From Irpex lacteus (taxonomy: Eukaryota; Basidiomycota; Agaricomycetes; Polyporales; Irpicaceae): a stretch of DNA of 64,000 bases. The translations under genes and the position numbers were made by a program. The DNA is taken from positions 62,001 through 126,000 of the forward strand of contig MQVO02000030.1 of the NCBI GenBank assembly GCA_001986395.2, read 5' to 3'. The notes under the pieces were generated by a model. The model was not told the origin of the DNA, ran no database searches, and was given only the letters and a program-made list of their open reading frames with translations. Positions 1-64,000 of this stretch are shown here, piece after piece. Each line of letters opens with the position of its first letter. Within the stretch, counting starts at the first letter, position 1.

Positions 1-1706
1 TATATGCAGCTCATGCTGTGGTTGCGCATCTACCCCGGTTTCGCTACCTCTCGAACATATATCGCCGTGTCGTCTATCCCCTGGAGATTCCTGATGAGCT
101 AGCGCTCGTGGCTGACGCAAGTCATGACATGGATATTCTGGTTTCTGTGGATGCTATTCAGGCGGACGACGACCTGCTCATCACGACCGTCGCAGAGGCG
201 CTTCATTATATTAATCCTCGATGGCAAGATGTAGTCGCATTTCTTCTCCAGATTCTCTCACATCGAGTGCCGACGCTGGCCCAATCCGAACGCACACTGC
301 CGAATTGGCCTCTGAGCACAATCTTCCCTTTGTGTTCCATACGACCACAGACAAAGAGGGGTCTACTCGAGATTCTCGCAAACCATGCCGATGAAATCCG
401 AGGGTCATATCAGAAGATACTGCCTTTGGATGGTCCGGTCTGGGATGACTCCAGCGCAGACAGTGCAATGACACTCTGTGCGTTTGCAATTATATTATCC
501 AGTGGCTCGCCATTCCTTCAGCAACTCCCGACACCCCTCAACTCCTTCCTCCTGTTTTATCTATCTGATTCCCATTACGGTCCGCTCCTCTGCTCCGACT
601 ACATGAGGATGCTATGCGCCCATACTTCTACTTCTGAATGGATTCAATCTACAGGGTCACGTCTCTCTGGTGTGATGGACTTCATAGTCTCCATGACGCA
701 GCTTATTGGGGCCATCGGGCTGGATTACATTTCAGGAAAATACTGGTTCGAGGGCATACAATTGAACGTAGAAGAATATTTACTTCCGCTGGAGTCCCAA
801 CCTCCAATTAAGTTCAATTGGCGAACGTGGAACTTCCCTGCTGGAGTATCTAGCGACTTCCGCGGAACATCAGTTCAATACCTGGTCAACCTTGTTTCAT
901 CAAGTTTACGCCACACAAAGGACCTCCTTCCCGAAAGCAGCCCCGAATTCGCAGTACTACTTGACACGACCATTCGCTTGATGGGCCAAGGTTCTTTCCG
1001 CGATGGACCTACAGCACACGGTCATGTGATAGAAGTGTGGCGAGATTTCCAGGAAATGACAATGCTCGCATTACAGGACACAGGGTCTACAGTCGCGTTA
1101 GTGGACACAATTCTTGCCAACGCGGCCGAGTTCCATTTGCCTCTACTGTCGTTCAAAATGCAGAATACCCCTCGCGGTGGGTTTGCAACGTGACATAGTC
1201 TTCATAGTCCATCTACTAAGTCGGTTTGCTCCCCTACTTTAGAGCCGTTATCACGAGCATCCTTCGAGAACCTGACATCGGTCATCTTAGTACAGTTATC
1301 GCAGGCTGTCAACACAAATTTGGCCCTCAGCATCTGCTACACGGCAATTTGCCTCTTTCTCGCTGTTGGTCAGACTCCCGGTGAAGCTGGCCCTGACGCG
1401 TGGCACAGATTATTTTCCTCGATCTCACAAACCATTCTCGCACTGGTATCAGCGGCAAATGGGGTATGTGATCCTCATGGACTTAATGCACGCAGCCCTC
1501 AAGAAACGGGGTCACACGTTGACCCGGATCTCTCAGAACGCCTTGCTTCCCGTTGCATCACTACCTTATCAACAGCTGGGTTCCTTCACTGGGATTTACA
1601 ATATGAAGGATGGCTGGAGGACTCTTCGAAAGAGAATGGCGCAATTCCGGGAATGATGATGGACGTTCTTTTGAAGTTTACCTTGTCAAAGTTGACGAAT
1701 GACTAG
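1..1706 (+). CDS. DUF6535-family protein, C-terminal part (copy E), cut by left edge
   Basis: The frame is open from base 3, so the gene starts left of the window and its DUF6535 membrane core is missing. I read two exons: up to 1176, then 1243-1706, joined by a 66-nt GT-AG intron in phase 1. Identity rests on a segment near codons 35-85 (DAIQADDDLL, then WQDVVAFLLQILSHRVP). It aligns with DALQADDHLL and WVQLVDFAVQVIGNRVP in the three complete DUF6535 genes further right. After this segment the sequence diverges strongly, and the second exon has no recognisable match to the tails of copies A-C. It lies about 17 kb outside the tandem array, on the opposite strand, so it is an older, separate paralogue. 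The function of the family is unknown; the soluble C-terminal half is presumed cytoplasmic. Confidence 0.7.
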
Positions 1707-2228
1707 TAATAGGTGGCCATCTCGCGTGCATGGATGAAGTGTATCGGGCTTAGCTTTCTGCCTATATTGTTATCTGCGATGTTGGACATTCGCATTACGT
1801 CTTGGAGGGTTGTGTGGACGAAAACAAACTTAGTAGTCGTGGTAGTAGTAGTAGCTTGGAGGTCATTGCATAGATATACATTGGCTATGGCATTGTTCTA
1901 TTAGAGAAAAACCGACTAAACCCGACGTTTTGGACTTCAAAAGTGAGAGACGATTTGAAACTCGGGAGGACCAATGGAGAACAGAAATTGAGCAATGGAC
2001 ATGAACTCGACGCCATCGTTTTTTTGCCTTCGAATAGTAATACCTACCGACGTGTCCGCCATTACGGTGGCCTTTAAAAGCTTTTTGTGATACTGCAAAC
2101 ACCGTCACGGTGACACGTCCAAATACTATAGATTGTGCGTCGAAACTTTACGAGGCTGGACATCGGAGCCGGCCAGTCGACATGGCACAAGCACCCAGTA
2201 GCGCGTCCTGCTGTCCATTTTGCTCATG
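1707..2228. other. Intergenic, convergent 3' ends
   Basis: About 520 bp lie between the stop of copy E and the stop of the minus-strand BTB gene, so two 3' ends face each other. A short GTA/GTG-rich stretch is present near 1830-1857. I see no further gene. Confidence 0.5.
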
Positions 2229-3439
2229 TCATATCGTGTGCTGAAATAGCAATATAATAAGTGTTTATTGCTCTCGCACGCTCAAGAATCGTAGGGAATG
2301 AGGCTTTACCTGGAACAGCATCCATCTCACAACGATCTCCTCTACATGCGCCTTCAACGACTCTTTGCAGTCAGGACAAGCTACTGCCGCAATAAGATCC
2401 TGCATGACTATCTCAATTCCTGGTCGCGATATCGCTGATCAAATATAGACGTTAATCGTGTGATGGCTCCATCGAACAGAGATGACTAACCAGGTGTCGC
2501 GTCGTAGTAAATCCGCGCGCCCGCCAAATGATACGCCCGACTTACGACTTTTCTTTCTTCAGCCGAGCAATACGGTTTCTCCACATGGGGGAATATCCTC
2601 TCTTCCAACAGAGCCTTCAGACCCTCCATACGTGACGCGTGTAGGCGGTGGAGCCGTTGTAGGTACCACGTTCCCATCTTGTCAGTGACGCTCCGAGGAA
2701 GATCGTACACTTTGATATGCAACGTGTACGAGGATGCTGCGACAGCAAGATCTTCTAGCTCGTGAGAAGCGGCGAGTGCGTAAGTGTCGATAGGTCGAAG
2801 TGGCGCGTAGTTGAGCAAGGTATTGTATAGAGGGGTGCCGCGCGAAAGGTAGCGAGGAAGTGAAAGGCCATGTTCCTGGAGAGCTAGTAAGGAAGCTGCT
2901 AGACATTCCAAGGTTGGGTGGTAGTGGTCGCAAGGAATCCCATAAATGCAGTGTAGGATGACGTTCAAGACGTCTGAGGGTCGAGGTATGCTGAATATGA
3001 GGGGTTCTTTTTCCGTAGCCTGTTGGTCTGAGACAAGCAAACCTCCGAAGTTGTTGTGAGAGGCCTCCACGAGCCTACGGTAGTGTACGACAAAGAATAC
3101 CATGTCCGAAGAGACTAGAACAAGGTTAGGCGGGTAAAAGTCAAGGTTGGCATTCAGATGGAAGGTATTCGAGACATGTATGATGGGCCCACTACTGTTC
3201 GAGAGGGTTGGTACGTTGTTTGAGGGAGATCCAACCTACCATCATCACAAACGTTGATAGTCAGGACGTAATTAGGCTCAACGAAGACACTGAGACGAAC
3301 TCACCGGTGTCATTGGAGCCGTATTCCTCGATCTATCTGAAGTGCCGTCCATACTATCTGCCCTATTTGATGACACTCCTTGTTCAGTTTCATCAGGTTC
3401 TGCTGGCACCAAGGACTGTGAGACGAAGTAGTCCGACAT
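2229..3439 (-). CDS. BTB/POZ-domain protein (BTB-1)
   Basis: Four exons on the minus strand: 3305-3439 (135 nt), 2491-3235 (745), 2310-2434 (125) and 2229-2240 (12), giving 338 residues. The start is the ATG at 3439 (MSDYF), the same N-terminus as the paralogue at 15164. The BTB-like region spans roughly residues 75-170: a PPNLVLVSSD strand, FFVVHYRRL, NNFGGLL, then a helical part with LNVILHCIYG. A C-terminal helical region follows (HELEDLAVAASSYTLHIKVYDL). Exon 3 carries a CPDCKESL motif and ends at WMLFQ; the last 12-nt exon adds HTI and the stop. Fungal BTB proteins are usually dimerising or adaptor proteins, some for Cullin-3; which applies here cannot be told. Exon lengths match two paralogues exactly, so the model is strong. 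The divergent first exon is Ser/Thr-rich and probably disordered. Confidence 0.85.
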
Positions 3440-6186
3440 TCCCGCCTACTATGAACGCTAGTAGTACGATGGCTTGAAACCGTAACACAGTGTGTAGAGC
3501 TGGCCGCGGCGGAGTGCTGACTGTGGCTGTGGAGTTCCTACGGCGGTTGTTCGAGTAGAGGCGAATATTGATATGATTACGCAGTCCATGGGTGAGAGAA
3601 GCCACAAGGCAGATGTGGTTTAGGTAAGGCCAGACCAGATGACCTTTGCAAGATATAGTGGCCGCGTCCAGAGTTTGTGCGCGCATAGTGATGGCAATTT
3701 GTTTGCTGTGGTTCAAGTTGACGGCGACGAGAGAGGAAAAAAGATGATGGTCGGGGACGTGGCGGAACGACTAGTCGGCCTATGTGTAGCCCGTTTGTAA
3801 TATTGACGTACGAGCAGCCCCTGAGTAAATCCGCATACTCATTCGCTGAACCTCGGATACGAAACAGTGGCACTCCTAGGCGAAGTGTGTTATGGCAGCT
3901 AAGGAAAAAGACGGCCATCCAGAGGCGCATCTAAGTCGTGGGATTAGTTCATGGTATATTTTAAGAATGATCAGCTTTTACAGCGTCACAGTAGCCAGTA
4001 GACAGATCAACACAACGGGACGAAGATTTATTATAGTAGAGTAGAGTCTTTGATGTTCAGGGTACACAGGAGAGAGAAGACGATCATCGAGAGACGCAAC
4101 ATATAGCTGGCTACGATTTGTCGTAATATTCGCAATTTACAGGTATGATTATCATACACACAGCGACTGTCATACAAGATAACAGAACAGACTCTTCCGC
4201 TGGTCAGGCTGGCCAGGTTACTACTACCGCGTACACCTGCTACAACGTTCTCTGATGCCCATACTAGTCCTGACCCAAACATCGAGCATGAATGGAGAAC
4301 TGAAAAAGCCAGCCGAATGACAACCTTAATGATCGCACTACGCCTGGCTAATGCTGAGACAGTGGACGAACGATGCACATCGTCAAGAGTAACCTCGCGT
4401 ATCCCGCCAAGGTGACTCAGAGACCCCTAAGCGCATACGTTCTGGGAAAGCCGGCAGCGGCGTAATGTGCGACGAACCTGATCCTTATGGACTAGGTAAG
4501 CGCAACCGTGCCTGGTTTTCCATCGACAAGGCGATATGGGACGGAAGAGCTATGAGCGTTCCCGTATACCGCAGAGTTGAGTCACTTGAGACTTCGATGG
4601 CCTTCCGACTGTACCATAGCTAGACGGGCTATATGAATACATAAGCTGAGAGTCTCGCCTCCCGAGTGATTTACAGCAGACGTACCAGATGCTTTCTCAC
4701 ATTGTAATTACCGTCCGCCACCCTATGCGTAGCCTACCTATCCCATAACATACATACATATCCTTAACCCAGACCCGCTGACAACCGGAAACTGATCAAC
4801 GGCGAACGTTGAACCCTAGGTCATTATCCAGCAGCCGGTCGTGAATATCGGAAGGCCAGTTGTCCATCCAAGTCTGGATAATTGCTTCACCCTGGTTGGC
4901 AAGGCAAGCTTATGTGTACACAGATAAGACTCGTGATAATAGTTTCAGTTCCACAGCTGGGCGAGCAAGATTGTGTCGATTGGTGGTGGTGGTGGTGGTC
5001 GAGGAAGGGTCGAAGCGACCAAGCGCCTTGGATATTTCTCGTGCCGGCGCCGGCAAATCCAGCGGCTCTTCAAGTTGTTGTCCCGAACTTTTGCACCTCA
5101 GTATCAGACAACTTCCAGCGGAAGACAATCGACGAAGGTTTCAAAATGAGCCTACATATGCTTCCAAAGAGCGTGTGCTACACCATGTTCTGCATAGCTT
5201 GTCAAAAAGCCGGTAAAACACCTGCAAGTACTTAGTACTACAATACCACCCATAAACGATATTGTTAACGCTACTCAGAGCTAGTTTAGGACATCCTGAT
5301 TGAATGTTTCGCTGAAATTAAGTCTTGTAAGATGGCCTTATGGTCCTCTTGGACGCACGCCATGCCACCACGACTTGCACTGTCATCTTCGTCATGAATA
5401 TAAGAAGGGAAGTGACGGTAAGTCTATGCGCTACAGCGGTGTACACATAAAATGGACATAGATGGTGTGTAAAATGTGATTAATTACTCCTAAGACAAGT
5501 GGGGTCGTTACTGGCATCCACCTAGTGATCGGCCGGCGTAGCGTCGATATACCTTCCCTTTCTGGTAATTACGGTCGGGGTTTGATGCACACTGGCACGC
5601 GTTGATCCGATCAGTACGTCGCCGTGGTACAAAATGACTCGGACAACTCTATTCTCAGACTGAACGATTAGCTTATGCGCAAACCGGTTTCTAGCCTTTT
5701 TCCTACATACCTCACATTTCTCGGGGCTCAGACCTTTTGGCCCACAGGAACGCTCGCTCAATTATGGATTCCTGACTCGATCGGAACCGTAACTCCGGAA
5801 GACGACTCAACGGAAACTCACTTCCTCCTCCTCGCTGGCAACGAGCATGCCGAAATGAAGGCCACTCAAAGGAGCTCATCTCACATGCCCTTGTAGAGGC
5901 TAGGTCCCAGCTTGGTTTGCACTTTAGGACAAGTCATTCGGCACCGGCGGGACCGTGCCCCATGCCGGAGTCACGGCGATTGTGGTGACTTGACTGAACC
6001 TCCGGAATTTGCCATGAAGAGTCGAACTTTATGGCGAGGTACGAAGTATATAGAGGATGGTTCGCGAGCCTAAGTTGGACAATTCCAAACTTACCACACC
6101 ATCGCATTCGCGCCTCTTTCAGTACCCACTAACTACCTTTACCGAAACCTTCATCACAACACCCGCCAAACTGAACACCCTCCCCG
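3440..6186. other. Intergenic region without a supported gene
   Basis: About 2.7 kb between BTB-1 and the GNL1 gene. A (TGG)n microsatellite lies at about 4981-5000. The open frames here (for example 3577-3930 minus, 4860-5235 plus) overlap on both strands, use non-ATG starts and show no motif or paralogue in the window, so I do not call them. The last 200 bp before 6187 should hold the GNL1 promoter; I see no clear TATA box. Confidence 0.5.
4981..5000 (+). repeat. TGG trinucleotide microsatellite
   Basis: A short uninterrupted run of TGG units follows ...TCGAT. It is also read as a Trp or Val run in spurious frames, which inflates the local ORFs. Confidence 0.7.
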
Positions 6187-8526
6187 ATGCCTCGTAAAGT
6201 CGCCTTCTCCGCCAAACAGAAACGAGCGTATCTTCACGCGAAACGCGCTGAGAAGCGCGGCGAGATCGAGCTGCCCAAAGGCTATCACGCCTTCTCCAAG
6301 TTCTCCAAAGCTCATCTCGCCAAATCTGATCTCACTGTGGCACAGGAGGCTGCTAAGCTCCAGTCGAAGTTCATCGCTTTGACTGACCATTATATCGAGC
6401 AGAGCCGTCTCGATGCTTGGAACGATACGCTACAACGACCTATTCCTGCGGAACAGGCAGTCTTCAATTTCGATGCTTTTCTGCCTGTACCGGAGGACGG
6501 GTCAAGCTTGAGCGTGCCGAAACGACCTGGCTTCAAGCAAGGTCAGAGTAAGCAGGAGCTAGAGAAGAATGAGGAGGCTATGTTTAGTCAGTGGAGAGAG
6601 GACACTGAGGCAGTCGTCCGAGCTTGGGTGGAGGGAGGAGACGAACTGAGGAGTCCGAGTTGGTTTGAGACGAATCTTGAAGTCTGGAGGCAGCTGTAAG
6701 TGCGATAAACTCTATCGACGAATACCAGGCGGTAATATTGACAGCGTTACGCTAGATGGCGAGTGACTGAATCTTCGCAAATCATCCTTCTCCTTCTCGA
6801 CTCTCGCTGTCCACCCATCCACATTCCACCATCATTGAAGAGCTACATTCAATCTCTTCAACCTCGGAGAGAGGTAGTCTTGGTGTTGACCAAGGCGGAT
6901 CTCGTGGCCCCGGTCGCCTTAGTCGGCTGGAAGGCATGGGCGAGAGAATATTGGGGGCAAAATGTAGAGGTGGTCGGCGTTGTCAGTTACGATACTGAAG
7001 CACTATATGATCGTGAGTTAAATAGTCTCTCAGTCCTGCTTTGATATGTTATTGATCGCTGTCACTACCGTTATAGGCAAAACCAAACTCGTCCCATCAC
7101 TACCTCCTCACGCTTTGGATGATCTCATCGCAGCAATCCAACGAGCTCATGCCCGTCTCCTTAGCCCACCGCAAGACGTAGGATCTGATCCGGAATCGCT
7201 GAACAATTGGAAGCCGAATGTTCGCAAGGAAGTCGACTGGGAGAGCTTGAAGGATCCCCATTACTCGAACACATGGACATATGACAAAGCTCATTCCGCT
7301 GCTACATCGTCGGGCCTCGTCAAATCCGAAGCAGAGGAAGGAGGCAAAGGGGACGCAGCGAGTCACGAACAAGAACATGACCAGCCTCCCGCGATAGCAG
7401 ACCCAGCGCATCCTCACGACCCGGAGAATGAACCTCTCAGCATCGGTATCCTCGGCCAGCCGAACGTTGGGAAGTCATCTTTGCTCAATGCTCTGTTCGG
7501 AACGACAAAGGTCCGGGCTAGTCGGACACCTGGCAAGGTGAGACCTTTTAGCTTTTGTTCATCTTACAGGATTGAAAAAACGGCTTACCTGAGCGATTAG
7601 ACTAAACACTTCCAAACCATCTTCTGGGGCAAACACATCCGTCTGATTGATTGCCCGGGCTTGGTTTGTCCAAGCTTAGTCAGACTCGAGTTGCAGGTGG
7701 GTCGACATTTTCTTCAGGATACATAATCCAGCTAATTTATCGTGTCCCTCAGGCTCTAGCAGGCATCATCCCTATCTCCCAAATTCCATCTTTGATGGCT
7801 TGTATCCACTTCGCCTCGAAACTTCTGCCGGTTGAAGACATCTTTCGTATTCCTCCACCGGAACCCGAGCCGGAGGTGGTTGTGGTTGACAAACGGACTT
7901 GGCGAGTGAAGCCAGCTGCTCCAACGGAAACCTCGACGAATGCAGCGCCTGAAAGTGAGCAGGGACGGCCAGTATCCAGCCACGAGAAGTCTGCACCCTT
8001 GCAACCCCCAACAGACCACTCCACTTTTCCCGCGCACACTGTGACCGGGACAACGAGCCAGCAACAACCTCGACCAATCAAATGGACAGCAGGCCTCCTG
8101 ATCGAACGCAGAGCTGAAGACCGTGGCTACACGACGGCGAAGAGTAGTTGGCCGGACATGACTCGTGCCTCCGACGGGATGATGAGGGCTCTGGCGGAGG
8201 GCAAGGTCAGGTGGGGATTCTGGCCTCCCACCGCCACCGCGGAAGACTCTCTGAGCGGAAGAGAGGGCAAAGGGATCTGGATAGGGGAGAAGTATGAAGA
8301 GATCAAGGAGAGACCGGCTGTGAGCGGCGAGGAAGAGAGTAGCGGAACTGAGATGGAGTCGCATGAAGAGGATGAAGATGACGATAACGATTATCTTGAA
8401 TTCGAGGAGGAAGATGGCGAGGTTGGGAGTGGAGGAATGTTTGCTGCTCTAGCTGTGGACGGCGGAGACGAAGGAGAAGTGGATGAGGGTGCAGATGTTA
8501 CTCGGGAGAAGGCAAACGTGGCATAG
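6187..8526 (+). CDS. GNL1: GNL1-type circularly permuted GTPase (MMR1/HSR1 family)
   Basis: Five exons: 6187-6695, 6756-7012, 7077-7537, 7601-7696 and 7753-8526, giving 698 residues; all introns are GT-AG, 56-64 nt. The N-terminus MPRKVAFSAKQK matches the basic start of GNL1 proteins. The motif LEVWRQLWRV, split by intron 1, is also typical of the family. G motifs come in permuted order: G4 TKAD at about 215-218, G1 GQPNVGKSS at about 382-390, a switch segment ASRTPG, and G3 DCPG at about 426-429. This order is diagnostic of YlqF/YawG-type GTPases. A family block follows (AGIIPISQI, then RGYTTAKSS) and an acidic Glu/Asp tail after about residue 620. GNL1 proteins are thought to act in nuclear or nucleolar ribosome biogenesis. 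The gene is longer than human GNL1 because of inserts around residues 285-370 and 480-560. It looks intact and is probably the conserved anchor gene of this region. Confidence 0.93.
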
Positions 8527-8846
8527 GTACACCAATTCAATAGTCAGTGGCTACGATCGAAAAAGCCGTCGTATGCGCAATATATTCATCAGACAATTGC
8601 GTAAGGAAATTTCGGACGATGTGAGCCTCAACAGGTGTTAATCGACCTAGGAAATCAATACTGGCAAGTCACGCTGTGTACTAATGGTCAGGACTCGGTG
8701 ATTGCGGCATTCAACATACTGTGACGTAAATGTGGTATAGTAGAAGCTTAAGACTGCTCGAAATTCAGGATGCTACGTATATACGTATTCTGCGTTCGCT
8801 GGAACGACGGTTTGGCCTAGCAAAGATACCTTGGACAAAAAGGGAC
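8527..8846. other. Intergenic, convergent 3' ends
   Basis: About 320 bp between the stop of GNL1 (plus) and the stop of the I66-like gene (minus). The small plus-strand frame at 8730-8918 overlaps the minus-strand terminal exon and has no supporting motif. Confidence 0.5.
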
Positions 8847-9585
8847 TTAAGCGGGATTCTCATCGCCATTCTGGATGATAATCTCCGTCTCTTTCTCCAG
8901 AGGTGTGAAAACGAATAGCTGTTTCAGGGTAGGACGAGGAACAGCGGCAAGAACGACCTAAACATAATCAAAATGACATGAAGAATGAGTTTTGAATTCT
9001 TCTTAATCTTAAAGTAGCACGTACACATCGGTGTCCGTGCTCGTCGTAGGCGTGTGGATCGAAGCTGACCGACCAGTAGAACACTTCAGGACCTGGGACA
9101 GTGCCGATGCTATGCAAATGAATTCAAGTTAGATGAGGGTAGCTTGGCCTTTTGAGACGAGATGCTAGATGCAAGTAATACAAACCTCCAGCCATATTCA
9201 CCCGTTCCAATACGATGGGCTTCAATGTTCCATCGGTTGTACAAGCTACCACCTCCAGTCGCGACGACTCTACCGTTGGATTGGACAACGGGTAGTCCAT
9301 GCACTTTGACGGTATAATGGCCGGATTTGACTTCGTCTGGGTCGGTGGAGACCTCAATCTGCCACTGTAAGGAGGGTTAGAGTCAAGACACCTCGAACTG
9401 TGGAATCAAAGTGATATGAGACGCACAGTAGAAGCGAGTACGCCTGATGGGAGGACTACCACGGGCTCGACGCGTTTTGTGGGATCTGTGCTGAATGCTT
9501 CGTCCGTCGTGATGAAGGAGCGGGTTACGCTCATGTCTTGGACGAGGTAGCGGCCAGGTTGGAGGACTGGTTTGATGGCTGCCAT
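8847..9585 (-). CDS. Small beta-trefoil protein, probable I66-family serine protease inhibitor
   Basis: Four exons on the minus strand: 9427-9585, 9186-9364, 9025-9109 and 8847-8957, with introns of 62, 76 and 67 nt; all phases agree and give 177 residues. There is no signal peptide. The start MAAIKPVLQPGRYLVQ resembles the LxPGxYxIxN opening of mushroom I66 inhibitors (cospin, PIC1). Three repeat-like blocks end in W-[QN]-I-E or similar: STWQIEV at about 53-58, RWNIEAH at about 98-104, and FYWSVSF near 125. That spacing fits a beta-trefoil of about 150-180 residues. The C-terminus (QLFVFTPLEKE) is also family-like. Such proteins are cytosolic defence inhibitors of trypsin-like proteases in fruiting bodies. 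The family call is from pattern, not from a search; another beta-trefoil lectin-like family is possible. Confidence 0.62.
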
Positions 9586-10636
9586 CCTAGTACTGAGTGA
9601 GGAGAAAGGAGGTGAATGTGTAGATAGTTTTGAGTATATAAGCAGAGAGGACTGAGTCGTAGCTGTAATCTGAGGCGTTGGTCTTCAAGATTCACCACTT
9701 ATATACTCCAGGAAGACCGTGCATAAGTGAAGGAATTTCTTGTCTCGGTCCGATATGACTCTAACGCCGAGCGAGATATCATGCATATGCATCAGTTTCA
9801 ATGATATCCACAGCTTCCATACCATGAAAACGCACCAAGAGACACTTCGGTGGCACGAAATACTCGAGTTGCTGGTGCTGACCATTCCCCAGACCATACC
9901 AGCGCTAGGAGGTAGTTTACCACCGGGTTTCGTAGATTTCACGCCTATACTGCTCAATGCTAGGAAGCGAGATGGCTGGAACAGGCACTGAGAGATGACT
10001 ATCAAAGTAATAAGAACGCGCGTACATCGAGAATCAAAGTCGGGAATGGCCTCTGGCCGTGCGATATCAAGCAGGCATCTGCCAGTGTGCCAATGGAGCA
10101 CACCCAAGAGACATGTGCTGGACTTGAATGTTTGAAGCATGCAGGAGTATAGATATTTAGGACGCTTGCTGCCCTGACTCGCCGACCACACAATAAAGCT
10201 ATCGTCGTGATGTACACTTTAAGATGTCGACACTGTGGGCCACGTCACGGTTAGGACATCCATACAATGGCAGTGTTGACTCACAAGGTATGAAGCTTGA
10301 AGCCCGATGGCCAGGCGACCAGTTCACGCGTCGTGGGACAGCTCCGACACACAACTTAATTTCAGCCGGTATGCGCTGCGGTGTAAGAGAATGAAAGCCA
10401 TCCTGAGGAATTCGGGATGAACTCGAAGGGCGGGCGCTAAAGAGCATGGGGTATACGTTGAATGGTATCACATAGCAAGAAATGTAAAGACGGATGTTTC
10501 GCAAAACCCTGACCGTTTGTCATAATCATACTTACAGGTTAGACCCGTACACAGGCGCTAGCAAATAAAGCCTGTCAAACCAGCTCTGATTCGGAAAGTA
10601 ATGATCAACCGTAGTACTCAAGCGACAAAGACAGCA
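9586..10636. other. Intergenic between I66-like gene and BTB-2
   Basis: About 1.05 kb. Apart from the TATA-like element I see no gene. The overlapping frames at 9685-10191, 10199-10504 (minus) and 9740-9991 (plus) have no ATG-based model, motif or paralogue that I can support. Confidence 0.45.
9632..9642 (-). promoter_or_regulatory. TATA-like element of the I66-like gene
   Basis: TTATATAC on the minus strand lies about 50 bp upstream of the ATG at 9585. This is a normal place for a TATA box with a short leader. Confidence 0.4.
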
Positions 10637-11723
10637 TCATATAGTGGTCTGGGATACACATGTATATTAAGTAAGTGATAAGTACGGTGTATCGAAGTGT
10701 AGTGGACTTGCCTCTAGATGATCCCAATCGGTAAGAATCTGTTCTGTGACAGTAGCGAACGCTGCCTTGCAATCAGGACAGATTGTATTCTCTACAACTT
10801 CTTTCATGCAGTGATCTATAGAGACGTGCGATATATCTGTATTCGTCCCAAGATCAGTGAATCACAAACAGCTACGAAAGCAACCGGGCACACTCACCAG
10901 GAGCATCCCAGACCATCTGCGCACACGCCTGCCGAAACTCCATCCTGTTGTGTTTCCGTTGCTCGAGGGAGCAGTATGCATTCGTCCCGTGATCTACTGG
11001 TTCGATATGGAACATGTCTCGAATCGCTTGAGATCGCCCCGAGTGCAGGTTGTATAGGCGATACAGGTACATCAAGCCCATGCAGTCGAGCAGCTCGACC
11101 GGCATTTCGTAGGGTGAGAGTAGAATGGTACGAGCGGACACGGCCACTGCGAGGTCCTCGAGGGCGAATTCTCCAGCGAGCGCGTAGGTCTCGAATGGCC
11201 GGGTGCGGGCCAGAGCGAGGGCTGCGTTATAGAGGCAAGTGCCTTCGAAGACATGGAGTTCCAGCGGAGTCAGTCCGTACTTTTTTAGTGCGTTAAAAGT
11301 AGCGCGGATACTTTCGAGATCAAGTGGGTGTTCATCGGCGGGGAGGCCGTACATGGTACGGAAGAGACTGTTCAGAATAATGCATGACTCCTCTAGAGTA
11401 AGCTGGGTAGGGGCGGTTGGCGTTGCGAGAGTGTTAGCGGTGAGAAGGCCGGCAAAGTCGTTTTCCGAGGTAAGCGTGACTTGCTGGCTATGAATGGCAA
11501 AGTATACATCGTCTGATGAGCGAACAATCAAGTCAGGGGGTATGTCTGCCAGGCGAGAATTGGGTTCGCCGTTGAAGACGAGGGAGACTTGAACTGGGTG
11601 GCGGTCGGTGGGGAAAGGTGGGTTATCATTGAGTGAACTAAGCTGCGTACAGCAATTACCACGACATTTCAGCTTACGAAGAATTGTTGAGGGCAATTCA
11701 CGTACCAAGAGATCGGTGTACAT
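10637..11723 (-). CDS. BTB/POZ-domain protein (BTB-2), diverged
   Basis: Exons on the minus strand: 11706-11723 (18 nt, MYTDLL), 10898-11642 (745), 10712-10836 (125) and 10637-10648 (12), about 299 residues. The core matches BTB-1 and BTB-3: PPDLIVRSSDDVYFAIHSQQ, NDFAGLL, SLFRTMYGLPADEHPLDLES, then ALEDLAVAVSARTILLSPYEM and ENTICPDCK. The tail is TTI and stop, against HTI and RTI in the paralogues. Protein identity to the others is much lower, yet exon lengths 745, 125 and 12 are identical, so the model is sound downstream of exon 1. The intron before the last exon starts GCAAGT, a GC-AG intron. Exon 1 is the least certain part: the paralogues have a 135-nt exon beginning MSDYF, which I cannot find here, so the start may lie further upstream. 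Confidence 0.78.
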
Positions 11724-14700
11724 GTCGAAGATGCCTATCACTTTCAAACTAGGCAAGAAATATTTTCTGCAATGAACAAAGATGAGGGCGATTTGTGGCC
11801 AGACTCGGGAGACAGGAATGAAGAGTCAGATGCACCATCAGCCGATTGAAGGAGACATATGCGTCCTTTTATGTGGTTGCTGGAAGCGTCATATCAAGGC
11901 CGAAGCTCGGCGCCTATAACACCGACAGGACCTTCTGGGTGATAGAATGCCCTGCGTCATACTCTGGTCATCGTCGGTCGGATGTGAGAGTTCCAGACTT
12001 ATAAGAGTGAAATGGACAGAGATACCTCACGTATGTTGTCATGCCGAATGTGTGGGCTATTCTTTCGCGGGCATGTCAGCGAGATTCAAGTCTGTTCGCC
12101 TGCGGGGAGCAATTTGACGGCTTCTCGTGAGAAATGTGTAGATCGTCTGGTGAAGCCAGGCTATCCTGTTGCGAAAAATGGCATGAGCGAGCTAATGAGG
12201 TCTCATTCGGTATCAAACGAACCATGAAACTCACGGAGACGGAGACACGAACAGGAGCCGCATCATATACGTATACGCTGCAATAACCTGCGGCTTCTTG
12301 AATCCACCGGGGTGAAATATGACAAGGTCTCTCGACAGCGGGGTATTGACAAGTACGTCATACGAGTGCAATGGCGCAGTTAGCCATCAACACATCTCAG
12401 TTTGACAATTACGTCCACTCACTGGTGGACCCATATTGACCGTCAAGGCACAACTTCTGGCCGTTTGTTTCCTAAGAAGGAAGTTGAAAATCCGAGACTT
12501 CGGATTGAAATGCACCGTGGGTCGTCAGTGGGGTGCAAGGACTATAACATATTGCAATGCAGTGTTTTTGGAGGGTTCGTTGGGATGGGAAGAATGGATA
12601 CGATAATGAAATTGAATCATCGTAGTTGCTACACCAAAAAATCTACTCGTCGTTCGTCAGATGTGTTGTGGGCTTCGAGTTAATTATGGTATCAATCATA
12701 GTCGACGACCAAGTAATCGCTCATCCCGTCCGGACTAGAGAAAGATTACATACTGCGCGAATCCTCAGTGCACGACCATGACTGACGAGAAAGTGGAAGA
12801 ACTTTAACCCTGTGATTCCCGCCACGAAGCAATACGTAGATCAACGGGCATTCTCGCTTTGCCTCTTCGATATTCGTGCATTCTGTGTCTCGATCAGCGC
12901 AAACTCGACCACTCAGAGACGATCTCCCTGCGATTAAAAATATTCCACGTACCAATATATCCATATATCCCATCCGGTTTCAGAGCCAGTCAGGTGGTCA
13001 CATCGTTCAAGACGGGCCGCAATAAAGCAATTGATGGCCATGGAGATGATAATGAAGGCGTTGTTGGAGGAGATATGAGGGGGAAGGTCAAGGAAGAATG
13101 TGAGAGTAGGCGCTCAATTTGTAACGATCCAGCTGCAGGCAGCAGACCACCTCTTGCCGCTACCACCACGACCACCGTACGTCCATATACCTCTTCTCAC
13201 ACCTGCGTATTCCATGTCCTGCGAATCGCTGCTGACAGTGGGTCTGAAGCATCGCCAGTCGCCATCAAGCTCGTCTCAGTCCGCAAGATTGGCCGAACCT
13301 TCCCAGCAGCTGGTGGACAGAAGGCTACCCACACTAAGGAGCTCTCCCAGACCTAACCCAAGCTGAATACTTGCCAGAAATCCGAATCTCCAATATTAAG
13401 GTGCCATCGAATGTTTGAACCCTCGAAGCGTTCCGGGGTGCAACGAATGGGAGACGATTGGCCGGTGATGAAAGTTGAGCCAGAGGAAGACTGCGGGCAC
13501 CACCTTCGTGCGATTGGGTTTTTGCCTCGCCGATCTGGACGATGAGATTTGGAGGGTGGGTGTCGATCGTAAACATGGAAGAAGAGTGCAGTGGAGCAGC
13601 AGAATGGGTGACGGAGGGACGGGTCCGGTGGTGAATGATCGTAGCTTCGGGTTCACTGGAGGAACGCTTGTTGACGCAGTTTTCAGTCGACGGCGTATAA
13701 AGCATTGATGAGGATGCTGCTAGGGGCATATAGCAAGTGTTGGTTGTCTGCGGTCCGCGTTGACAACTATGTTGCGTGACGCGGACGGGAATTCGGTTAT
13801 CCCAGGATGTCCGTTCATCGTTGACGTTCAGGAGGTGCGCCAGAGGACCATGCACGAAACACTGCACTAATCCTCAAGGCTTGATGGATGAAGCGATCAG
13901 CCCCACCGCAGTTATCACAAGGAGAATAGTTCTGGCGGAGGTATGTCAGCGTATGTTATTTTGAATCTGATAGCGCACCTGTTGACCTGTTTGTGCGGAA
14001 TACGTGCTACTCCGTTTTAGGGAGGATGCTATGTACATGCGGGCGATTCTGAACGATGAATTACCCTCTTTGCGATTTCGTGGAGCTAGAGAAGACGAGT
14101 ATAGGACGGTCGCGGATACCGTGCTGTGCTCACCTCCCCTTGCTCTCTTTGCAATATACGCACGACAACAATTGCGGACGATAAACGACTTTCTCCAGTA
14201 CGGGTAAAACCATGGTATGAAGACTGCCTGTTGGTTCCGTAGGTTCCCTACCGAATGATTGTGAGTACCGAGGACGTAACTGCTGTGTAAAACAGGCTTT
14301 CACTAACCAATATATGCGATTATTTCGTCCTTTATAATGCCTAGAAAGGCATTATTCCTTCATGCTTGGTCAAGATTTGCGTGGAGTTCGTCGACCTCGG
14401 TTGCAGTCCACTAGGCTCGGACAAACCACACGTCCTGTTGAATTTGTAGTACCTGCAACGACAACATCAACCCCTATGTTGTCAATTTCTTCTCTGAACA
14501 TCATTATACCTCTATCACTTCATCAGCCTCTCCAAGCTCTTCGTCAGTCGCCACAGAGGGTTGACCAGATTTGCGGTTGTCGACAAAGAGATGCAGCGGG
14601 CAAGAGGAGGTTGCAGCAGGCGCGTCAAAACTTTCTTGTTGTTTCCCTGGATTCTCTGACGTCCTCTGTTGCCTCTTTTAGATCTTCTACCTTCCTTGTC

Positions 14701-15163
14701 TACAAATTTAAAGCCCATTATAGGGCTATGCAGAGACTCTAGAACGTGTAATAATCCGTGAATAAACCTCCCGGCGCAGCTTGACTCCGCTATATGTTGA
14801 GCGGGCTGAAGATGGCCCGGCTGCCCCTGCCGACGACGGCGAAGCCTCTGACCAGCATGGTCGCATCGCCCTCGCTACCAATGACAGCGAAGTGGAAGTG
14901 TTTTTCATCCTCCAAGGCTGAACACAACGGCGGTCGCCATCGGATGTGTCGACCTCCCGCTTCCCGCAGCGTTTCCTTCAATCCCAGCTTGGCGCCGGCG
15001 GATGTGGTCGAAGTCGTGCTCAAGTCGTGCGGACAAGCTGTTTTGTTCCTCTTTCGAGTCCACCACCACCATCAAGACCGACATTCTGCATTGCAAGATT
15101 TCGCGTCGTACGAGCCACAGAAGACAATAGCTCGCCCATTTGACTGTTACCGCCACGCCATCG
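11724..15163. other. Intergenic region, mostly featureless
   Basis: About 3.4 kb between BTB-2 and BTB-3. Many overlapping frames on both strands (12859-13356, 14362-14742, 14794-15210 plus; 14905-15156 minus) have no motif I recognise. The only item with some support is a possible BTB fragment near 13.4-13.7 kb, listed separately. Confidence 0.45.
13380..13700 (-). pseudogene. Possible BTB N-terminal remnant
   Basis: A minus-strand frame reads SSMFTIDTHPPNLIV near 13540-13580. It resembles the segment VSNTFNLHANLDILPPNVILV of BTB-3 and VSSTVHADNTLDTTPPDIFSV of the broken copy. Beyond it the similarity fades and no further exons are recognisable. It may be a decayed fifth family member or coincidence. 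Confidence 0.25.
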
Positions 15164-16396
15164 ATGTCGGATTACTTCAGTTCTCAGCATTTCGTGCCTC
15201 AGCAAGATGACCTGACCTCTAGAAGCGGGTCTACCAGTAGCAGTGATGGGGTAGATGGTGCGACAGAGGGACGAGATAACCTGGGTCAAAGAACACCGGT
15301 GAGTGCACTCCGACATAGTCGACGTCTCTCCTAATCGCCTCTAGTGCATGCTCATATCACCTGTGTCTCCTCCTCGATAGGTCGGAACCCCGTCAGAGAA
15401 CACACCTCCATTCCCAAGTAGCACTGGACCTACAATCCAGGTCTCAAACACCTTCAATCTCCATGCCAATCTCGACATTCTCCCACCAAACGTCATCCTC
15501 GTATCGCTCGACAAGATCTTCTTCACCGTCCACTACCATAGACTGCTCGCCCTATCGTTGAACGATTTCGGAGGGCTACTCCAGACCAAGACGGAACCTA
15601 CTAAAGACGAACCGCTAACACTCATGCTACCCGAAGTCTCGGACATCCTCAACATTCTGCTACACTGCATCTACGACATCTCCTGCGACACCTACCACCC
15701 AACCTTCGAATGCCTCGCCGCATCGCTCCCCATCCTCACAAAGTACGGTCTCCTGCTCCAACACCACGTCGCACGAGGCAAACCGCTCTTCAACACCCTC
15801 CTCAACTACGGCCCCGTTCGACCTCTCGAGACATATACCCTCGCCGCCTCCCACGCACTCGAAGACCTCGCCGTCGCCGCGTCCTCATACACCCTCCACA
15901 TCAAAGTCTATAACCTCGCGCAGCCCATCGCAGATACGATAGGCACGGTGTACCTCCAACGGCTACATCATCTGCACAACACGCGGATGGACGGGCTGAG
16001 AGCGTTGTTGAACGAGAAGTTATTCCCGCACGTGGCGAAGCCGTATTGTTCGGTTGAGCAGCGGCAGGTCGTGAGTAGGGCTTATCATCTGGCAGGGGCG
16101 CAGGTGTTTTACGATGCCACACCTGGTACGTTACTCGATTTGAATCGAATCGTAAGTATGGGGATGCTCGCTGATTCCATGCCGTGCCGTGCGGCGATAA
16201 TAGCGATATCAAGACCTGGTATCGAGATAATCATGTCCGACCTCATCGCAGCTGTAACCTGCCCAGACTGCAAGGAATCTCTAGTCGCACATGTGGAAAA
16301 TCTTATAGCGAAGTGGATGCTGTTCAAAGTTCGTACCTGTACTACTATGCGCTGAATGATAAACTGACGCCATTCACGTTCTAGCGTACGATATAG
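15164..16396 (+). CDS. BTB/POZ-domain protein (BTB-3)
   Basis: Four exons: 15164-15298 (135 nt), 15381-16125 (745), 16204-16328 (125) and 16385-16396 (12), encoding 338 residues, the same length as BTB-1. Start MSDYFSSQHF is shared with BTB-1. Core landmarks: NVILVSLDKIFFTVHYHRLL at about 75-95, NDFGGLL, LNILLHCIYDI, YNTL-type turn FNTLLNYGPVRPLETY, ALEDLAVAASSYTLHIKVYNL, and PYCSVEQRQVVSRAYHLAGA. Exon 3 has the TCPDCKESL motif and ends WMLFK; the 12-nt exon gives RTI and stop. Its donor (GTTCGT) is weaker than usual. It is on the opposite strand from BTB-1 and shares perhaps 70 percent of residues in exon 2, so this is a fairly recent duplicate. Role unknown; BTB proteins usually act as dimerisation or adaptor modules. 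Confidence 0.87.
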
Positions 16397-16891
16397 TGCG
16401 AGATAGATCTTGACAAGGGGGTTGGTTTCCGCTTGTCCTTGTCAGAGTTATTTTCACTTATGTTTTGTGGTTGCTTTTATCTGGTTATTGTGGCTATACA
16501 CGATGCTCAATCCTATACTTATACCCGACCAAACTAATGTGAGGCAACAGACGTGAATGCTATGCTCCCTCACAGGTACCATGAATTGAAACGGCTGCAC
16601 GCCAAGCTGGAGATGTAATATATCCAGCTTTCAATCACTGCGATTCTCCTTCATCGCCCCATGTGGCCAGAAGGGCCAGGAGTTTCGACATGGGCAACTG
16701 CCTCTTATGGTAATTCCAATCTCAAACCTCGATCGCGACTATCATAGCAGGAACAGCGTGGGCATATCCACAGGTATTCGAGACTTCCAAGTTCTGAACT
16801 GGGGTGTCAGGTTCATATAGCACGCTTGACGTTCGAAAAATGATTCATTGGGACCATATGCAAATTTGATGCGCTGTGGAACCAGGCTCAC

Positions 16892-17453
16892 CTGAGACAA
16901 AAGCCACTTGGTGTAAATGTCGTCGACATGTTCACGAATCGATGCTTTAAAACCGCCACATATACCGTGTATCCATCCGGGCGACCAGAGCCTTCGAGAT
17001 GAGGCAAAATGGTGAGTCGAGAGTGTACGCGGACGCAGCCACCGCGAGGTCTTCGAGGTGCTCTGATGCTGCGAACGCGTAGGCATCGATTGTGGAGAAG
17101 GGCGCGTGGCAGAGGATGGTGTTGTATAATGGTGTTCCACGGAAGAGGTAGTTTTGTAAGGGTAGCCTGTACGTTTTGAAGATGGGGATCGAAGAGAAGA
17201 TGCATGCGAGTGAGGGACGGTATGCATCGCATGGTAGACCGTATATGATGTGCAGGACAACGTTGAGGACGTCAGAAGTCCCGAGAGCCTGAGCTAGCAG
17301 AGAGAATGAGTTGCTTAGGAGTGGATTTTTGGTACATACTATGAGATTGGCGAAGTTGTTGGTGGACGCGGAGAGGAGTTGGTGGGAGTGGACGGAGAAG
17401 ATGTCTGGGGGTGTGGTGTCGAGGGTGTTGTCGGCGTGGACAGTGGAGGATAC
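16892..17453 (-). pseudogene. Broken BTB/POZ gene (BTB-4)
   Basis: A minus-strand frame carries VSSTVHADN...PPDIFSVHSHQLLSAS, NNFANL, VLNVVLHIIYGLPCDAYRPS, then RGTPLYNTILCHAPFSTIDAY and HLEDLAVAASAYTLD. All align with exon 2 of BTB-1 and BTB-3. The frame then stops just after TRYMWRF. In a second frame the sequence continues at once with FKASIREHVDDIYTKWLLSQ and a donor GTGAGC. This corresponds to the end of exon 3 (KESLKAHVEE..RWMLFQ) of the paralogues. The last part of exon 2, intron 2 and the CPDC part of exon 3 are therefore missing: an internal deletion plus frame change. No first exon or terminal TI-stop exon is found. Confidence 0.8.
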
Positions 17454-18400
17454 TTGGGGTTAGTCAAGACTAGCGTATGGGGCGATAGGTGGGACGGTCA
17501 ATTTGAAGGTCGGTCCTGTCTATGTCGGAGGAACAGTAATGACAATGAGAATTGGCGGAGGTGTGAGCAGGCATCACTATGCAACGTACGGGTATTTCGG
17601 AGCCATGATTTCCTGTCAATGAAGCCATTGAATTATCGGAAGTCCATGTACATGAATCGTCGCACGTCTGTGAGTATCAGAGGAATGACGGGTGCATATC
17701 GTGGTATTCAACTATGTCGATTCCGCTTGCTCATCGTTCTTGATGGGGGAAAAGTGGAGGCCATAAACCCAGACTAAACGGTCCTGGCTTGTACTCCATA
17801 CGGGGTCACTCACTTATGTATTGCGCGCCGCGTAGATTGATTACTTGGATGATTGACATTAACACGATTCTGGACTCTAGAAGCACCCGAGGAGCGCGGG
17901 CCACCTGTCTGCCATAATCTTACGCGTGGAGGTTCGCGATGTTCATGGGCAGTGACACCTTCGACGAAGATGTGCACAATGCCTGAAGCCAAACCACGGC
18001 ACGGGCACTCGTGCGAGGCCAAGGGGGCATACGAAGGCCGCAGCTAGAACACTGCTGTATACGATAAATCAGATCTCAACCCTTCCGTGCAGATGACCGA
18101 CCCGGCCGTGGCCGTAATACCATTGTTATCTGGCACGGTGGGGGATGCTGTCGAGATTGCAATAATACACGGAGCGACGCCTGATTGTCTCTATCATGGC
18201 GAGTCCGTTCGCGGTAGAAGATCCTTAGCGTAACTACTGGCACCCTGGACGCAATCTCGGGTAATTCGGCTGCATACCGTTCAGTAGTACGGGTAGATAA
18301 CTTACGATTAGATTACTGGGTGCCCATGATAGTCACCCGTCGAATTGCACCTGTACCGACGAAAAGCAGATGATCTGTTGTTTTTCGTTCTGTTTTCCAC
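17454..18400. other. Intergenic between BTB cluster and tandem array
   Basis: About 0.95 kb without a supported gene. The plus-strand frame 17379-17777 overlaps the broken BTB copy and starts without ATG context. Similarity to the array units begins to the right, near 18.4 kb. Confidence 0.4.
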
Positions 18401-18469
18401 ATCGGCCGCTTCCATGGTTTGATAGGACACGAGTTATCTGCGTCTTGTTCCGTGTACATGGAAAAACCC

Positions 18470-18900
18470 TCTAGCGGCTGAGCTCAATCATGTGCCCGCC
18501 CATACTGCCTTCTTTCTCCGATAGTAGGATGACGGACATTCGGCGGAGACCTCTTTCTTGCGAACGTCGGGGGAAAAGAGGATCAGGGAAGTTGTGGCCA
18601 GCACGTAGGGCACTAAATTCGGTTGGGGCATCGAGTGCATGAGGGACTGAGATGAGGAATGACGTTTGCAACGCTTCTTCTAGTAGACGTACTATAGAGG
18701 GCGTGTAGTTGTAGGCTTAGGATCCATGGGGCTCGAGCAATCTGCAGAGGCCTCCTGTATGCACGTAGCGAATAATTAGCCCCACGAGAAACTCCTTCGA
18801 GCATTGCGTCCGCCACATTGTTACTCTGTCCTGAGATAAAACACTGTTCAAAGTTTCGTGGAGGGTGAGGGTGAGTGCGTGGAGGAGCCTGAAGTGTCTT
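18470..18900 (-). pseudogene. Spacer locus P remnant at the left border of the array
   Basis: This stretch matches unit C at about 60.55-60.97, including the runs AATAATTAGCCCCACGA and CCTGAGATAAAACACTG. It is the part of locus P farthest from any DUF6535 gene. No locus Y, locus Z or DUF6535 gene follows on its left, so the array has its left breakpoint here. Confidence 0.6.
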
Positions 18901-19199
18901 CGTTACTCACCGTTGTGCAATAATAACCATGTGTTCTTCAATCTCCTCACCACTCGCTGGTTCCTTCGTGTTCGATGATTAGCCACGGTGAGATCGTCCT
19001 GGAACCAGAGGACGTTTGTCACTTGTGCACGGGGCGAGCTTCGGATGAGTCTACTGCACGCATACATCCAACGATGAAGGTGCGGTATGCATACACGAGT
19101 GTTTACGTGTCGAATAGTTGAGTACAGGAAGCTACCAACGTGCAGTAAAGCAACATGTGGTCCTCACGCCGAGCTGTAACATGGCCTTCGAACGCATAC

Positions 19200-20837
19200 A
19201 GCTCTGATGGCTTGGGAGAGAAAACAGTCAGTCAACTAGTGCATGGTCGGAGCGTCCGTGGCTATAAGTGAACTCATCTCACATATGCGTATCATCATGC
19301 ATGGGAGTACTACAAGTAAGCTGCAAAGGTGGGCGAAGGGGTTCGTGGTCGTCGAGGAACAGAGAGATGAACGGAATTCGGACCGAGCTCGAAGTAGTTC
19401 AGGAAACGCCACCGCGATCGCGTCTTGTTTCGCGACCACCACCATTCCGTTCTCACTTGCTGCTCAGACGGTTAGACCTCGACATAATTTCACTCATGGA
19501 CCGACCAAACGAAGAGAAGAGCTGAGAAGGTGAGCGCGTCGTGCGAGAGACTATGTGAAGTGTACGGTACATTGCCCCATCTCCTAGTCGTTGGACTCGA
19601 CCTCGCTCAAAATACCTATAGGCTCTGTACAGTACCGTACTTTTGTCGGTCTGCTTGTCGGACCTGGAGCTCACCCTAATCCATTAATACCAATTGCTCT
19701 CTGCTGGCAAGCCGGGAGCGTGCTGCAGCTTCGTCAGCCCTATCGACGCTCTCCTCTCAGATTATGGCTTACTATGTCTTAGTCTGTCTGTTCGCTGCGC
19801 TCCCCGCCGGTCCTTCACTCTATCAACATCAGCATATAGCCCCTTCCTACTGTCGTCTTGTAGAATACGTGGAAGGCGGATACCACCCAACACGGTGGCT
19901 GTGGTATCTGAAGAGATCGCAATACGCTCATCAGGACCCCTGGGTCGACATTGTCAAGTGAATGCCGGCGGGATGTGGGTGTCACTTATAGTGTCGACAG
20001 GCTATGAAGACGACTCGGTACGTCCTACCGCCACTGTTTATCCACAACATCAACAATTCTCCACTACGGAGACTGTTGACGCGTTTATACACGCTCTCGG
20101 CCTTGCGTGTTCCTGCCCCCGTTCACCCGTACATCGACGCGACATAGGACGGGAAAGCTACATGCTCCATTCCTTTTCAAGCCCATTTCCTCTCGCTTCT
20201 TACAGGCACTTCTCCTTCGTCTCGCCCTCACTCGGCTCCGTCCTGTGCTCAACGTACCGTGCACAAGTCGATGGCCCTCCTTGTCCTCTACCAATGTGGC
20301 GTTACAAACGCTACCATCGGTAACTTCCTCTGCTCACCTTCAATGCGCCTGAGTGAGTCAGAAATCCTCATCGCTGTCGACCGACCCACTCAGGAGTCAG
20401 GACGAAAAGACCAGCTCGCTCGTTGTATCGTGGTAGGCTAGCATGGTCAATACCACAGCTACTACGCAATCCATTCGCGTATGGAACATAGGGGTGGCTC
20501 ATGTAATGGATATGCGGGGCGCGAGGTAGTTGTCGGTGATGGAGGGCAGGAGACGAATGAAGTTTAAAGGTGTGTCGCGGCGATCTCTCTCGTTTGTGTC
20601 AACTAACTCCACACACAGGTTGAATCCGTCAGGTTCTACACATGTAGAATACGGTCGACGTAGTCTTTCGCATACAGCCAACATACTACCACAATTCTCG
20701 GGTCGTCTCGTCAATCTGATCGTCGTGCGTTGACTTCCTCTTCCATCGATCAAATACAAACATTTTGACGACACCAAACAATACTGACACAAGATGAACC
20801 CCATTCCGCAACAAACTATTCTCGACACTCACGCTCT
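19200..20837. other. Array spacer downstream of DUF6535 copy A
   Basis: It is collinear with 38.57-39.94, 50.35-51.82 and 61.32-62.86. A plus-strand splice-like block is shared: GGCTATGAAGACGACTCG followed by GTACGT at about 19998-20020, then a segment reading AFIHALGL (AFLHALGL in B, AFTHAFGL in C). Further downstream the frames break differently in each copy. This suggests an old, decayed plus-strand gene facing the DUF6535 gene. I cannot name it. Confidence 0.4.
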
Positions 20838-23800
20838 CTATTCCGCAGGCCTCGCCTCCGCCTCCACCTCCGCTGCTTGCTCCTGTCCTCTAGTATTGAC
20901 TTCTATGTCTGCGCGGGCGCGATCTGGGTCCGGCTCGGCATTGGATCTGTGAGTTCTGTTTCAGTTTGCTTTTGATGTATCAAATGAGGGGCATACCCTG
21001 GGATAGTATTTGAGCTCCCCGCTGCAATATCATCTGTGCGCCGTGAGTTGTCTTCGCCCACGGCATCATCATGAAGCAAGGGTGTCGTGTGGTTCGATGT
21101 TGTAGCGGCTTGTGTACCATCTGCGGTGACCTGCGATTCATCTCGAGCCTTGGCTGGGATCTGCGGAAGATAGATTAGTGAGTTATATGGTATGTCCAAG
21201 ACCAATCTGTCACACACAGTCTCATCACGAGCACCTGTAGGCGAACCTGCTGGTGTAGTAAGCTGCTCAGCAATGCTTGAAGTGGCTCCACCCTCTGCCG
21301 AAGCTTGGTATGCTGCTATGCCTGCAACATCCTTCACCTCTTCAGGTGGTTCCATGGGTGTTCCTTCCGGTTGAAGCTATAGAAGATATGTAATGAGTAG
21401 TTTCTCTGGTAGACGTGGCTGAAGACTTGGCTCACCTCCTCAGGACCGTCTCCATCATGGCTATCATCCAGCCTCTCACCGGGTGAGCGGAATGTGTCTT
21501 TTGACATGTGAGCTGTCTTGTGCCTATACCAAATGAAGTCAAATCAACCTTTTGTTGCTCTCAGATGACTAAACTCACATTGGAGAAGGTGGCTGTCCAA
21601 GCTGGCTGCCTCCAGCTGGTCCTGAATCAGTCTGGGAATATATATCAGCCACTTCTGTAGATCTGACTCCAACTTCTGAGGGGGCTGTAGACTCTAGAGG
21701 TGATACAGTCTGTATGCAGTGTACACAGTGAGTCATGAGATTTCATAGAAACAAATCATAAAACATGAGACTTACAGAGATGTCTGTAGGTAGCTTGGGC
21801 TGTATTCCTCCAGAGACACCAAGTTCATCTGCATCAGCTCCTAGGTCATTGAGAATGGGGCCTTGGAGGACTTGAAGCGGTGCGCTTGTTTGTATGCCTC
21901 CCAATGCTTCACCATTATCATCCTCAGTTCCAGGTGGATACAAATTTCCTGGGTGATCTTGGTACGCTATAGCCATGTCCAACCCTTTTCTCCAAATAGC
22001 AAGTTGTTCATCCTGTGACATGTGGGCAATTTGCAGTAGCTGAGGATGTTGGCTAGGAATCTGTGACAAATCCTCTCCAGCTGTCCGCCAAAGCATGAGG
22101 TAGAAAAAGTCTGGAAGAGGCAAGGCTTCCTGTGAAGAGTCTTCCAGTGGATCAGGAATTACTCTCCAGCCAGATCTTGCAAGTTGTTGTAATGCTGCAA
22201 GTTCATCTGGTGACAGATTAGAGAATGGCCAGAAATCCCATAATCTGAAAGCAAGCCAGATAAAGGTCCGCTTCCATTGTGCTGCTTCATTGGAAGACCA
22301 TCTTGGCCTACTGACCCGATCACCATGGATCTTGCTATACATCACTCTCACAGAGAGTCGTGAGAGCTTCAGGATCTCTATAGTGTTCAGTTTCCAGAAG
22401 TCACTGCTGTCATAGTCCACTATGCTGTGGATGACATTTGATAATTGATGAGTATCTGAAGGTCAAAGCTGAGCATCAAAAGGATTAAACTTGAAAGCAG
22501 TTTTATTAGACACACTTACTATTTTCATCTGTGTAAACAGTATCAAATATTTGACAAATGATAGCATAATCAAATATGAGGCATTGCTGCACTAGTATTT
22601 TCTGTGCTGATGTGTCTTCTTTACTGGTTTGCAAAGCCCATTGAAATGTAAGCTGCAACGGTGCATATTCTCCTCTTGTGGGAATCCCAGCAGGCATAAT
22701 ATGAGAGGCATGATATAGAGCAACAGCAAAAGCAATGCCCTCAAAATACCATCTCTTGGTGGCATCAACCTGTGGTGTGGTGGTCATACTGTTCATCTGT
22801 TCTGGCTTAAGATGTAGAGGGAGAAAGGGTGGAGAAGGATTTGGAATGCATATGTAGATGTTAAATGCACACCAGGCTATTGCTTCCCAGGTTTTTGGAA
22901 AAGTCACACCAGTGACACCACCGGTGTTTGTTGCAGCAAGTTTGGGTGCAACATATGCTCTGAATATATTGCTGATAACATCTTGTACCACAGGTGAAAG
23001 TGATCCGCACACATCATAGATGTGCTTTGGATCAATTTCATTATCCACTATGGGTACACGGTTGCCAATGACCTGCACAGCAAAATCCACAAGCTGAACC
23101 CAGTTGGCATCACTTTGCTCAAGAGCACTTGTGATAGTAGTTCTGAGCAAGTGATCATCTGCCTGCAGAGCATCTGCATAGGCTAAGATCTTCAAGTCAA
23201 GCTGCACATCTTTTATCATGTCTGCTTCCTCGACTGGCTTCCAGGGCCTGTAAGCTTTGAGCTGATCATCAAGTCTGGAGAAGAGCTGGTAACCCCTGGT
23301 GGTACTAGGGTGTTTGGAGAGATCATCTATCCAATCAAACATCTTGTAGAGCATGCCAACAACAGCACAGGGAATAGACTTCATGATGATGTGTATAAGA
23401 ACAGCAGACACATGAGTGCGAGTAAGCTGTGTGATGCCTGCAAGAGCTGGAGTTGTATATGGACAGCGAGCTGAGAATGATGGTGCTATAGTGACCACCA
23501 GGAACAAGAGAGCCCATGCACCAACAAGTGGCACAGTGGTTCTGCCTAGAGTAGGATGTACATCCCAGGTGAAGATGCAAAGGCCAGCAAAGAACAAGGC
23601 CAGGGATATCTGGAGCAGGAGAGGAAGAGTAGATGCTATCCCAAAGACTCGCCAGGCAGTGAGGCCGCTGCGGCGGAAGTGGCGGACTCGGAGCTGGCCC
23701 TGTGGCGAAGCAGTGGCAAAAGCCATGTAGACCCGCAGCCACTGCTTGACTAGGATGGCGAATGATGCTGTCGCTAAACTGATCACCAAGCTGGCAAACC

Positions 23801-25399
23801 AGAGGATGTTGATGCGGATGGCAGAGATTGGGGGCTGGAAAGGGGAGGAGGGAGCGGAGGGAGTGGACATGGGTATGGAAGCAGATGCTTGGCTGGGATC
23901 CTGGAGGAGAGGGTAGGACACAATGACAAAGGCAGTGAGGACCGCAGAGTATAGACCAGTCTACAACAGAGATTGTTCATATAAATTCAGTATAAGAAAG
24001 GAAGGGAGAGAGTAGAACAAAGACATACAAAGGTAAGCAGGGAGTCAATATCTTCCTTGTATCCACCGATCTCTTGTTGATCGAAGTCCTTGAGGGCCTT
24101 CTCCACCGCAGCCCAACCGGTGAGCTGTCCAGGTGGGGCTTGCTGTCCAGAGGAGGCCTGCTGTGCAGCACTTGATGGCTGCTGGATCCCTTGGGGATCC
24201 TTCGGAGGTGGACCAGGTAGAGGATGGTGTTGACTATCAGCAGGCTGGTTATCCGGAGCCCTGCCTCTGCTGCTTGTGGCTTTGTCGGGAACTGGATTGG
24301 CAGTGGCAGCGGTAGCGGAACCAGCTCTTGCATCTTCAGAAACGGAGGGACGGGGTTGTGGGTTCTGAGCACAAGCACAAGAACAAGCTGTGCACTTGTT
24401 GTCATTAGGGGGTACATGCATGTGTGGACTATGCGAGCTGCCGAGATGCGAGAGAAGATCTCCCGCATCCTTAAGCAATTTCGCAACTTCTTGAAGTTGG
24501 TTAGTAGCAGCACACCCGGCCAAGTCACGAGGTGTGGGGAAGTCCCCTAAGGCATGCCCAGAGGTCGCGCATTCATTACGAGAGGCCGTATTAGACTGAT
24601 GTGGCGCCAGCGATGCTGGATCATCCAGCGCGGAAGGAAAATGGACACCAATAGCACTAGGGCCATCTGAACTCGCATCGACCGTGGCGGGGACAACACT
24701 ATTGTCAACCGCGGCGGAACCTCGAGTGGGCGTAGAGCTGCGTGCACTCGACACACCAAGAGGTGTGAGAGTGACGTGGACGCCACCGGCGTTGCTCGAG
24801 CTAGCCTCGCCCGCGGCGGTAGCGGTGACTTGCTTGCTTGCACCTGATTCCTGAGGTTGGCCAGAGATGTGTGCACCCGACACACCGCGAAGCGAGGTAG
24901 TACCGTGAACGTCGACAGCACCACTGTCGCTCGAGCCCGTCTTGACGAGAGCTTGGCCAGTGGGGTCGTTGACTTGAGGATGTCCGGAGCGATGGTCGCT
25001 CGACAGACCGTGGGAGGAAGGAGCGTTGGCGCCGCTCGAGTTCATCACGACCGCGAGTGACGCAGTAGCGCCGCCGACGAGAGATGGACGAGGAGAAGGG
25101 ATGGGACTACTGGCACTTGACAGACGAGGGTGCGCAGGAAAGAGGTCGACGGCACCTATGCCGCTCGAGCTCATCTCGACCGCTGCTGGGACAGTGGTGT
25201 CGTCCCCTCCAGTCGAAACCTGAGGAGGCCCGGAACTAGCAGTGCTCAACGAAGCGTCGACGTCGTCGCTCCGCTCTTGAGGCGGAGCGTCTTGCAACGT
25301 GCGCGTGGGAGCGACCGCAGTATTCGCAACTGGGGCTTCGAGAGTACCGCCGGGGTCAACGGTGGAGCGAGCGTCGTTTGCGTCCGAGATCCAAGCCAT
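20838..25399 (-). CDS. DUF6535 membrane protein, array copy A
   Basis: Eight exons on the minus strand: 24029-25399, 22520-23960, 21776-22455, 21579-21709, 21436-21523, 21218-21376, 20997-21160 and 20838-20946, giving 1380 residues. Start MAWISDANDARS is chosen because B and C begin equivalently. Residues 1-330 are Ser/Thr/Ala/Pro-rich and repetitive; a Cys cluster CTACSCACAQ follows at 336-345. The DUF6535 core runs from about 428 (GWAAVEKALKDFDQQE) to about 620. It has four predicted membrane segments near 453-475, 507-528, 568-588 and 599-617; intron 1 splits the first. Typical family text is LYSAVLTAFVIVSY and ILVKQWLRVYM. Then come a DALQADDHL soluble region and a WSSNEAAQWKRTFIWL module. 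The C-terminal 200 residues are low-complexity and acidic, ending EAEARPAE. Exons 4-6 (131, 88, 159 nt) match copy B exactly. Function unknown; the family is expanded in Agaricomycetes. Confidence 0.88.
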
Positions 25400-25418
25400 G
25401 GTATGAGTTTGGTGATAT

Positions 25419-25897
25419 TTAGTGTTGAGAAAAGCGATGCTGTTTCGTTGGAGGACGAAGTTCAATGCGAGAGTCGTCCGAGGTGGTGGTTGCAGAGAGA
25501 GAGAAGGAGAGACGTGCACGACGTGAGGAGCGTACGCCTCGTGGTAGCTGCGTGCTGAACGCGGGATATGGGCGTTCGAGTGCGTCGGTGATTCCCATTT
25601 CCAGGTCGTGGCGGTACGCGCTCGTGGCCACGTTCTTGGCGCAGCTTGACGAGCGACATAGTCGAGCGGAGCTGAGAAGCTGAAGAGTCTCTGTGAGTAG
25701 TGGTATAAGTGAGATAAGCGACGTACGCACCTAGGCTGCGACGCCGTAACGCGTTGATGTCATATTCCAGGGCACTCTCCCGGCCAGTTGGTATGGAGTG
25801 AGATAAATTCCAGCTCGCCATGGAATAAGACGAGACCTGTCGACAACGTAGGGTATGAATGAGGCGGATACAGGGATGGACTACTGTACGTACCCAT
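25419..25897 (-). other. Conserved leader region between locus Y and DUF6535-A
   Basis: A 106-nt exon-like block (25731-25836) between AG and GTGCGT encodes MASWNLSHS..., and an equal 106-nt block occurs at 56714-56819 in unit C. A further block follows an acceptor at 25690 and reads RPYPAFSTQLPRGVRSSRR in both units. These may be 5' untranslated or alternative first exons of the DUF6535 genes. In unit C the frame is even open straight into the DUF6535 exon. Confidence 0.35.
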
Positions 25898-26713
25898 TCA
25901 ACGCAGAGGGCCTCCAAATGCGAGTAGACGAGACAGGTAATAGAAACAAAATTCTTGCGAGAAATGCGTAGGGTTAGCGTTCGTGCGGCTTACTGAGAAC
26001 GGTGCGCCGATAACAGTACCGTGTGGATCTGTAAAACGAGATCCTATATGTCAGCGATGGAACGAGGGTCTATGACAGACAACACGCACCGTTGATATAT
26101 CATGCCGTACACTCGTAGATTGTCTTTGAAGTATCAATGAGACAGATTCATACCGTCAATCTACTTCTCGTTTAGCAGCTCTCGTACAAATGGATTGCGT
26201 TGATGATGCCAAAGCGAACCTTGCTCGTGATTGTAGAGCAGGATTTGAGCTTCCCACATGAGGTCATCTTCAAAAGGGTCATCTCATGAAACGGAGACTA
26301 TGCCGACGACAAGCATGACACCGTGAGGCTCCTGGCGACGATTGAGCAGTGCGAGAGAGAGAGAAGGGTCAAAGCGGATAGAACGGGTCATCGAATAGCG
26401 CAGACGTGATTGACATTTGGATTCCTGAGGAGACTGACGACGCTATAAGTGCTGTATCGATTGTGACGGTAGGCGAATACGCACCTTTAGAAACCTATTC
26501 CGTCCACTGATTACCGTGTAACCAGACCTTCTCTGGCCTCACCTCATCTTCTCCGATACTACGTTGCGGTATGAACAGATTTGTTACCCAGGTTGCATAC
26601 AAGTTGGGCTTTGACCGCCGTTGATTGCATAGCGTACTTCGAGTTCGCACGATCGAGTAGTATCTCATTGCTATAGTCTCAAATGTCACTTGACTGAGTT
26701 TAACGTTGTACAA
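25898..26713 (-). CDS. Spacer locus Y, unit A (conserved spliced gene of unknown function)
   Basis: Minus-strand pieces conserved with unit C. Exon a, 26515 to about 26713, encodes RRSKPNLYATWVTNLFIPQR, then SIGEDEVRPEKVWLH. Exon b, 26090-26282, begins DDPFEDDLMWEAQILLY. A 35-nt exon c is at 25994-26028. Exon d starts at 25953 and reads FYYLSRLLAFGGPLR and stop at 25898. Exon c has the same length and phase in unit C, and both copies end AFGG[PS]LR-stop. In unit A exon b carries in-frame stops (after LLNEK), so this copy may be dead. The 5' end is not defined. The locus lies directly upstream of DUF6535-A on the same strand. I recognise no family. Confidence 0.4.
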
Positions 26714-26925
26714 ACAGCTCTAATTTCGTCGAACGAAGAGAGGTCAGTTCAAAGCAGTCGAAGAGCGACGATCGTTTACGCACCTATACTGCAAGGCCTC
26801 TCTCGACGACAGGCCTCTTACAACAAATACCTCACTCTGGTAGTCGTCATCATGTTGTAGTGTCCCGTATGTAGCATTCGCGTGTAAGTCGCGCTTGAAC
26901 TGGTGACATCGAGGGCCGAGGTATC

Positions 26926-28252
26926 ATGAAGGTTCACAGCAAGATGGGTCGTGGCGTCTGCACCGAGTCGTCGAACGATGCTCGGGCCGCTCATCCTTGC
27001 AGCTCAACGCACGACCTCCATGTCTCCGCTCGTTCTCACTCTGTACAACTCGGTAAGTGCCTTGTCATGCATATTTAAGCACCTCTGGACTTACTAGAGT
27101 GAATAGATCAGCCCTACGCGACAAGACTTGGCCATCAATGAGTCAAGCTCCACGCTGGCCGAGCACGAGCTCAGGGCTCTCTGACCCCAGTGCACCTGCA
27201 ACGACGCCGACAACCAGTCACACGTATGATGCAGCCGTCCCAAGCTCTATACTGGAGGGAGTAGCGGACAGGACCATGTGGGAGAGCAAGTCGTAGAGAA
27301 GCTTTGATCGGGTGAGTCGCTGACTATATCACTGAAACCTCTCATAGACCTCTTGTACCGTTCCCTCGCCCACTTGGACTTCCCACAACGCGTTTGTAAC
27401 CCCCGTCCTCTGTATCAAGGCGAACTCCCTGTTTACTCGCGCGAACGCGGTCTCCCTATCCACTTGCGACCCATCTCACAACTCGCCCCATCAACTCCAT
27501 ACCTACCCACCTTGTGTGACATCTTCCACGGTCCTGGTGTCCAGCCGTCCCAAGACTCCACTCGCTCTATTTGCTGTCTCTGACGGCCTTCAAGCTCTTG
27601 ATATGCATCTCATCTACACTAGGAGTAGCCTAGACGACGTGCTCGTGGACCTCCACACCAGTCTTCGCAATGTCAGTTCACCCCTGCTCCAGCCCAAGTA
27701 TCCTCGGACAGGTACGGCGGGTTCGAGGACTCCCGTAGGCCGTCTCCGATGCCGCGAGCAAGTTGCGGTCGTAGGCACGAGGAACGCCGCCGCCCTCTCT
27801 CGCGATTCTGGTCTCGTTATGGGTTAAACAAGTAGACTGGCTACGAGTCGACGCGAACGCAATCACGCATATAGTCTCAACTCTATCCGAAGACATGACT
27901 GGTCGTCTTACTGGGTACGTTTCGTATCGCTTCGTATTTCTGACGACTCTGGCTGAAATTATAGAACAGTCAGTTTATGTGCTCAGGCTTCTCGAGCGTG
28001 GAATCAAGCCGAATGGAAGCAAATACTCGTGTTTTCACCGTTTTACCTCTTCAACGACACTATGTGCTAGCAAGCGTTGTCCCCTCGTCAATTAACGGTA
28101 CACGTAGCGGTTCGAGTCTCGATCGACGTCACGCTCTATTCTTATAGATTGTGCGGGGAGCCACTCGTAGATTCACTGGCTACTACCTGCGTCTGTGCGC
28201 ATACGATCGTGGTCTTCTCCACTACAAGCGACTACGATGCTTCTCTAAGACG
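26926..28252 (+). pseudogene. Spacer locus Z, unit A (eroded plus-strand gene)
   Basis: A conserved start MKVHSKMGRGVCTESS at 26926 runs to a donor at 27052 and is also seen at 46134 (unit B) and 57945 (unit C). A second block after the acceptor reads DQPYATRLGHQ and then a stop; unit B reads DEPYATRLGRQCVMFLAPR. A third block around 27.35-27.83 kb aligns with 46.56-47.03 and 58.37-58.85. A later exon ending at 28252 encodes GATRRFTGYYLRLCAYDR. Each unit has stops at different places, so the original protein frame is inferable but no copy looks intact. No family recognised. Confidence 0.4.
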
Positions 28253-28959
28253 GTGAGTTCTCGTACATCTCGTCTGCTCGCACTCCCCTCTGATGATCTC
28301 CGTTCGCTCGTACAGAGAGGTAATATCTCGATGCGCATATGCCGTGTCGTAATCCACATTCTTGCAGCCAGCCAAGGACCCCAGCCGTCGTCACAAGCAA
28401 TCAGCTCACCACAACAAGACGGCAAGCTGGTTATAGGCGACCCAGCACTTGTTTCCTGATATCGTTTGCTCGTAACGCTGTGTATATGCCCCACGGGACG
28501 TGCACCCAACACACATATTGTCAAACTCTACGCTCTCTAGGTTATAATCTCATCGTACACCCAACCGTCTGTCACCGTGTATCATATGGCGCTCGTCATC
28601 GCAACTGTTGCCAGTTGCGGACCATACTTTCTCTGGTAACCGTCGACATTCACGTTCACGTCATACTGGCGTACTCGGCACACCGGAAACAACAAGCACT
28701 ACGCTCAAGGACGAGCCTCGACACAGCTGGTTTGATGAAGCGGCCAATCTGTGGGCTAGCTGATGATACTGCGTACGTGAACGAGCATGCGAGCATGGGA
28801 GGACGTGAGACCCTTCCGCGTGGTTCTATAGAGGATCCTCGATACTGAAACAGCGCAGAACGTAACGGCGGACATTGGTATTTATCGCATCGAGTGTAGA
28901 AAGTGTATATTACACGAAAAATAATATAATGCTATTAAACATGATTACCACGAAGGAGC

Positions 28960-30135
28960 ACCGGCGTCGTACGCGAACGAGTGAAGTCGGTCGATGTCGA
29001 GATTCCCGCCTTCGAGCTCCATCGCTTACGGGATGTAGGCTTTGACGACGATTGCACCTAGTATTACTCAAAAGTACGATTCAGCTTGAAAGTGTTCTAC
29101 AGACCATTCACAATCTTTGCGCATAACATCGAAAGGGAAGGGGTTGCACGTTGGTGATTGACGGAGCTGGAGTGCGGCATGGTAAGGCTGACAGGCGTAG
29201 CGATGGACGGCGGAGAGCTCTTTACAGGGGGGAGAGCGTAAACAGCCATTTCTTGAACAGAGTGTGGTGTACTTACCGAAAATCCAATGTCCCACTCAAA
29301 ACGACACCTGATCTCCTTCATCGCAGCGAGTCCGTTTGCTTGGAAAGGCCTGGAGTATCTGGTACCGGGAGACGTGGGTATGGACGGTCTAATTGCGTTG
29401 TCAGAACGTAAGGATGAACACCGAGCACTGATACGGACAGATGACTCACTGGTTCGACCAGTTCAACGTCCAAACTGACAGCCACCCGTCGATATGCATC
29501 GACGACGAGCAAACGATTCCTCGGCTTCATTCTGCTCTGTAAGGTCTTCTCCACGACCGTAACGACCGTGCCCAGGGATCATCTAGCTGTTGAAAGAAAC
29601 GTGCCTGCTCGTATTCGCGTTCTTTTCCGACTGTCGACGATAGACATTCCGCGAGGAGGTCTCTCCTGTGATCGTCGAGGGAAGAAGCGGTTGAGCAGAA
29701 CCGTTGGCGAGCAGAGGGGCAGTGAGATTGATTAGGGTGTCGAGAGTGTGAGGAGCGGAGGTGGAAGGGCATTTGCGACGCTTCTTCAGGTGGGCGTACT
29801 ATGAAGGGCGGCATTACCTATAATGTATGGTGTGTGAAGCGATCCGTAGAAGAGCACTTTGTTCACATACCAATCAATGCGCTCCACGTCAATCCCAAAC
29901 GCTACCTTCTTTACGATGAGATGCTGTCCTGAGTCATGATCAAAACGACCATAACGCCGTTCGATACTATGGGAGAGTGAGTTCGTGAGGGAGCAAGCAA
30001 CGTCGCGATTACTCACCAGGGCGTGACAACCACAATAAATCCTCCAATCTCTTCACCATTTGTTCGTTCTCCGTGGTGCTTGACAATCTGCCACGGCAGG
30101 AATGTTACGCGACAGTGGGCTTCGTATGAGCCTAC
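28960..30135 (-). pseudogene. Spacer locus P, unit A (conserved, probably decayed)
   Basis: Minus-strand exons include 30017-30135, encoding VGSYEAHCRVTFLPWQIVKH. Exon 29818-29966 encodes RRYGRFDHDSGQHLIVKKV and WYVNKVLFYGSLHTPYIIG. Next is a block ETSSRNVYRRQSEKNA after an acceptor near 29.69 kb, then VVTVVEKTLQSRMKPRN and a last exon ELSAVHRYACQPYH near 29.2 kb. Equivalent blocks occur in unit B (FGVDVESID, VSKVLFYGLLHTPYIIG) and unit C (VVTVVEKILQSDMKSTN). An in-frame TGA sits in the penultimate exon of unit A. The family is not recognisable by eye. Confidence 0.42.
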
Positions 30136-31059
30136 CTGTGCATACACACCGCACAATGAGGCTATGTGAGCTCGATTATCCGCTATCCAGGGGAAAAGGC
30201 GAGTAACGTGCAGAAAAGCAGTGCGTAGTTCTTGCCGGGTACTATGAGCTAGCCTTCGAACGTATCATAGAGGTAGTAAGTGGTCAGTTAATAGTCGAAG
30301 CATTAGTAGCTGCGCGTGAAATCACCTTTCTTATAGACACTACATCATTTTGTAGGAGTACTACAAGCTAGCTTCAGAGGTGGGTGAAGAAGGAGGTCAT
30401 GACCGTCGTGGTTGTCGAGGAAGGCAGGGAGATGAGCGGAGTTCGGACCGGGATGCTGAGCCTGAACAATGTCGAGCCTTATTGGGAAGTCACGTGTATC
30501 ACGTGCATCAGCTCGGCATCACGGCTTGAGGGCTCTGAGATAGCGATCGTAGTGGCTGGCAGGGCGGTTCAGCTGTACGGTTCGCCATCGCGAAACGTGG
30601 TTGACGTCGAGCACGACATCGCACGGCAAGTCGGCAATGCTGCACGTGCATAAAGTGTTGTATTAATCTCTTAATACCAGTAACAAATCATAAAATCATC
30701 TTCAATCTCGTTGTACTGGCATTAGACTATCCTGTAGTAGATTAGTTCATTAGTAAATTTGACTTCAGCATCTTTGAGGAACGACGGCAAGCGAGTTCAG
30801 GCAGCCGCACACAGTTTTTAACCCCCATGGCCACCAGTCAGCCTCCCCAGAAGAAGGCAAAGACTGCCACCCGCACTTCTCGTCCTCCGGTGGGCTTCCG
30901 AGGCTTTGTACAGGTCGATAATGCCACTGCAAGCGGTGCTGCGTCCCACAAACTGCCTCGCGAGCTATCGAAGCTCTATCTTGAGCGCCTCCTACTCGAC
31001 GATGCTCAACGTAACGAAATAAAAACCTTATATGAAGACGCGAAGAACTTTGTTCAGAA

Positions 31060-31064
31060 GTTCG
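31060..31064. repeat. 5-bp target-site duplication, left (GTTCG)
   Basis: GTTCG directly precedes the left LTR and reappears at 36615-36619 directly after the right LTR. It is the expected 5-bp duplication of a Copia integrase. Confidence 0.9.
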
Positions 31065-31502
31065 TAAAGACGAGTCGCTCGGGACGTCGTCAATAGGCAG
31101 GGGCTGGATACGCTGTCGTAATCCCACCACGCACTGTAAAGACCTAAAGCACACGAGCGAACGAGTTAATTCCAGGTGCGAAAGGAAAGAGCACAATAAC
31201 ATAGCAGACTGTACCTAAAGCACACGAGCGAACGAGTTAATCTAGGTACAGGATGTGTGAGCATACAGGCATACTGCAAGGGCAATGAAAGATACTCACT
31301 CCAGGTGCGAAAGGAAAGAGCACAAGGAGTGTCAGGAGCGGGGGGCGAAGTATATATACTACAGAGCCGGAACGACCCGAAAAGGGAATCCTCTGATGGA
31401 GGCAGTGTCCGCGCGACGAATGAGAAGTGCGTAGCCATACGAAACAAAAGAAAAGGCGCCTGGAATGGGCGGAGTCCGTGAGCCGGGCCGTAAAGTTCAA
31501 TA
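31065..31502 (-). repeat. Copia 3' LTR
   Basis: 438 bp, matching 36177-36614 except for T at 31461 (C in the other copy). Two internal duplications occur: ACCTAAAGCACACGAGCG... at 31142-31170 and 31213-31241, and CCAGGTGCGAAAGG... at 31172-31196 and 31301-31325. Confidence 0.95.
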
Positions 31503-34500
31503 CTCCCCCTCGGAAGGGCGATACTGGACGAGTCCCAGAGAGAGGCGGTGTTTAGCGTGGACATCAGCAGGTAAAGGCTTGGTAAGGATGTCAGCTGGGT
31601 TATCGGTTCCGGGAATTCGAACCAAATCGACGAGGCCTTCGTCAACGCATTCATGAACAGCATGAGCGGTGACGCGAGTATGCTTCGAGCGATGCTTCAC
31701 GTTGGGTGACTTAGAAGCGTCAACTGCACTCTTGTTGTCGCAGTGGAGGAGAACTGGATGATGGAGAGGTTGTTCGATTTGATCAGCCAGGACGTCGAGC
31801 CACTTGAGTTGTTGACAAGCTTCATGAGCCGCGTAGTACTCTGAGTCAAAGGTAGACTTTGCCACAGAGCGTTGCTTGCGAGCGGACCAACAGACAGCGC
31901 CATGACCAAGGAAGAAAGTGTAGCCAGACATGGAGATGGAGTTGTCGATGTCGCTTGCAAAGTCGGCGTCGGTGAAACCAACAAGATCGTCTCCATTTTC
32001 GTCATCGTGACCTAGACAAAGACGGAGATCGGAAGTACCGCGAAGGTAGCGAAGGACGTGTTTTGCAGCTTTGAGGTGTTGCTGCGTAGGATTGGATTGG
32101 TATTGGCACAGTCGAGCGACTGCAAAGGAGATGTCGGGTCGAGTACCGAGGGAAGCATACATGAGAGAGCCGAGTAAGCTGCGGTATTCGTGGATGAGAG
32201 TGGGATCGCATTTGGATGGATCCGCGTCGTTTTTCTCCAGCTTGATGCCCACTGGAAGAGGCGTAGATGCAGCATTGCAATCCTCGTGTTGGAAGCGAAC
32301 GAGGACTGAGTTGATGTAGACGGTCTGGTCGAGGTAGACGAGACGACTCCCCCTATCCCTAGTGACACGGATAGCGAGATAGTGCTTGAGTTCCCCCAAT
32401 TCTTTGAGTTCGAACCGCTTTTTGAGCGCGGCCTTGGTTTCTTCAATCAGGGCGAGGCTGTTGCCCATCATGGTGAGGTCGTCGACGTAAACAATGAGAA
32501 TTTCGAGGGCTCCCCCTCGTCGACGAAGGAATATGGATACATCGCCTGTGTCGTGACAGACGAAGCCGAGATCTTCGAGAGTTGCCTTGAGCGTGAGGAA
32601 CCATTGGCGTCCTGCTTGCTTGAGGCCGTAGATTACCTTCCGAAGGCGACAGACTTTGCCTTCAGCCACCACGAAACCTTCAGGTTGCTCCATGTAAACC
32701 TCCTCGTCCAAAGAACCGTTCAGATACGCTTGGTGAAAGTCGATCTGGTGGATTTCCCAATCTAGAATGGCAGCTAAAGCGACTAGGTATCGCCAGGATT
32801 CCAGACGGGCGACGGGAGCGAAGGTGTCTTCGTAATCGATCCCTTGAACTTGTTCAAATCCCTTGGCTACCAGCCGTGCCTTGTAACGTTCAACGTTGCC
32901 GTCCTTGTCGAGTTTGAGCTTGTAAACCCACTTGCTCTTGATAGCCTTGCAGCCGCGAGGCAAGTCGACAAGTTCCCAAGTTCCTGCGTCCTGTAAACCT
33001 TTGAATTCGGTCTCCATGGCTGCGTACCAGTCATCCCTATCCGTAGAACCCATAGCCTGCCTGTACGAGCGAGGCTCCCCCTGAGGCGTAACAGCAGCAG
33101 CAAAGGCGATTGCCTCGTCAGCGGTGACGGCTGATGCTTTGCTTCGGGGTTTGTACGGGACCTTGTTGCCTCTAGCCTGAGTCGAACGTTGGATGTCCTC
33201 CTCAGATGCAGCCTCAAACAGCCTGTTCAACCGATTCTGCTCGCGCGAAGGCTTTGGCCGCGATGAGCGACGCGTAGCGTTGGAGAGTTCGCGATGATCA
33301 GGGTTGGTGATGGGGCTGTAGTCGGTAGAGGAGCGGTTGAGGTTGGGTTCGAGTTTGGGCGAAGGTGGGACAACACGAGGGTCGCGTTTGGGTTTGGATG
33401 GAGAAGGAGGGAATTCAGACTTCGGTGTGAAGAACTGATCTGGTTCCTTACCCTTGCTTCGCGAAGTGCTAGGCTCAGGTTTGGGTGCAGGAGGTGTGGA
33501 AGGACGAGGGGGAACAGATGGGCGCGGTATCTGTGACGGACGCTCAGCTGCAGATGGAGCTGTGGGAGCGGTTGTCGTAGATGGTGCACCAGAAGGAGGC
33601 AATGGTTGAGTAGGAGGCACTTGAGGCGTGGTAGTAGCCGGCTCAGATGAGGGCGTATGAAGGGGAATGAAGTCAAAGGAGACTTGAGTGGATGGCGGAT
33701 TGGTTGTGTTCGAAGATGATGAGGAAGGTGGAACGAGGAAAGGAAAGACCAATTCGTCGAATATAACGTCGATACTCGAGACGATCTTATGGGTATGCCT
33801 GTTCCAGAGACGGTAACCTTTAGAACCCGCCTCATACCCAACAAAGACGAGAGACTGAGCATTAGGCTCGAGTTTTCGTCGATGATCCTTGTGGATTTGG
33901 CGATAGGCTAGGCAGCCGAAGACGCGGAAGTACGAAACATCCGGCTTCTCACCTGTGAGAACCTCGATAGACGTCCTCCAGTCCAGAGCCTTTTTAGGGG
34001 CGTGATTCCGGACGTGGACAGCTGTTTTCACAGCTTCCTCCCAAAACCCATACGACATACCGGCGGCGTGGAGAAGAGACTTAGCAGCTTCAACGATGGT
34101 GCGGTTGTAGCGCTCTGCCTTGCCGTTTTGTTGAGGAGTATCCGGATTCGTGCGCTGGTGAACGATACCAAGAGACTTGAGCTTCGCGATAAAGCTCTTC
34201 GACTGGTACTCCCCCCCTCTGTCAGAGCGGAGGACCTTGATGTCGCGGCCATACTGGTTCTTGACCATAGCACGGAACTCGTCGAACTTCGACTCCTGCT
34301 CAGACTTGTGGCGTAGGAAGTAGATCCATAGCGTGTCAGAGAAGTCGTCGATGAACGTGAGCCAGAACTTGTGGCCGCCAACAACGGAGTCGGCTTGCAT
34401 GGGACCGGCGAGATCGGTGTGTACGAGGTCGAATGGATGTTCAGCGCGTGATGTCGAGGAAGAGGGGAATGTCGTGCGATGCATTTTGCCCATAACGCAG

Positions 34501-36044
34501 CCTTCGCATGGATGAGGCGAACGTTTCGACTCGTTGAGCTTCAAACCCTTGACCGGAGGATTCTCAGCGCGAAGCTGTTGAAGAGCCTCCCAGTTCAAGT
34601 GTCCGAAACGTTGGTGAGCGAGGTCGATGGGTGCAGAGTCGACATGAGTGGAGGAGGCGACAGAGGAGGCTTGAACAGCGAGTCCAAACCAGTACTGACC
34701 GCCTTTGAGGTGACCTATGCCTACGGTCCTATTATCCTTGGTGATCCTAGCTCCATTGTCTGAGAAGACGACGGAGAATCCCTTTGCATCGAGGCAAGAA
34801 ACCGAGATAGTTGGGCAGGCGATACTCGGGCAGTATAAGACGTTGTCGAACTGCACTGTGAGAGCCTTGCCGTCGATCTGTGTGGTGCCTACAACGCGAC
34901 CAGAGCCGAGTGTTGCCAACGTCGTAGAAGAGTCGGCAAGCTTGGCAATACGAGGCGTGTCGAAAGCCTTGTACTCAGCGAAGTCGTTGATGTTGTTGGA
35001 CATGTGTTTCGTGCAGCCAGAGTCAAGCATCCAGGGCGTAGTGCCCGCGTAGAAGAAAACAGTAGCATTGGTGGTCTCAGACGCGGAGTCTTCGACGGAA
35101 ACAGCATGTACAGCGGCAGATCCAGTAGACAACGGTGCACCAGACGATTCCTTCCCCTTTCCCTTCCTCGATTGGGCCTCCACCTTCTGAGCAGCCTTCT
35201 TGCGGCACTCACTCTCGACGTGTCCATCGTAGTTGCACCAGTCGCAGTGCTTCCCACTCTTCTTCTTCGAAGCGGACTTTCGCGCGCGAGGAGCAGCGGT
35301 AACTGCGCTGACGGACGCGGAAGAGTCCTTGCGAGAGGCTTCGTCGAGAAGGCGAGAGCGAATGTCGTCGAAGCTGAGATCCTTGGGCGCGGTGACGGCT
35401 AGGATAGGTTCGACGATGTTGGCGAAGGAGTCGGGGATGACGGAGAGGAGACCGAAGATCTTGAGAAGCTCTTTGCTGTCGAGGATGCCAGAGTCGTTGA
35501 CCTCCTTCCACAGACGACCACGTTCTTCAAGTTGCTCAGCGAGAGGGCGCGTGCCGTCGAGAGACGAGAAGAAGTACTGCTTGAACTTGAGGAACGAAGA
35601 CAGCGTGGTGGTAGCGGAGTAGTTGGCCTTGAGCTTGGCGAAGATTTCAGCGGCAGAGTCGGTCTCGTGGTTGATGAGATGGTGGAGGGAAGGATCAATG
35701 GTGGTCAGAAGAATCATGGTGACAGCGGCGTCAGCGCGATACCAGTCGGCCTCGTCAGCATCACCAGCAGCGGGCTTAGTGAGCGACGGGTTAACGAGGT
35801 TTTCAGCGCCCATGGTGCGGAGATACTGGATGAACAGCGTGCTCCACGTCTTCCAAGTCGACGCACCGGTCAGCTTAGGGATAGTCTCAGGTTTGACCTG
35901 GAGGATGTAACCCGTACCGCTCTTGACGAAAGCGGAAGCTGAGGCGGACGGACCAGCAGATCCAAAGGTGGCGTGAGCGGCAGCGGAGGGGACGGGGCCC
36001 GTCGACGCTGAACCGCCAGCGACAGGAGAGTTCCTGCCAGACAT
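31497..36044 (-). CDS. Copia gag-pol polyprotein, intact
   Basis: A single frame of 1515 codons, with no stop or shift; its stop codon lies inside the 3' LTR. Domains in order: a UBN2/Copia-type gag (about residues 60-240); a zinc knuckle CDWCNYDGHVESEC (CX2CX4HX4C, about 267-280); and the aspartic protease motif WMLDSGCTKHM (about 340-350). Next is a GAG-pre-integrase segment with HQRFGHLNWEAL. The integrase core has Asp in HTDLAGP, Asp in LRSDRGGEY and Glu in QQNGKAERYNRTI. A Pro/Ser-rich linker follows. Reverse transcriptase has WVYKLKLDKDG..YKARLVAKGF, IHQIDFHQAYLNG and the catalytic YVDD in LIVYVDDLTMMG. RNase H has FTDADFASD and STFDSEYYAAHEA. Gag and pol are in one frame, as in many Copia elements. 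All catalytic residues appear present. Confidence 0.96.
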   Translation of the reverse strand: MSGRNSPVAGGSASTGPVPSAAAHATFGSAGPSASASAFVKSGTGYILQVKPETIPKLTGASTWKTWSTLFIQYLRTMGAENLVNPSLTKPAAGDADEADWYRADAAVTMILLTTIDPSLHHLINHETDSAAEIFAKLKANYSATTTLSSFLKFKQYFFSSLDGTRPLAEQLEERGRLWKEVNDSGILDSKELLKIFGLLSVIPDSFANIVEPILAVTAPKDLSFDDIRSRLLDEASRKDSSASVSAVTAAPRARKSASKKKSGKHCDWCNYDGHVESECRKKAAQKVEAQSRKGKGKESSGAPLSTGSAAVHAVSVEDSASETTNATVFFYAGTTPWMLDSGCTKHMSNNINDFAEYKAFDTPRIAKLADSSTTLATLGSGRVVGTTQIDGKALTVQFDNVLYCPSIACPTISVSCLDAKGFSVVFSDNGARITKDNRTVGIGHLKGGQYWFGLAVQASSVASSTHVDSAPIDLAHQRFGHLNWEALQQLRAENPPVKGLKLNESKRSPHPCEGCVMGKMHRTTFPSSSTSRAEHPFDLVHTDLAGPMQADSVVGGHKFWLTFIDDFSDTLWIYFLRHKSEQESKFDEFRAMVKNQYGRDIKVLRSDRGGEYQSKSFIAKLKSLGIVHQRTNPDTPQQNGKAERYNRTIVEAAKSLLHAAGMSYGFWEEAVKTAVHVRNHAPKKALDWRTSIEVLTGEKPDVSYFRVFGCLAYRQIHKDHRRKLEPNAQSLVFVGYEAGSKGYRLWNRHTHKIVSSIDVIFDELVFPFLVPPSSSSSNTTNPPSTQVSFDFIPLHTPSSEPATTTPQVPPTQPLPPSGAPSTTTAPTAPSAAERPSQIPRPSVPPRPSTPPAPKPEPSTSRSKGKEPDQFFTPKSEFPPSPSKPKRDPRVVPPSPKLEPNLNRSSTDYSPITNPDHRELSNATRRSSRPKPSREQNRLNRLFEAASEEDIQRSTQARGNKVPYKPRSKASAVTADEAIAFAAAVTPQGEPRSYRQAMGSTDRDDWYAAMETEFKGLQDAGTWELVDLPRGCKAIKSKWVYKLKLDKDGNVERYKARLVAKGFEQVQGIDYEDTFAPVARLESWRYLVALAAILDWEIHQIDFHQAYLNGSLDEEVYMEQPEGFVVAEGKVCRLRKVIYGLKQAGRQWFLTLKATLEDLGFVCHDTGDVSIFLRRRGGALEILIVYVDDLTMMGNSLALIEETKAALKKRFELKELGELKHYLAIRVTRDRGSRLVYLDQTVYINSVLVRFQHEDCNAASTPLPVGIKLEKNDADPSKCDPTLIHEYRSLLGSLMYASLGTRPDISFAVARLCQYQSNPTQQHLKAAKHVLRYLRGTSDLRLCLGHDDENGDDLVGFTDADFASDIDNSISMSGYTFFLGHGAVCWSARKQRSVAKSTFDSEYYAAHEACQQLKWLDVLADQIEQPLHHPVLLHCDNKSAVDASKSPNVKHRSKHTRVTAHAVHECVDEGLVDLVRIPGTDNPADILTKPLPADVHAKHRLSLGLVQYRPSEGEY
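31503..31511 (-). other. Copia polypurine tract
   Basis: GAGGGGGAG on the minus strand abuts the 3' LTR, the expected position for the plus-strand primer of reverse transcription. Confidence 0.8.
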
Positions 36045-36162
36045 GAGGATGGAGGGTTAGGGATAGATGGATCGGACCTGAGTACGCGTGTGCGGACGTT
36101 GAGCGGAGCGATGCGCAGAGAGGGCGCGGAAAGGTGAACAGCGGGTGGAGATTAGAGCCAGG

Positions 36163-36176
36163 CGGGGCTCATAACC
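36163..36176 (-). other. Copia primer-binding site for initiator tRNA-Met half molecule
   Basis: Directly inside the 5' LTR the minus strand reads GGTTATGAGCCCC. GGTTATGAGCCC is the complement of GGGCTCATAACC, the anticodon stem-loop of fungal initiator tRNA-Met. Drosophila copia uses the equivalent site (GGTTATGGGCCC), primed by a cleaved 5' half of that tRNA. No TGG for a tRNA 3' end is present. Confidence 0.75.
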
Positions 36177-36614
36177 TAAAGACGAGTCGCTCGGGACGTC
36201 GTCAATAGGCAGGGGCTGGATACGCTGTCGTAATCCCACCACGCACTGTAAAGACCTAAAGCACACGAGCGAACGAGTTAATTCCAGGTGCGAAAGGAAA
36301 GAGCACAATAACATAGCAGACTGTACCTAAAGCACACGAGCGAACGAGTTAATCTAGGTACAGGATGTGTGAGCATACAGGCATACTGCAAGGGCAATGA
36401 AAGATACTCACTCCAGGTGCGAAAGGAAAGAGCACAAGGAGTGTCAGGAGCGGGGGGCGAAGTATATATACTACAGAGCCGGAACGACCCGAAAAGGGAA
36501 TCCTCTGATGGAGGCAGTGTCCGCGCGACGAATGAGAAGTGCGTAGCCATACGAAACAAAAGAAAAGGCGCCCGGAATGGGCGGAGTCCGTGAGCCGGGC
36601 CGTAAAGTTCAATA
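36177..36614 (-). repeat. Copia 5' LTR
   Basis: 438 bp; begins TATTGAAC and ends CGTCTTTA in element orientation. A TATATATA box at 36463-36470 lies about 145 bp from the upstream edge and probably drives the element. Confidence 0.95.
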
Positions 36615-36619
36615 GTTCG
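36615..36619. repeat. 5-bp target-site duplication, right (GTTCG)
   Basis: It matches 31060-31064. With one copy removed, the MULE reading frame is continuous across the insertion point. Confidence 0.9.
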
Positions 36620-38677
36620 ATACGAAGAATGAACAAGATCAACTTACCGCGAGCGCGATTCTCGCTGCTAACCGACTCGATCTTGATGCACTGGAGGCGT
36701 TGGACAATAAGTGGTCTTGTCGGTGGTCGAAGAAGGATGGGAAGGGAATCAAGGAAACGGCAAGGGTATTATACCAGTGGTGAGTACGTTACTCTATTGA
36801 TACAAACATTAAACTCACCTATTTATTTCGGTGTGCGTAGCTCCTGCAGTTATAGCCATACATCTCGCGGATCTTCGAAGCGAAACAACCCGTTTGAGGC
36901 GACCGGTTGTCTAGCTCACTGCGAGATCCTGTACGAGACGCAGACGCAGCGCGTTATGTTAATACGAGGCTATCTTACCCATAATTCCGAGTGTCTTGGC
37001 GCAACAATCTCACGCCTGCCTGTATGGCCAATCCACCCGTCTGTTTATGAAGATACCCTCCAGAGGCTGAAAACCGGGCTTCCGCTTGCTGCTGTCCGTG
37101 ACAAGAATCGAGAGCTGTTCAGGACGTTCGGCTACAAAGACATGCCCCGAGATCTATCGACTTCACGTTACAGATGGCTTCTCACTGTGAACGACCACCG
37201 CTCGATTTATCGGCAATATCTCCGTCTTCAAGGTGTCAAGATCGCTCAGAAGGACCATATTAATATCCATGAATGGCTCGATTGTGACTCACCGCAGTTC
37301 AATCAGACGCTATATGACGCAGTCTTCCACTATACACCTAGAACGAAGGAGAATGAGCGGCTCGAGATCTGCATCTCTACTCCCCAGATGAAGGAAGCTG
37401 CTTGGAAATACGGGCATCACTCACAAGTTATTCTGGATGGAACGTTCGGCATCAGCAACACAAAAATGCTGCTTTTCATTGTCATGGGTGTTGACGAGGC
37501 TAATCGCGGAGTACCATTGGCCTTCCTCCTTTTCTCTGCACCGGAGACGAATTGAAAGACTGCCGCGGGGTATGACACCAATATTCTCGAACGACTTCTC
37601 AATGCATGGCGGAAATCCTTGGGTAGCCGAAACGGGGAGGAGTTCGAGGTGTGGGTCGTGATTACCGATACCGACTTGATGGAACGAGGGGCACTTCTTC
37701 GGGTATTCCCACATGTAATACTCCTAATCTGCAAGTTTCATCTCCGTCAGTCGTGGAAAAACCATCACATCAAAGTGTTGAAGGGGTCCACCTCCGAGCA
37801 TCAAGATATTCGCGATCGTCTTCGACGGCTTGAAGACCAGCTTATCGACTCAGAAGACTTCGAAGAAGCAAAGAAGCTAGTAACGATGGAGAGACTTACG
37901 ATTTGCACTACACGCGATTCCGAGCAATGCGATATTGCTGTAGCTGATGGAGCGGTGAAGCACCTAGACTACTTACTTCAGTACTGGCTCCGCTCTACGC
38001 TATGGAAGAGCTGGTCGAAAGCGGGACGTATTCTGGCCGCGAAGCAGCTTAACCGGCCCATCAATGAGGTCCTTCCTACAACAAATCACCTCGAAGCCTT
38101 CAACGGTGTACTAAAGAGGAAGCACTTACGGCGTGGACAACATGGTGGACATCGCCTTCGTGTTGATGTCTTGGTTCATCTTCTGATCTTCCAAGCACTC
38201 CCGTCGATCTTCCAGCAACGCGAGGTTGAGGACTTGGAGGCGCAGCGCCGAGAGGCGCAATTGCAGAAGCTTCCTGGCGGGGCGGCAATCCTTCAAAAAC
38301 GTCAGTGCATCTCTGTCCCTTTCATACCGGTTGCATATTGGACTGCCGACGACAGTCGGGATAGAGCCGCTGCCAACCTCGTATGCAATAAGCAAGTCAG
38401 TGCCCCGAGCTTTGACGAGAAGTCTGGGTCGTTTCACTTCAGCTGTTACTCCTCCCTCGCTATCGAACAGGAGCAGAATGCGACGACTTACACGGTTATC
38501 ATCAGCCAGGGAAGGTCGTCATGCACTTGCCTCGATTTCCAGCATCGCGGTGGTGCCTGCAAGCACATCACGTATTCTCACCCATGGACCGATCAAGCGA
38601 AGATAAGAGAGGATGAGCGTGTCGTGCGGGTGACTATGCGAGGTGTATGGTACATTGCTCCGTCATCGAGTTGTTGA

Positions 38678-39944
38678 ACTCGACGTCGCTCATGATACTC
38701 ACAGGCTCTGCAAAGTATCGTACTGTTACTTGTCGGTCGGTCGTACCTGCATTTCATCCTAATATATGACTGCTTCCCGCTTGCGAGTATTGTGTCTACT
38801 GCAGCTTCGTCAGTCGCGTCCACGTCCGTCCCCCGCATGAGATGACTATGCATGCTACGGCTCCCTCTGCCTGTTCGCGGCGATCTTCGACGTTGCTTCA
38901 CTCTATCAGTATCCAGAAACATAGCCCTCCCTACTGTCGCTTCCTAGACTACTACTCAACACTCGGTCACTATCGCACCTGAACAGATCGCAATACGCTC
39001 AACAGAACCCACGGTCGACGTCTTCAAGCTGTGGATGATGGTGCAACGCGTTATATAGTGTCCACAGGCTGCGAAGATAACTCAGTACGTCCTACCACAA
39101 CTACTCATTCACGACTTTAACAACTCTCGACTACGAAGACGGCGAAAGCATTTCTACACGCTCTCGGCCTCTGCAGACGAATATCGGTACTCAATGTCCT
39201 TGCGTGCTCCCGACCCCTATCACTCGTACATCGACGCGACATATGACGGGAAAGCCACATGTTTCTTCCTTCACAAGCCGATCGCCTTTCGTTGCTGCTC
39301 CTTGCTCGCTGCTCAGCGCAGGCGCTTCTCCTTCCACTCGCTCTCTCATCGCTCCATTTTGTGCTCAACTTACCCTTCATAAACTGCCGGAAGCCCCATT
39401 ACGGACGCTATCTGCCGGTCTCACTTTTCTTACCACCTTTAGCGGGCCCGCATGAGTCTAGGATCCTTGTAGCTGTCGACCGACCCACTTAGAATGTGAA
39501 CACCAGCTTGCTCGTTGCACAACGGAGTACGCGCACCGTCAATCATCGTTGCAATTACGAACCGTTCCCAACAACGAGGCATCGATTGGGTCGTGAGTAG
39601 AGATGCGGTGCGGGACTGGCCGTGGAGGCAGAGTATCTGAGAGAGATGAATCTAAGGTGCGAGCTCTTTCGTATGCTGCTCCTTACGTTGACTAAACATG
39701 TGCGTAGGTTCTAGAAACGTAAATTACCCTCGACATAGCCTTTCGCATTGAATAAACAATTCGCTTGTTACTTTCTCACTTTCATTGTTACGCATTGGCT
39801 TCTTAGAACTCGACTCAAGCAGCATACACATACAAACACAACACCAAACAACCGAGACGAGGACGATCTGTCGTCCGTCATAACCTATTCACGAGACACA
39901 TAGAGCTCTCGTCCCTGACTCCCCGTGATCGACGCTTACTCTCT
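38678..39944. other. Array spacer downstream of DUF6535 copy B
   Basis: Collinear with 19.55-20.83 and 50.6-51.8 kb. The block GGCTGCGAAGATAACTCA plus GTACGT at about 39068 and the following AFLHALGL segment match the other units. Several frames are broken. I see no intact gene. Confidence 0.4.
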
Positions 39945-42900
39945 CTATTCTGCAGGCCTCGCCTCGGCTTCCGCTGCTTGCTCCCCGCCACCAGTATTGA
40001 CCTCCATGTCTACGCGAGTGTGTCCGTCACTTCTCTCGCCGTTTGGCCTGTAAGTTTCATTTCAGTTTGCTTTCGACGAACAAAGTTAATTTTGTACCCG
40101 AGGATAGTGTGTGAGCTCTCCGCCGCCGCAGTAATATCGTCTGCGCGCAGCGAGTTGTTTTCGCCAGCAGCATCATGAAGCGAGGAAGCAGCACCATCCG
40201 ATATTGGATAGGCTCGCGCATCATCCGCGATGACCTCCGAGCCATCTTGAGCCTCAGCCGGGACCTGCGGAAGACATGTTAGCAAGTTGCATGGTGTGTC
40301 CTACAGCAATCTGTCACTTACCATCTCATCACGGGAATCTGTAGGTAAACTCATTGACGCAGTACAGCCTTCGGCAATGCTTGGAGTGGCTCCCCCCTCC
40401 TCCGAGGCTTGGTGCGCTGCTATGGCTGCAAGGTTTTCTGGGCCTTCAGCAAGTTTAGCAGGGTTTCCTGCTGGTTGGAGCTATTGAGAGTATGGGGTGA
40501 GTGCTTTATTAGCTGACTTCTCTCAACAGCTGACATACCTTCTTAGGGCCATCTCCATCATGGCAACCATCACACCTCTCACCAGGTGAGAGCTCTGTGT
40601 CTTCTGTATCGTGGATTGTCTGATGCCTATCAAATAAAGTCAAATGAAACATTCGCTGCGCTCAGATGACTAAACTCACATTGGAGGAGGTGTTTCTCCA
40701 GGCGGGATATTGCCATCTGATCGAGGACTGGTCAGGGAATATTGCTCAGCTGCTTTAGTAGCTCTGAATTCTGCTTCTGAGAGAGGTCCAAACACTAAAG
40801 GTGATGCATCCTGTACACAGTATACATGGTGAGTTACAAGTGTCTATGACATATCATCAAAAACATGAAACTCACAGAGATGTCTATGGGTAGCTCCTGC
40901 TGCAATCCTCCAGAAACTCCAAGCTCACACGCACCAACTCGAGGGTCATTTGGGATAGGATTCTGGATGCCTTGGGGTGGTGCACTGGTCCCGGTGCATT
41001 CAACTCCATCACCATTCTCATCCTCGATGCCAGGTGGATACAGGTTTCCTGGACTTCTCCGGTATGCCTCAGCCATGCGGTATCCTTTGCTCCTAATATC
41101 ACATTGCTCATCCCATGACATTTGTGCAATCCGCAGTAGTTGAGGATGCTGGCTAGGAATCTGTGACAAATCCTCTCCAGCTGTCCACCAAAGCATGAGG
41201 TAGAAAAAGTCTGGAAGAGGTAAGGCTTCCTGTGTGGAGTCTTCTGTTGGAGCAGGGATTTCTCCCCAGCCAGATCTTGCAAGTTGTTGTAATGCTGCAA
41301 ATTCATCTAGTGATAGATTACGCAATGAACTCAGCCAATGGTATAATCTATCAGCAAGCCAGATAAAAGTGCGCTTCCATTGTGCTGCTTCAATTGAAGA
41401 CCATCTTGGCCTGCTGTCCAGATTGTTATGGATCTTGCCAGACGTTGCCCTCATAGCGAGTAGTGAGAGCTTCAGGATCTCTATAGCCTTCAGGCTTTTG
41501 AAGTCACTGCTTTTAAGGTCTACAACACTGTGAATCACATTTGACAGTTGATGGATATCTAAAGATCAAAGCTGATATTAGAAAAACAAGTAATCCAATG
41601 TGAGCTGTGTTAGCGAGTGCTCTTACCAGTGTCACTAGTATAAACAGCTTCTGCAACTTGACAGATGGCAGTGAACTGAAGAGAGAGACATTGTCTCAGA
41701 AGCTGGTTTGCTTTATGGGCATCACCTTTGTCAAATGTCCACAAGCATGTAAGAATAAGCTGCAGGACACTTTGATCTATGTCGCCAAAATTAGAGCCCA
41801 TTTCTGCTCCATGGTATAATTTCAAAGCAAGGGTGAATCTCTTGAGCTGCCATGTCCTGTTCATCCCAGTTTGTGCTCTAACTAAAGCAGACTGGTTTAA
41901 CTCTAGATTGAGATTTAGGAGCAGTTGCTCAGGGTCGTTGACACATGTAAGGACTTGGAATACCCAACGAGCAACAGTCTTCCAGCCTCTTCTTGGAATA
42001 GTCACAGAATCATCTCCAAGTTCAGTAACCTTGGAGATGGCATGTGTATGAAAGACATTCTCAATGACATCTTTGACACCAGATGAAAGTGAGTTGTAAG
42101 CGCTGATAATATCAGGCTCACTGTCTACCACAGGTATGCGGTTGCCAATAATTTGCACCGCAAATTCAACAAGCTGAACCCAATTGGGGTCACTTTGCTC
42201 CAGAGCACTTTTGATAGTAGTTGCAAGCAGGTGATCATCAGCCTGCGAAGCATCTGCTGCTGCCAGGATCTTCAAGTCATGCTGGGCATTCTTCTGCATG
42301 TCTAGTTCCTCTAGCAGGAGGAGCTCATATTTGCTGAACTGATCATCCAGATCAGAAAAGAGGCTGTAAGCACTTTGTATGACAGAAATGTCAATATGAT
42401 CATTCATCCAATCAAAGATCCTGTATAGTGTCCAAATGATGCCATGTGGGATATGCTTTATGATGATACATGCAACAGGAGCATACACATGAGTCCGCAT
42501 AGCACATGTAATGCCAGCAAGAGCCGGAGTTGTATATGGACAGCGGGTAGTGAATGACGGAGCGATGGTGACCACAAGAAACAGGAATGCCCATGCACCA
42601 ACCAACGGGAGCGTGGTCTTGCCTAGAGTGGGGTGTACATCCCAGGTGAAGATGCACAGCCCAGCAAAGAACAAAGCCAGTGATATTTGGAGGAGAAGGG
42701 GAAGAGAGGATGCTATCCCAAAGACTTGCCAGGCGGTGAGGCCACTGCGGCGGAAGTGGCGGACACGGAGCTGGCCCTGTGGTGAAGCAGTGGCAAAGGC
42801 CATGTAGGCCCGCAGCCACTGTTTGACAAGGATGGCAAATGATGCAGTGGCTAAACTGATCACTAGGCTGGCAAACCAGAGGATGTTGATGCGGATGGCA

Positions 42901-44451
42901 GAAATGGGAGGCTGGAAAGGGGAGGAGGCAGCAGAGGGAGTGGACATGGTACCGGAGGCAGGACCTTGAACCTGAAGGAGAGGGTAGGAGACGATGACAA
43001 AAGCTGTGAGGACAGCAGAGTATAGACCGGTCTAAATGGAAATAATTCGCAGAGCTGAGTTAAGCAACAAGGAAACATAAGATAGCGAGATCAAAACTTA
43101 CAAAGGTAAGCAGGGAGTCAATATCTTCCTTGTATCCACCAATTTCTTGTTGATCAAAATCCTTGAGAGCCTTCTCCACCGCAGCCCAACCGGTGAGCTG
43201 TCCAGGTGAAGCTTGCTGTGCAGCACTTGTGGGCTGCTGGATCTCTTGAGGATCCTTCTGAGGCGGGCCAGAATAACGAGGGTCTTGACTATCTGCAGCC
43301 TGATTAACCGGAGCCCCACCTCTGCCGCTTGTGGCTGCAGCGGGAGCTGGAGTGGCAGTGGCAGTGGAAACAGCTCTTGCACCACCAGTCGCTCCAGAGA
43401 CAGAGGGAGGGGGTTGTGGGTGCTGAGCGCAAGCACAAGAACAAGCTGTGCACATGTTGTCATTAGGGGGTACATGCACGTGTGGACTATGCGAGCTGCC
43501 GAGACGCGAGAGAAGATCTCCCGCATCCTTTAGCAATTTCGCAACTTCTTGAAGTTGGTTAGTAGCAGCACACCCGGCCAAGTCACGAGGTGTGGGGAAG
43601 TCCCCTAAGGCACGCCCAGAGGTTGCGCATTCATTACGAGAGGCCGTATTGGACTGATGCGGCGCCAGCGATGCTGGATCATCCAGCGCGGAAGGAAAAT
43701 CGACACCAATAGCGCTAGGGCCATCTGAGCTTGCGTCGACTACCGCAGGGATAATGCTGTCGACAACCACAGCGGAACCGCGAGTAGGCATAGAGCTGCG
43801 TGCACTCAACGGAGGGAGAGGTGTGAAGGTGACATGGTCTGCGCCAGTGTCGCTCGAGCCTGTCTCGCCCGCGGCAGTAGCGGCGACTTGCTTGCTTGCA
43901 CCTGAATCCTGAGGTCGGCCAGAGATGTGTGCATCCGATGCACCGCGAAGCGAGGTAGTACCAACACCACTGTCGCTCGAGCCCGTCTTGACGAGAGCTT
44001 CGACAGTGGGGTCGTTGACTTGAGGACGTCCGGAGCGGCCGTCGCTCGACAGACCGTGAGATTGAAGAGCGTCGACGTTGCTCGAGTTCGTCTTGACTAT
44101 AGCTGGGACAGTAGCGCCATCGATGGAAGATGAATGAGGGAAAGGGATGGTGCCACTTGCACTTGAAGGACAACGAGTTACCGGAGTTTTCGCACCAGCG
44201 TGAGCTGCGCTCGTTCTGCTCGAGCTCGTCTTGACCGCGGCTAGGACAGCGGCGTCACCATCTTCAGCGAGGCCCTGAGGAGAGACGGAACGAGCGGTGC
44301 TCAACGAAGCATCAACGTCGCTGCTCCACTCTTGAGGCGGAGCGTCTTGCGACGCGAGCGTGGGAGCCACCACAGCGTCCGTAGCAGGAGCTTCTCGAGT
44401 ACCACCGGGATCGACGATGGAACGAGCATCACTCGCGTCGACTGAAGTCAT
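39945..44451 (-). CDS. DUF6535 membrane protein, array copy B
   Basis: Eight exons on the minus strand: 43102-44451, 41627-43031, 40876-41558, 40680-40810, 40539-40626, 40322-40480, 40098-40264 and 39945-40047, encoding 1361 residues; all phases agree. Start MTSVDASDARS. Architecture is as in copy A: a long Ser/Thr/Pro-rich N-terminus, a CTACSCACAQ cluster, and the DUF6535 core with four membrane segments, the first split by an intron. The soluble C-terminal half ends EAEARPAE. The N-terminal exon is nearly identical to copy A for about 130 residues before the core. The last third of exon 2 (from about DIISAYNSLSSG to TSDTG) is very different from both A and C and is 36 nt shorter. The exon then returns to a conserved IHQLSNVIHSVVDL module. 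No frameshift or stop is seen. Confidence 0.88.
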
Positions 44452-47400
44452 GGTCCGAGTTTATTGGGGGATGGGTATTGCGAAGAGCGACCTAAAGTGC
44501 TTGAAAGAGGAGGTTGGATGCGCGACGAGCGAGTGCGAGATGGTGGTCGCAGAGAGAGAAGGAGAGCGCCAGCCGACGCTGTGCACGACCTGTGAGACGT
44601 ATTTGACACACGTCAAGTATCCCTGGTATTCTTATTGGCAGAATGCGAGCGTCGTGTCCACGTTTCTGTCCGTCGGTGATTCCCATTTCCAGGTCAGTGG
44701 TAATACGCGCTCGTAACGACGATTGGGCTGCTGAAGAGGCCGTCGAGTTCGTTCGCAGAGTCTTTGAAGATGCACGCTATCAGAAACGATACACAGGAGG
44801 TGAGACGTACGTAGTCCGATCCTATGACTCGAAGCTCGCCTGCATCGCGGAAGATATTCACAGGCGGTCGGAGTCGAATGTTTGTATTTCTTTGCTTCCG
44901 GACGACGAAGTACCTATGAAGTACGGAAACAAATGATACAGTGTCAGTGTGTATCCATTCAGCGCAAGTAAACATGCAACCGCACCGGTTCAGCCACTCA
45001 TAGCTTCATAAGTCTATCCTGGAAGCAAAGGATAAGTGATAAACAGACGATTGAAGTGATAACAACTCACCGCGATCAGCAGGCTCGAGGGGAAGAACTG
45101 TAGGGACTATGACTGCGAATTGAGGCTATGTGCGAGTGAGACGAAGCAAAGCGAAAAGGCACAAGAGCTTCACGCAACGAAACACCGACAAAGCATTACT
45201 TTGGTCGATACATGTAGGATCCTCCGTGCCACGTCGAGTAACATACAGTGCATACCGACGCACCTGTCATGGATACATATTCGTCAGTGTAGGATCTTCT
45301 CGTGACAACAACCAAAGGGAGACTACTCACACTTTGCGGGCCAATGTGGGCAAGCTCTTCGTTCGTCCTAGCTATACTTCATAAGCTGAAGCGGCTTCAG
45401 GCAGAGCGCATGCCTCCCGCTTACGGTGCACTCAAACGAGGACTGAGTTCTTGATGTGCGCGAGACGATGGGCAGAGCTGGGGAACAGGGAACTCGATCT
45501 CGGCTAATGACAAGCAGCGAGGTGATCATCGGCGTGCATCTTCTCCTTCTTAGAGGTTCATCGGCTGGCCGTCCCACCTCAGGTAGGCTATAGAGTTCGG
45601 AGGGGGCTGGTAATGCAGTGCTGATCTTAGCGACGGTCATGGTAAGAAGACTCCGAGAGCACTTACCTGCAAGCTGGAGGCCCTGCTACGCACTCTAGAG
45701 CAGTGGCCCAGTGACCATGATTCTCTCGTTCTCCGCATCTCCTCTCGTCTACTGCATATCCAGCGAACATACGTCACGGTAAGGGCATGTTTCTAAACAT
45801 ACCAGATGGCCTCAGGCTGCATACAAGCTGGGCTATGACCGTCGTGGATTTGTAGTCTGGCTCTCGAAGCTGAGTCGTTTATGATCGCTGCAACTTTGTA
45901 AAGCATTCTAATCGCTTGATTAAGCCTTTATAGTGTACATACTACTCTGTAGAACGTAGTGGAAGTCAGCTGAAAGAAGTCGGAAATGCAAGTCAAGTCG
46001 AGGTAGTAGACAGATCGACTCACCTCCTAGCTCCCTCATCACGACCACTGCACTCCCATAGCACGTCTGCCTCAGCCATAGTCAATGTCTAACACTCGCC
46101 GTAGGTTGCTGTTGCGACCGTTATAGACGGTGTCATGAAGGTTCGCAGCAAGATGGGTGGTGGCGTCTGTACCGAATCATCGAAGGATCCTCGGGCCGCT
46201 CGCTCTTGCAGCTCAACGCACAACCTCCATGTCTTCGTTTGCTCTTACTCAGTTACAGCTCGGTAAGTGCCTTGCCATACCTCCTCAAGCATCTCTGGAT
46301 CTACTAGAGTCAAGAGATGAACCCTACGCAACAAGACTTGGTCGCCAATGCGTCATGTTCCTCGCTCCCCGAACACGAGCGCAGGGTAACATTACAGTAG
46401 CGACATCGACAATCACAATCTGACACGCACGATGCAACCGTCTCAAGGTGTGTATTGAAGGGAGTAGTGGGCAGGATCGTGTGAGAGGGGAGGTCGTAGA
46501 GGAACTTCCAGTCGGTGCGTCGTCGCTCATTTCGCTGAGAACCTCTCATTGACCTCTTGTACCGTTTCCTCGCCTACTTAGACTTCCCTCAACGCGTTTG
46601 TAGCCCCCGCCCTCTGCATGAACGTGAAAACTCTGCTCACTTGCGCAAACGCGATCTCCCTGTCCACTTGAGACCCATCCCACAACTCGCCCCATCAAGC
46701 CGATCCCTGCCCATATCGTGTAACATCTTCCGCGACCCTTGTCTCTAGTCATCTCTAGACTCCACTTGCTGTCTTCGACTGTCTCCTGCTAGTGGAGTAT
46801 ACACCCTTCCTCTGCTGGCTGTAACGTGCGCGAGGATATTCACGCCAGTCTTCGAAGTTCACCCCGCCAATCCTCTCCCGTTTGAGCCCACGCATCCTCG
46901 GACAGGTAAGGCGGGTTCAAGGACTCCTGTAGAACCTCTTCGATGCCGCGAGCAAGTTGCGTTCGTAGGCACGAGGAACGCCGCCGCCCTCTCTCGCGAT
47001 TCTGGTCTCGTTATCGGTTCAACAAGTAGACTGGCCACGAGTCGACGCGAACGCAAATACGCATACAATCCCTGCTCCATCCCAAAATATGACTGGTCCT
47101 CTTACCGGTACGTTTCCTATCGTCTCGTATTCTGACGATTTTTGCGTAAGCTGATAGACCAGTCAACTTACGTACTCAGACTATCTCGACCGTGGGTCCA
47201 TGCCCGAACGAGTACACTTGCTTTCGCGGTGTGCCACAACCGTCAACGCCACTACGTGATAACAACCGTGTTCCTCTCCCCATCTGACGTCGTACGTCGC
47301 GGTCTCGATCGACGTCATGCGCGACATTTGTACTTTGTGCAGGAGCCATTCGTAGAGCGACTGGCTGGTACCTGCGACTGTGCGAGAAGGACCTGGGAAT

Positions 47401-49581
47401 ACCCCACTACAAGCGACTACGATGCTTCTTCAAGAGCAAGTGAGTTATCTCGTACATCTCGTCTTCTTGCGCTCGTTACTCACGATACCCGTCATTCGTA
47501 CAGAGAGGTGGTTTCTCACAGCGATATACCGTGTTGTCCCCAGACGGTGGACCCCAACATTTTACAGCCAATGACCATAGCCGTCAGTTCTTATCACATT
47601 ACGAGTCACGACATCGTACTGATCACATTTTATTCAGCACTCGTTCCTTTAGTTGCTCGTAACGCTGTGTATATGCCTGCACTCGGCGCGCGCATTGTTA
47701 TGACAAGCTGCACGCTTTGACGCACTCTCCCTCATCGTACCCCGGACCGATCGTACTGTCCTCGTCTTCCGCACTCGCGCCGTTGGCGAAACGTACGTTC
47801 GCTGGTAGCCGTCCACGTAGGATTTGCGTACTAGGCGTACTGGCAACAACAAGCACGAAGCGATCAAGGGTTCGACATCGCAGGTTTCAAGGACATACGG
47901 CCCCATCTTTGAAGTGACAGGGATAGTACGAGAACGAGCATCGGTGACACGAAGCTTCTGTAGAGGGTAGTCGATACGAAACGTCGCAAAAGGTAACTTC
48001 GGACGTCGATGATCAGTAAGTCGAGCGTAGAACATGTATATTACACGACAAATGATATAATGCTATTAAACATGATGAGCACGGAGGAGTACCGGGCCTG
48101 TATGCGAACGTCTCGATATTCACGACGTCCGCCGCTATGTGTTCATGCAGTGTATCCCTCGATGACGATTGCGTTTAGTACTTGGCTGTGGGATACGGTC
48201 TGAAGGTGCTCTACAGGTCACTCGATAGCCTCTATCGTAACACAGAGAGCAGAGAGGGATGCCCGTTGCTAGCTGCTTGGGGTTGAGGCTTGAGACGATA
48301 AGACTGGCACGCGCCGCGATGGACAGCCGGGAGGCCTTTGCAGGCGAGAGAGCAAGCGACGATATGTATCTTGGACAGAGCAAGGTATACTCACCGAGAG
48401 TCCAACGCTCACACGGATCGACACTCTGATGCTCCCAACCGAGCTGTTCGCACCCAAAATCCTGGAGGGTCTGATACCCAGTGAACATGACTAGCATTCC
48501 TAACGCAGGTTCATAACATCAGTACTGTATGAACGCCGAGCAACTGAGTTGTACGGCCATATAATCCAACGATTTTGTTATTGGATGTAGAACTTCGACA
48601 GTCATCCGTCCATATGCACTGACGAGAAGACAATTCGTCGATTTCCTCTCGCTCTGTGTGGTCTTCTGCATGACGTTCGTGTCCACGGCAAAATACTACG
48701 CACGCGAGCTGTCTACGACTTGCTCCGTGTGCATGGTCAAGCCATCTAGCGGTCGAACTCAACGCGCCAGCACATACTCGCGTTCTTCTCCAATTGTCGA
48801 CGGCGTACGTTCCACGAAGTCCTTTCTCTTGTGAATGCCGAGGGAATAAGCGGTTGAGAAAAAAAGTCGGCGAGCAGAGGGGTAGTGAGATTGATTGGGG
48901 TGCCGAGAGTGTGAGGGACGGAGGTGGAAGGGCATTTGCGACGCTTCTTCTTGAGGTGGACGGACTATGAAGGGTGGCGTGACCAATAATGTATGGTGTG
49001 TGAAGCAATCCGTAGAAGAGCACTTTGCTCACGTACTAATCAATCGACTCCACGTCAACCCCAAACGCTACGTTCTTTACGATGAGATACTGTCCTGAGT
49101 CACGGTCAAAACGACCATAACGCTGTCCGATAAGATGCGTGGGTGAGTTCGTCGAGGAGTTTGTAGCGATGTTGTTACTTACCGTTGTCCGACAATCATC
49201 GTATGTCCACCTTTATCTGCATCTCTCGTTCCTCCGTGTTCGATGATGACCCGCCACGATGGGATCGTCTTGGAGCGAAAGGACGTTCGTGCACGGGGCA
49301 AGCTTTGCATGAGTCTACTACATACATATATCAAACGACGAGGGTGATACATGCATACAAGAGCGTTCGCGTATCAAACAGTTGAAGATATGAGATACGG
49401 ACGGGCAGGAAAGCAACATGCAGTCCTCACGCTGGGCTGTACCGTGGCCTTCGAACGTATACAGCTATGGTGGCTTTTGTGAGAGAAAATAAGCAGTCAG
49501 TCCACGGTCGAAGCATACGTAGCTATTCCTGGACTCACCTCTCTCATCGACACCACATCATTTCTCATGAGTGCTACACGC
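44452..49581. other. Array spacer of unit B with degenerate loci Y, Z and P
   Basis: Collinear with 25.4-30.4 and 56.4-61.3 kb but the most eroded. Locus Y is shortened: near 45.82 kb only the AGCTTGTATGCA part of its first exon survives. Locus Z fragments: MKVRSKMGGGVCTESS at 46134, DEPYATRLGRQCVMFLAPR near 46.32 kb, and an exon ending 47439 that encodes RRATGWYLRLCEKDLGIPHY. Locus P fragments on the minus strand: FGVDVESID and VSKVLFYGLLHTPYIIG near 49.0 kb, and MLVMFTGYQTLQDFGCEQLG near 48.46 kb. None forms an intact gene that I can assemble. Confidence 0.45.
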
Positions 49582-49643
49582 TACACACTGCGGGCCACGA
49601 ATCCGGTTGTCAGAAGTGGTGAGCCCACTGATGTGCTCGAGGT

Positions 49644-49898
49644 CAGTGGGAAACCCACTGGAAAAGCGCCCACGTAAAATCAGTGGTTTTCCGATCAGTG
49701 GTTTTCCCACTTGTAAGATCAGTGGTTTTCCCGTTCAGTGGGTGTGTCAGTGGGGTTCCCACTGTGAAATCGTGATGGTCTTCAAACTACTGAACGATGT
49801 GATTAAATGCAATTGGTAGCAATCAGCGGAAATACCGAGGGAACGAAGTGGGAATCCCACTGATACGACCGAAATCAGTGGATATTCCGCTGATTTCG
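49644..49898. repeat. Left cluster of palindromic CAGTGGG motifs
   Basis: Perfect or near-perfect palindromes: CAGTGGGAAACCCACTG at 49644-49660, AGTGGGAATCCCACT at 49847-49861, and a longer near-palindrome at 49870-49898 (CGAAATCAG...CTGATTTCG). Between them lie direct repeats of ATCAGTGGTTTTCC at about 49679-49733. Confidence 0.9.
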
Positions 49899-49965
49899 AT
49901 AGCTAAATTATTCTAAGTACGTAAAAAGAATGGTATATATTATGTAATATTCCTATACCTGTAAT

Positions 49966-50076
49966 GCCCTCGTAGTTCAGTTGTACTGCCGCCCTACGTG
50001 TCATGTATGTTACTCTGCGCAGGTTCGAATCCCGCTTCCTCCTGATTTCGACGGCCGCCGTAGAGCCGTATTTTTT
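49966..50076 (+). ncRNA. tRNA-derived Pol III module (SINE-like or tRNA relic)
   Basis: An A-box-like TAGTTCAGTTG at 49973-49983 and a perfect B box GGTTCGAATCC at 50022-50032 are spaced like those of a tRNA gene. A T6 run at 50071-50076 can act as Pol III terminator. The acceptor ends (GCCCTCG and CTTCCTC) and the D arm do not pair, so this is not a functional tRNA. The central part of the palindrome-rich element may thus be transcribed by Pol III. Confidence 0.6.
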
Positions 50077-50182
50077 GTGTCCATGTCTTAAATCCAGTTA
50101 GAATCAGTGGATTTTCCGCCTTTTATAACCGGTGTCGAAAGGCTCGCAAACGATGCGAAACAGCCAGAAACGCAATATTAAG

Positions 50183-50266
50183 AAGTGGGAAACCCACTTG
50201 TCACAACCCAAAAAATGAGCGCTATCAGTGGTTTACCGGTGGGTTGAAATCAGTGGGTTGCCCACT
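50183..50266. repeat. Right cluster of palindromic AGTGGG motifs
   Basis: AAGTGGGAAACCCACTT at 50183-50199 and AGTGGGTTGCCCACT at 50252-50266, with further single CAGTGG half sites to the right end. Confidence 0.9.
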
Positions 50267-50344
50267 TCGTATGCATGGCCTCCCGACTGATTTCGCAGTG
50301 GATCTCCCACTTCATCCAACCGGGTTCGTGTCCTGCAGTGTACA

Positions 50345-51821
50345 AGCCGTGCGGAGAAATGGCTGAAGAAGGTGGCAGTCCTCGAGGCAGAAGAGAGTGA
50401 GCGGAAGTCGGACCGAGCTCGAGCCAGTTGAGGAAACGCCACCACGGTCGCGGTCCCCCTTTCGCGGCGACCACCATCCGTACATCCTCACTCACTGATC
50501 AGACAGTTCGACCACCTCGACGTATTCTCAACCATGGACCAATCAAGCGAAGATAAGAGAAGATGAGCGTGTCGTGCGGGAGACTATGTTAGGTGTATGG
50601 TACGTCGATCCATCTCTGAGTTGTTTGGACTCGACATCGCTCACGATACCCACAGGCTCTGTACCGTACCGTACTACTGTCGGTGTAATCGCTATACCCA
50701 CTATCTTCTCTGGCTTCTGAATCGCTTTCCACAGGTCAGCGCGTCTCTCATCCATGCCCACCATCCAGACCCGTAGACCCGTGGGATCTCTCGCACAGAT
50801 GACTATGTCTGCGTCTCTTCACACCTTCCCTCACCTTACTTCTATCAAACCAGCCTCTCATACGGATTTGTCGAACACGCCCACCTGATCCGTGGATGTT
50901 ATCTAGACTCGATGGCCGTAGTATTCGAATAACGGTGCGGCACAACGCGTCTCTCCTGTAAGGCTATGAAGACGACTCGGTACGTGCTATTGCCTCTTTT
51001 TATTCACGATATTAACAACTTTTGACTATGAAGATAGCCAAAGCGTTTACACACGCTTTTGGCCTTTACGGACAACGTCCCTGCGTGCTCCCCACCCCTA
51101 TCACTCGTACATCAACGCGACATAGGGCGAAAAAGCCGCATATTCCATTAACATGCAAGCCCATCCCCTCTCGTTCCTGCTTCTCGCTCACTTCTGTGCG
51201 CAGGCACTTCTCCTTCGACCCGCCCTCACATGGCTCCATTCTGTTCTTAGCTTACCCTGTGGAAACTGGCGGAAGCCCCATTGCGGACGCTATTCGTTGG
51301 TTTCCTCTTGTCTACCACCTTTGGCAAGCCTGTGTAAGTCTAGGATCCTCATCGCTGTCAACCGATCCACCCCGGAATGCGAAGGCCAGCTTGCTCATTA
51401 CACGATAGAGTACGCGCGCCGTCAATCATCGTTGAAATGAGGAACCGTCCTGGACAATGAGGCATCGACTAGGTCGTGAGTAGAGATGTGGTACGGGGAA
51501 TGGCCATAAAAGCGGAGAGTCTGAGAGAGACGAACCAAGTGATTAAGGTGCGATCTCTCTCGTACGCTGTTTTCTACGTTGGCTAACCACGCGCGTAGGT
51601 TTTAGACAGGTAGATTACCATCGGCATGTCGTTTCGCATCAAATGAGCAAGCCGCATGTTACTTTCTTGAAATTCGAACAAACAGCATACAATGCTGTAC
51701 AAGCATTCGGACAAAATCAATCAATACAGATAACCGACACAAGACGATCCATCGCCCTTGTCCGAAACAACCTCTTCACAACATGCATAGGGCTTGTCCC
51801 TATTCTCAACGCTTATAATCT
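50345..51821. other. Array spacer downstream of DUF6535 copy C
   Basis: Collinear with the spacers at 19.3, 38.6 and 61.4 kb. The block GGCTATGAAGACGACTCG plus GTACGT recurs at about 50963, followed by AFTHAFGL. It is followed by a plus-strand frame to about 51.4 kb with no recognised domain. Confidence 0.4.
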
Positions 51822-54800
51822 CTAGTCCGCAGGCCTCGCCTCTGTCTTCGCCATCTGCTCCTCGTCTCCAGTACCGGCTTCTACATCTGTGTGAGCGTAA
51901 CCCTTGTCCCTCGTGCTACTTGACCTGTGAGTTCTGTTTCATCTCGCTTTCGGAGAAATTAACTCGGTGACGTACCCTTGGATAGTGTGCGAGTTTCCTG
52001 CCACAATATCATCTGTGCGCTGTGAGTTGTCTTCACCCACGGCATTGTCACAAAGCGAGGGTGTTGTGTCGTTTGACATCGTGTCGGCTTGTGTACCATC
52101 TGCGGTGACCTTCGAGCCATCTTGAGCCTCAGCCAGGCCCTGCGGGAGATATATTAGTGAGTTGCATTGCGTGGTGTGTTCGAGAGTAATCTGTTGCTTA
52201 CCGTTTCAACATGGGAGCTTGTAGACAAACTCCTCGGTGTGGTCTGCCCTTCGGCACTGCTTGGAGTAGCTCCACCCTCTGCCAAAGCTTGGTGCGCAGC
52301 TATGACTGCAAGGCCATCTGTGCCTTGGGCAAGGTCTGCTGGTGGAAGCTATAGAGAGCATGTGGTGAGTGCTTTATTTGCTGGCTTCTCTCAACAGCTC
52401 ACTTACCTCCACAGAATCCACAGAATCCAGCCTTTCACTGTGTGAGGCATCAATGTGTCCTGAATCTTGAGGTGTCGCATGTCTATACCAAATAAAGTCA
52501 AATTCAACCCTCACCGCACTCAGACACTTGAACTCACAACGCAGGTGCTGTTTGTCCAAGCTGGATGCTGTTAGCTGGTTTTGAATTGGTCTGGGAATGT
52601 TGCTTAGTTGCTCCAGTAGTTCTGAATCCAGCTTCTGATAAGGCTCTGGACTCTAAAGGCGATACATCCTGTGACACAGTGTTTGTAGTGAGTCATAGTG
52701 ATTCTCTAAAACTGATGACAACATGAAACTCACAGAGATGCCTCTCTGTGATCCTCCAGCAACACCAAGTTCATCTGCACCAACTCCAGGATCATTTGTG
52801 GTGGGATCTTGGGGACTTTGGGATTGTGGACTTGTCCTGATGCCTTGAACTTCATCATTCTCAGTTCCAGGTGGATACAAGTTTCCTGGATTTCTCCGGT
52901 ACGCCAAAGCCATGGCCAATCCTTTTCTCCTAATCTCAATTTGTTCTTCACTTGACATGTGTGCGATTCGCAATAGCTGAGAATGTTGGCTAGGAATCTG
53001 TGACAAATCCCCTCCCCCTGCATACCAAAGCATGAGGGAGAAATAGTCTGGAAGAGGCAAGGCTTCCTGTGAGGACTCTTCTGTTGGATCAGGCATTTCT
53101 CCCCAGCCAGAACTTGCAAGTTGTTGCAATGCCAGAAGTTCATCTGGTGACAGATAAGTAAATGGCCAAAAATGAAATAATGTATAAGCAAGCCAGATGA
53201 AAGTGCGCTTCCACTGTGCTGCTTCATTGGAAGACCATCTTGGCCTACTGTCCCGATTGGCATGGATCTTGCCATACATCACTCTTGCTGAGAGTAGTGA
53301 GAGCTTCAGGATCTCTATGGCCTTCAGGTTCCTGAAGTCGCTGCTTGCATGGTCCACAATGCTGCGAATCACATTTGACAATCGATAGATATCTAAAGAT
53401 CAAAGCTGTGTGTTAGAAAAATTGAAGTTAGAACGAGCTCTGCTAAACACACTTACCACTTTCATCTGTGTACACAGTATCAAAGATTTGAGATATTATA
53501 GCATAATTAAATATGAGACACTGCTCCACTAGTGTCTTCTGAGCTGATATGTCTTCTTTACTGGTTTGCAAAGCCCACTGAAACTTAAGCTTCAAAGGTG
53601 TATATCGTTCTATCAATCCAAATGATCTAATTCCAGCAGACATAAAACCAGAGGTGCGGTATAAAGCTACAGCAAGGCTGAGCTGCTCAAGATACCGTCT
53701 TTTGATTATGTCAGCTTGTTGTCCAATTCCGGCCAGTTGGCTTTCATCCAGACATAATGGGAGAAGGGGTGCATCTGGGCCTGGAATATGTACAAAGATG
53801 CAGAATGCCCACCAGGCTATAGTTTTCCAATTTTTAGGAAAAGCAACACTACTGGTATCTATCTCAAGATTCTCAGCAAGTTTGGGTACAGCATGAGATC
53901 TGAATATTTGATTGATAACCTCTTGTACCATAGGTGAAAGTGTTCCATACACATTAAAGATGTGCTTCGGATTGATTTCACTGTCCACTACAGGTACACG
54001 GTTGCCAATGATCTCCACAGCAAACTCAATGAGCTGAACCCAATTGGCTTGGCTTTGCTCAAGAGCACTTGTGATAGTAGTCCCAAGCAGGTGATCATCT
54101 GCTTGCAAAGCATCTGCTGCTGCCAGAATCTTCAAGTCATGCTGGAGATTCTTCTGCATGTCCAGTTCCTCTAGCAGGAGGAGCTCATATTTGCGGAATT
54201 GATCATCCAGATCAGAAAAGAGGCTGCAAGCACTGTGTATGATAGAGATGTCAATATGATCATCCATCCAATCAAAGATCCTGTATAGTGTCCACACAAT
54301 ACCATGTGGGATATGCTTCACAATGATATGTGCAACATGAGCATACACATGTTTACGGATAGCACCTGTAATGCCAGCAAGAGCTGGAGTTATGTATGGA
54401 CAGCGGGCAGTGAAGGATGGAGCAATGGTGACCACTAAGAACAGGCATGCCCATGCACCAACTAGTGGAACAGTGGTTTTGCCCAGAGTGGGATGTACAT
54501 CCCGAGTAAAGATGCACAGGCCAGCAAAGAACAAAGCCAGTGATATTTGGAGCAGAAGAGGAAGAGTAGATGCTATCCCAAAAACTCGCCAGGCAGTGAG
54601 GCCGCTGCGGCGGAAATGGCGAACACGCAGTTGGCCCTGTGGCGAGGCAGTGGCAAAGGCCATGTAGGCCCGCAGCCACTGTTTGACAAGGATGGCAAAC
54701 GATGCAGTGGATAAACTGATCACTAGGCTGGCAAACCAGAGGATGTTTATGCGGATGGCAGTGATGGGAGGTTGGAAAGGGGGGGAGGCAGTGGAGGGAG

Positions 54801-56378
54801 TGGACATGGGCATGGAAGCAGATGTTTGATTGGAATCCTGGAGGAGAGGGTAAGAGACAATGACAAAGGCAGTGAGGACCGCAGAGTATAGACCAGTCTA
54901 CAACAGAGATTGTTCATATAAATTCAGTACAAGAAAGGAAGGGAGAGAGTAGAGCAAAGACGTACAAAGGTAAGCAGGGAGTCAATATCTTCCTTGTATC
55001 CACCGATCTCTTGCTGATCAAATTCCTTGAGGGCTTTCTCCACCGCAGCCCAACCAGTGAGCTGTCCAGGCAAGGCTTGTGATCCAGACGGGACTTGCTG
55101 AGCAGCGCTTGACGACTGCTGAGTATCTTGAGGATCCTTCGGAGGTGGGCCAGAAGAGTGACGGTCACGAATGTCTCCAGCATGATTATCCAGCATTCCA
55201 CCTGTGCTGCTTGTGGCTTCAGCGGGAGCTGGATTGGAAGTGTCAGTGGCAGTGGCAGCAGCCACGGAAGCAGCTCTTGCACCACCAGTCACTCCAGAGA
55301 CAGAGGGAGGGGGTTGTGGGTTCTGAGCGCAAGCGCAAGAACAAGCTGTGCACTTGTTGTCATTTGAGGGTAAATGCACGTGCTGAGCAGTTGAGATGCC
55401 AATGCGCGAGAGCAGATTTCCCGCGTGCTTGAGCAGTTCCGCAACTTCTTGAAGTTGGTCAGCGGAACCGCACTCAGCTGCGCCATGAAGGACGGAAGAG
55501 CCTTCGACGGCAGGTACAGAGGTTGCTTGAGTGTCGACAGAGGCCCGAGAAGTGCTGGGGTGAGGCAGCGGCGGCGACAAACCGTGAAGAACGGGGGTTG
55601 TATCAACATTGACGGCACCGGTGCCGTCTGAGCTTGTGTCGATCGCGGCGGGGATAATACTATTGTCGACTGCAGCGGAACCTGGAGTGGGCGTAGAGCT
55701 GCGTGCACTCGACACACCAAAAGGTGTAAGAGTGACGTGGACTCCACCGGTGTCGCTCGAACCCGTCTCGCCCACGGCGGTAGCGGTAACTTTCTCGGCG
55801 GCACCTTGTTCCCGAGAAGGCGTGGTTGTGCACGCACTCGACGAGCTGTGCAACGGAGGAGTAGTACAAGTGTTGGTGATGACGGTGTCGCTTGAGCCCG
55901 TCGCGACTGCAGCTTGCACAGCGAGTTCGCCGAGCACAGCTGAGTCTTGAGACCGCTTGAAGCTGTGTGCACGCCGCGACAGACCATGAAGTTGAGGGAT
56001 CTGAGCGTCGGTGCCGCTTGAGTTCGTCTTGATCACGGCTGAGACAGTAGCGCTGCCGACGAGAGATCGATGAGGGAAAGGAACGGGGCCACTGGCACTC
56101 GACGTAAGAGGAGGCGCAGGAGTGACGTCGACGGCACGCATGCCGCTCGAGCTCGTCTCGACTGTGGCTAGGGCAGCGGCGTCACCAACTCCAGCTGAAT
56201 CCTGAGGAGAGGAGGGACCGTTGGTGCTCAACAAAGCGCCGACGTCGCCGCCCCGCTCTTGAGGCGGAGCGTCTTGCGACGCGAGCGTCGGAGGGACCGC
56301 AGAGTCCGTAGTTTGGGCTTCGAGAGTGCCGCCGGGGTCAACAGTAGAACGAGCGTCGTTTGCGCTGTTTGAAGCCAT
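51822..56378 (-). CDS. DUF6535 membrane protein, array copy C
   Basis: Eight exons on the minus strand: 54966-56378, 53457-54897, 52734-53392, 52538-52668, 52407-52482, 52202-52348, 51976-52139 and 51822-51924, encoding 1377 residues; all phases agree. Start MASNSANDARS matches copies A and B. The frame is open a further 142 codons upstream (to 56804, MASWNLSHS), so a longer N-terminus is possible in this copy. Architecture is as in copies A and B, with CTACSCACAQ before the DUF6535 core and four membrane segments. The end of exon 2 (TSKEDISAQKTLVEQCLIF, then FDTVYTDESG) closely follows copy A, whereas the middle (LFSDLDDQFRKYELLLLEEL) follows copy B. The N-terminal exon differs from both just before the Cys cluster. 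No disabling change is seen. The tail reads TEARPAD. Confidence 0.88.
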
Positions 56379-56880
56379 AATACGAGTTCCTTGAGTTTGA
56401 GTGTTATAAAAAACGAGATTATGTCGTTGGAAGGCGAAGTTCAATGCGAGAGTGAGTCGTTTGAGGTGGTGGTTGCAGAGAGAGAGGAGAGCTGTGCACG
56501 ACGTGAGGAGCGTACGCCTCGTGGTAGCTGCGTGCTGAACGCGGGATATGGGCGCCACGTCAACATTCGCGTGCGTCGGTGATTCCCATTTCCGGGTCGT
56601 GGAGGTACGCGCTCGTGGCCACGTTCTTGGCGCAGCTTGACGAGCAACATCGTTGAGTGAAGCTGAAGAGCATCTGTGAGAAGTGGTATAACTGGGATAT
56701 GCGACGTACGCACCTAGGCTGCGACGCCGTACCAGATTGATGTCATATCCCGGGGCACTCTCCCAGCCAGTTGACGTAGAGTGAGATAAATTCCAGCTTG
56801 CCATGGAATTAGACGAGACCTATAGGCAGCGTGGCGTATGAATGAGGCGGATACGGGGATGGACTACTGTACGTACCCAG

Positions 56881-57732
56881 TCAACGCAGAGAGCCTCCAA
56901 ATGCGAGACGACGGGACAGGTAGAGGATTCCTGCGAGAGAGATGCGTTGGGTCGGCGTTCGTGCAGCTTACTGCGAACGGTGTGCCAGTAACAGTACCGC
57001 CTGGATCTGTATAACGGAGTCAAATATGTCAGATATAGAACGAGATGCATGACAGACAACAGTGAACACGCACCGTTGGTATATCACGGAGTAGTACACC
57101 CGTGGGTTGATTTTGAATGTCGAAGAAACGGATTTATGCTGCCGATCTACTTCTCGTTTAGCGAGATTGCGTCGAGGACGCCAAAGCGGACCTTGGTAGT
57201 TCCACAAGACCAAAGGGTGTATATGTCTTCGTTCTTCAGGATGGGCAGGGGATTCGTAAAGTAGGATACGGGCTTCCCACCGGAGGTCGTCTTCAAAGGG
57301 ATGATCTTATGAAAGGGCGACTATGTCGACGACGGGCACAATGCCCCTGAGGCCCTGGCGACGAGTGGGCAATGGGATCGAGAAGGGCCAGTGTAGGTTG
57401 AGCGGATCATCGGTCAGTGAAGACATGATTGGCATTTCGCGTCCTAAGGAGACCGACGACGCCATAAGTGCTGTGTCGTCTGTGGCCGTAGGCGAATACG
57501 TACCTTCAAAAGCCTATTCCGACCACTGATTACCGTGTAACCAGACCTTCTCTGGCCTCACCTCATCTTCTCCGATACTACGTTGCGGTATGAACAGAAT
57601 TGTTACCCAGGTTGCATACAAGTTGGGCTTTGACCGCCTGGATTTCACAGTGTACCTCGAGTTCGAATGGTCGAATCGTATATGATTTCTACAGTTCTCA
57701 AATGTTACTTGAAAGAGCTTTATGTTGTACAA
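56881..57732 (-). CDS. Spacer locus Y, unit C (best preserved copy, unknown function)
   Basis: Minus-strand exons: a, about 57534-57732 (RRSKPNLYATWVTILFIPQR, SIGEDEVRPEKVWLH); b, 57074-57305 (DHPFEDDLRWEARILLYESP, later PLVLWNYQGPLWRPRR and SSTFKINPRVYYSVIYQ); c, 56972-57006 (35 nt, RYCYWHTV); d, ending 56881 (LYLSRRLAFGGSLR, stop). Exon b is open throughout, unlike the unit A copy. Splice sites, the 35-nt exon and the C-terminus are conserved between units, which argues for a formerly or still coding gene. The intron between a and b is long (about 230 nt) and its sites are less certain; the true start codon is not found. No family recognised. Confidence 0.48.
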
Positions 57733-57944
57733 ATAACTCTAGCTTCATCGAACGAAGAAAGGTCAGCTCAAAGTAGTCGAAGAACGACGATCGTTTACGA
57801 ACCTATACTACAAGGCTACTCTCGACGACAGTCTTATCACAACAAAGACCTCACTCTGGTAGTCGCCATCATGTTGTAGTGTCCCGGATGTAGCATTCGA
57901 GAGTAAGTCGCGCTTGAACTGGTGACATCGAGGGCCGAGGCATC

Positions 57945-59256
57945 ATGAAGGTTTGCAGCAAGATGGAGTGGTGGCGTCTGCATGCACCGACTCCTCGAAC
58001 GATCTCAATTCCTCGGGCCGCTCGCCCTTACATCTTAACACACAACCTCTATGTCCCTCCGTAAGTGTCTTGTCATATACCCTCGAACACCTCTGGACTT
58101 ACTGGAGTGAGTAGATTAGCCCTACGCAACAAGACTTGGTCGCCAATGCACCATGCTGCTCGCTTGCCGAGCACGAACCCAGGGTACTCTTACCCCAGTG
58201 CACCTGCAACGACGCCGACAACCAGTCACACGTACGATGCAACCGTCTGGAGCTCTATACTCGAGGGAGTAGCAGTCAGGAGCATGTCGGAGAGGAAGTC
58301 GTTGTAGAGGAATTTCTAGTCGGTGAGTCGTCGTCTGTATCAGTGAGACTTTTCCTTGACGTCTGGCACCGTTCCCTCGCCCACTCGGACTTCCCTCAAC
58401 GCGTTTGCAGCCCCCGCTCTCTGCATGAACGCGAACTTTCTATTTACTGGCGCGAACGACGGTCTCCCTGTGTACTCACGGTCCATCTCGCAACTCGCCC
58501 CATCAAGCCGATACCTGCCCAACGTGCGCAGTGTCTTCCACGATCCCGGTGTCCAGCCGTCTCAAGCCTTCACTCGCTCTATTTTCTGTCTCCGACGGTC
58601 TCCAAGTACTCAATCTACATATCCTCTACGCCGACGGTAACCCAGAGGATGTGCTCGTGGACCTCCATTACAGTATTCTCGGTTCCAATCCACCCGCTCG
58701 AGCCCAAGCATCCTGGGACAAGCATGGCGGGGTCGAGGACTCCTGTAGAACGTCTCCGATGCCGCGAGCAAGTTGCATTCGTAAGCACGAGGAACGGCGC
58801 CGCCTTCTTTCACGACTCTGATCTCGTTATCAGCTCAATAAGTAGACTGGCTACGAGACGACATGAACGCAAACACGTATATAATCCCTGCTCCATCCCA
58901 AAACATGACTGGTCGTCTTACCGGGTACGTTTCCTATCGCTTCTTATATCTGACAACTCTCACTCAAGCTTATAGAACAGTCAACTTACGTGCTATGCTA
59001 TCTTGAGCGTGGGACCATAGCCGAACAAGAACATTCGTGCTTTCCACCGTCTGTCACCTTCGACGACACTGTGTGCCACAAGCGTTGTCCTCTTCCCCCT
59101 TGACGTCGCACGTCGCGGTTTTGATCGATGCCACGCTCTATTTTTGTATGTCGTGCAAGGGGCCACTCGTAGAGACATCGGCTCTTACCTGCGTCTACGT
59201 GAACACTATCGTAGAATACCCCGCTATATGCGGCCACGATGTTCCCCCAAGACACA
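57945..59256 (+). pseudogene. Spacer locus Z, unit C
   Basis: It starts MKVCSKME at 57945. The second block carries an early stop (GAT TAG CCC) but then stays open as PYATRLGRQCTMLLACRAR and TLTPVHLQRRRQPVTRTMQP. The late exon ending near 59256 encodes GATRRDIGSYLRLREHYRR. Different lesions from units A and B show independent decay. Confidence 0.4.
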
Positions 59257-59946
59257 GTAAGTAATTTGTACACCTCGTCTACTCGCACTCGTCACTAACG
59301 ATCCCCGTTCGTCCGTGTAGAGAGGCGGTATCTTAATGCGCATATGCCTTCTTACAGTTAGCCAAGGGCCCCAGCCATCGTCACAAGGAGTCTGTACTCA
59401 CGACATCTCGATGTCGTACTGATTACACTTTTTACAGCACTCGTTTCTTTGTATCGCTTGCTCGTGGCTATGCACGTATGCCCCAGTACACTCGGTGTGC
59501 GCGTTGTTATGGCAAGCTGCACCTCTTGGGGAACTTTCTGGGTAATAGTCTCATCGTACCCCCGACCGATCGTACTGCTCTCATCTTCGAAACTCTCGCC
59601 GGCGGCGAAACGTACATTCTCTGGTAACCGTCGATCCTTATGTTCACGTTAGAGCGAGCGCGAATCGATGAAGAGCTCGACACTGCAGGTTTCAAGACAC
59701 ACGGTCCCACTTGTGAGCTGGCAGGGATGGCACCGTGTACGGAACGAGCACGCGAGGACGGAAAACCAGCAGTCTTCGCGAGGTGTTATAGAGGGTCCTT
59801 GATACGCAACTTGGCATACCGTAGCCTCAAACGTCGAGCAATATCGCAACCAGTGTATGAATTGTACATTACACGCCAAATAGTAGAATACTATGAGACA
59901 TGTTTACGACGAAGGAGCATTCTGGCTTCGCAAAGGAGTGAGATTG

Positions 59947-60970
59947 TTAACATTTGATGCTTCCTATTAGCGGGGAGCGTCGCAAGTTACCTCCCGCCCT
60001 CCATCGCTCATGGGGTATATCCTTCGACGATGAATGTGCTAAATACTTGGATGTGGGATCCGGTTGAAGGGATTCTACCGATCGTCCAAAGGCCTCGAGA
60101 GTGAGGCAGAGAAGATAGTAGGGCTTGTCTGGTAATAGGTGCTGGAGTTCGTAATTTGGCATTGCAGGGTCTAGATGCGTCGCGGTATAAGTACTACGAA
60201 GAGTCACTTCGCTGGGGAGAAAGCAATCTTCATCGCGGCGGGTCCGTTCGCTCGAATGCGCCTGGCACTCTGTAGGCGTGACACCTGGCATTCTTATTGT
60301 AGTTTATGAACTGAAGCATGAGAATCAAGCAGAGCAAGAATAGATAACTCGCCGATGTTTAATTATCGAGACGGCCAGAACTTTGCTGAAGACCTGTTCA
60401 TAGGCACCGAGGAGAAGACGATTCGTCGACTTCATGTCGCTTTGTAGGATCTTCTCCACGACCGTTACGACCGCGCCCATGAATAATACAACGCACGCAA
60501 GCTGTCTGAGCCTTCTCTCATGTACATCGTCAAGTCTTCTGGCGGTCGAACTCAACGCACCGGCACTTACTCGCGTTCTTCTCCAATTGTCGACGGCGTA
60601 CAGTCCGCGAAGACCTCTCTCTGTCGAACATAGGGGGAAGACGAGAGTAAGGGAAGTTGTGGCCAGCACACAAGGCACTGAAGTCGGTTGGGGCACCGAG
60701 ACTCGGAGCATGAGATGAGGAATGACGTTTGCAACGCTTCTTCTAGTAGACGTACTATATAGGGCGTGTAGGTGTAGGCTTAGGATCAATAGGGGCTCGC
60801 GCAATCTGCAGAGGCCTCCTGTATGCACGTAGCGAATAATTAGCCCCACGAAAAACTCCTTCGAGCGTTGCGTCCGTCACATTGGTACACTGTCCTGAGA
60901 TAAAACACTGTTCAAAGTTTGGTGGAGTGTGAGGGTGAGTGCGTGGAGGAGCCCGCAGTGTCGTCGTTAC
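59947..60970 (-). pseudogene. Spacer locus P, unit C
   Basis: Minus-strand blocks: TVYQCDGRNARRSFSWG (then stop) near 60.86 kb, RSSRTVRRRQLEKNA near 60.6 kb, VVTVVEKILQSDMKSTNRLL near 60.46 kb, and a last block LEAFGRSVESLQPDPTSKYL near 60.05 kb. The order matches units A and B. The second block has lost most similarity to the RYGRFDHDSG exon of unit A. Confidence 0.4.
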
Positions 60971-61299
60971 TCACCGTTGTACGAGATTCACCATGTGTTC
61001 CCAAGTCTCCTCACCATTCGCTGTTTCCTTCGTATTCAATGATTATTAACGGCGGGATCGTCTTGGAACCAGAGGACGTTTGTGCACGGTACACGGAATG
61101 ACGAGGGTGCTGTATGCATACAGGAGCGTTCGCGTATCTAATAGTTGAGGAAGGGAGCTACGGACGTGCAGGAGAGCAACATGTGGTCCTCACGCCGGGA
61201 TATAACATGGCCTTCGAACGCATGCAGCTCTGTTGGCTGCTAGAAGAGAAAACAGTCAGTCGACTAACTGAGCTCACCTAGACATAGAGAGCATATCAT

Positions 61300-62857
61300 G
61301 TTGATCAGTACTACAAGCTAGCTTCAGAGGTGGGTGAAGAAGGAGGTCATGGCCGTCGTGGTTGTCGAGGAAGGCAGGGAGATGAACGGAGTTCGGACCG
61401 AGCTCGAACTAGTTGAGGGAACGCTACCGCGGACGCGTCTGGTTTCGCGACCACCACCATTCTGTTCTCACTCGCTGCTCATACAGCTCAACGTCGACGT
61501 ATTCTCACTCATGGACCTATCAAGGGAAGACTGCAGACGGTAAACGCGTCGACCTGGAAACCATGTAAAGTGTACGGTACGTCGCTCCATCTCCTAGTCG
61601 TCGAACACGACCTCGCTCACAATACCTATGGGCTCTGCAGTCGCCAGCAGTGCTATACTGATGTCGGTTGTACTCGTAGATACAGCATTTCCTCCATGAT
61701 TTTCTTCCCGCAAGCTCCCAGTCGCACTCGCCATCTACTCTGGAGTGTCTTGCACGAACGGGTGTCTCTCGTCCGTCTGCTGTGTACGCCCTATCGTATC
61801 GTACTTCTCCTCCCGCTTTGCAAGCCAGCCTCTTCCTACCGCTTCTGTCAATCTCGACTCCACGGACGTGACCTCTGAATCAATCGCAATACGCTCATCA
61901 ATATCCTTCGTCGATGTCGTTAAGTTGTGGACAACGGAGCGACGGTTGTATCGCCTGCCAGGTAACGAAGACCACTTAGCGTGTGCTGCTGAGACCATTT
62001 ATCCATGATGCTAACAGCTTTCTACTACGGAAACTGCTGACGCATTTATACACTCTCCCCTCGACGGACGAATGCTGGTGACGACCCTGCGTACTCCCGA
62101 CCCCGTTCACTCGTACGTCAACGCGACATACTACGACGAGAAAGCTGCAGGTTTCACACCTTCACAACCACAATCCTCTCGCTCCTTCCCTCCACTCGCC
62201 TCTCACAGCCACTTCTCCACCGCCTCGCCCTGGTCCCTCACACGGCTCCGTTCTGTGCTCAAATTAACCTGCACAAACTGATGGAACTCCAGTCGTCTAA
62301 CGACGCGGCACATTACAACCAGTATCTGTCGTTACCCTGTACGCCTTCGCCGTTCGGCGAACCTGCGTCAGCTGGGAATTCTGCTCGCTGTCGACCGACC
62401 CACGTAGAACGCGAAGACGAGCTCGAACGTTGCATGATGGGTCGTCAAGACGAACTTCAATCCGCGTATGAATTCCCGACTGCCTCGTGAGATGGAGAAG
62501 AGGTTCGCTGGAAGGTCGCTGGAGGGTATGAGACGAGTCAGGTATCACGGTGCGGTCGCTTTCGTATACTGCACCTTCTATCAACCAATCATATATGCAG
62601 GTTTTAGATATGGATATCACGGTCAATGTTATCTCTTTCATCAAATGAATAGCCTTCGCCGAGTCGTGTCCCGTTTCTCTAACGCGATCGTCGCGCAGTG
62701 ATATCGAAGTAGCATACGTACATCCGTTGAACAATCAAATACGAACATTCCGACCAGTTACAGCACCAAACAATACTGACACAACTTCGCAAGATGGCCC
62801 ATGTCCTGCAACCACTTATTCTCACCACGCTATGACTCTCGTCCTCATTCTTGTCGC
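61300..62857. other. Array spacer downstream of DUF6535 copy D
   Basis: The first 200 bp are close to 30.36-30.45 kb and 19.3-19.5 kb. The rest is collinear with the other downstream spacers but more diverged; for example, the GGTAACGAAGACCACTTA block has lost its GTACGT donor. No gene called. Confidence 0.4.
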
Positions 62858-64000
62858 TTATGCTCTATTCCACAGCCCTCCCCTCCGTCTTTGCTGTTTG
62901 TGTGGGGCCTCTCTTCCGGTGTCAACTCCTACGTCTGCACAAACAAGACCCTCGCCTTCACTCTCGCCAATGAAGCTGTGAGTCCCATTTCAGTTCACTT
63001 TCCGATGAATGAAATCAGTGACATACATAATACTGTTGGACAGTGTGTGAGCTCCCCGCCGCAATATTGTCTGCGCGCTGTGAGTTGTCTTCGCCTCGGC
63101 CTGCAGTGTTGTCATGAAACGGGAGTTCTGTGTGATCCGACATTGTGTCAGCTTGTGTATCACCTGCAGTGACCTCCGAGTCATCTTGAGCCTCGGCTGG
63201 GACCTGCGGGAGACATGTTAGCAAGTTACATATTGTGTGGTATGTCCAAGTAAAATCTGTCACACACAGTCTCATCACGAGCACCTGTAGGCAAACTTGC
63301 TGGTGTGGTAAGCCACTCAGCAATGCTTGAAGTGGCTCCGCTCTCTGCGGAAGCTTGGTGTGCCGCTATGCCTGCAAGGTTCTCTGGGCCTTCAGCAAGT
63401 TCAGCAGGGTTTCCTGACAGTGGAAGCTGTGGAAAGCAAGCGGTGAGTAGTTTCTCTGGTAGACATGGCTGCAAACCTGACTTACCTCCTTAAGATCATC
63501 TCGGCCATCAATGCTCTCACTCTGTACGGGGCCATTGTGTTCTGAATCTTGGCTTGTCTCATGGCTACATCACATGAAGTCAAATTAAACTGGATTGCTC
63601 TCAGATGACTGAACTCACATGGAAGATGGTGATTGACCAGGCTGGCTGTCATTGGCTGGTGCTGGTCTGGACAGGGAATATTGCTCAGTTGCTTCTGTAG
63701 ATCTCACTCCAACCTCTGAGGGGGCTGCAGACCATGAAGGTGATACAGTCTGTATGCAGTGTACACAGTGAGTCATGAGAGTTCATAAGACAGATGGCAA
63801 AACATGAAACTTACAGAGATGTCCTCAGGTAGCCTGGGCTGTAATCCTCCAGAAGGACCAATTTCATCTGCATCAGCTTGAGGGTCATTCAGAATGGGAT
63901 CCTGGTGTAGTGCATGTGTGCTCCTGCTCTCCTGTCCTCAGTTCCAGGTGGATACAGGTTTCCTGGGTTGTCCCGGTATGCCCAAGCCATGTGCCGTCCT
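62858..64000 (-). pseudogene. DUF6535 array copy D, C-terminal exons only, frameshifted
   Basis: Exons seen: part of exon 3 (63815 to the edge), then 63619-63749, 63486-63564, 63268-63426, 63034-63203 and 62858-62975. Exon lengths 131 and 159 equal those of copies A and B. In exon 3, after PGNLYPPGTED, about 25 nt are missing relative to copy A. The frame then runs into TGA before returning in another frame as DPILNDPQADADEIG and LPEDIS. In the last exon the conserved EARPA tail is out of frame and the frame ends a few codons later (stop at 62858). The membrane core lies beyond the right edge. Unless exon 3 is spliced differently, this copy makes a truncated protein. Confidence 0.72.

Follow-up and report, generated by a model that had tools for sequence, protein, structure and literature searches.

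The window analysed here, i.e. the 64,000 nucleotides C212:62001-126000 of an Irpex lacteus assembly of 44,346,346 bases in 317 contigs, contains from position 18430 to its right end at 64000 part of a tandem array, as delimited by repeat spacings and by self-comparison of contig C212. All coordinates below refer to the window unless a contig is named. Repeat families are spaced by 11.8 kb and, in the transposon-enlarged unit A, by about 19.1 kb; these spacings indicate that the repeated unit is the whole tandem stretch of about 11.8 kb and is larger than the DUF6535 gene alone. Three such genes, A, B and C, lie on the minus strand, and a fourth copy, D, starts past the window end. Exon models were built manually from the genomic sequence and comprise six exons each: gene A (20903..25399, 1394 aa; exons 25399-24029, 23960-22520, 22455-21776, 21709-21579, 21523-21436 and 21376-20903), gene B (40301..44451, 1278 aa; exons 44451-43102, 43031-41627, 41558-40876, 40810-40680, 40626-40539 and 40480-40301) and gene C (52154..56378, 1304 aa; exons 56378-54966, 54897-53457, 53392-52734, 52668-52538, 52482-52407 and 52348-52154). 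All introns are GT-AG, the frames are fully open without internal stops, and the last exon of B and C stops earlier than that of A. The first-pass annotation had placed the start of C at 56378, as we find it, and the end of A at 20838, which is corrected here to 20903.

Exon 2 of A, B and C matches the Pfam family DUF6535 (PF20153) with 140.8, 137.8 and 139.6 bits, respectively (E 5e-41 for A), far over the cut-off of 23.9 bits, and the three genes are thus members of this family, found in mushroom-forming fungi, which has 103 matches in the genome. The Pfam model spans roughly residues 1-130 of exon 2 and also weakly matches the final part of exon 1 in C; exon 3 and the two hypervariable blocks described below, HV1 and HV2, lie outside it. 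A search with exon 3 returned six relatives, two of them named Irpex lacteus and none named from other species.

Several further elements were observed in and around the units. A Copia-type LTR retrotransposon lies within unit A (31065-36614; long ORF 31497-36056), and its two 438-nt LTRs are 99.8 % identical, which points to a recent insertion. Beside it, at 36536-38677, are two plus-strand ORFs, the second with a SWIM zinc finger that we take to suggest a MULE-type transposase. Outside the DUF6535 gene, segments at 27683-27957, 46877-47151 and 58693-58967 are 77-84 % conserved between units and have plus-strand open frames; they are candidates for a second gene or for a regulatory part of the unit. 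Three related ORFs (2486-3235, 10872-11825 and 15381-16355) are partly alike and gave no Pfam match, and they are reminiscent of fungal BTB-type proteins.

A second array was found on contig C59, with six copies (h1-h6) vs four (A-D) on C212. Copies h1, h2 and h4-h6 were covered to 1.5 kb either side of the main exon match, and coverage of h3 reaches further on one side; for this reason several tails, as well as the first exon of h2, h5 and h6, are incomplete. Two of the ten copies look broken: exon 2 of h2 is disrupted, and in D a transposon interrupts the exon 1 end and exon 3 has a premature stop. The element inserted in D is 1.2 kb long (L038:2112-3308, i.e. C212:128112-129308) and is matched over at least 1 kb at 96-99 % in seven other places of the genome; D was therefore probably broken recently.

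The surroundings of the two arrays are closely similar. The left flank (5500..9500) is 97 % identical to C59 over 4 kb, a left-side stretch of 4.5 kb with two non-array DUF6535 genes is 97.1 % and 99.0 % identical over two pieces, and the right flank is 96 % (6.4 kb piece) and 98 % (3.2 kb piece) identical, with 86 % at the right edge (C212:129303-136000). Within the array, where 20501-31000 and 38800-50500 were searched (unit C lying outside), matches to C59 longer than 1 kb reached 67-81 %, and one stretch of 0.8 kb reached 91 %. Copy D is 84 % identical to h5 and to h6 over 2.1 kb each. In 120-column windows, the median of the best cross-array identity was 0.84 for A, 0.82 for B, 0.84 for C and 0.87 for D, and only 23 of 281 windows reached at least 0.95 (A 1/71, B 5/70, C 1/71, D 16/69). 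Set against the flank identities, these values mean that the two adjoining DUF6535 genes are ordinary alleles whereas the array genes have no clear allelic partner except parts of D, whose longer near-identical runs with h5 and h6 indicate that some positional allelism remains. C59 is most likely the other haplotype of one dikaryon; if so, divergence between haplotypes is far above that of the flanks (array genes 0.82-0.87 vs 96-99 %), as is expected of allorecognition loci.

The first-pass annotation had described A, B and C as mosaics of each other, and sliding 150-nt windows (coordinates on A) bear out each of its three switches. Ahead of the Cys cluster, A and B are nearly identical and C differs (24719-24417; AB 0.87-0.97 vs 0.55-0.69 for other pairs); in overlapping windows this tract extends over 24342..24720 on the minus strand (AB 0.83-0.97), and the best A-B run comprises 271 columns with 8 mismatches. 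After the membrane core, B and C agree and A differs (23485-23183; BC 0.86-0.93 vs 0.59-0.71), and at the end of exon 2 A and C agree and B differs (22789-22478; AC 0.69-0.81 vs 0.37-0.49). Two more switches, absent from that annotation, were recovered: A and C are 0.95-0.96 identical around intron 1 (24092-23861) and 0.86-0.96 identical upstream (25900-25410). All joints were read from the contig sequence of one assembly, and any single joint may reflect an assembly error.

Recombination tests agreed with the windows. With partner labels permuted across the A/B/C region (1760 informative sites), none of 2000 shuffles reached the observed clustering, and the same held for exon 2 and for the part before it (0/2000 each); after exon 2 the signal was weaker (0/2000 for the mean statistic, 4/2000 for the maximum). 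Fourfold-degenerate sites only (130 sites) gave moderate support, with 23/5000 (mean) and 82/5000 (maximum) shuffles reaching the observed values. In the PHI test, 0/1000 permutations were as extreme as the observed value in each of six data sets. Along each of the ten genes the nearest copy switches, within and between arrays, and for the 25 of 45 pairs listed, the best near-identical run of a pair is 51-695 columns long. Paralogues within an array, and the two homologous arrays, have thus exchanged short tracts of about 50-700 nt. Since the tracts are short and bounded by other partners, gene conversion fits, and double crossovers would leave the same pattern.

Exchange takes place on a constant frame. 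In C, the conserved membrane core covers exon 2 residues 1-165 (54403..54897, minus strand), and an AlphaFold2 model of this exon is all-helical, with predicted core helices at residues 2-19, 45-79, 105-134 and 136-162. Scored in steps of 20 residues along exon 2, identity among the ten copies is 0.77-1.00 as far as residue 180, except for 0.58 at 21-40; it falls to 0.19-0.43 at 181-240, rises to 0.60 at 241-260 and 0.85-0.91 at 261-300, and declines again to 0.53-0.58 at 301-340 and 0.18-0.38 from 341 on. HV1 corresponds to residues 178-250 of C (54148..54366, minus strand; median identity 0.25 among 13 sequences), and by extrapolation to about 23211-23429 in A and 42288-42506 in B on the same strand. 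HV2 corresponds to residues 345-470 of C (53488..53865, minus strand; median identity 0.27 among 12 sequences), extrapolated to about 22551-22928 in A and 41627-42005 in B, likewise on the minus strand.

Both blocks were grouped in the ten copies plus three further sequences (P0001, P0007 and P0141), h2 being omitted from HV2, where it is broken. At 45 % identity, HV1 forms five groups (A; B, C, P0001; D, h5, h6; h1; h2, h3, h4, P0007, P0141) and HV2 four (A, C, D, h5, h6, P0001; B, P0007; h1, h3; h4, P0141), while at 60 % there are six groups for each. The two groupings cross each other. Exon 1 is likewise of two kinds, one in A, B, C, h1, h3 and h4 and the other in D, h2, h5 and h6, and in h2 the second kind is joined to a core resembling that of A-C and h4. 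Windows, permutations, trees and block identities together support what the first-pass annotation had proposed, namely that array copies recombine or undergo gene conversion and that hypervariable blocks sit in a constant frame.

The same blocks were found in other combinations elsewhere. Proteins labelled BC629DRAFT come from another I. lacteus assembly, probably that of strain CCBAS Fr 238 617/93. Average nucleotide identity among four strains of the species is reported at about 94 % (PMC12134385). In this other strain, P0003 and P0141 (both on 395,436-nt contigs) are probably one gene split in two: its exon 1 belongs to the second kind (70-72 % identical to D and h5, 35 % to h4), and its HV1 and HV2 windows are 72-95 % like those of h4, which itself has a first-kind exon 1. 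P0011 and P0140, both on 124,613-nt contigs, join a D/h5-like exon 1 and core to an h2-like end of exon 3, the last block being 94 % identical to h2. Two metagenome proteins behave similarly: P0001 has B or C as its nearest copy in HV1, followed by h5, C and finally A further on; the nearest copy of P0007 is h4 as far as HV1, h2 after that, and then B at 75-95 %. In the exon 3 pieces P0136-P0139 the best partner also shifts, at lower identity. P0001, P0007, P0003/P0141 and P0011/P0140 are new combinations of the array's blocks. Exon 1 kinds, HV1 types and HV2 types therefore combine differently across copies, another strain and metagenomes, and the evidence for recombination takes in other strains as well as the second array, which is probably allelic.

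Selection along the gene, which the first-pass annotation had proposed to assess by dN/dS per segment, was estimated by the Nei-Gojobori method in 30-codon windows over all pairs, the silent divergence of exon 1 being taken from the six first-kind copies. The segments do differ: for most windows at the exon 1 end and over the core dN/dS stays at 0.03-0.22, the exon 2 linker has 0.56, HV1 ranges over 0.27-0.88, and values from residue window 360 on are 0.29-0.60. Values above 1 were not obtained in exons 2-3 (0/18 and 0/8 windows, i.e. 0/26), where the dS of the HV blocks is near saturation and alignment-dependent, and occurred in two of 16 exon 1 windows, slightly (1.03 and 1.25). The core is under strong purifying selection. 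Silent divergence is 0.12-0.89 in exon 1, 0.5-1.0 in the core, 1.1-2.4 in HV1, 0.95-2.0 in HV2 and 0.12-0.52 in exon 3, which suggests that the HV types are old, exons 1 and 3 more homogenised and the core intermediate. High silent divergence of the HV blocks, together with the absence of dN/dS above 1 in exons 2-3, argues for a diversity made by shuffling of old types and not by fast point change.

Alternative explanations differ widely in how well they accommodate these data. Rates vary strongly along the gene, and a single tree with very uneven rates or selection might therefore mimic a mosaic in the absence of recombination. We find this scarcely credible: AU tests on the ten copies, in which the stretch between exon 2 and the tail was divided into eight segments, rejected 53 of 56 foreign trees at 0.05 (the exceptions being S2 with the S3 tree, S3 with the S2 tree and S6 with the S7 tree), so that supported topologies conflict, and the mosaic is also seen around intron 1 and, with the moderate support mentioned, at fourfold sites. 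The single consistent tree against which the first-pass annotation had set its reading is excluded by permutations, PHI and AU tests, provided the alignment is right. It is improbable that C59 and C212 are paralogous clusters within one nucleus, arisen by segmental duplication, instead of haplotypes. The assembly is indeed not fully diploid, as its total equals that of a strain assembled in 79 contigs (44.36 vs 44.33 Mb; PMC12134385), but both flanks are colinear at 96-99 %, and an MCM gene also seems to be present twice (C264 and C308), each of its exons scoring almost equally on both contigs, which is the picture expected of retained haplotigs. In fungi of this kind the best-known loci of high heterozygosity are the mating loci, and the block could have diverged as part of, or in tight linkage with, the mating-type locus; this is very improbable, as Homeobox_KN matches lie on C58 and C187 with none on C212 or C59, and neither homeobox nor pheromone-receptor families occur among 25 of the 28 families listed for 46 ORFs, a scan that short exons could escape (43 of these ORFs come from 53 ORFs of at least 210 aa outside the array, over 226 of the 350 kb of C212).

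The main rival is neutral birth-and-death with concerted evolution, in which adjacent similar copies swap pieces and turn over fast with no need for a recognition function. The unequal copy number of the two arrays, the two broken copies, the transposons inserted in the array and the dN/dS values of exons 2-3 all speak for it, and we hold it to be possible, if somewhat doubtful. It accounts less well for a strongly constrained core and complete frames in A-C, for deep HV types that keep to discrete positions and preserve the reading frame within an otherwise similar framework, for the recurrence of the same types in one other strain and in metagenomes, and for a divergence that ends at the array where the adjoining DUF6535 genes are ordinary alleles. 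With close to even confidence, we read the array as a recognition-type locus that is polymorphic and in which ectopic gene conversion diversifies the DUF6535 membrane proteins. Our favoured explanation for the persistence of deep types is balancing selection on a recognition function, although array paralogues can be old without such selection; the dN/dS of exons 2-3, the broken copies and the residual positional allelism of D are counterpoints to recognition, and no trans-species sharing of HV types came to light in the sequences compared.

In the proposed mechanism, misaligned units would exchange and short tracts would be copied from one to another; exchange between like copies would homogenise them, and exchange between unlike copies would move whole types and set new combinations on the conserved membrane domain. 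Under the recognition reading, the membrane helices would anchor the protein, HV1 and HV2 may form a variable contact surface, and rare combinations would be favoured by balancing or negative frequency-dependent selection. The most plausible role would be somatic self/non-self recognition between mycelia or immune recognition of antagonists. Allorecognition, already a guess in the first-pass annotation, stays a guess, with some of the expected population features present. The more specific proposal of a somatic (vegetative) incompatibility locus, in which gene conversion reassorts modules of exon 1, HV1 and HV2 into a combinatorial repertoire of DUF6535 membrane receptors, we consider rather unlikely. 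If true, it would make DUF6535 a new class of self/non-self receptors in mushroom-forming fungi. The mechanisms of somatic incompatibility in basidiomycetes were described in 2021 as completely unknown (PMC8229728). The array shows traits to be expected at a locus of this kind, points to one gene family and provides testable modules; even under another function it is a clear example of shuffled modules at a fungal locus of very high heterozygosity. In the literature searched for DUF6535 and PF20153, the sole mention was a row of an expression table, and no role has thus been proposed there.

Known systems offer partial parallels. In Podospora anserina, the NWD family (NACHT plus WD40 repeats, with positively selected codons) exchanges recognition-type segments within and between loci such as het-d and het-e (PMC1805685). 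The array resembles it as a family exchanging such segments between genes, but is arranged in tandem and has a membrane domain and two helical blocks that are not repeats. Membership of the NWD family is ruled out, since no NACHT or WD40 was found in the scanned ORFs of A-C: exon 2 matches DUF6535 only in Pfam, and neither domain occurs in the exon 1 ORFs scanned in part or whole (A, B and C) or in exon 3 of A. The tgrBC locus of Dictyostelium is described as a variable block between stable markers with intralocus recombination, copy gain and loss and no strong signature of selection (PMC12324515). The array shares these traits, recombination being within genes, but its proteins are unrelated and it does not belong to that system; tgrBC recognition is proven (PMC12324515), whereas a recognition function of the array is putative. 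No paired receptor and ligand, as in tgrBC, was found at the array. The het genes of Aspergillus fumigatus have a narrow footprint of balancing selection (PMC11138114), and the array is similar in that divergence is confined to the locus with ordinary flanks; they are, however, single genes proven by mapping and expression (PMC11138114), unlike the array.

A few observations concern DUF6535 proteins elsewhere. In P0104, a distant relative of JGI source, DUF6535 precedes a series of 42-residue WD40 repeats; of ten relatives scanned, it is the only one with another family. The 42-residue WD40 repeat is that of het-d and het-e, and we treat this fusion as a lead only towards recognition. On contig C163 (L016-L020) there is another DUF6535 cluster, to which one protein of the other strain is 94 % identical (L016) and two, with same-sized contigs, match best at 50-57 %; this cluster may thus also vary between strains. 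Contig C38 appears to hold a much larger DUF6535 array, with nineteen places between about 32.7 and 318.8 kb, 12-22 kb apart, that match a DUF6535 exon at 67-74 %.
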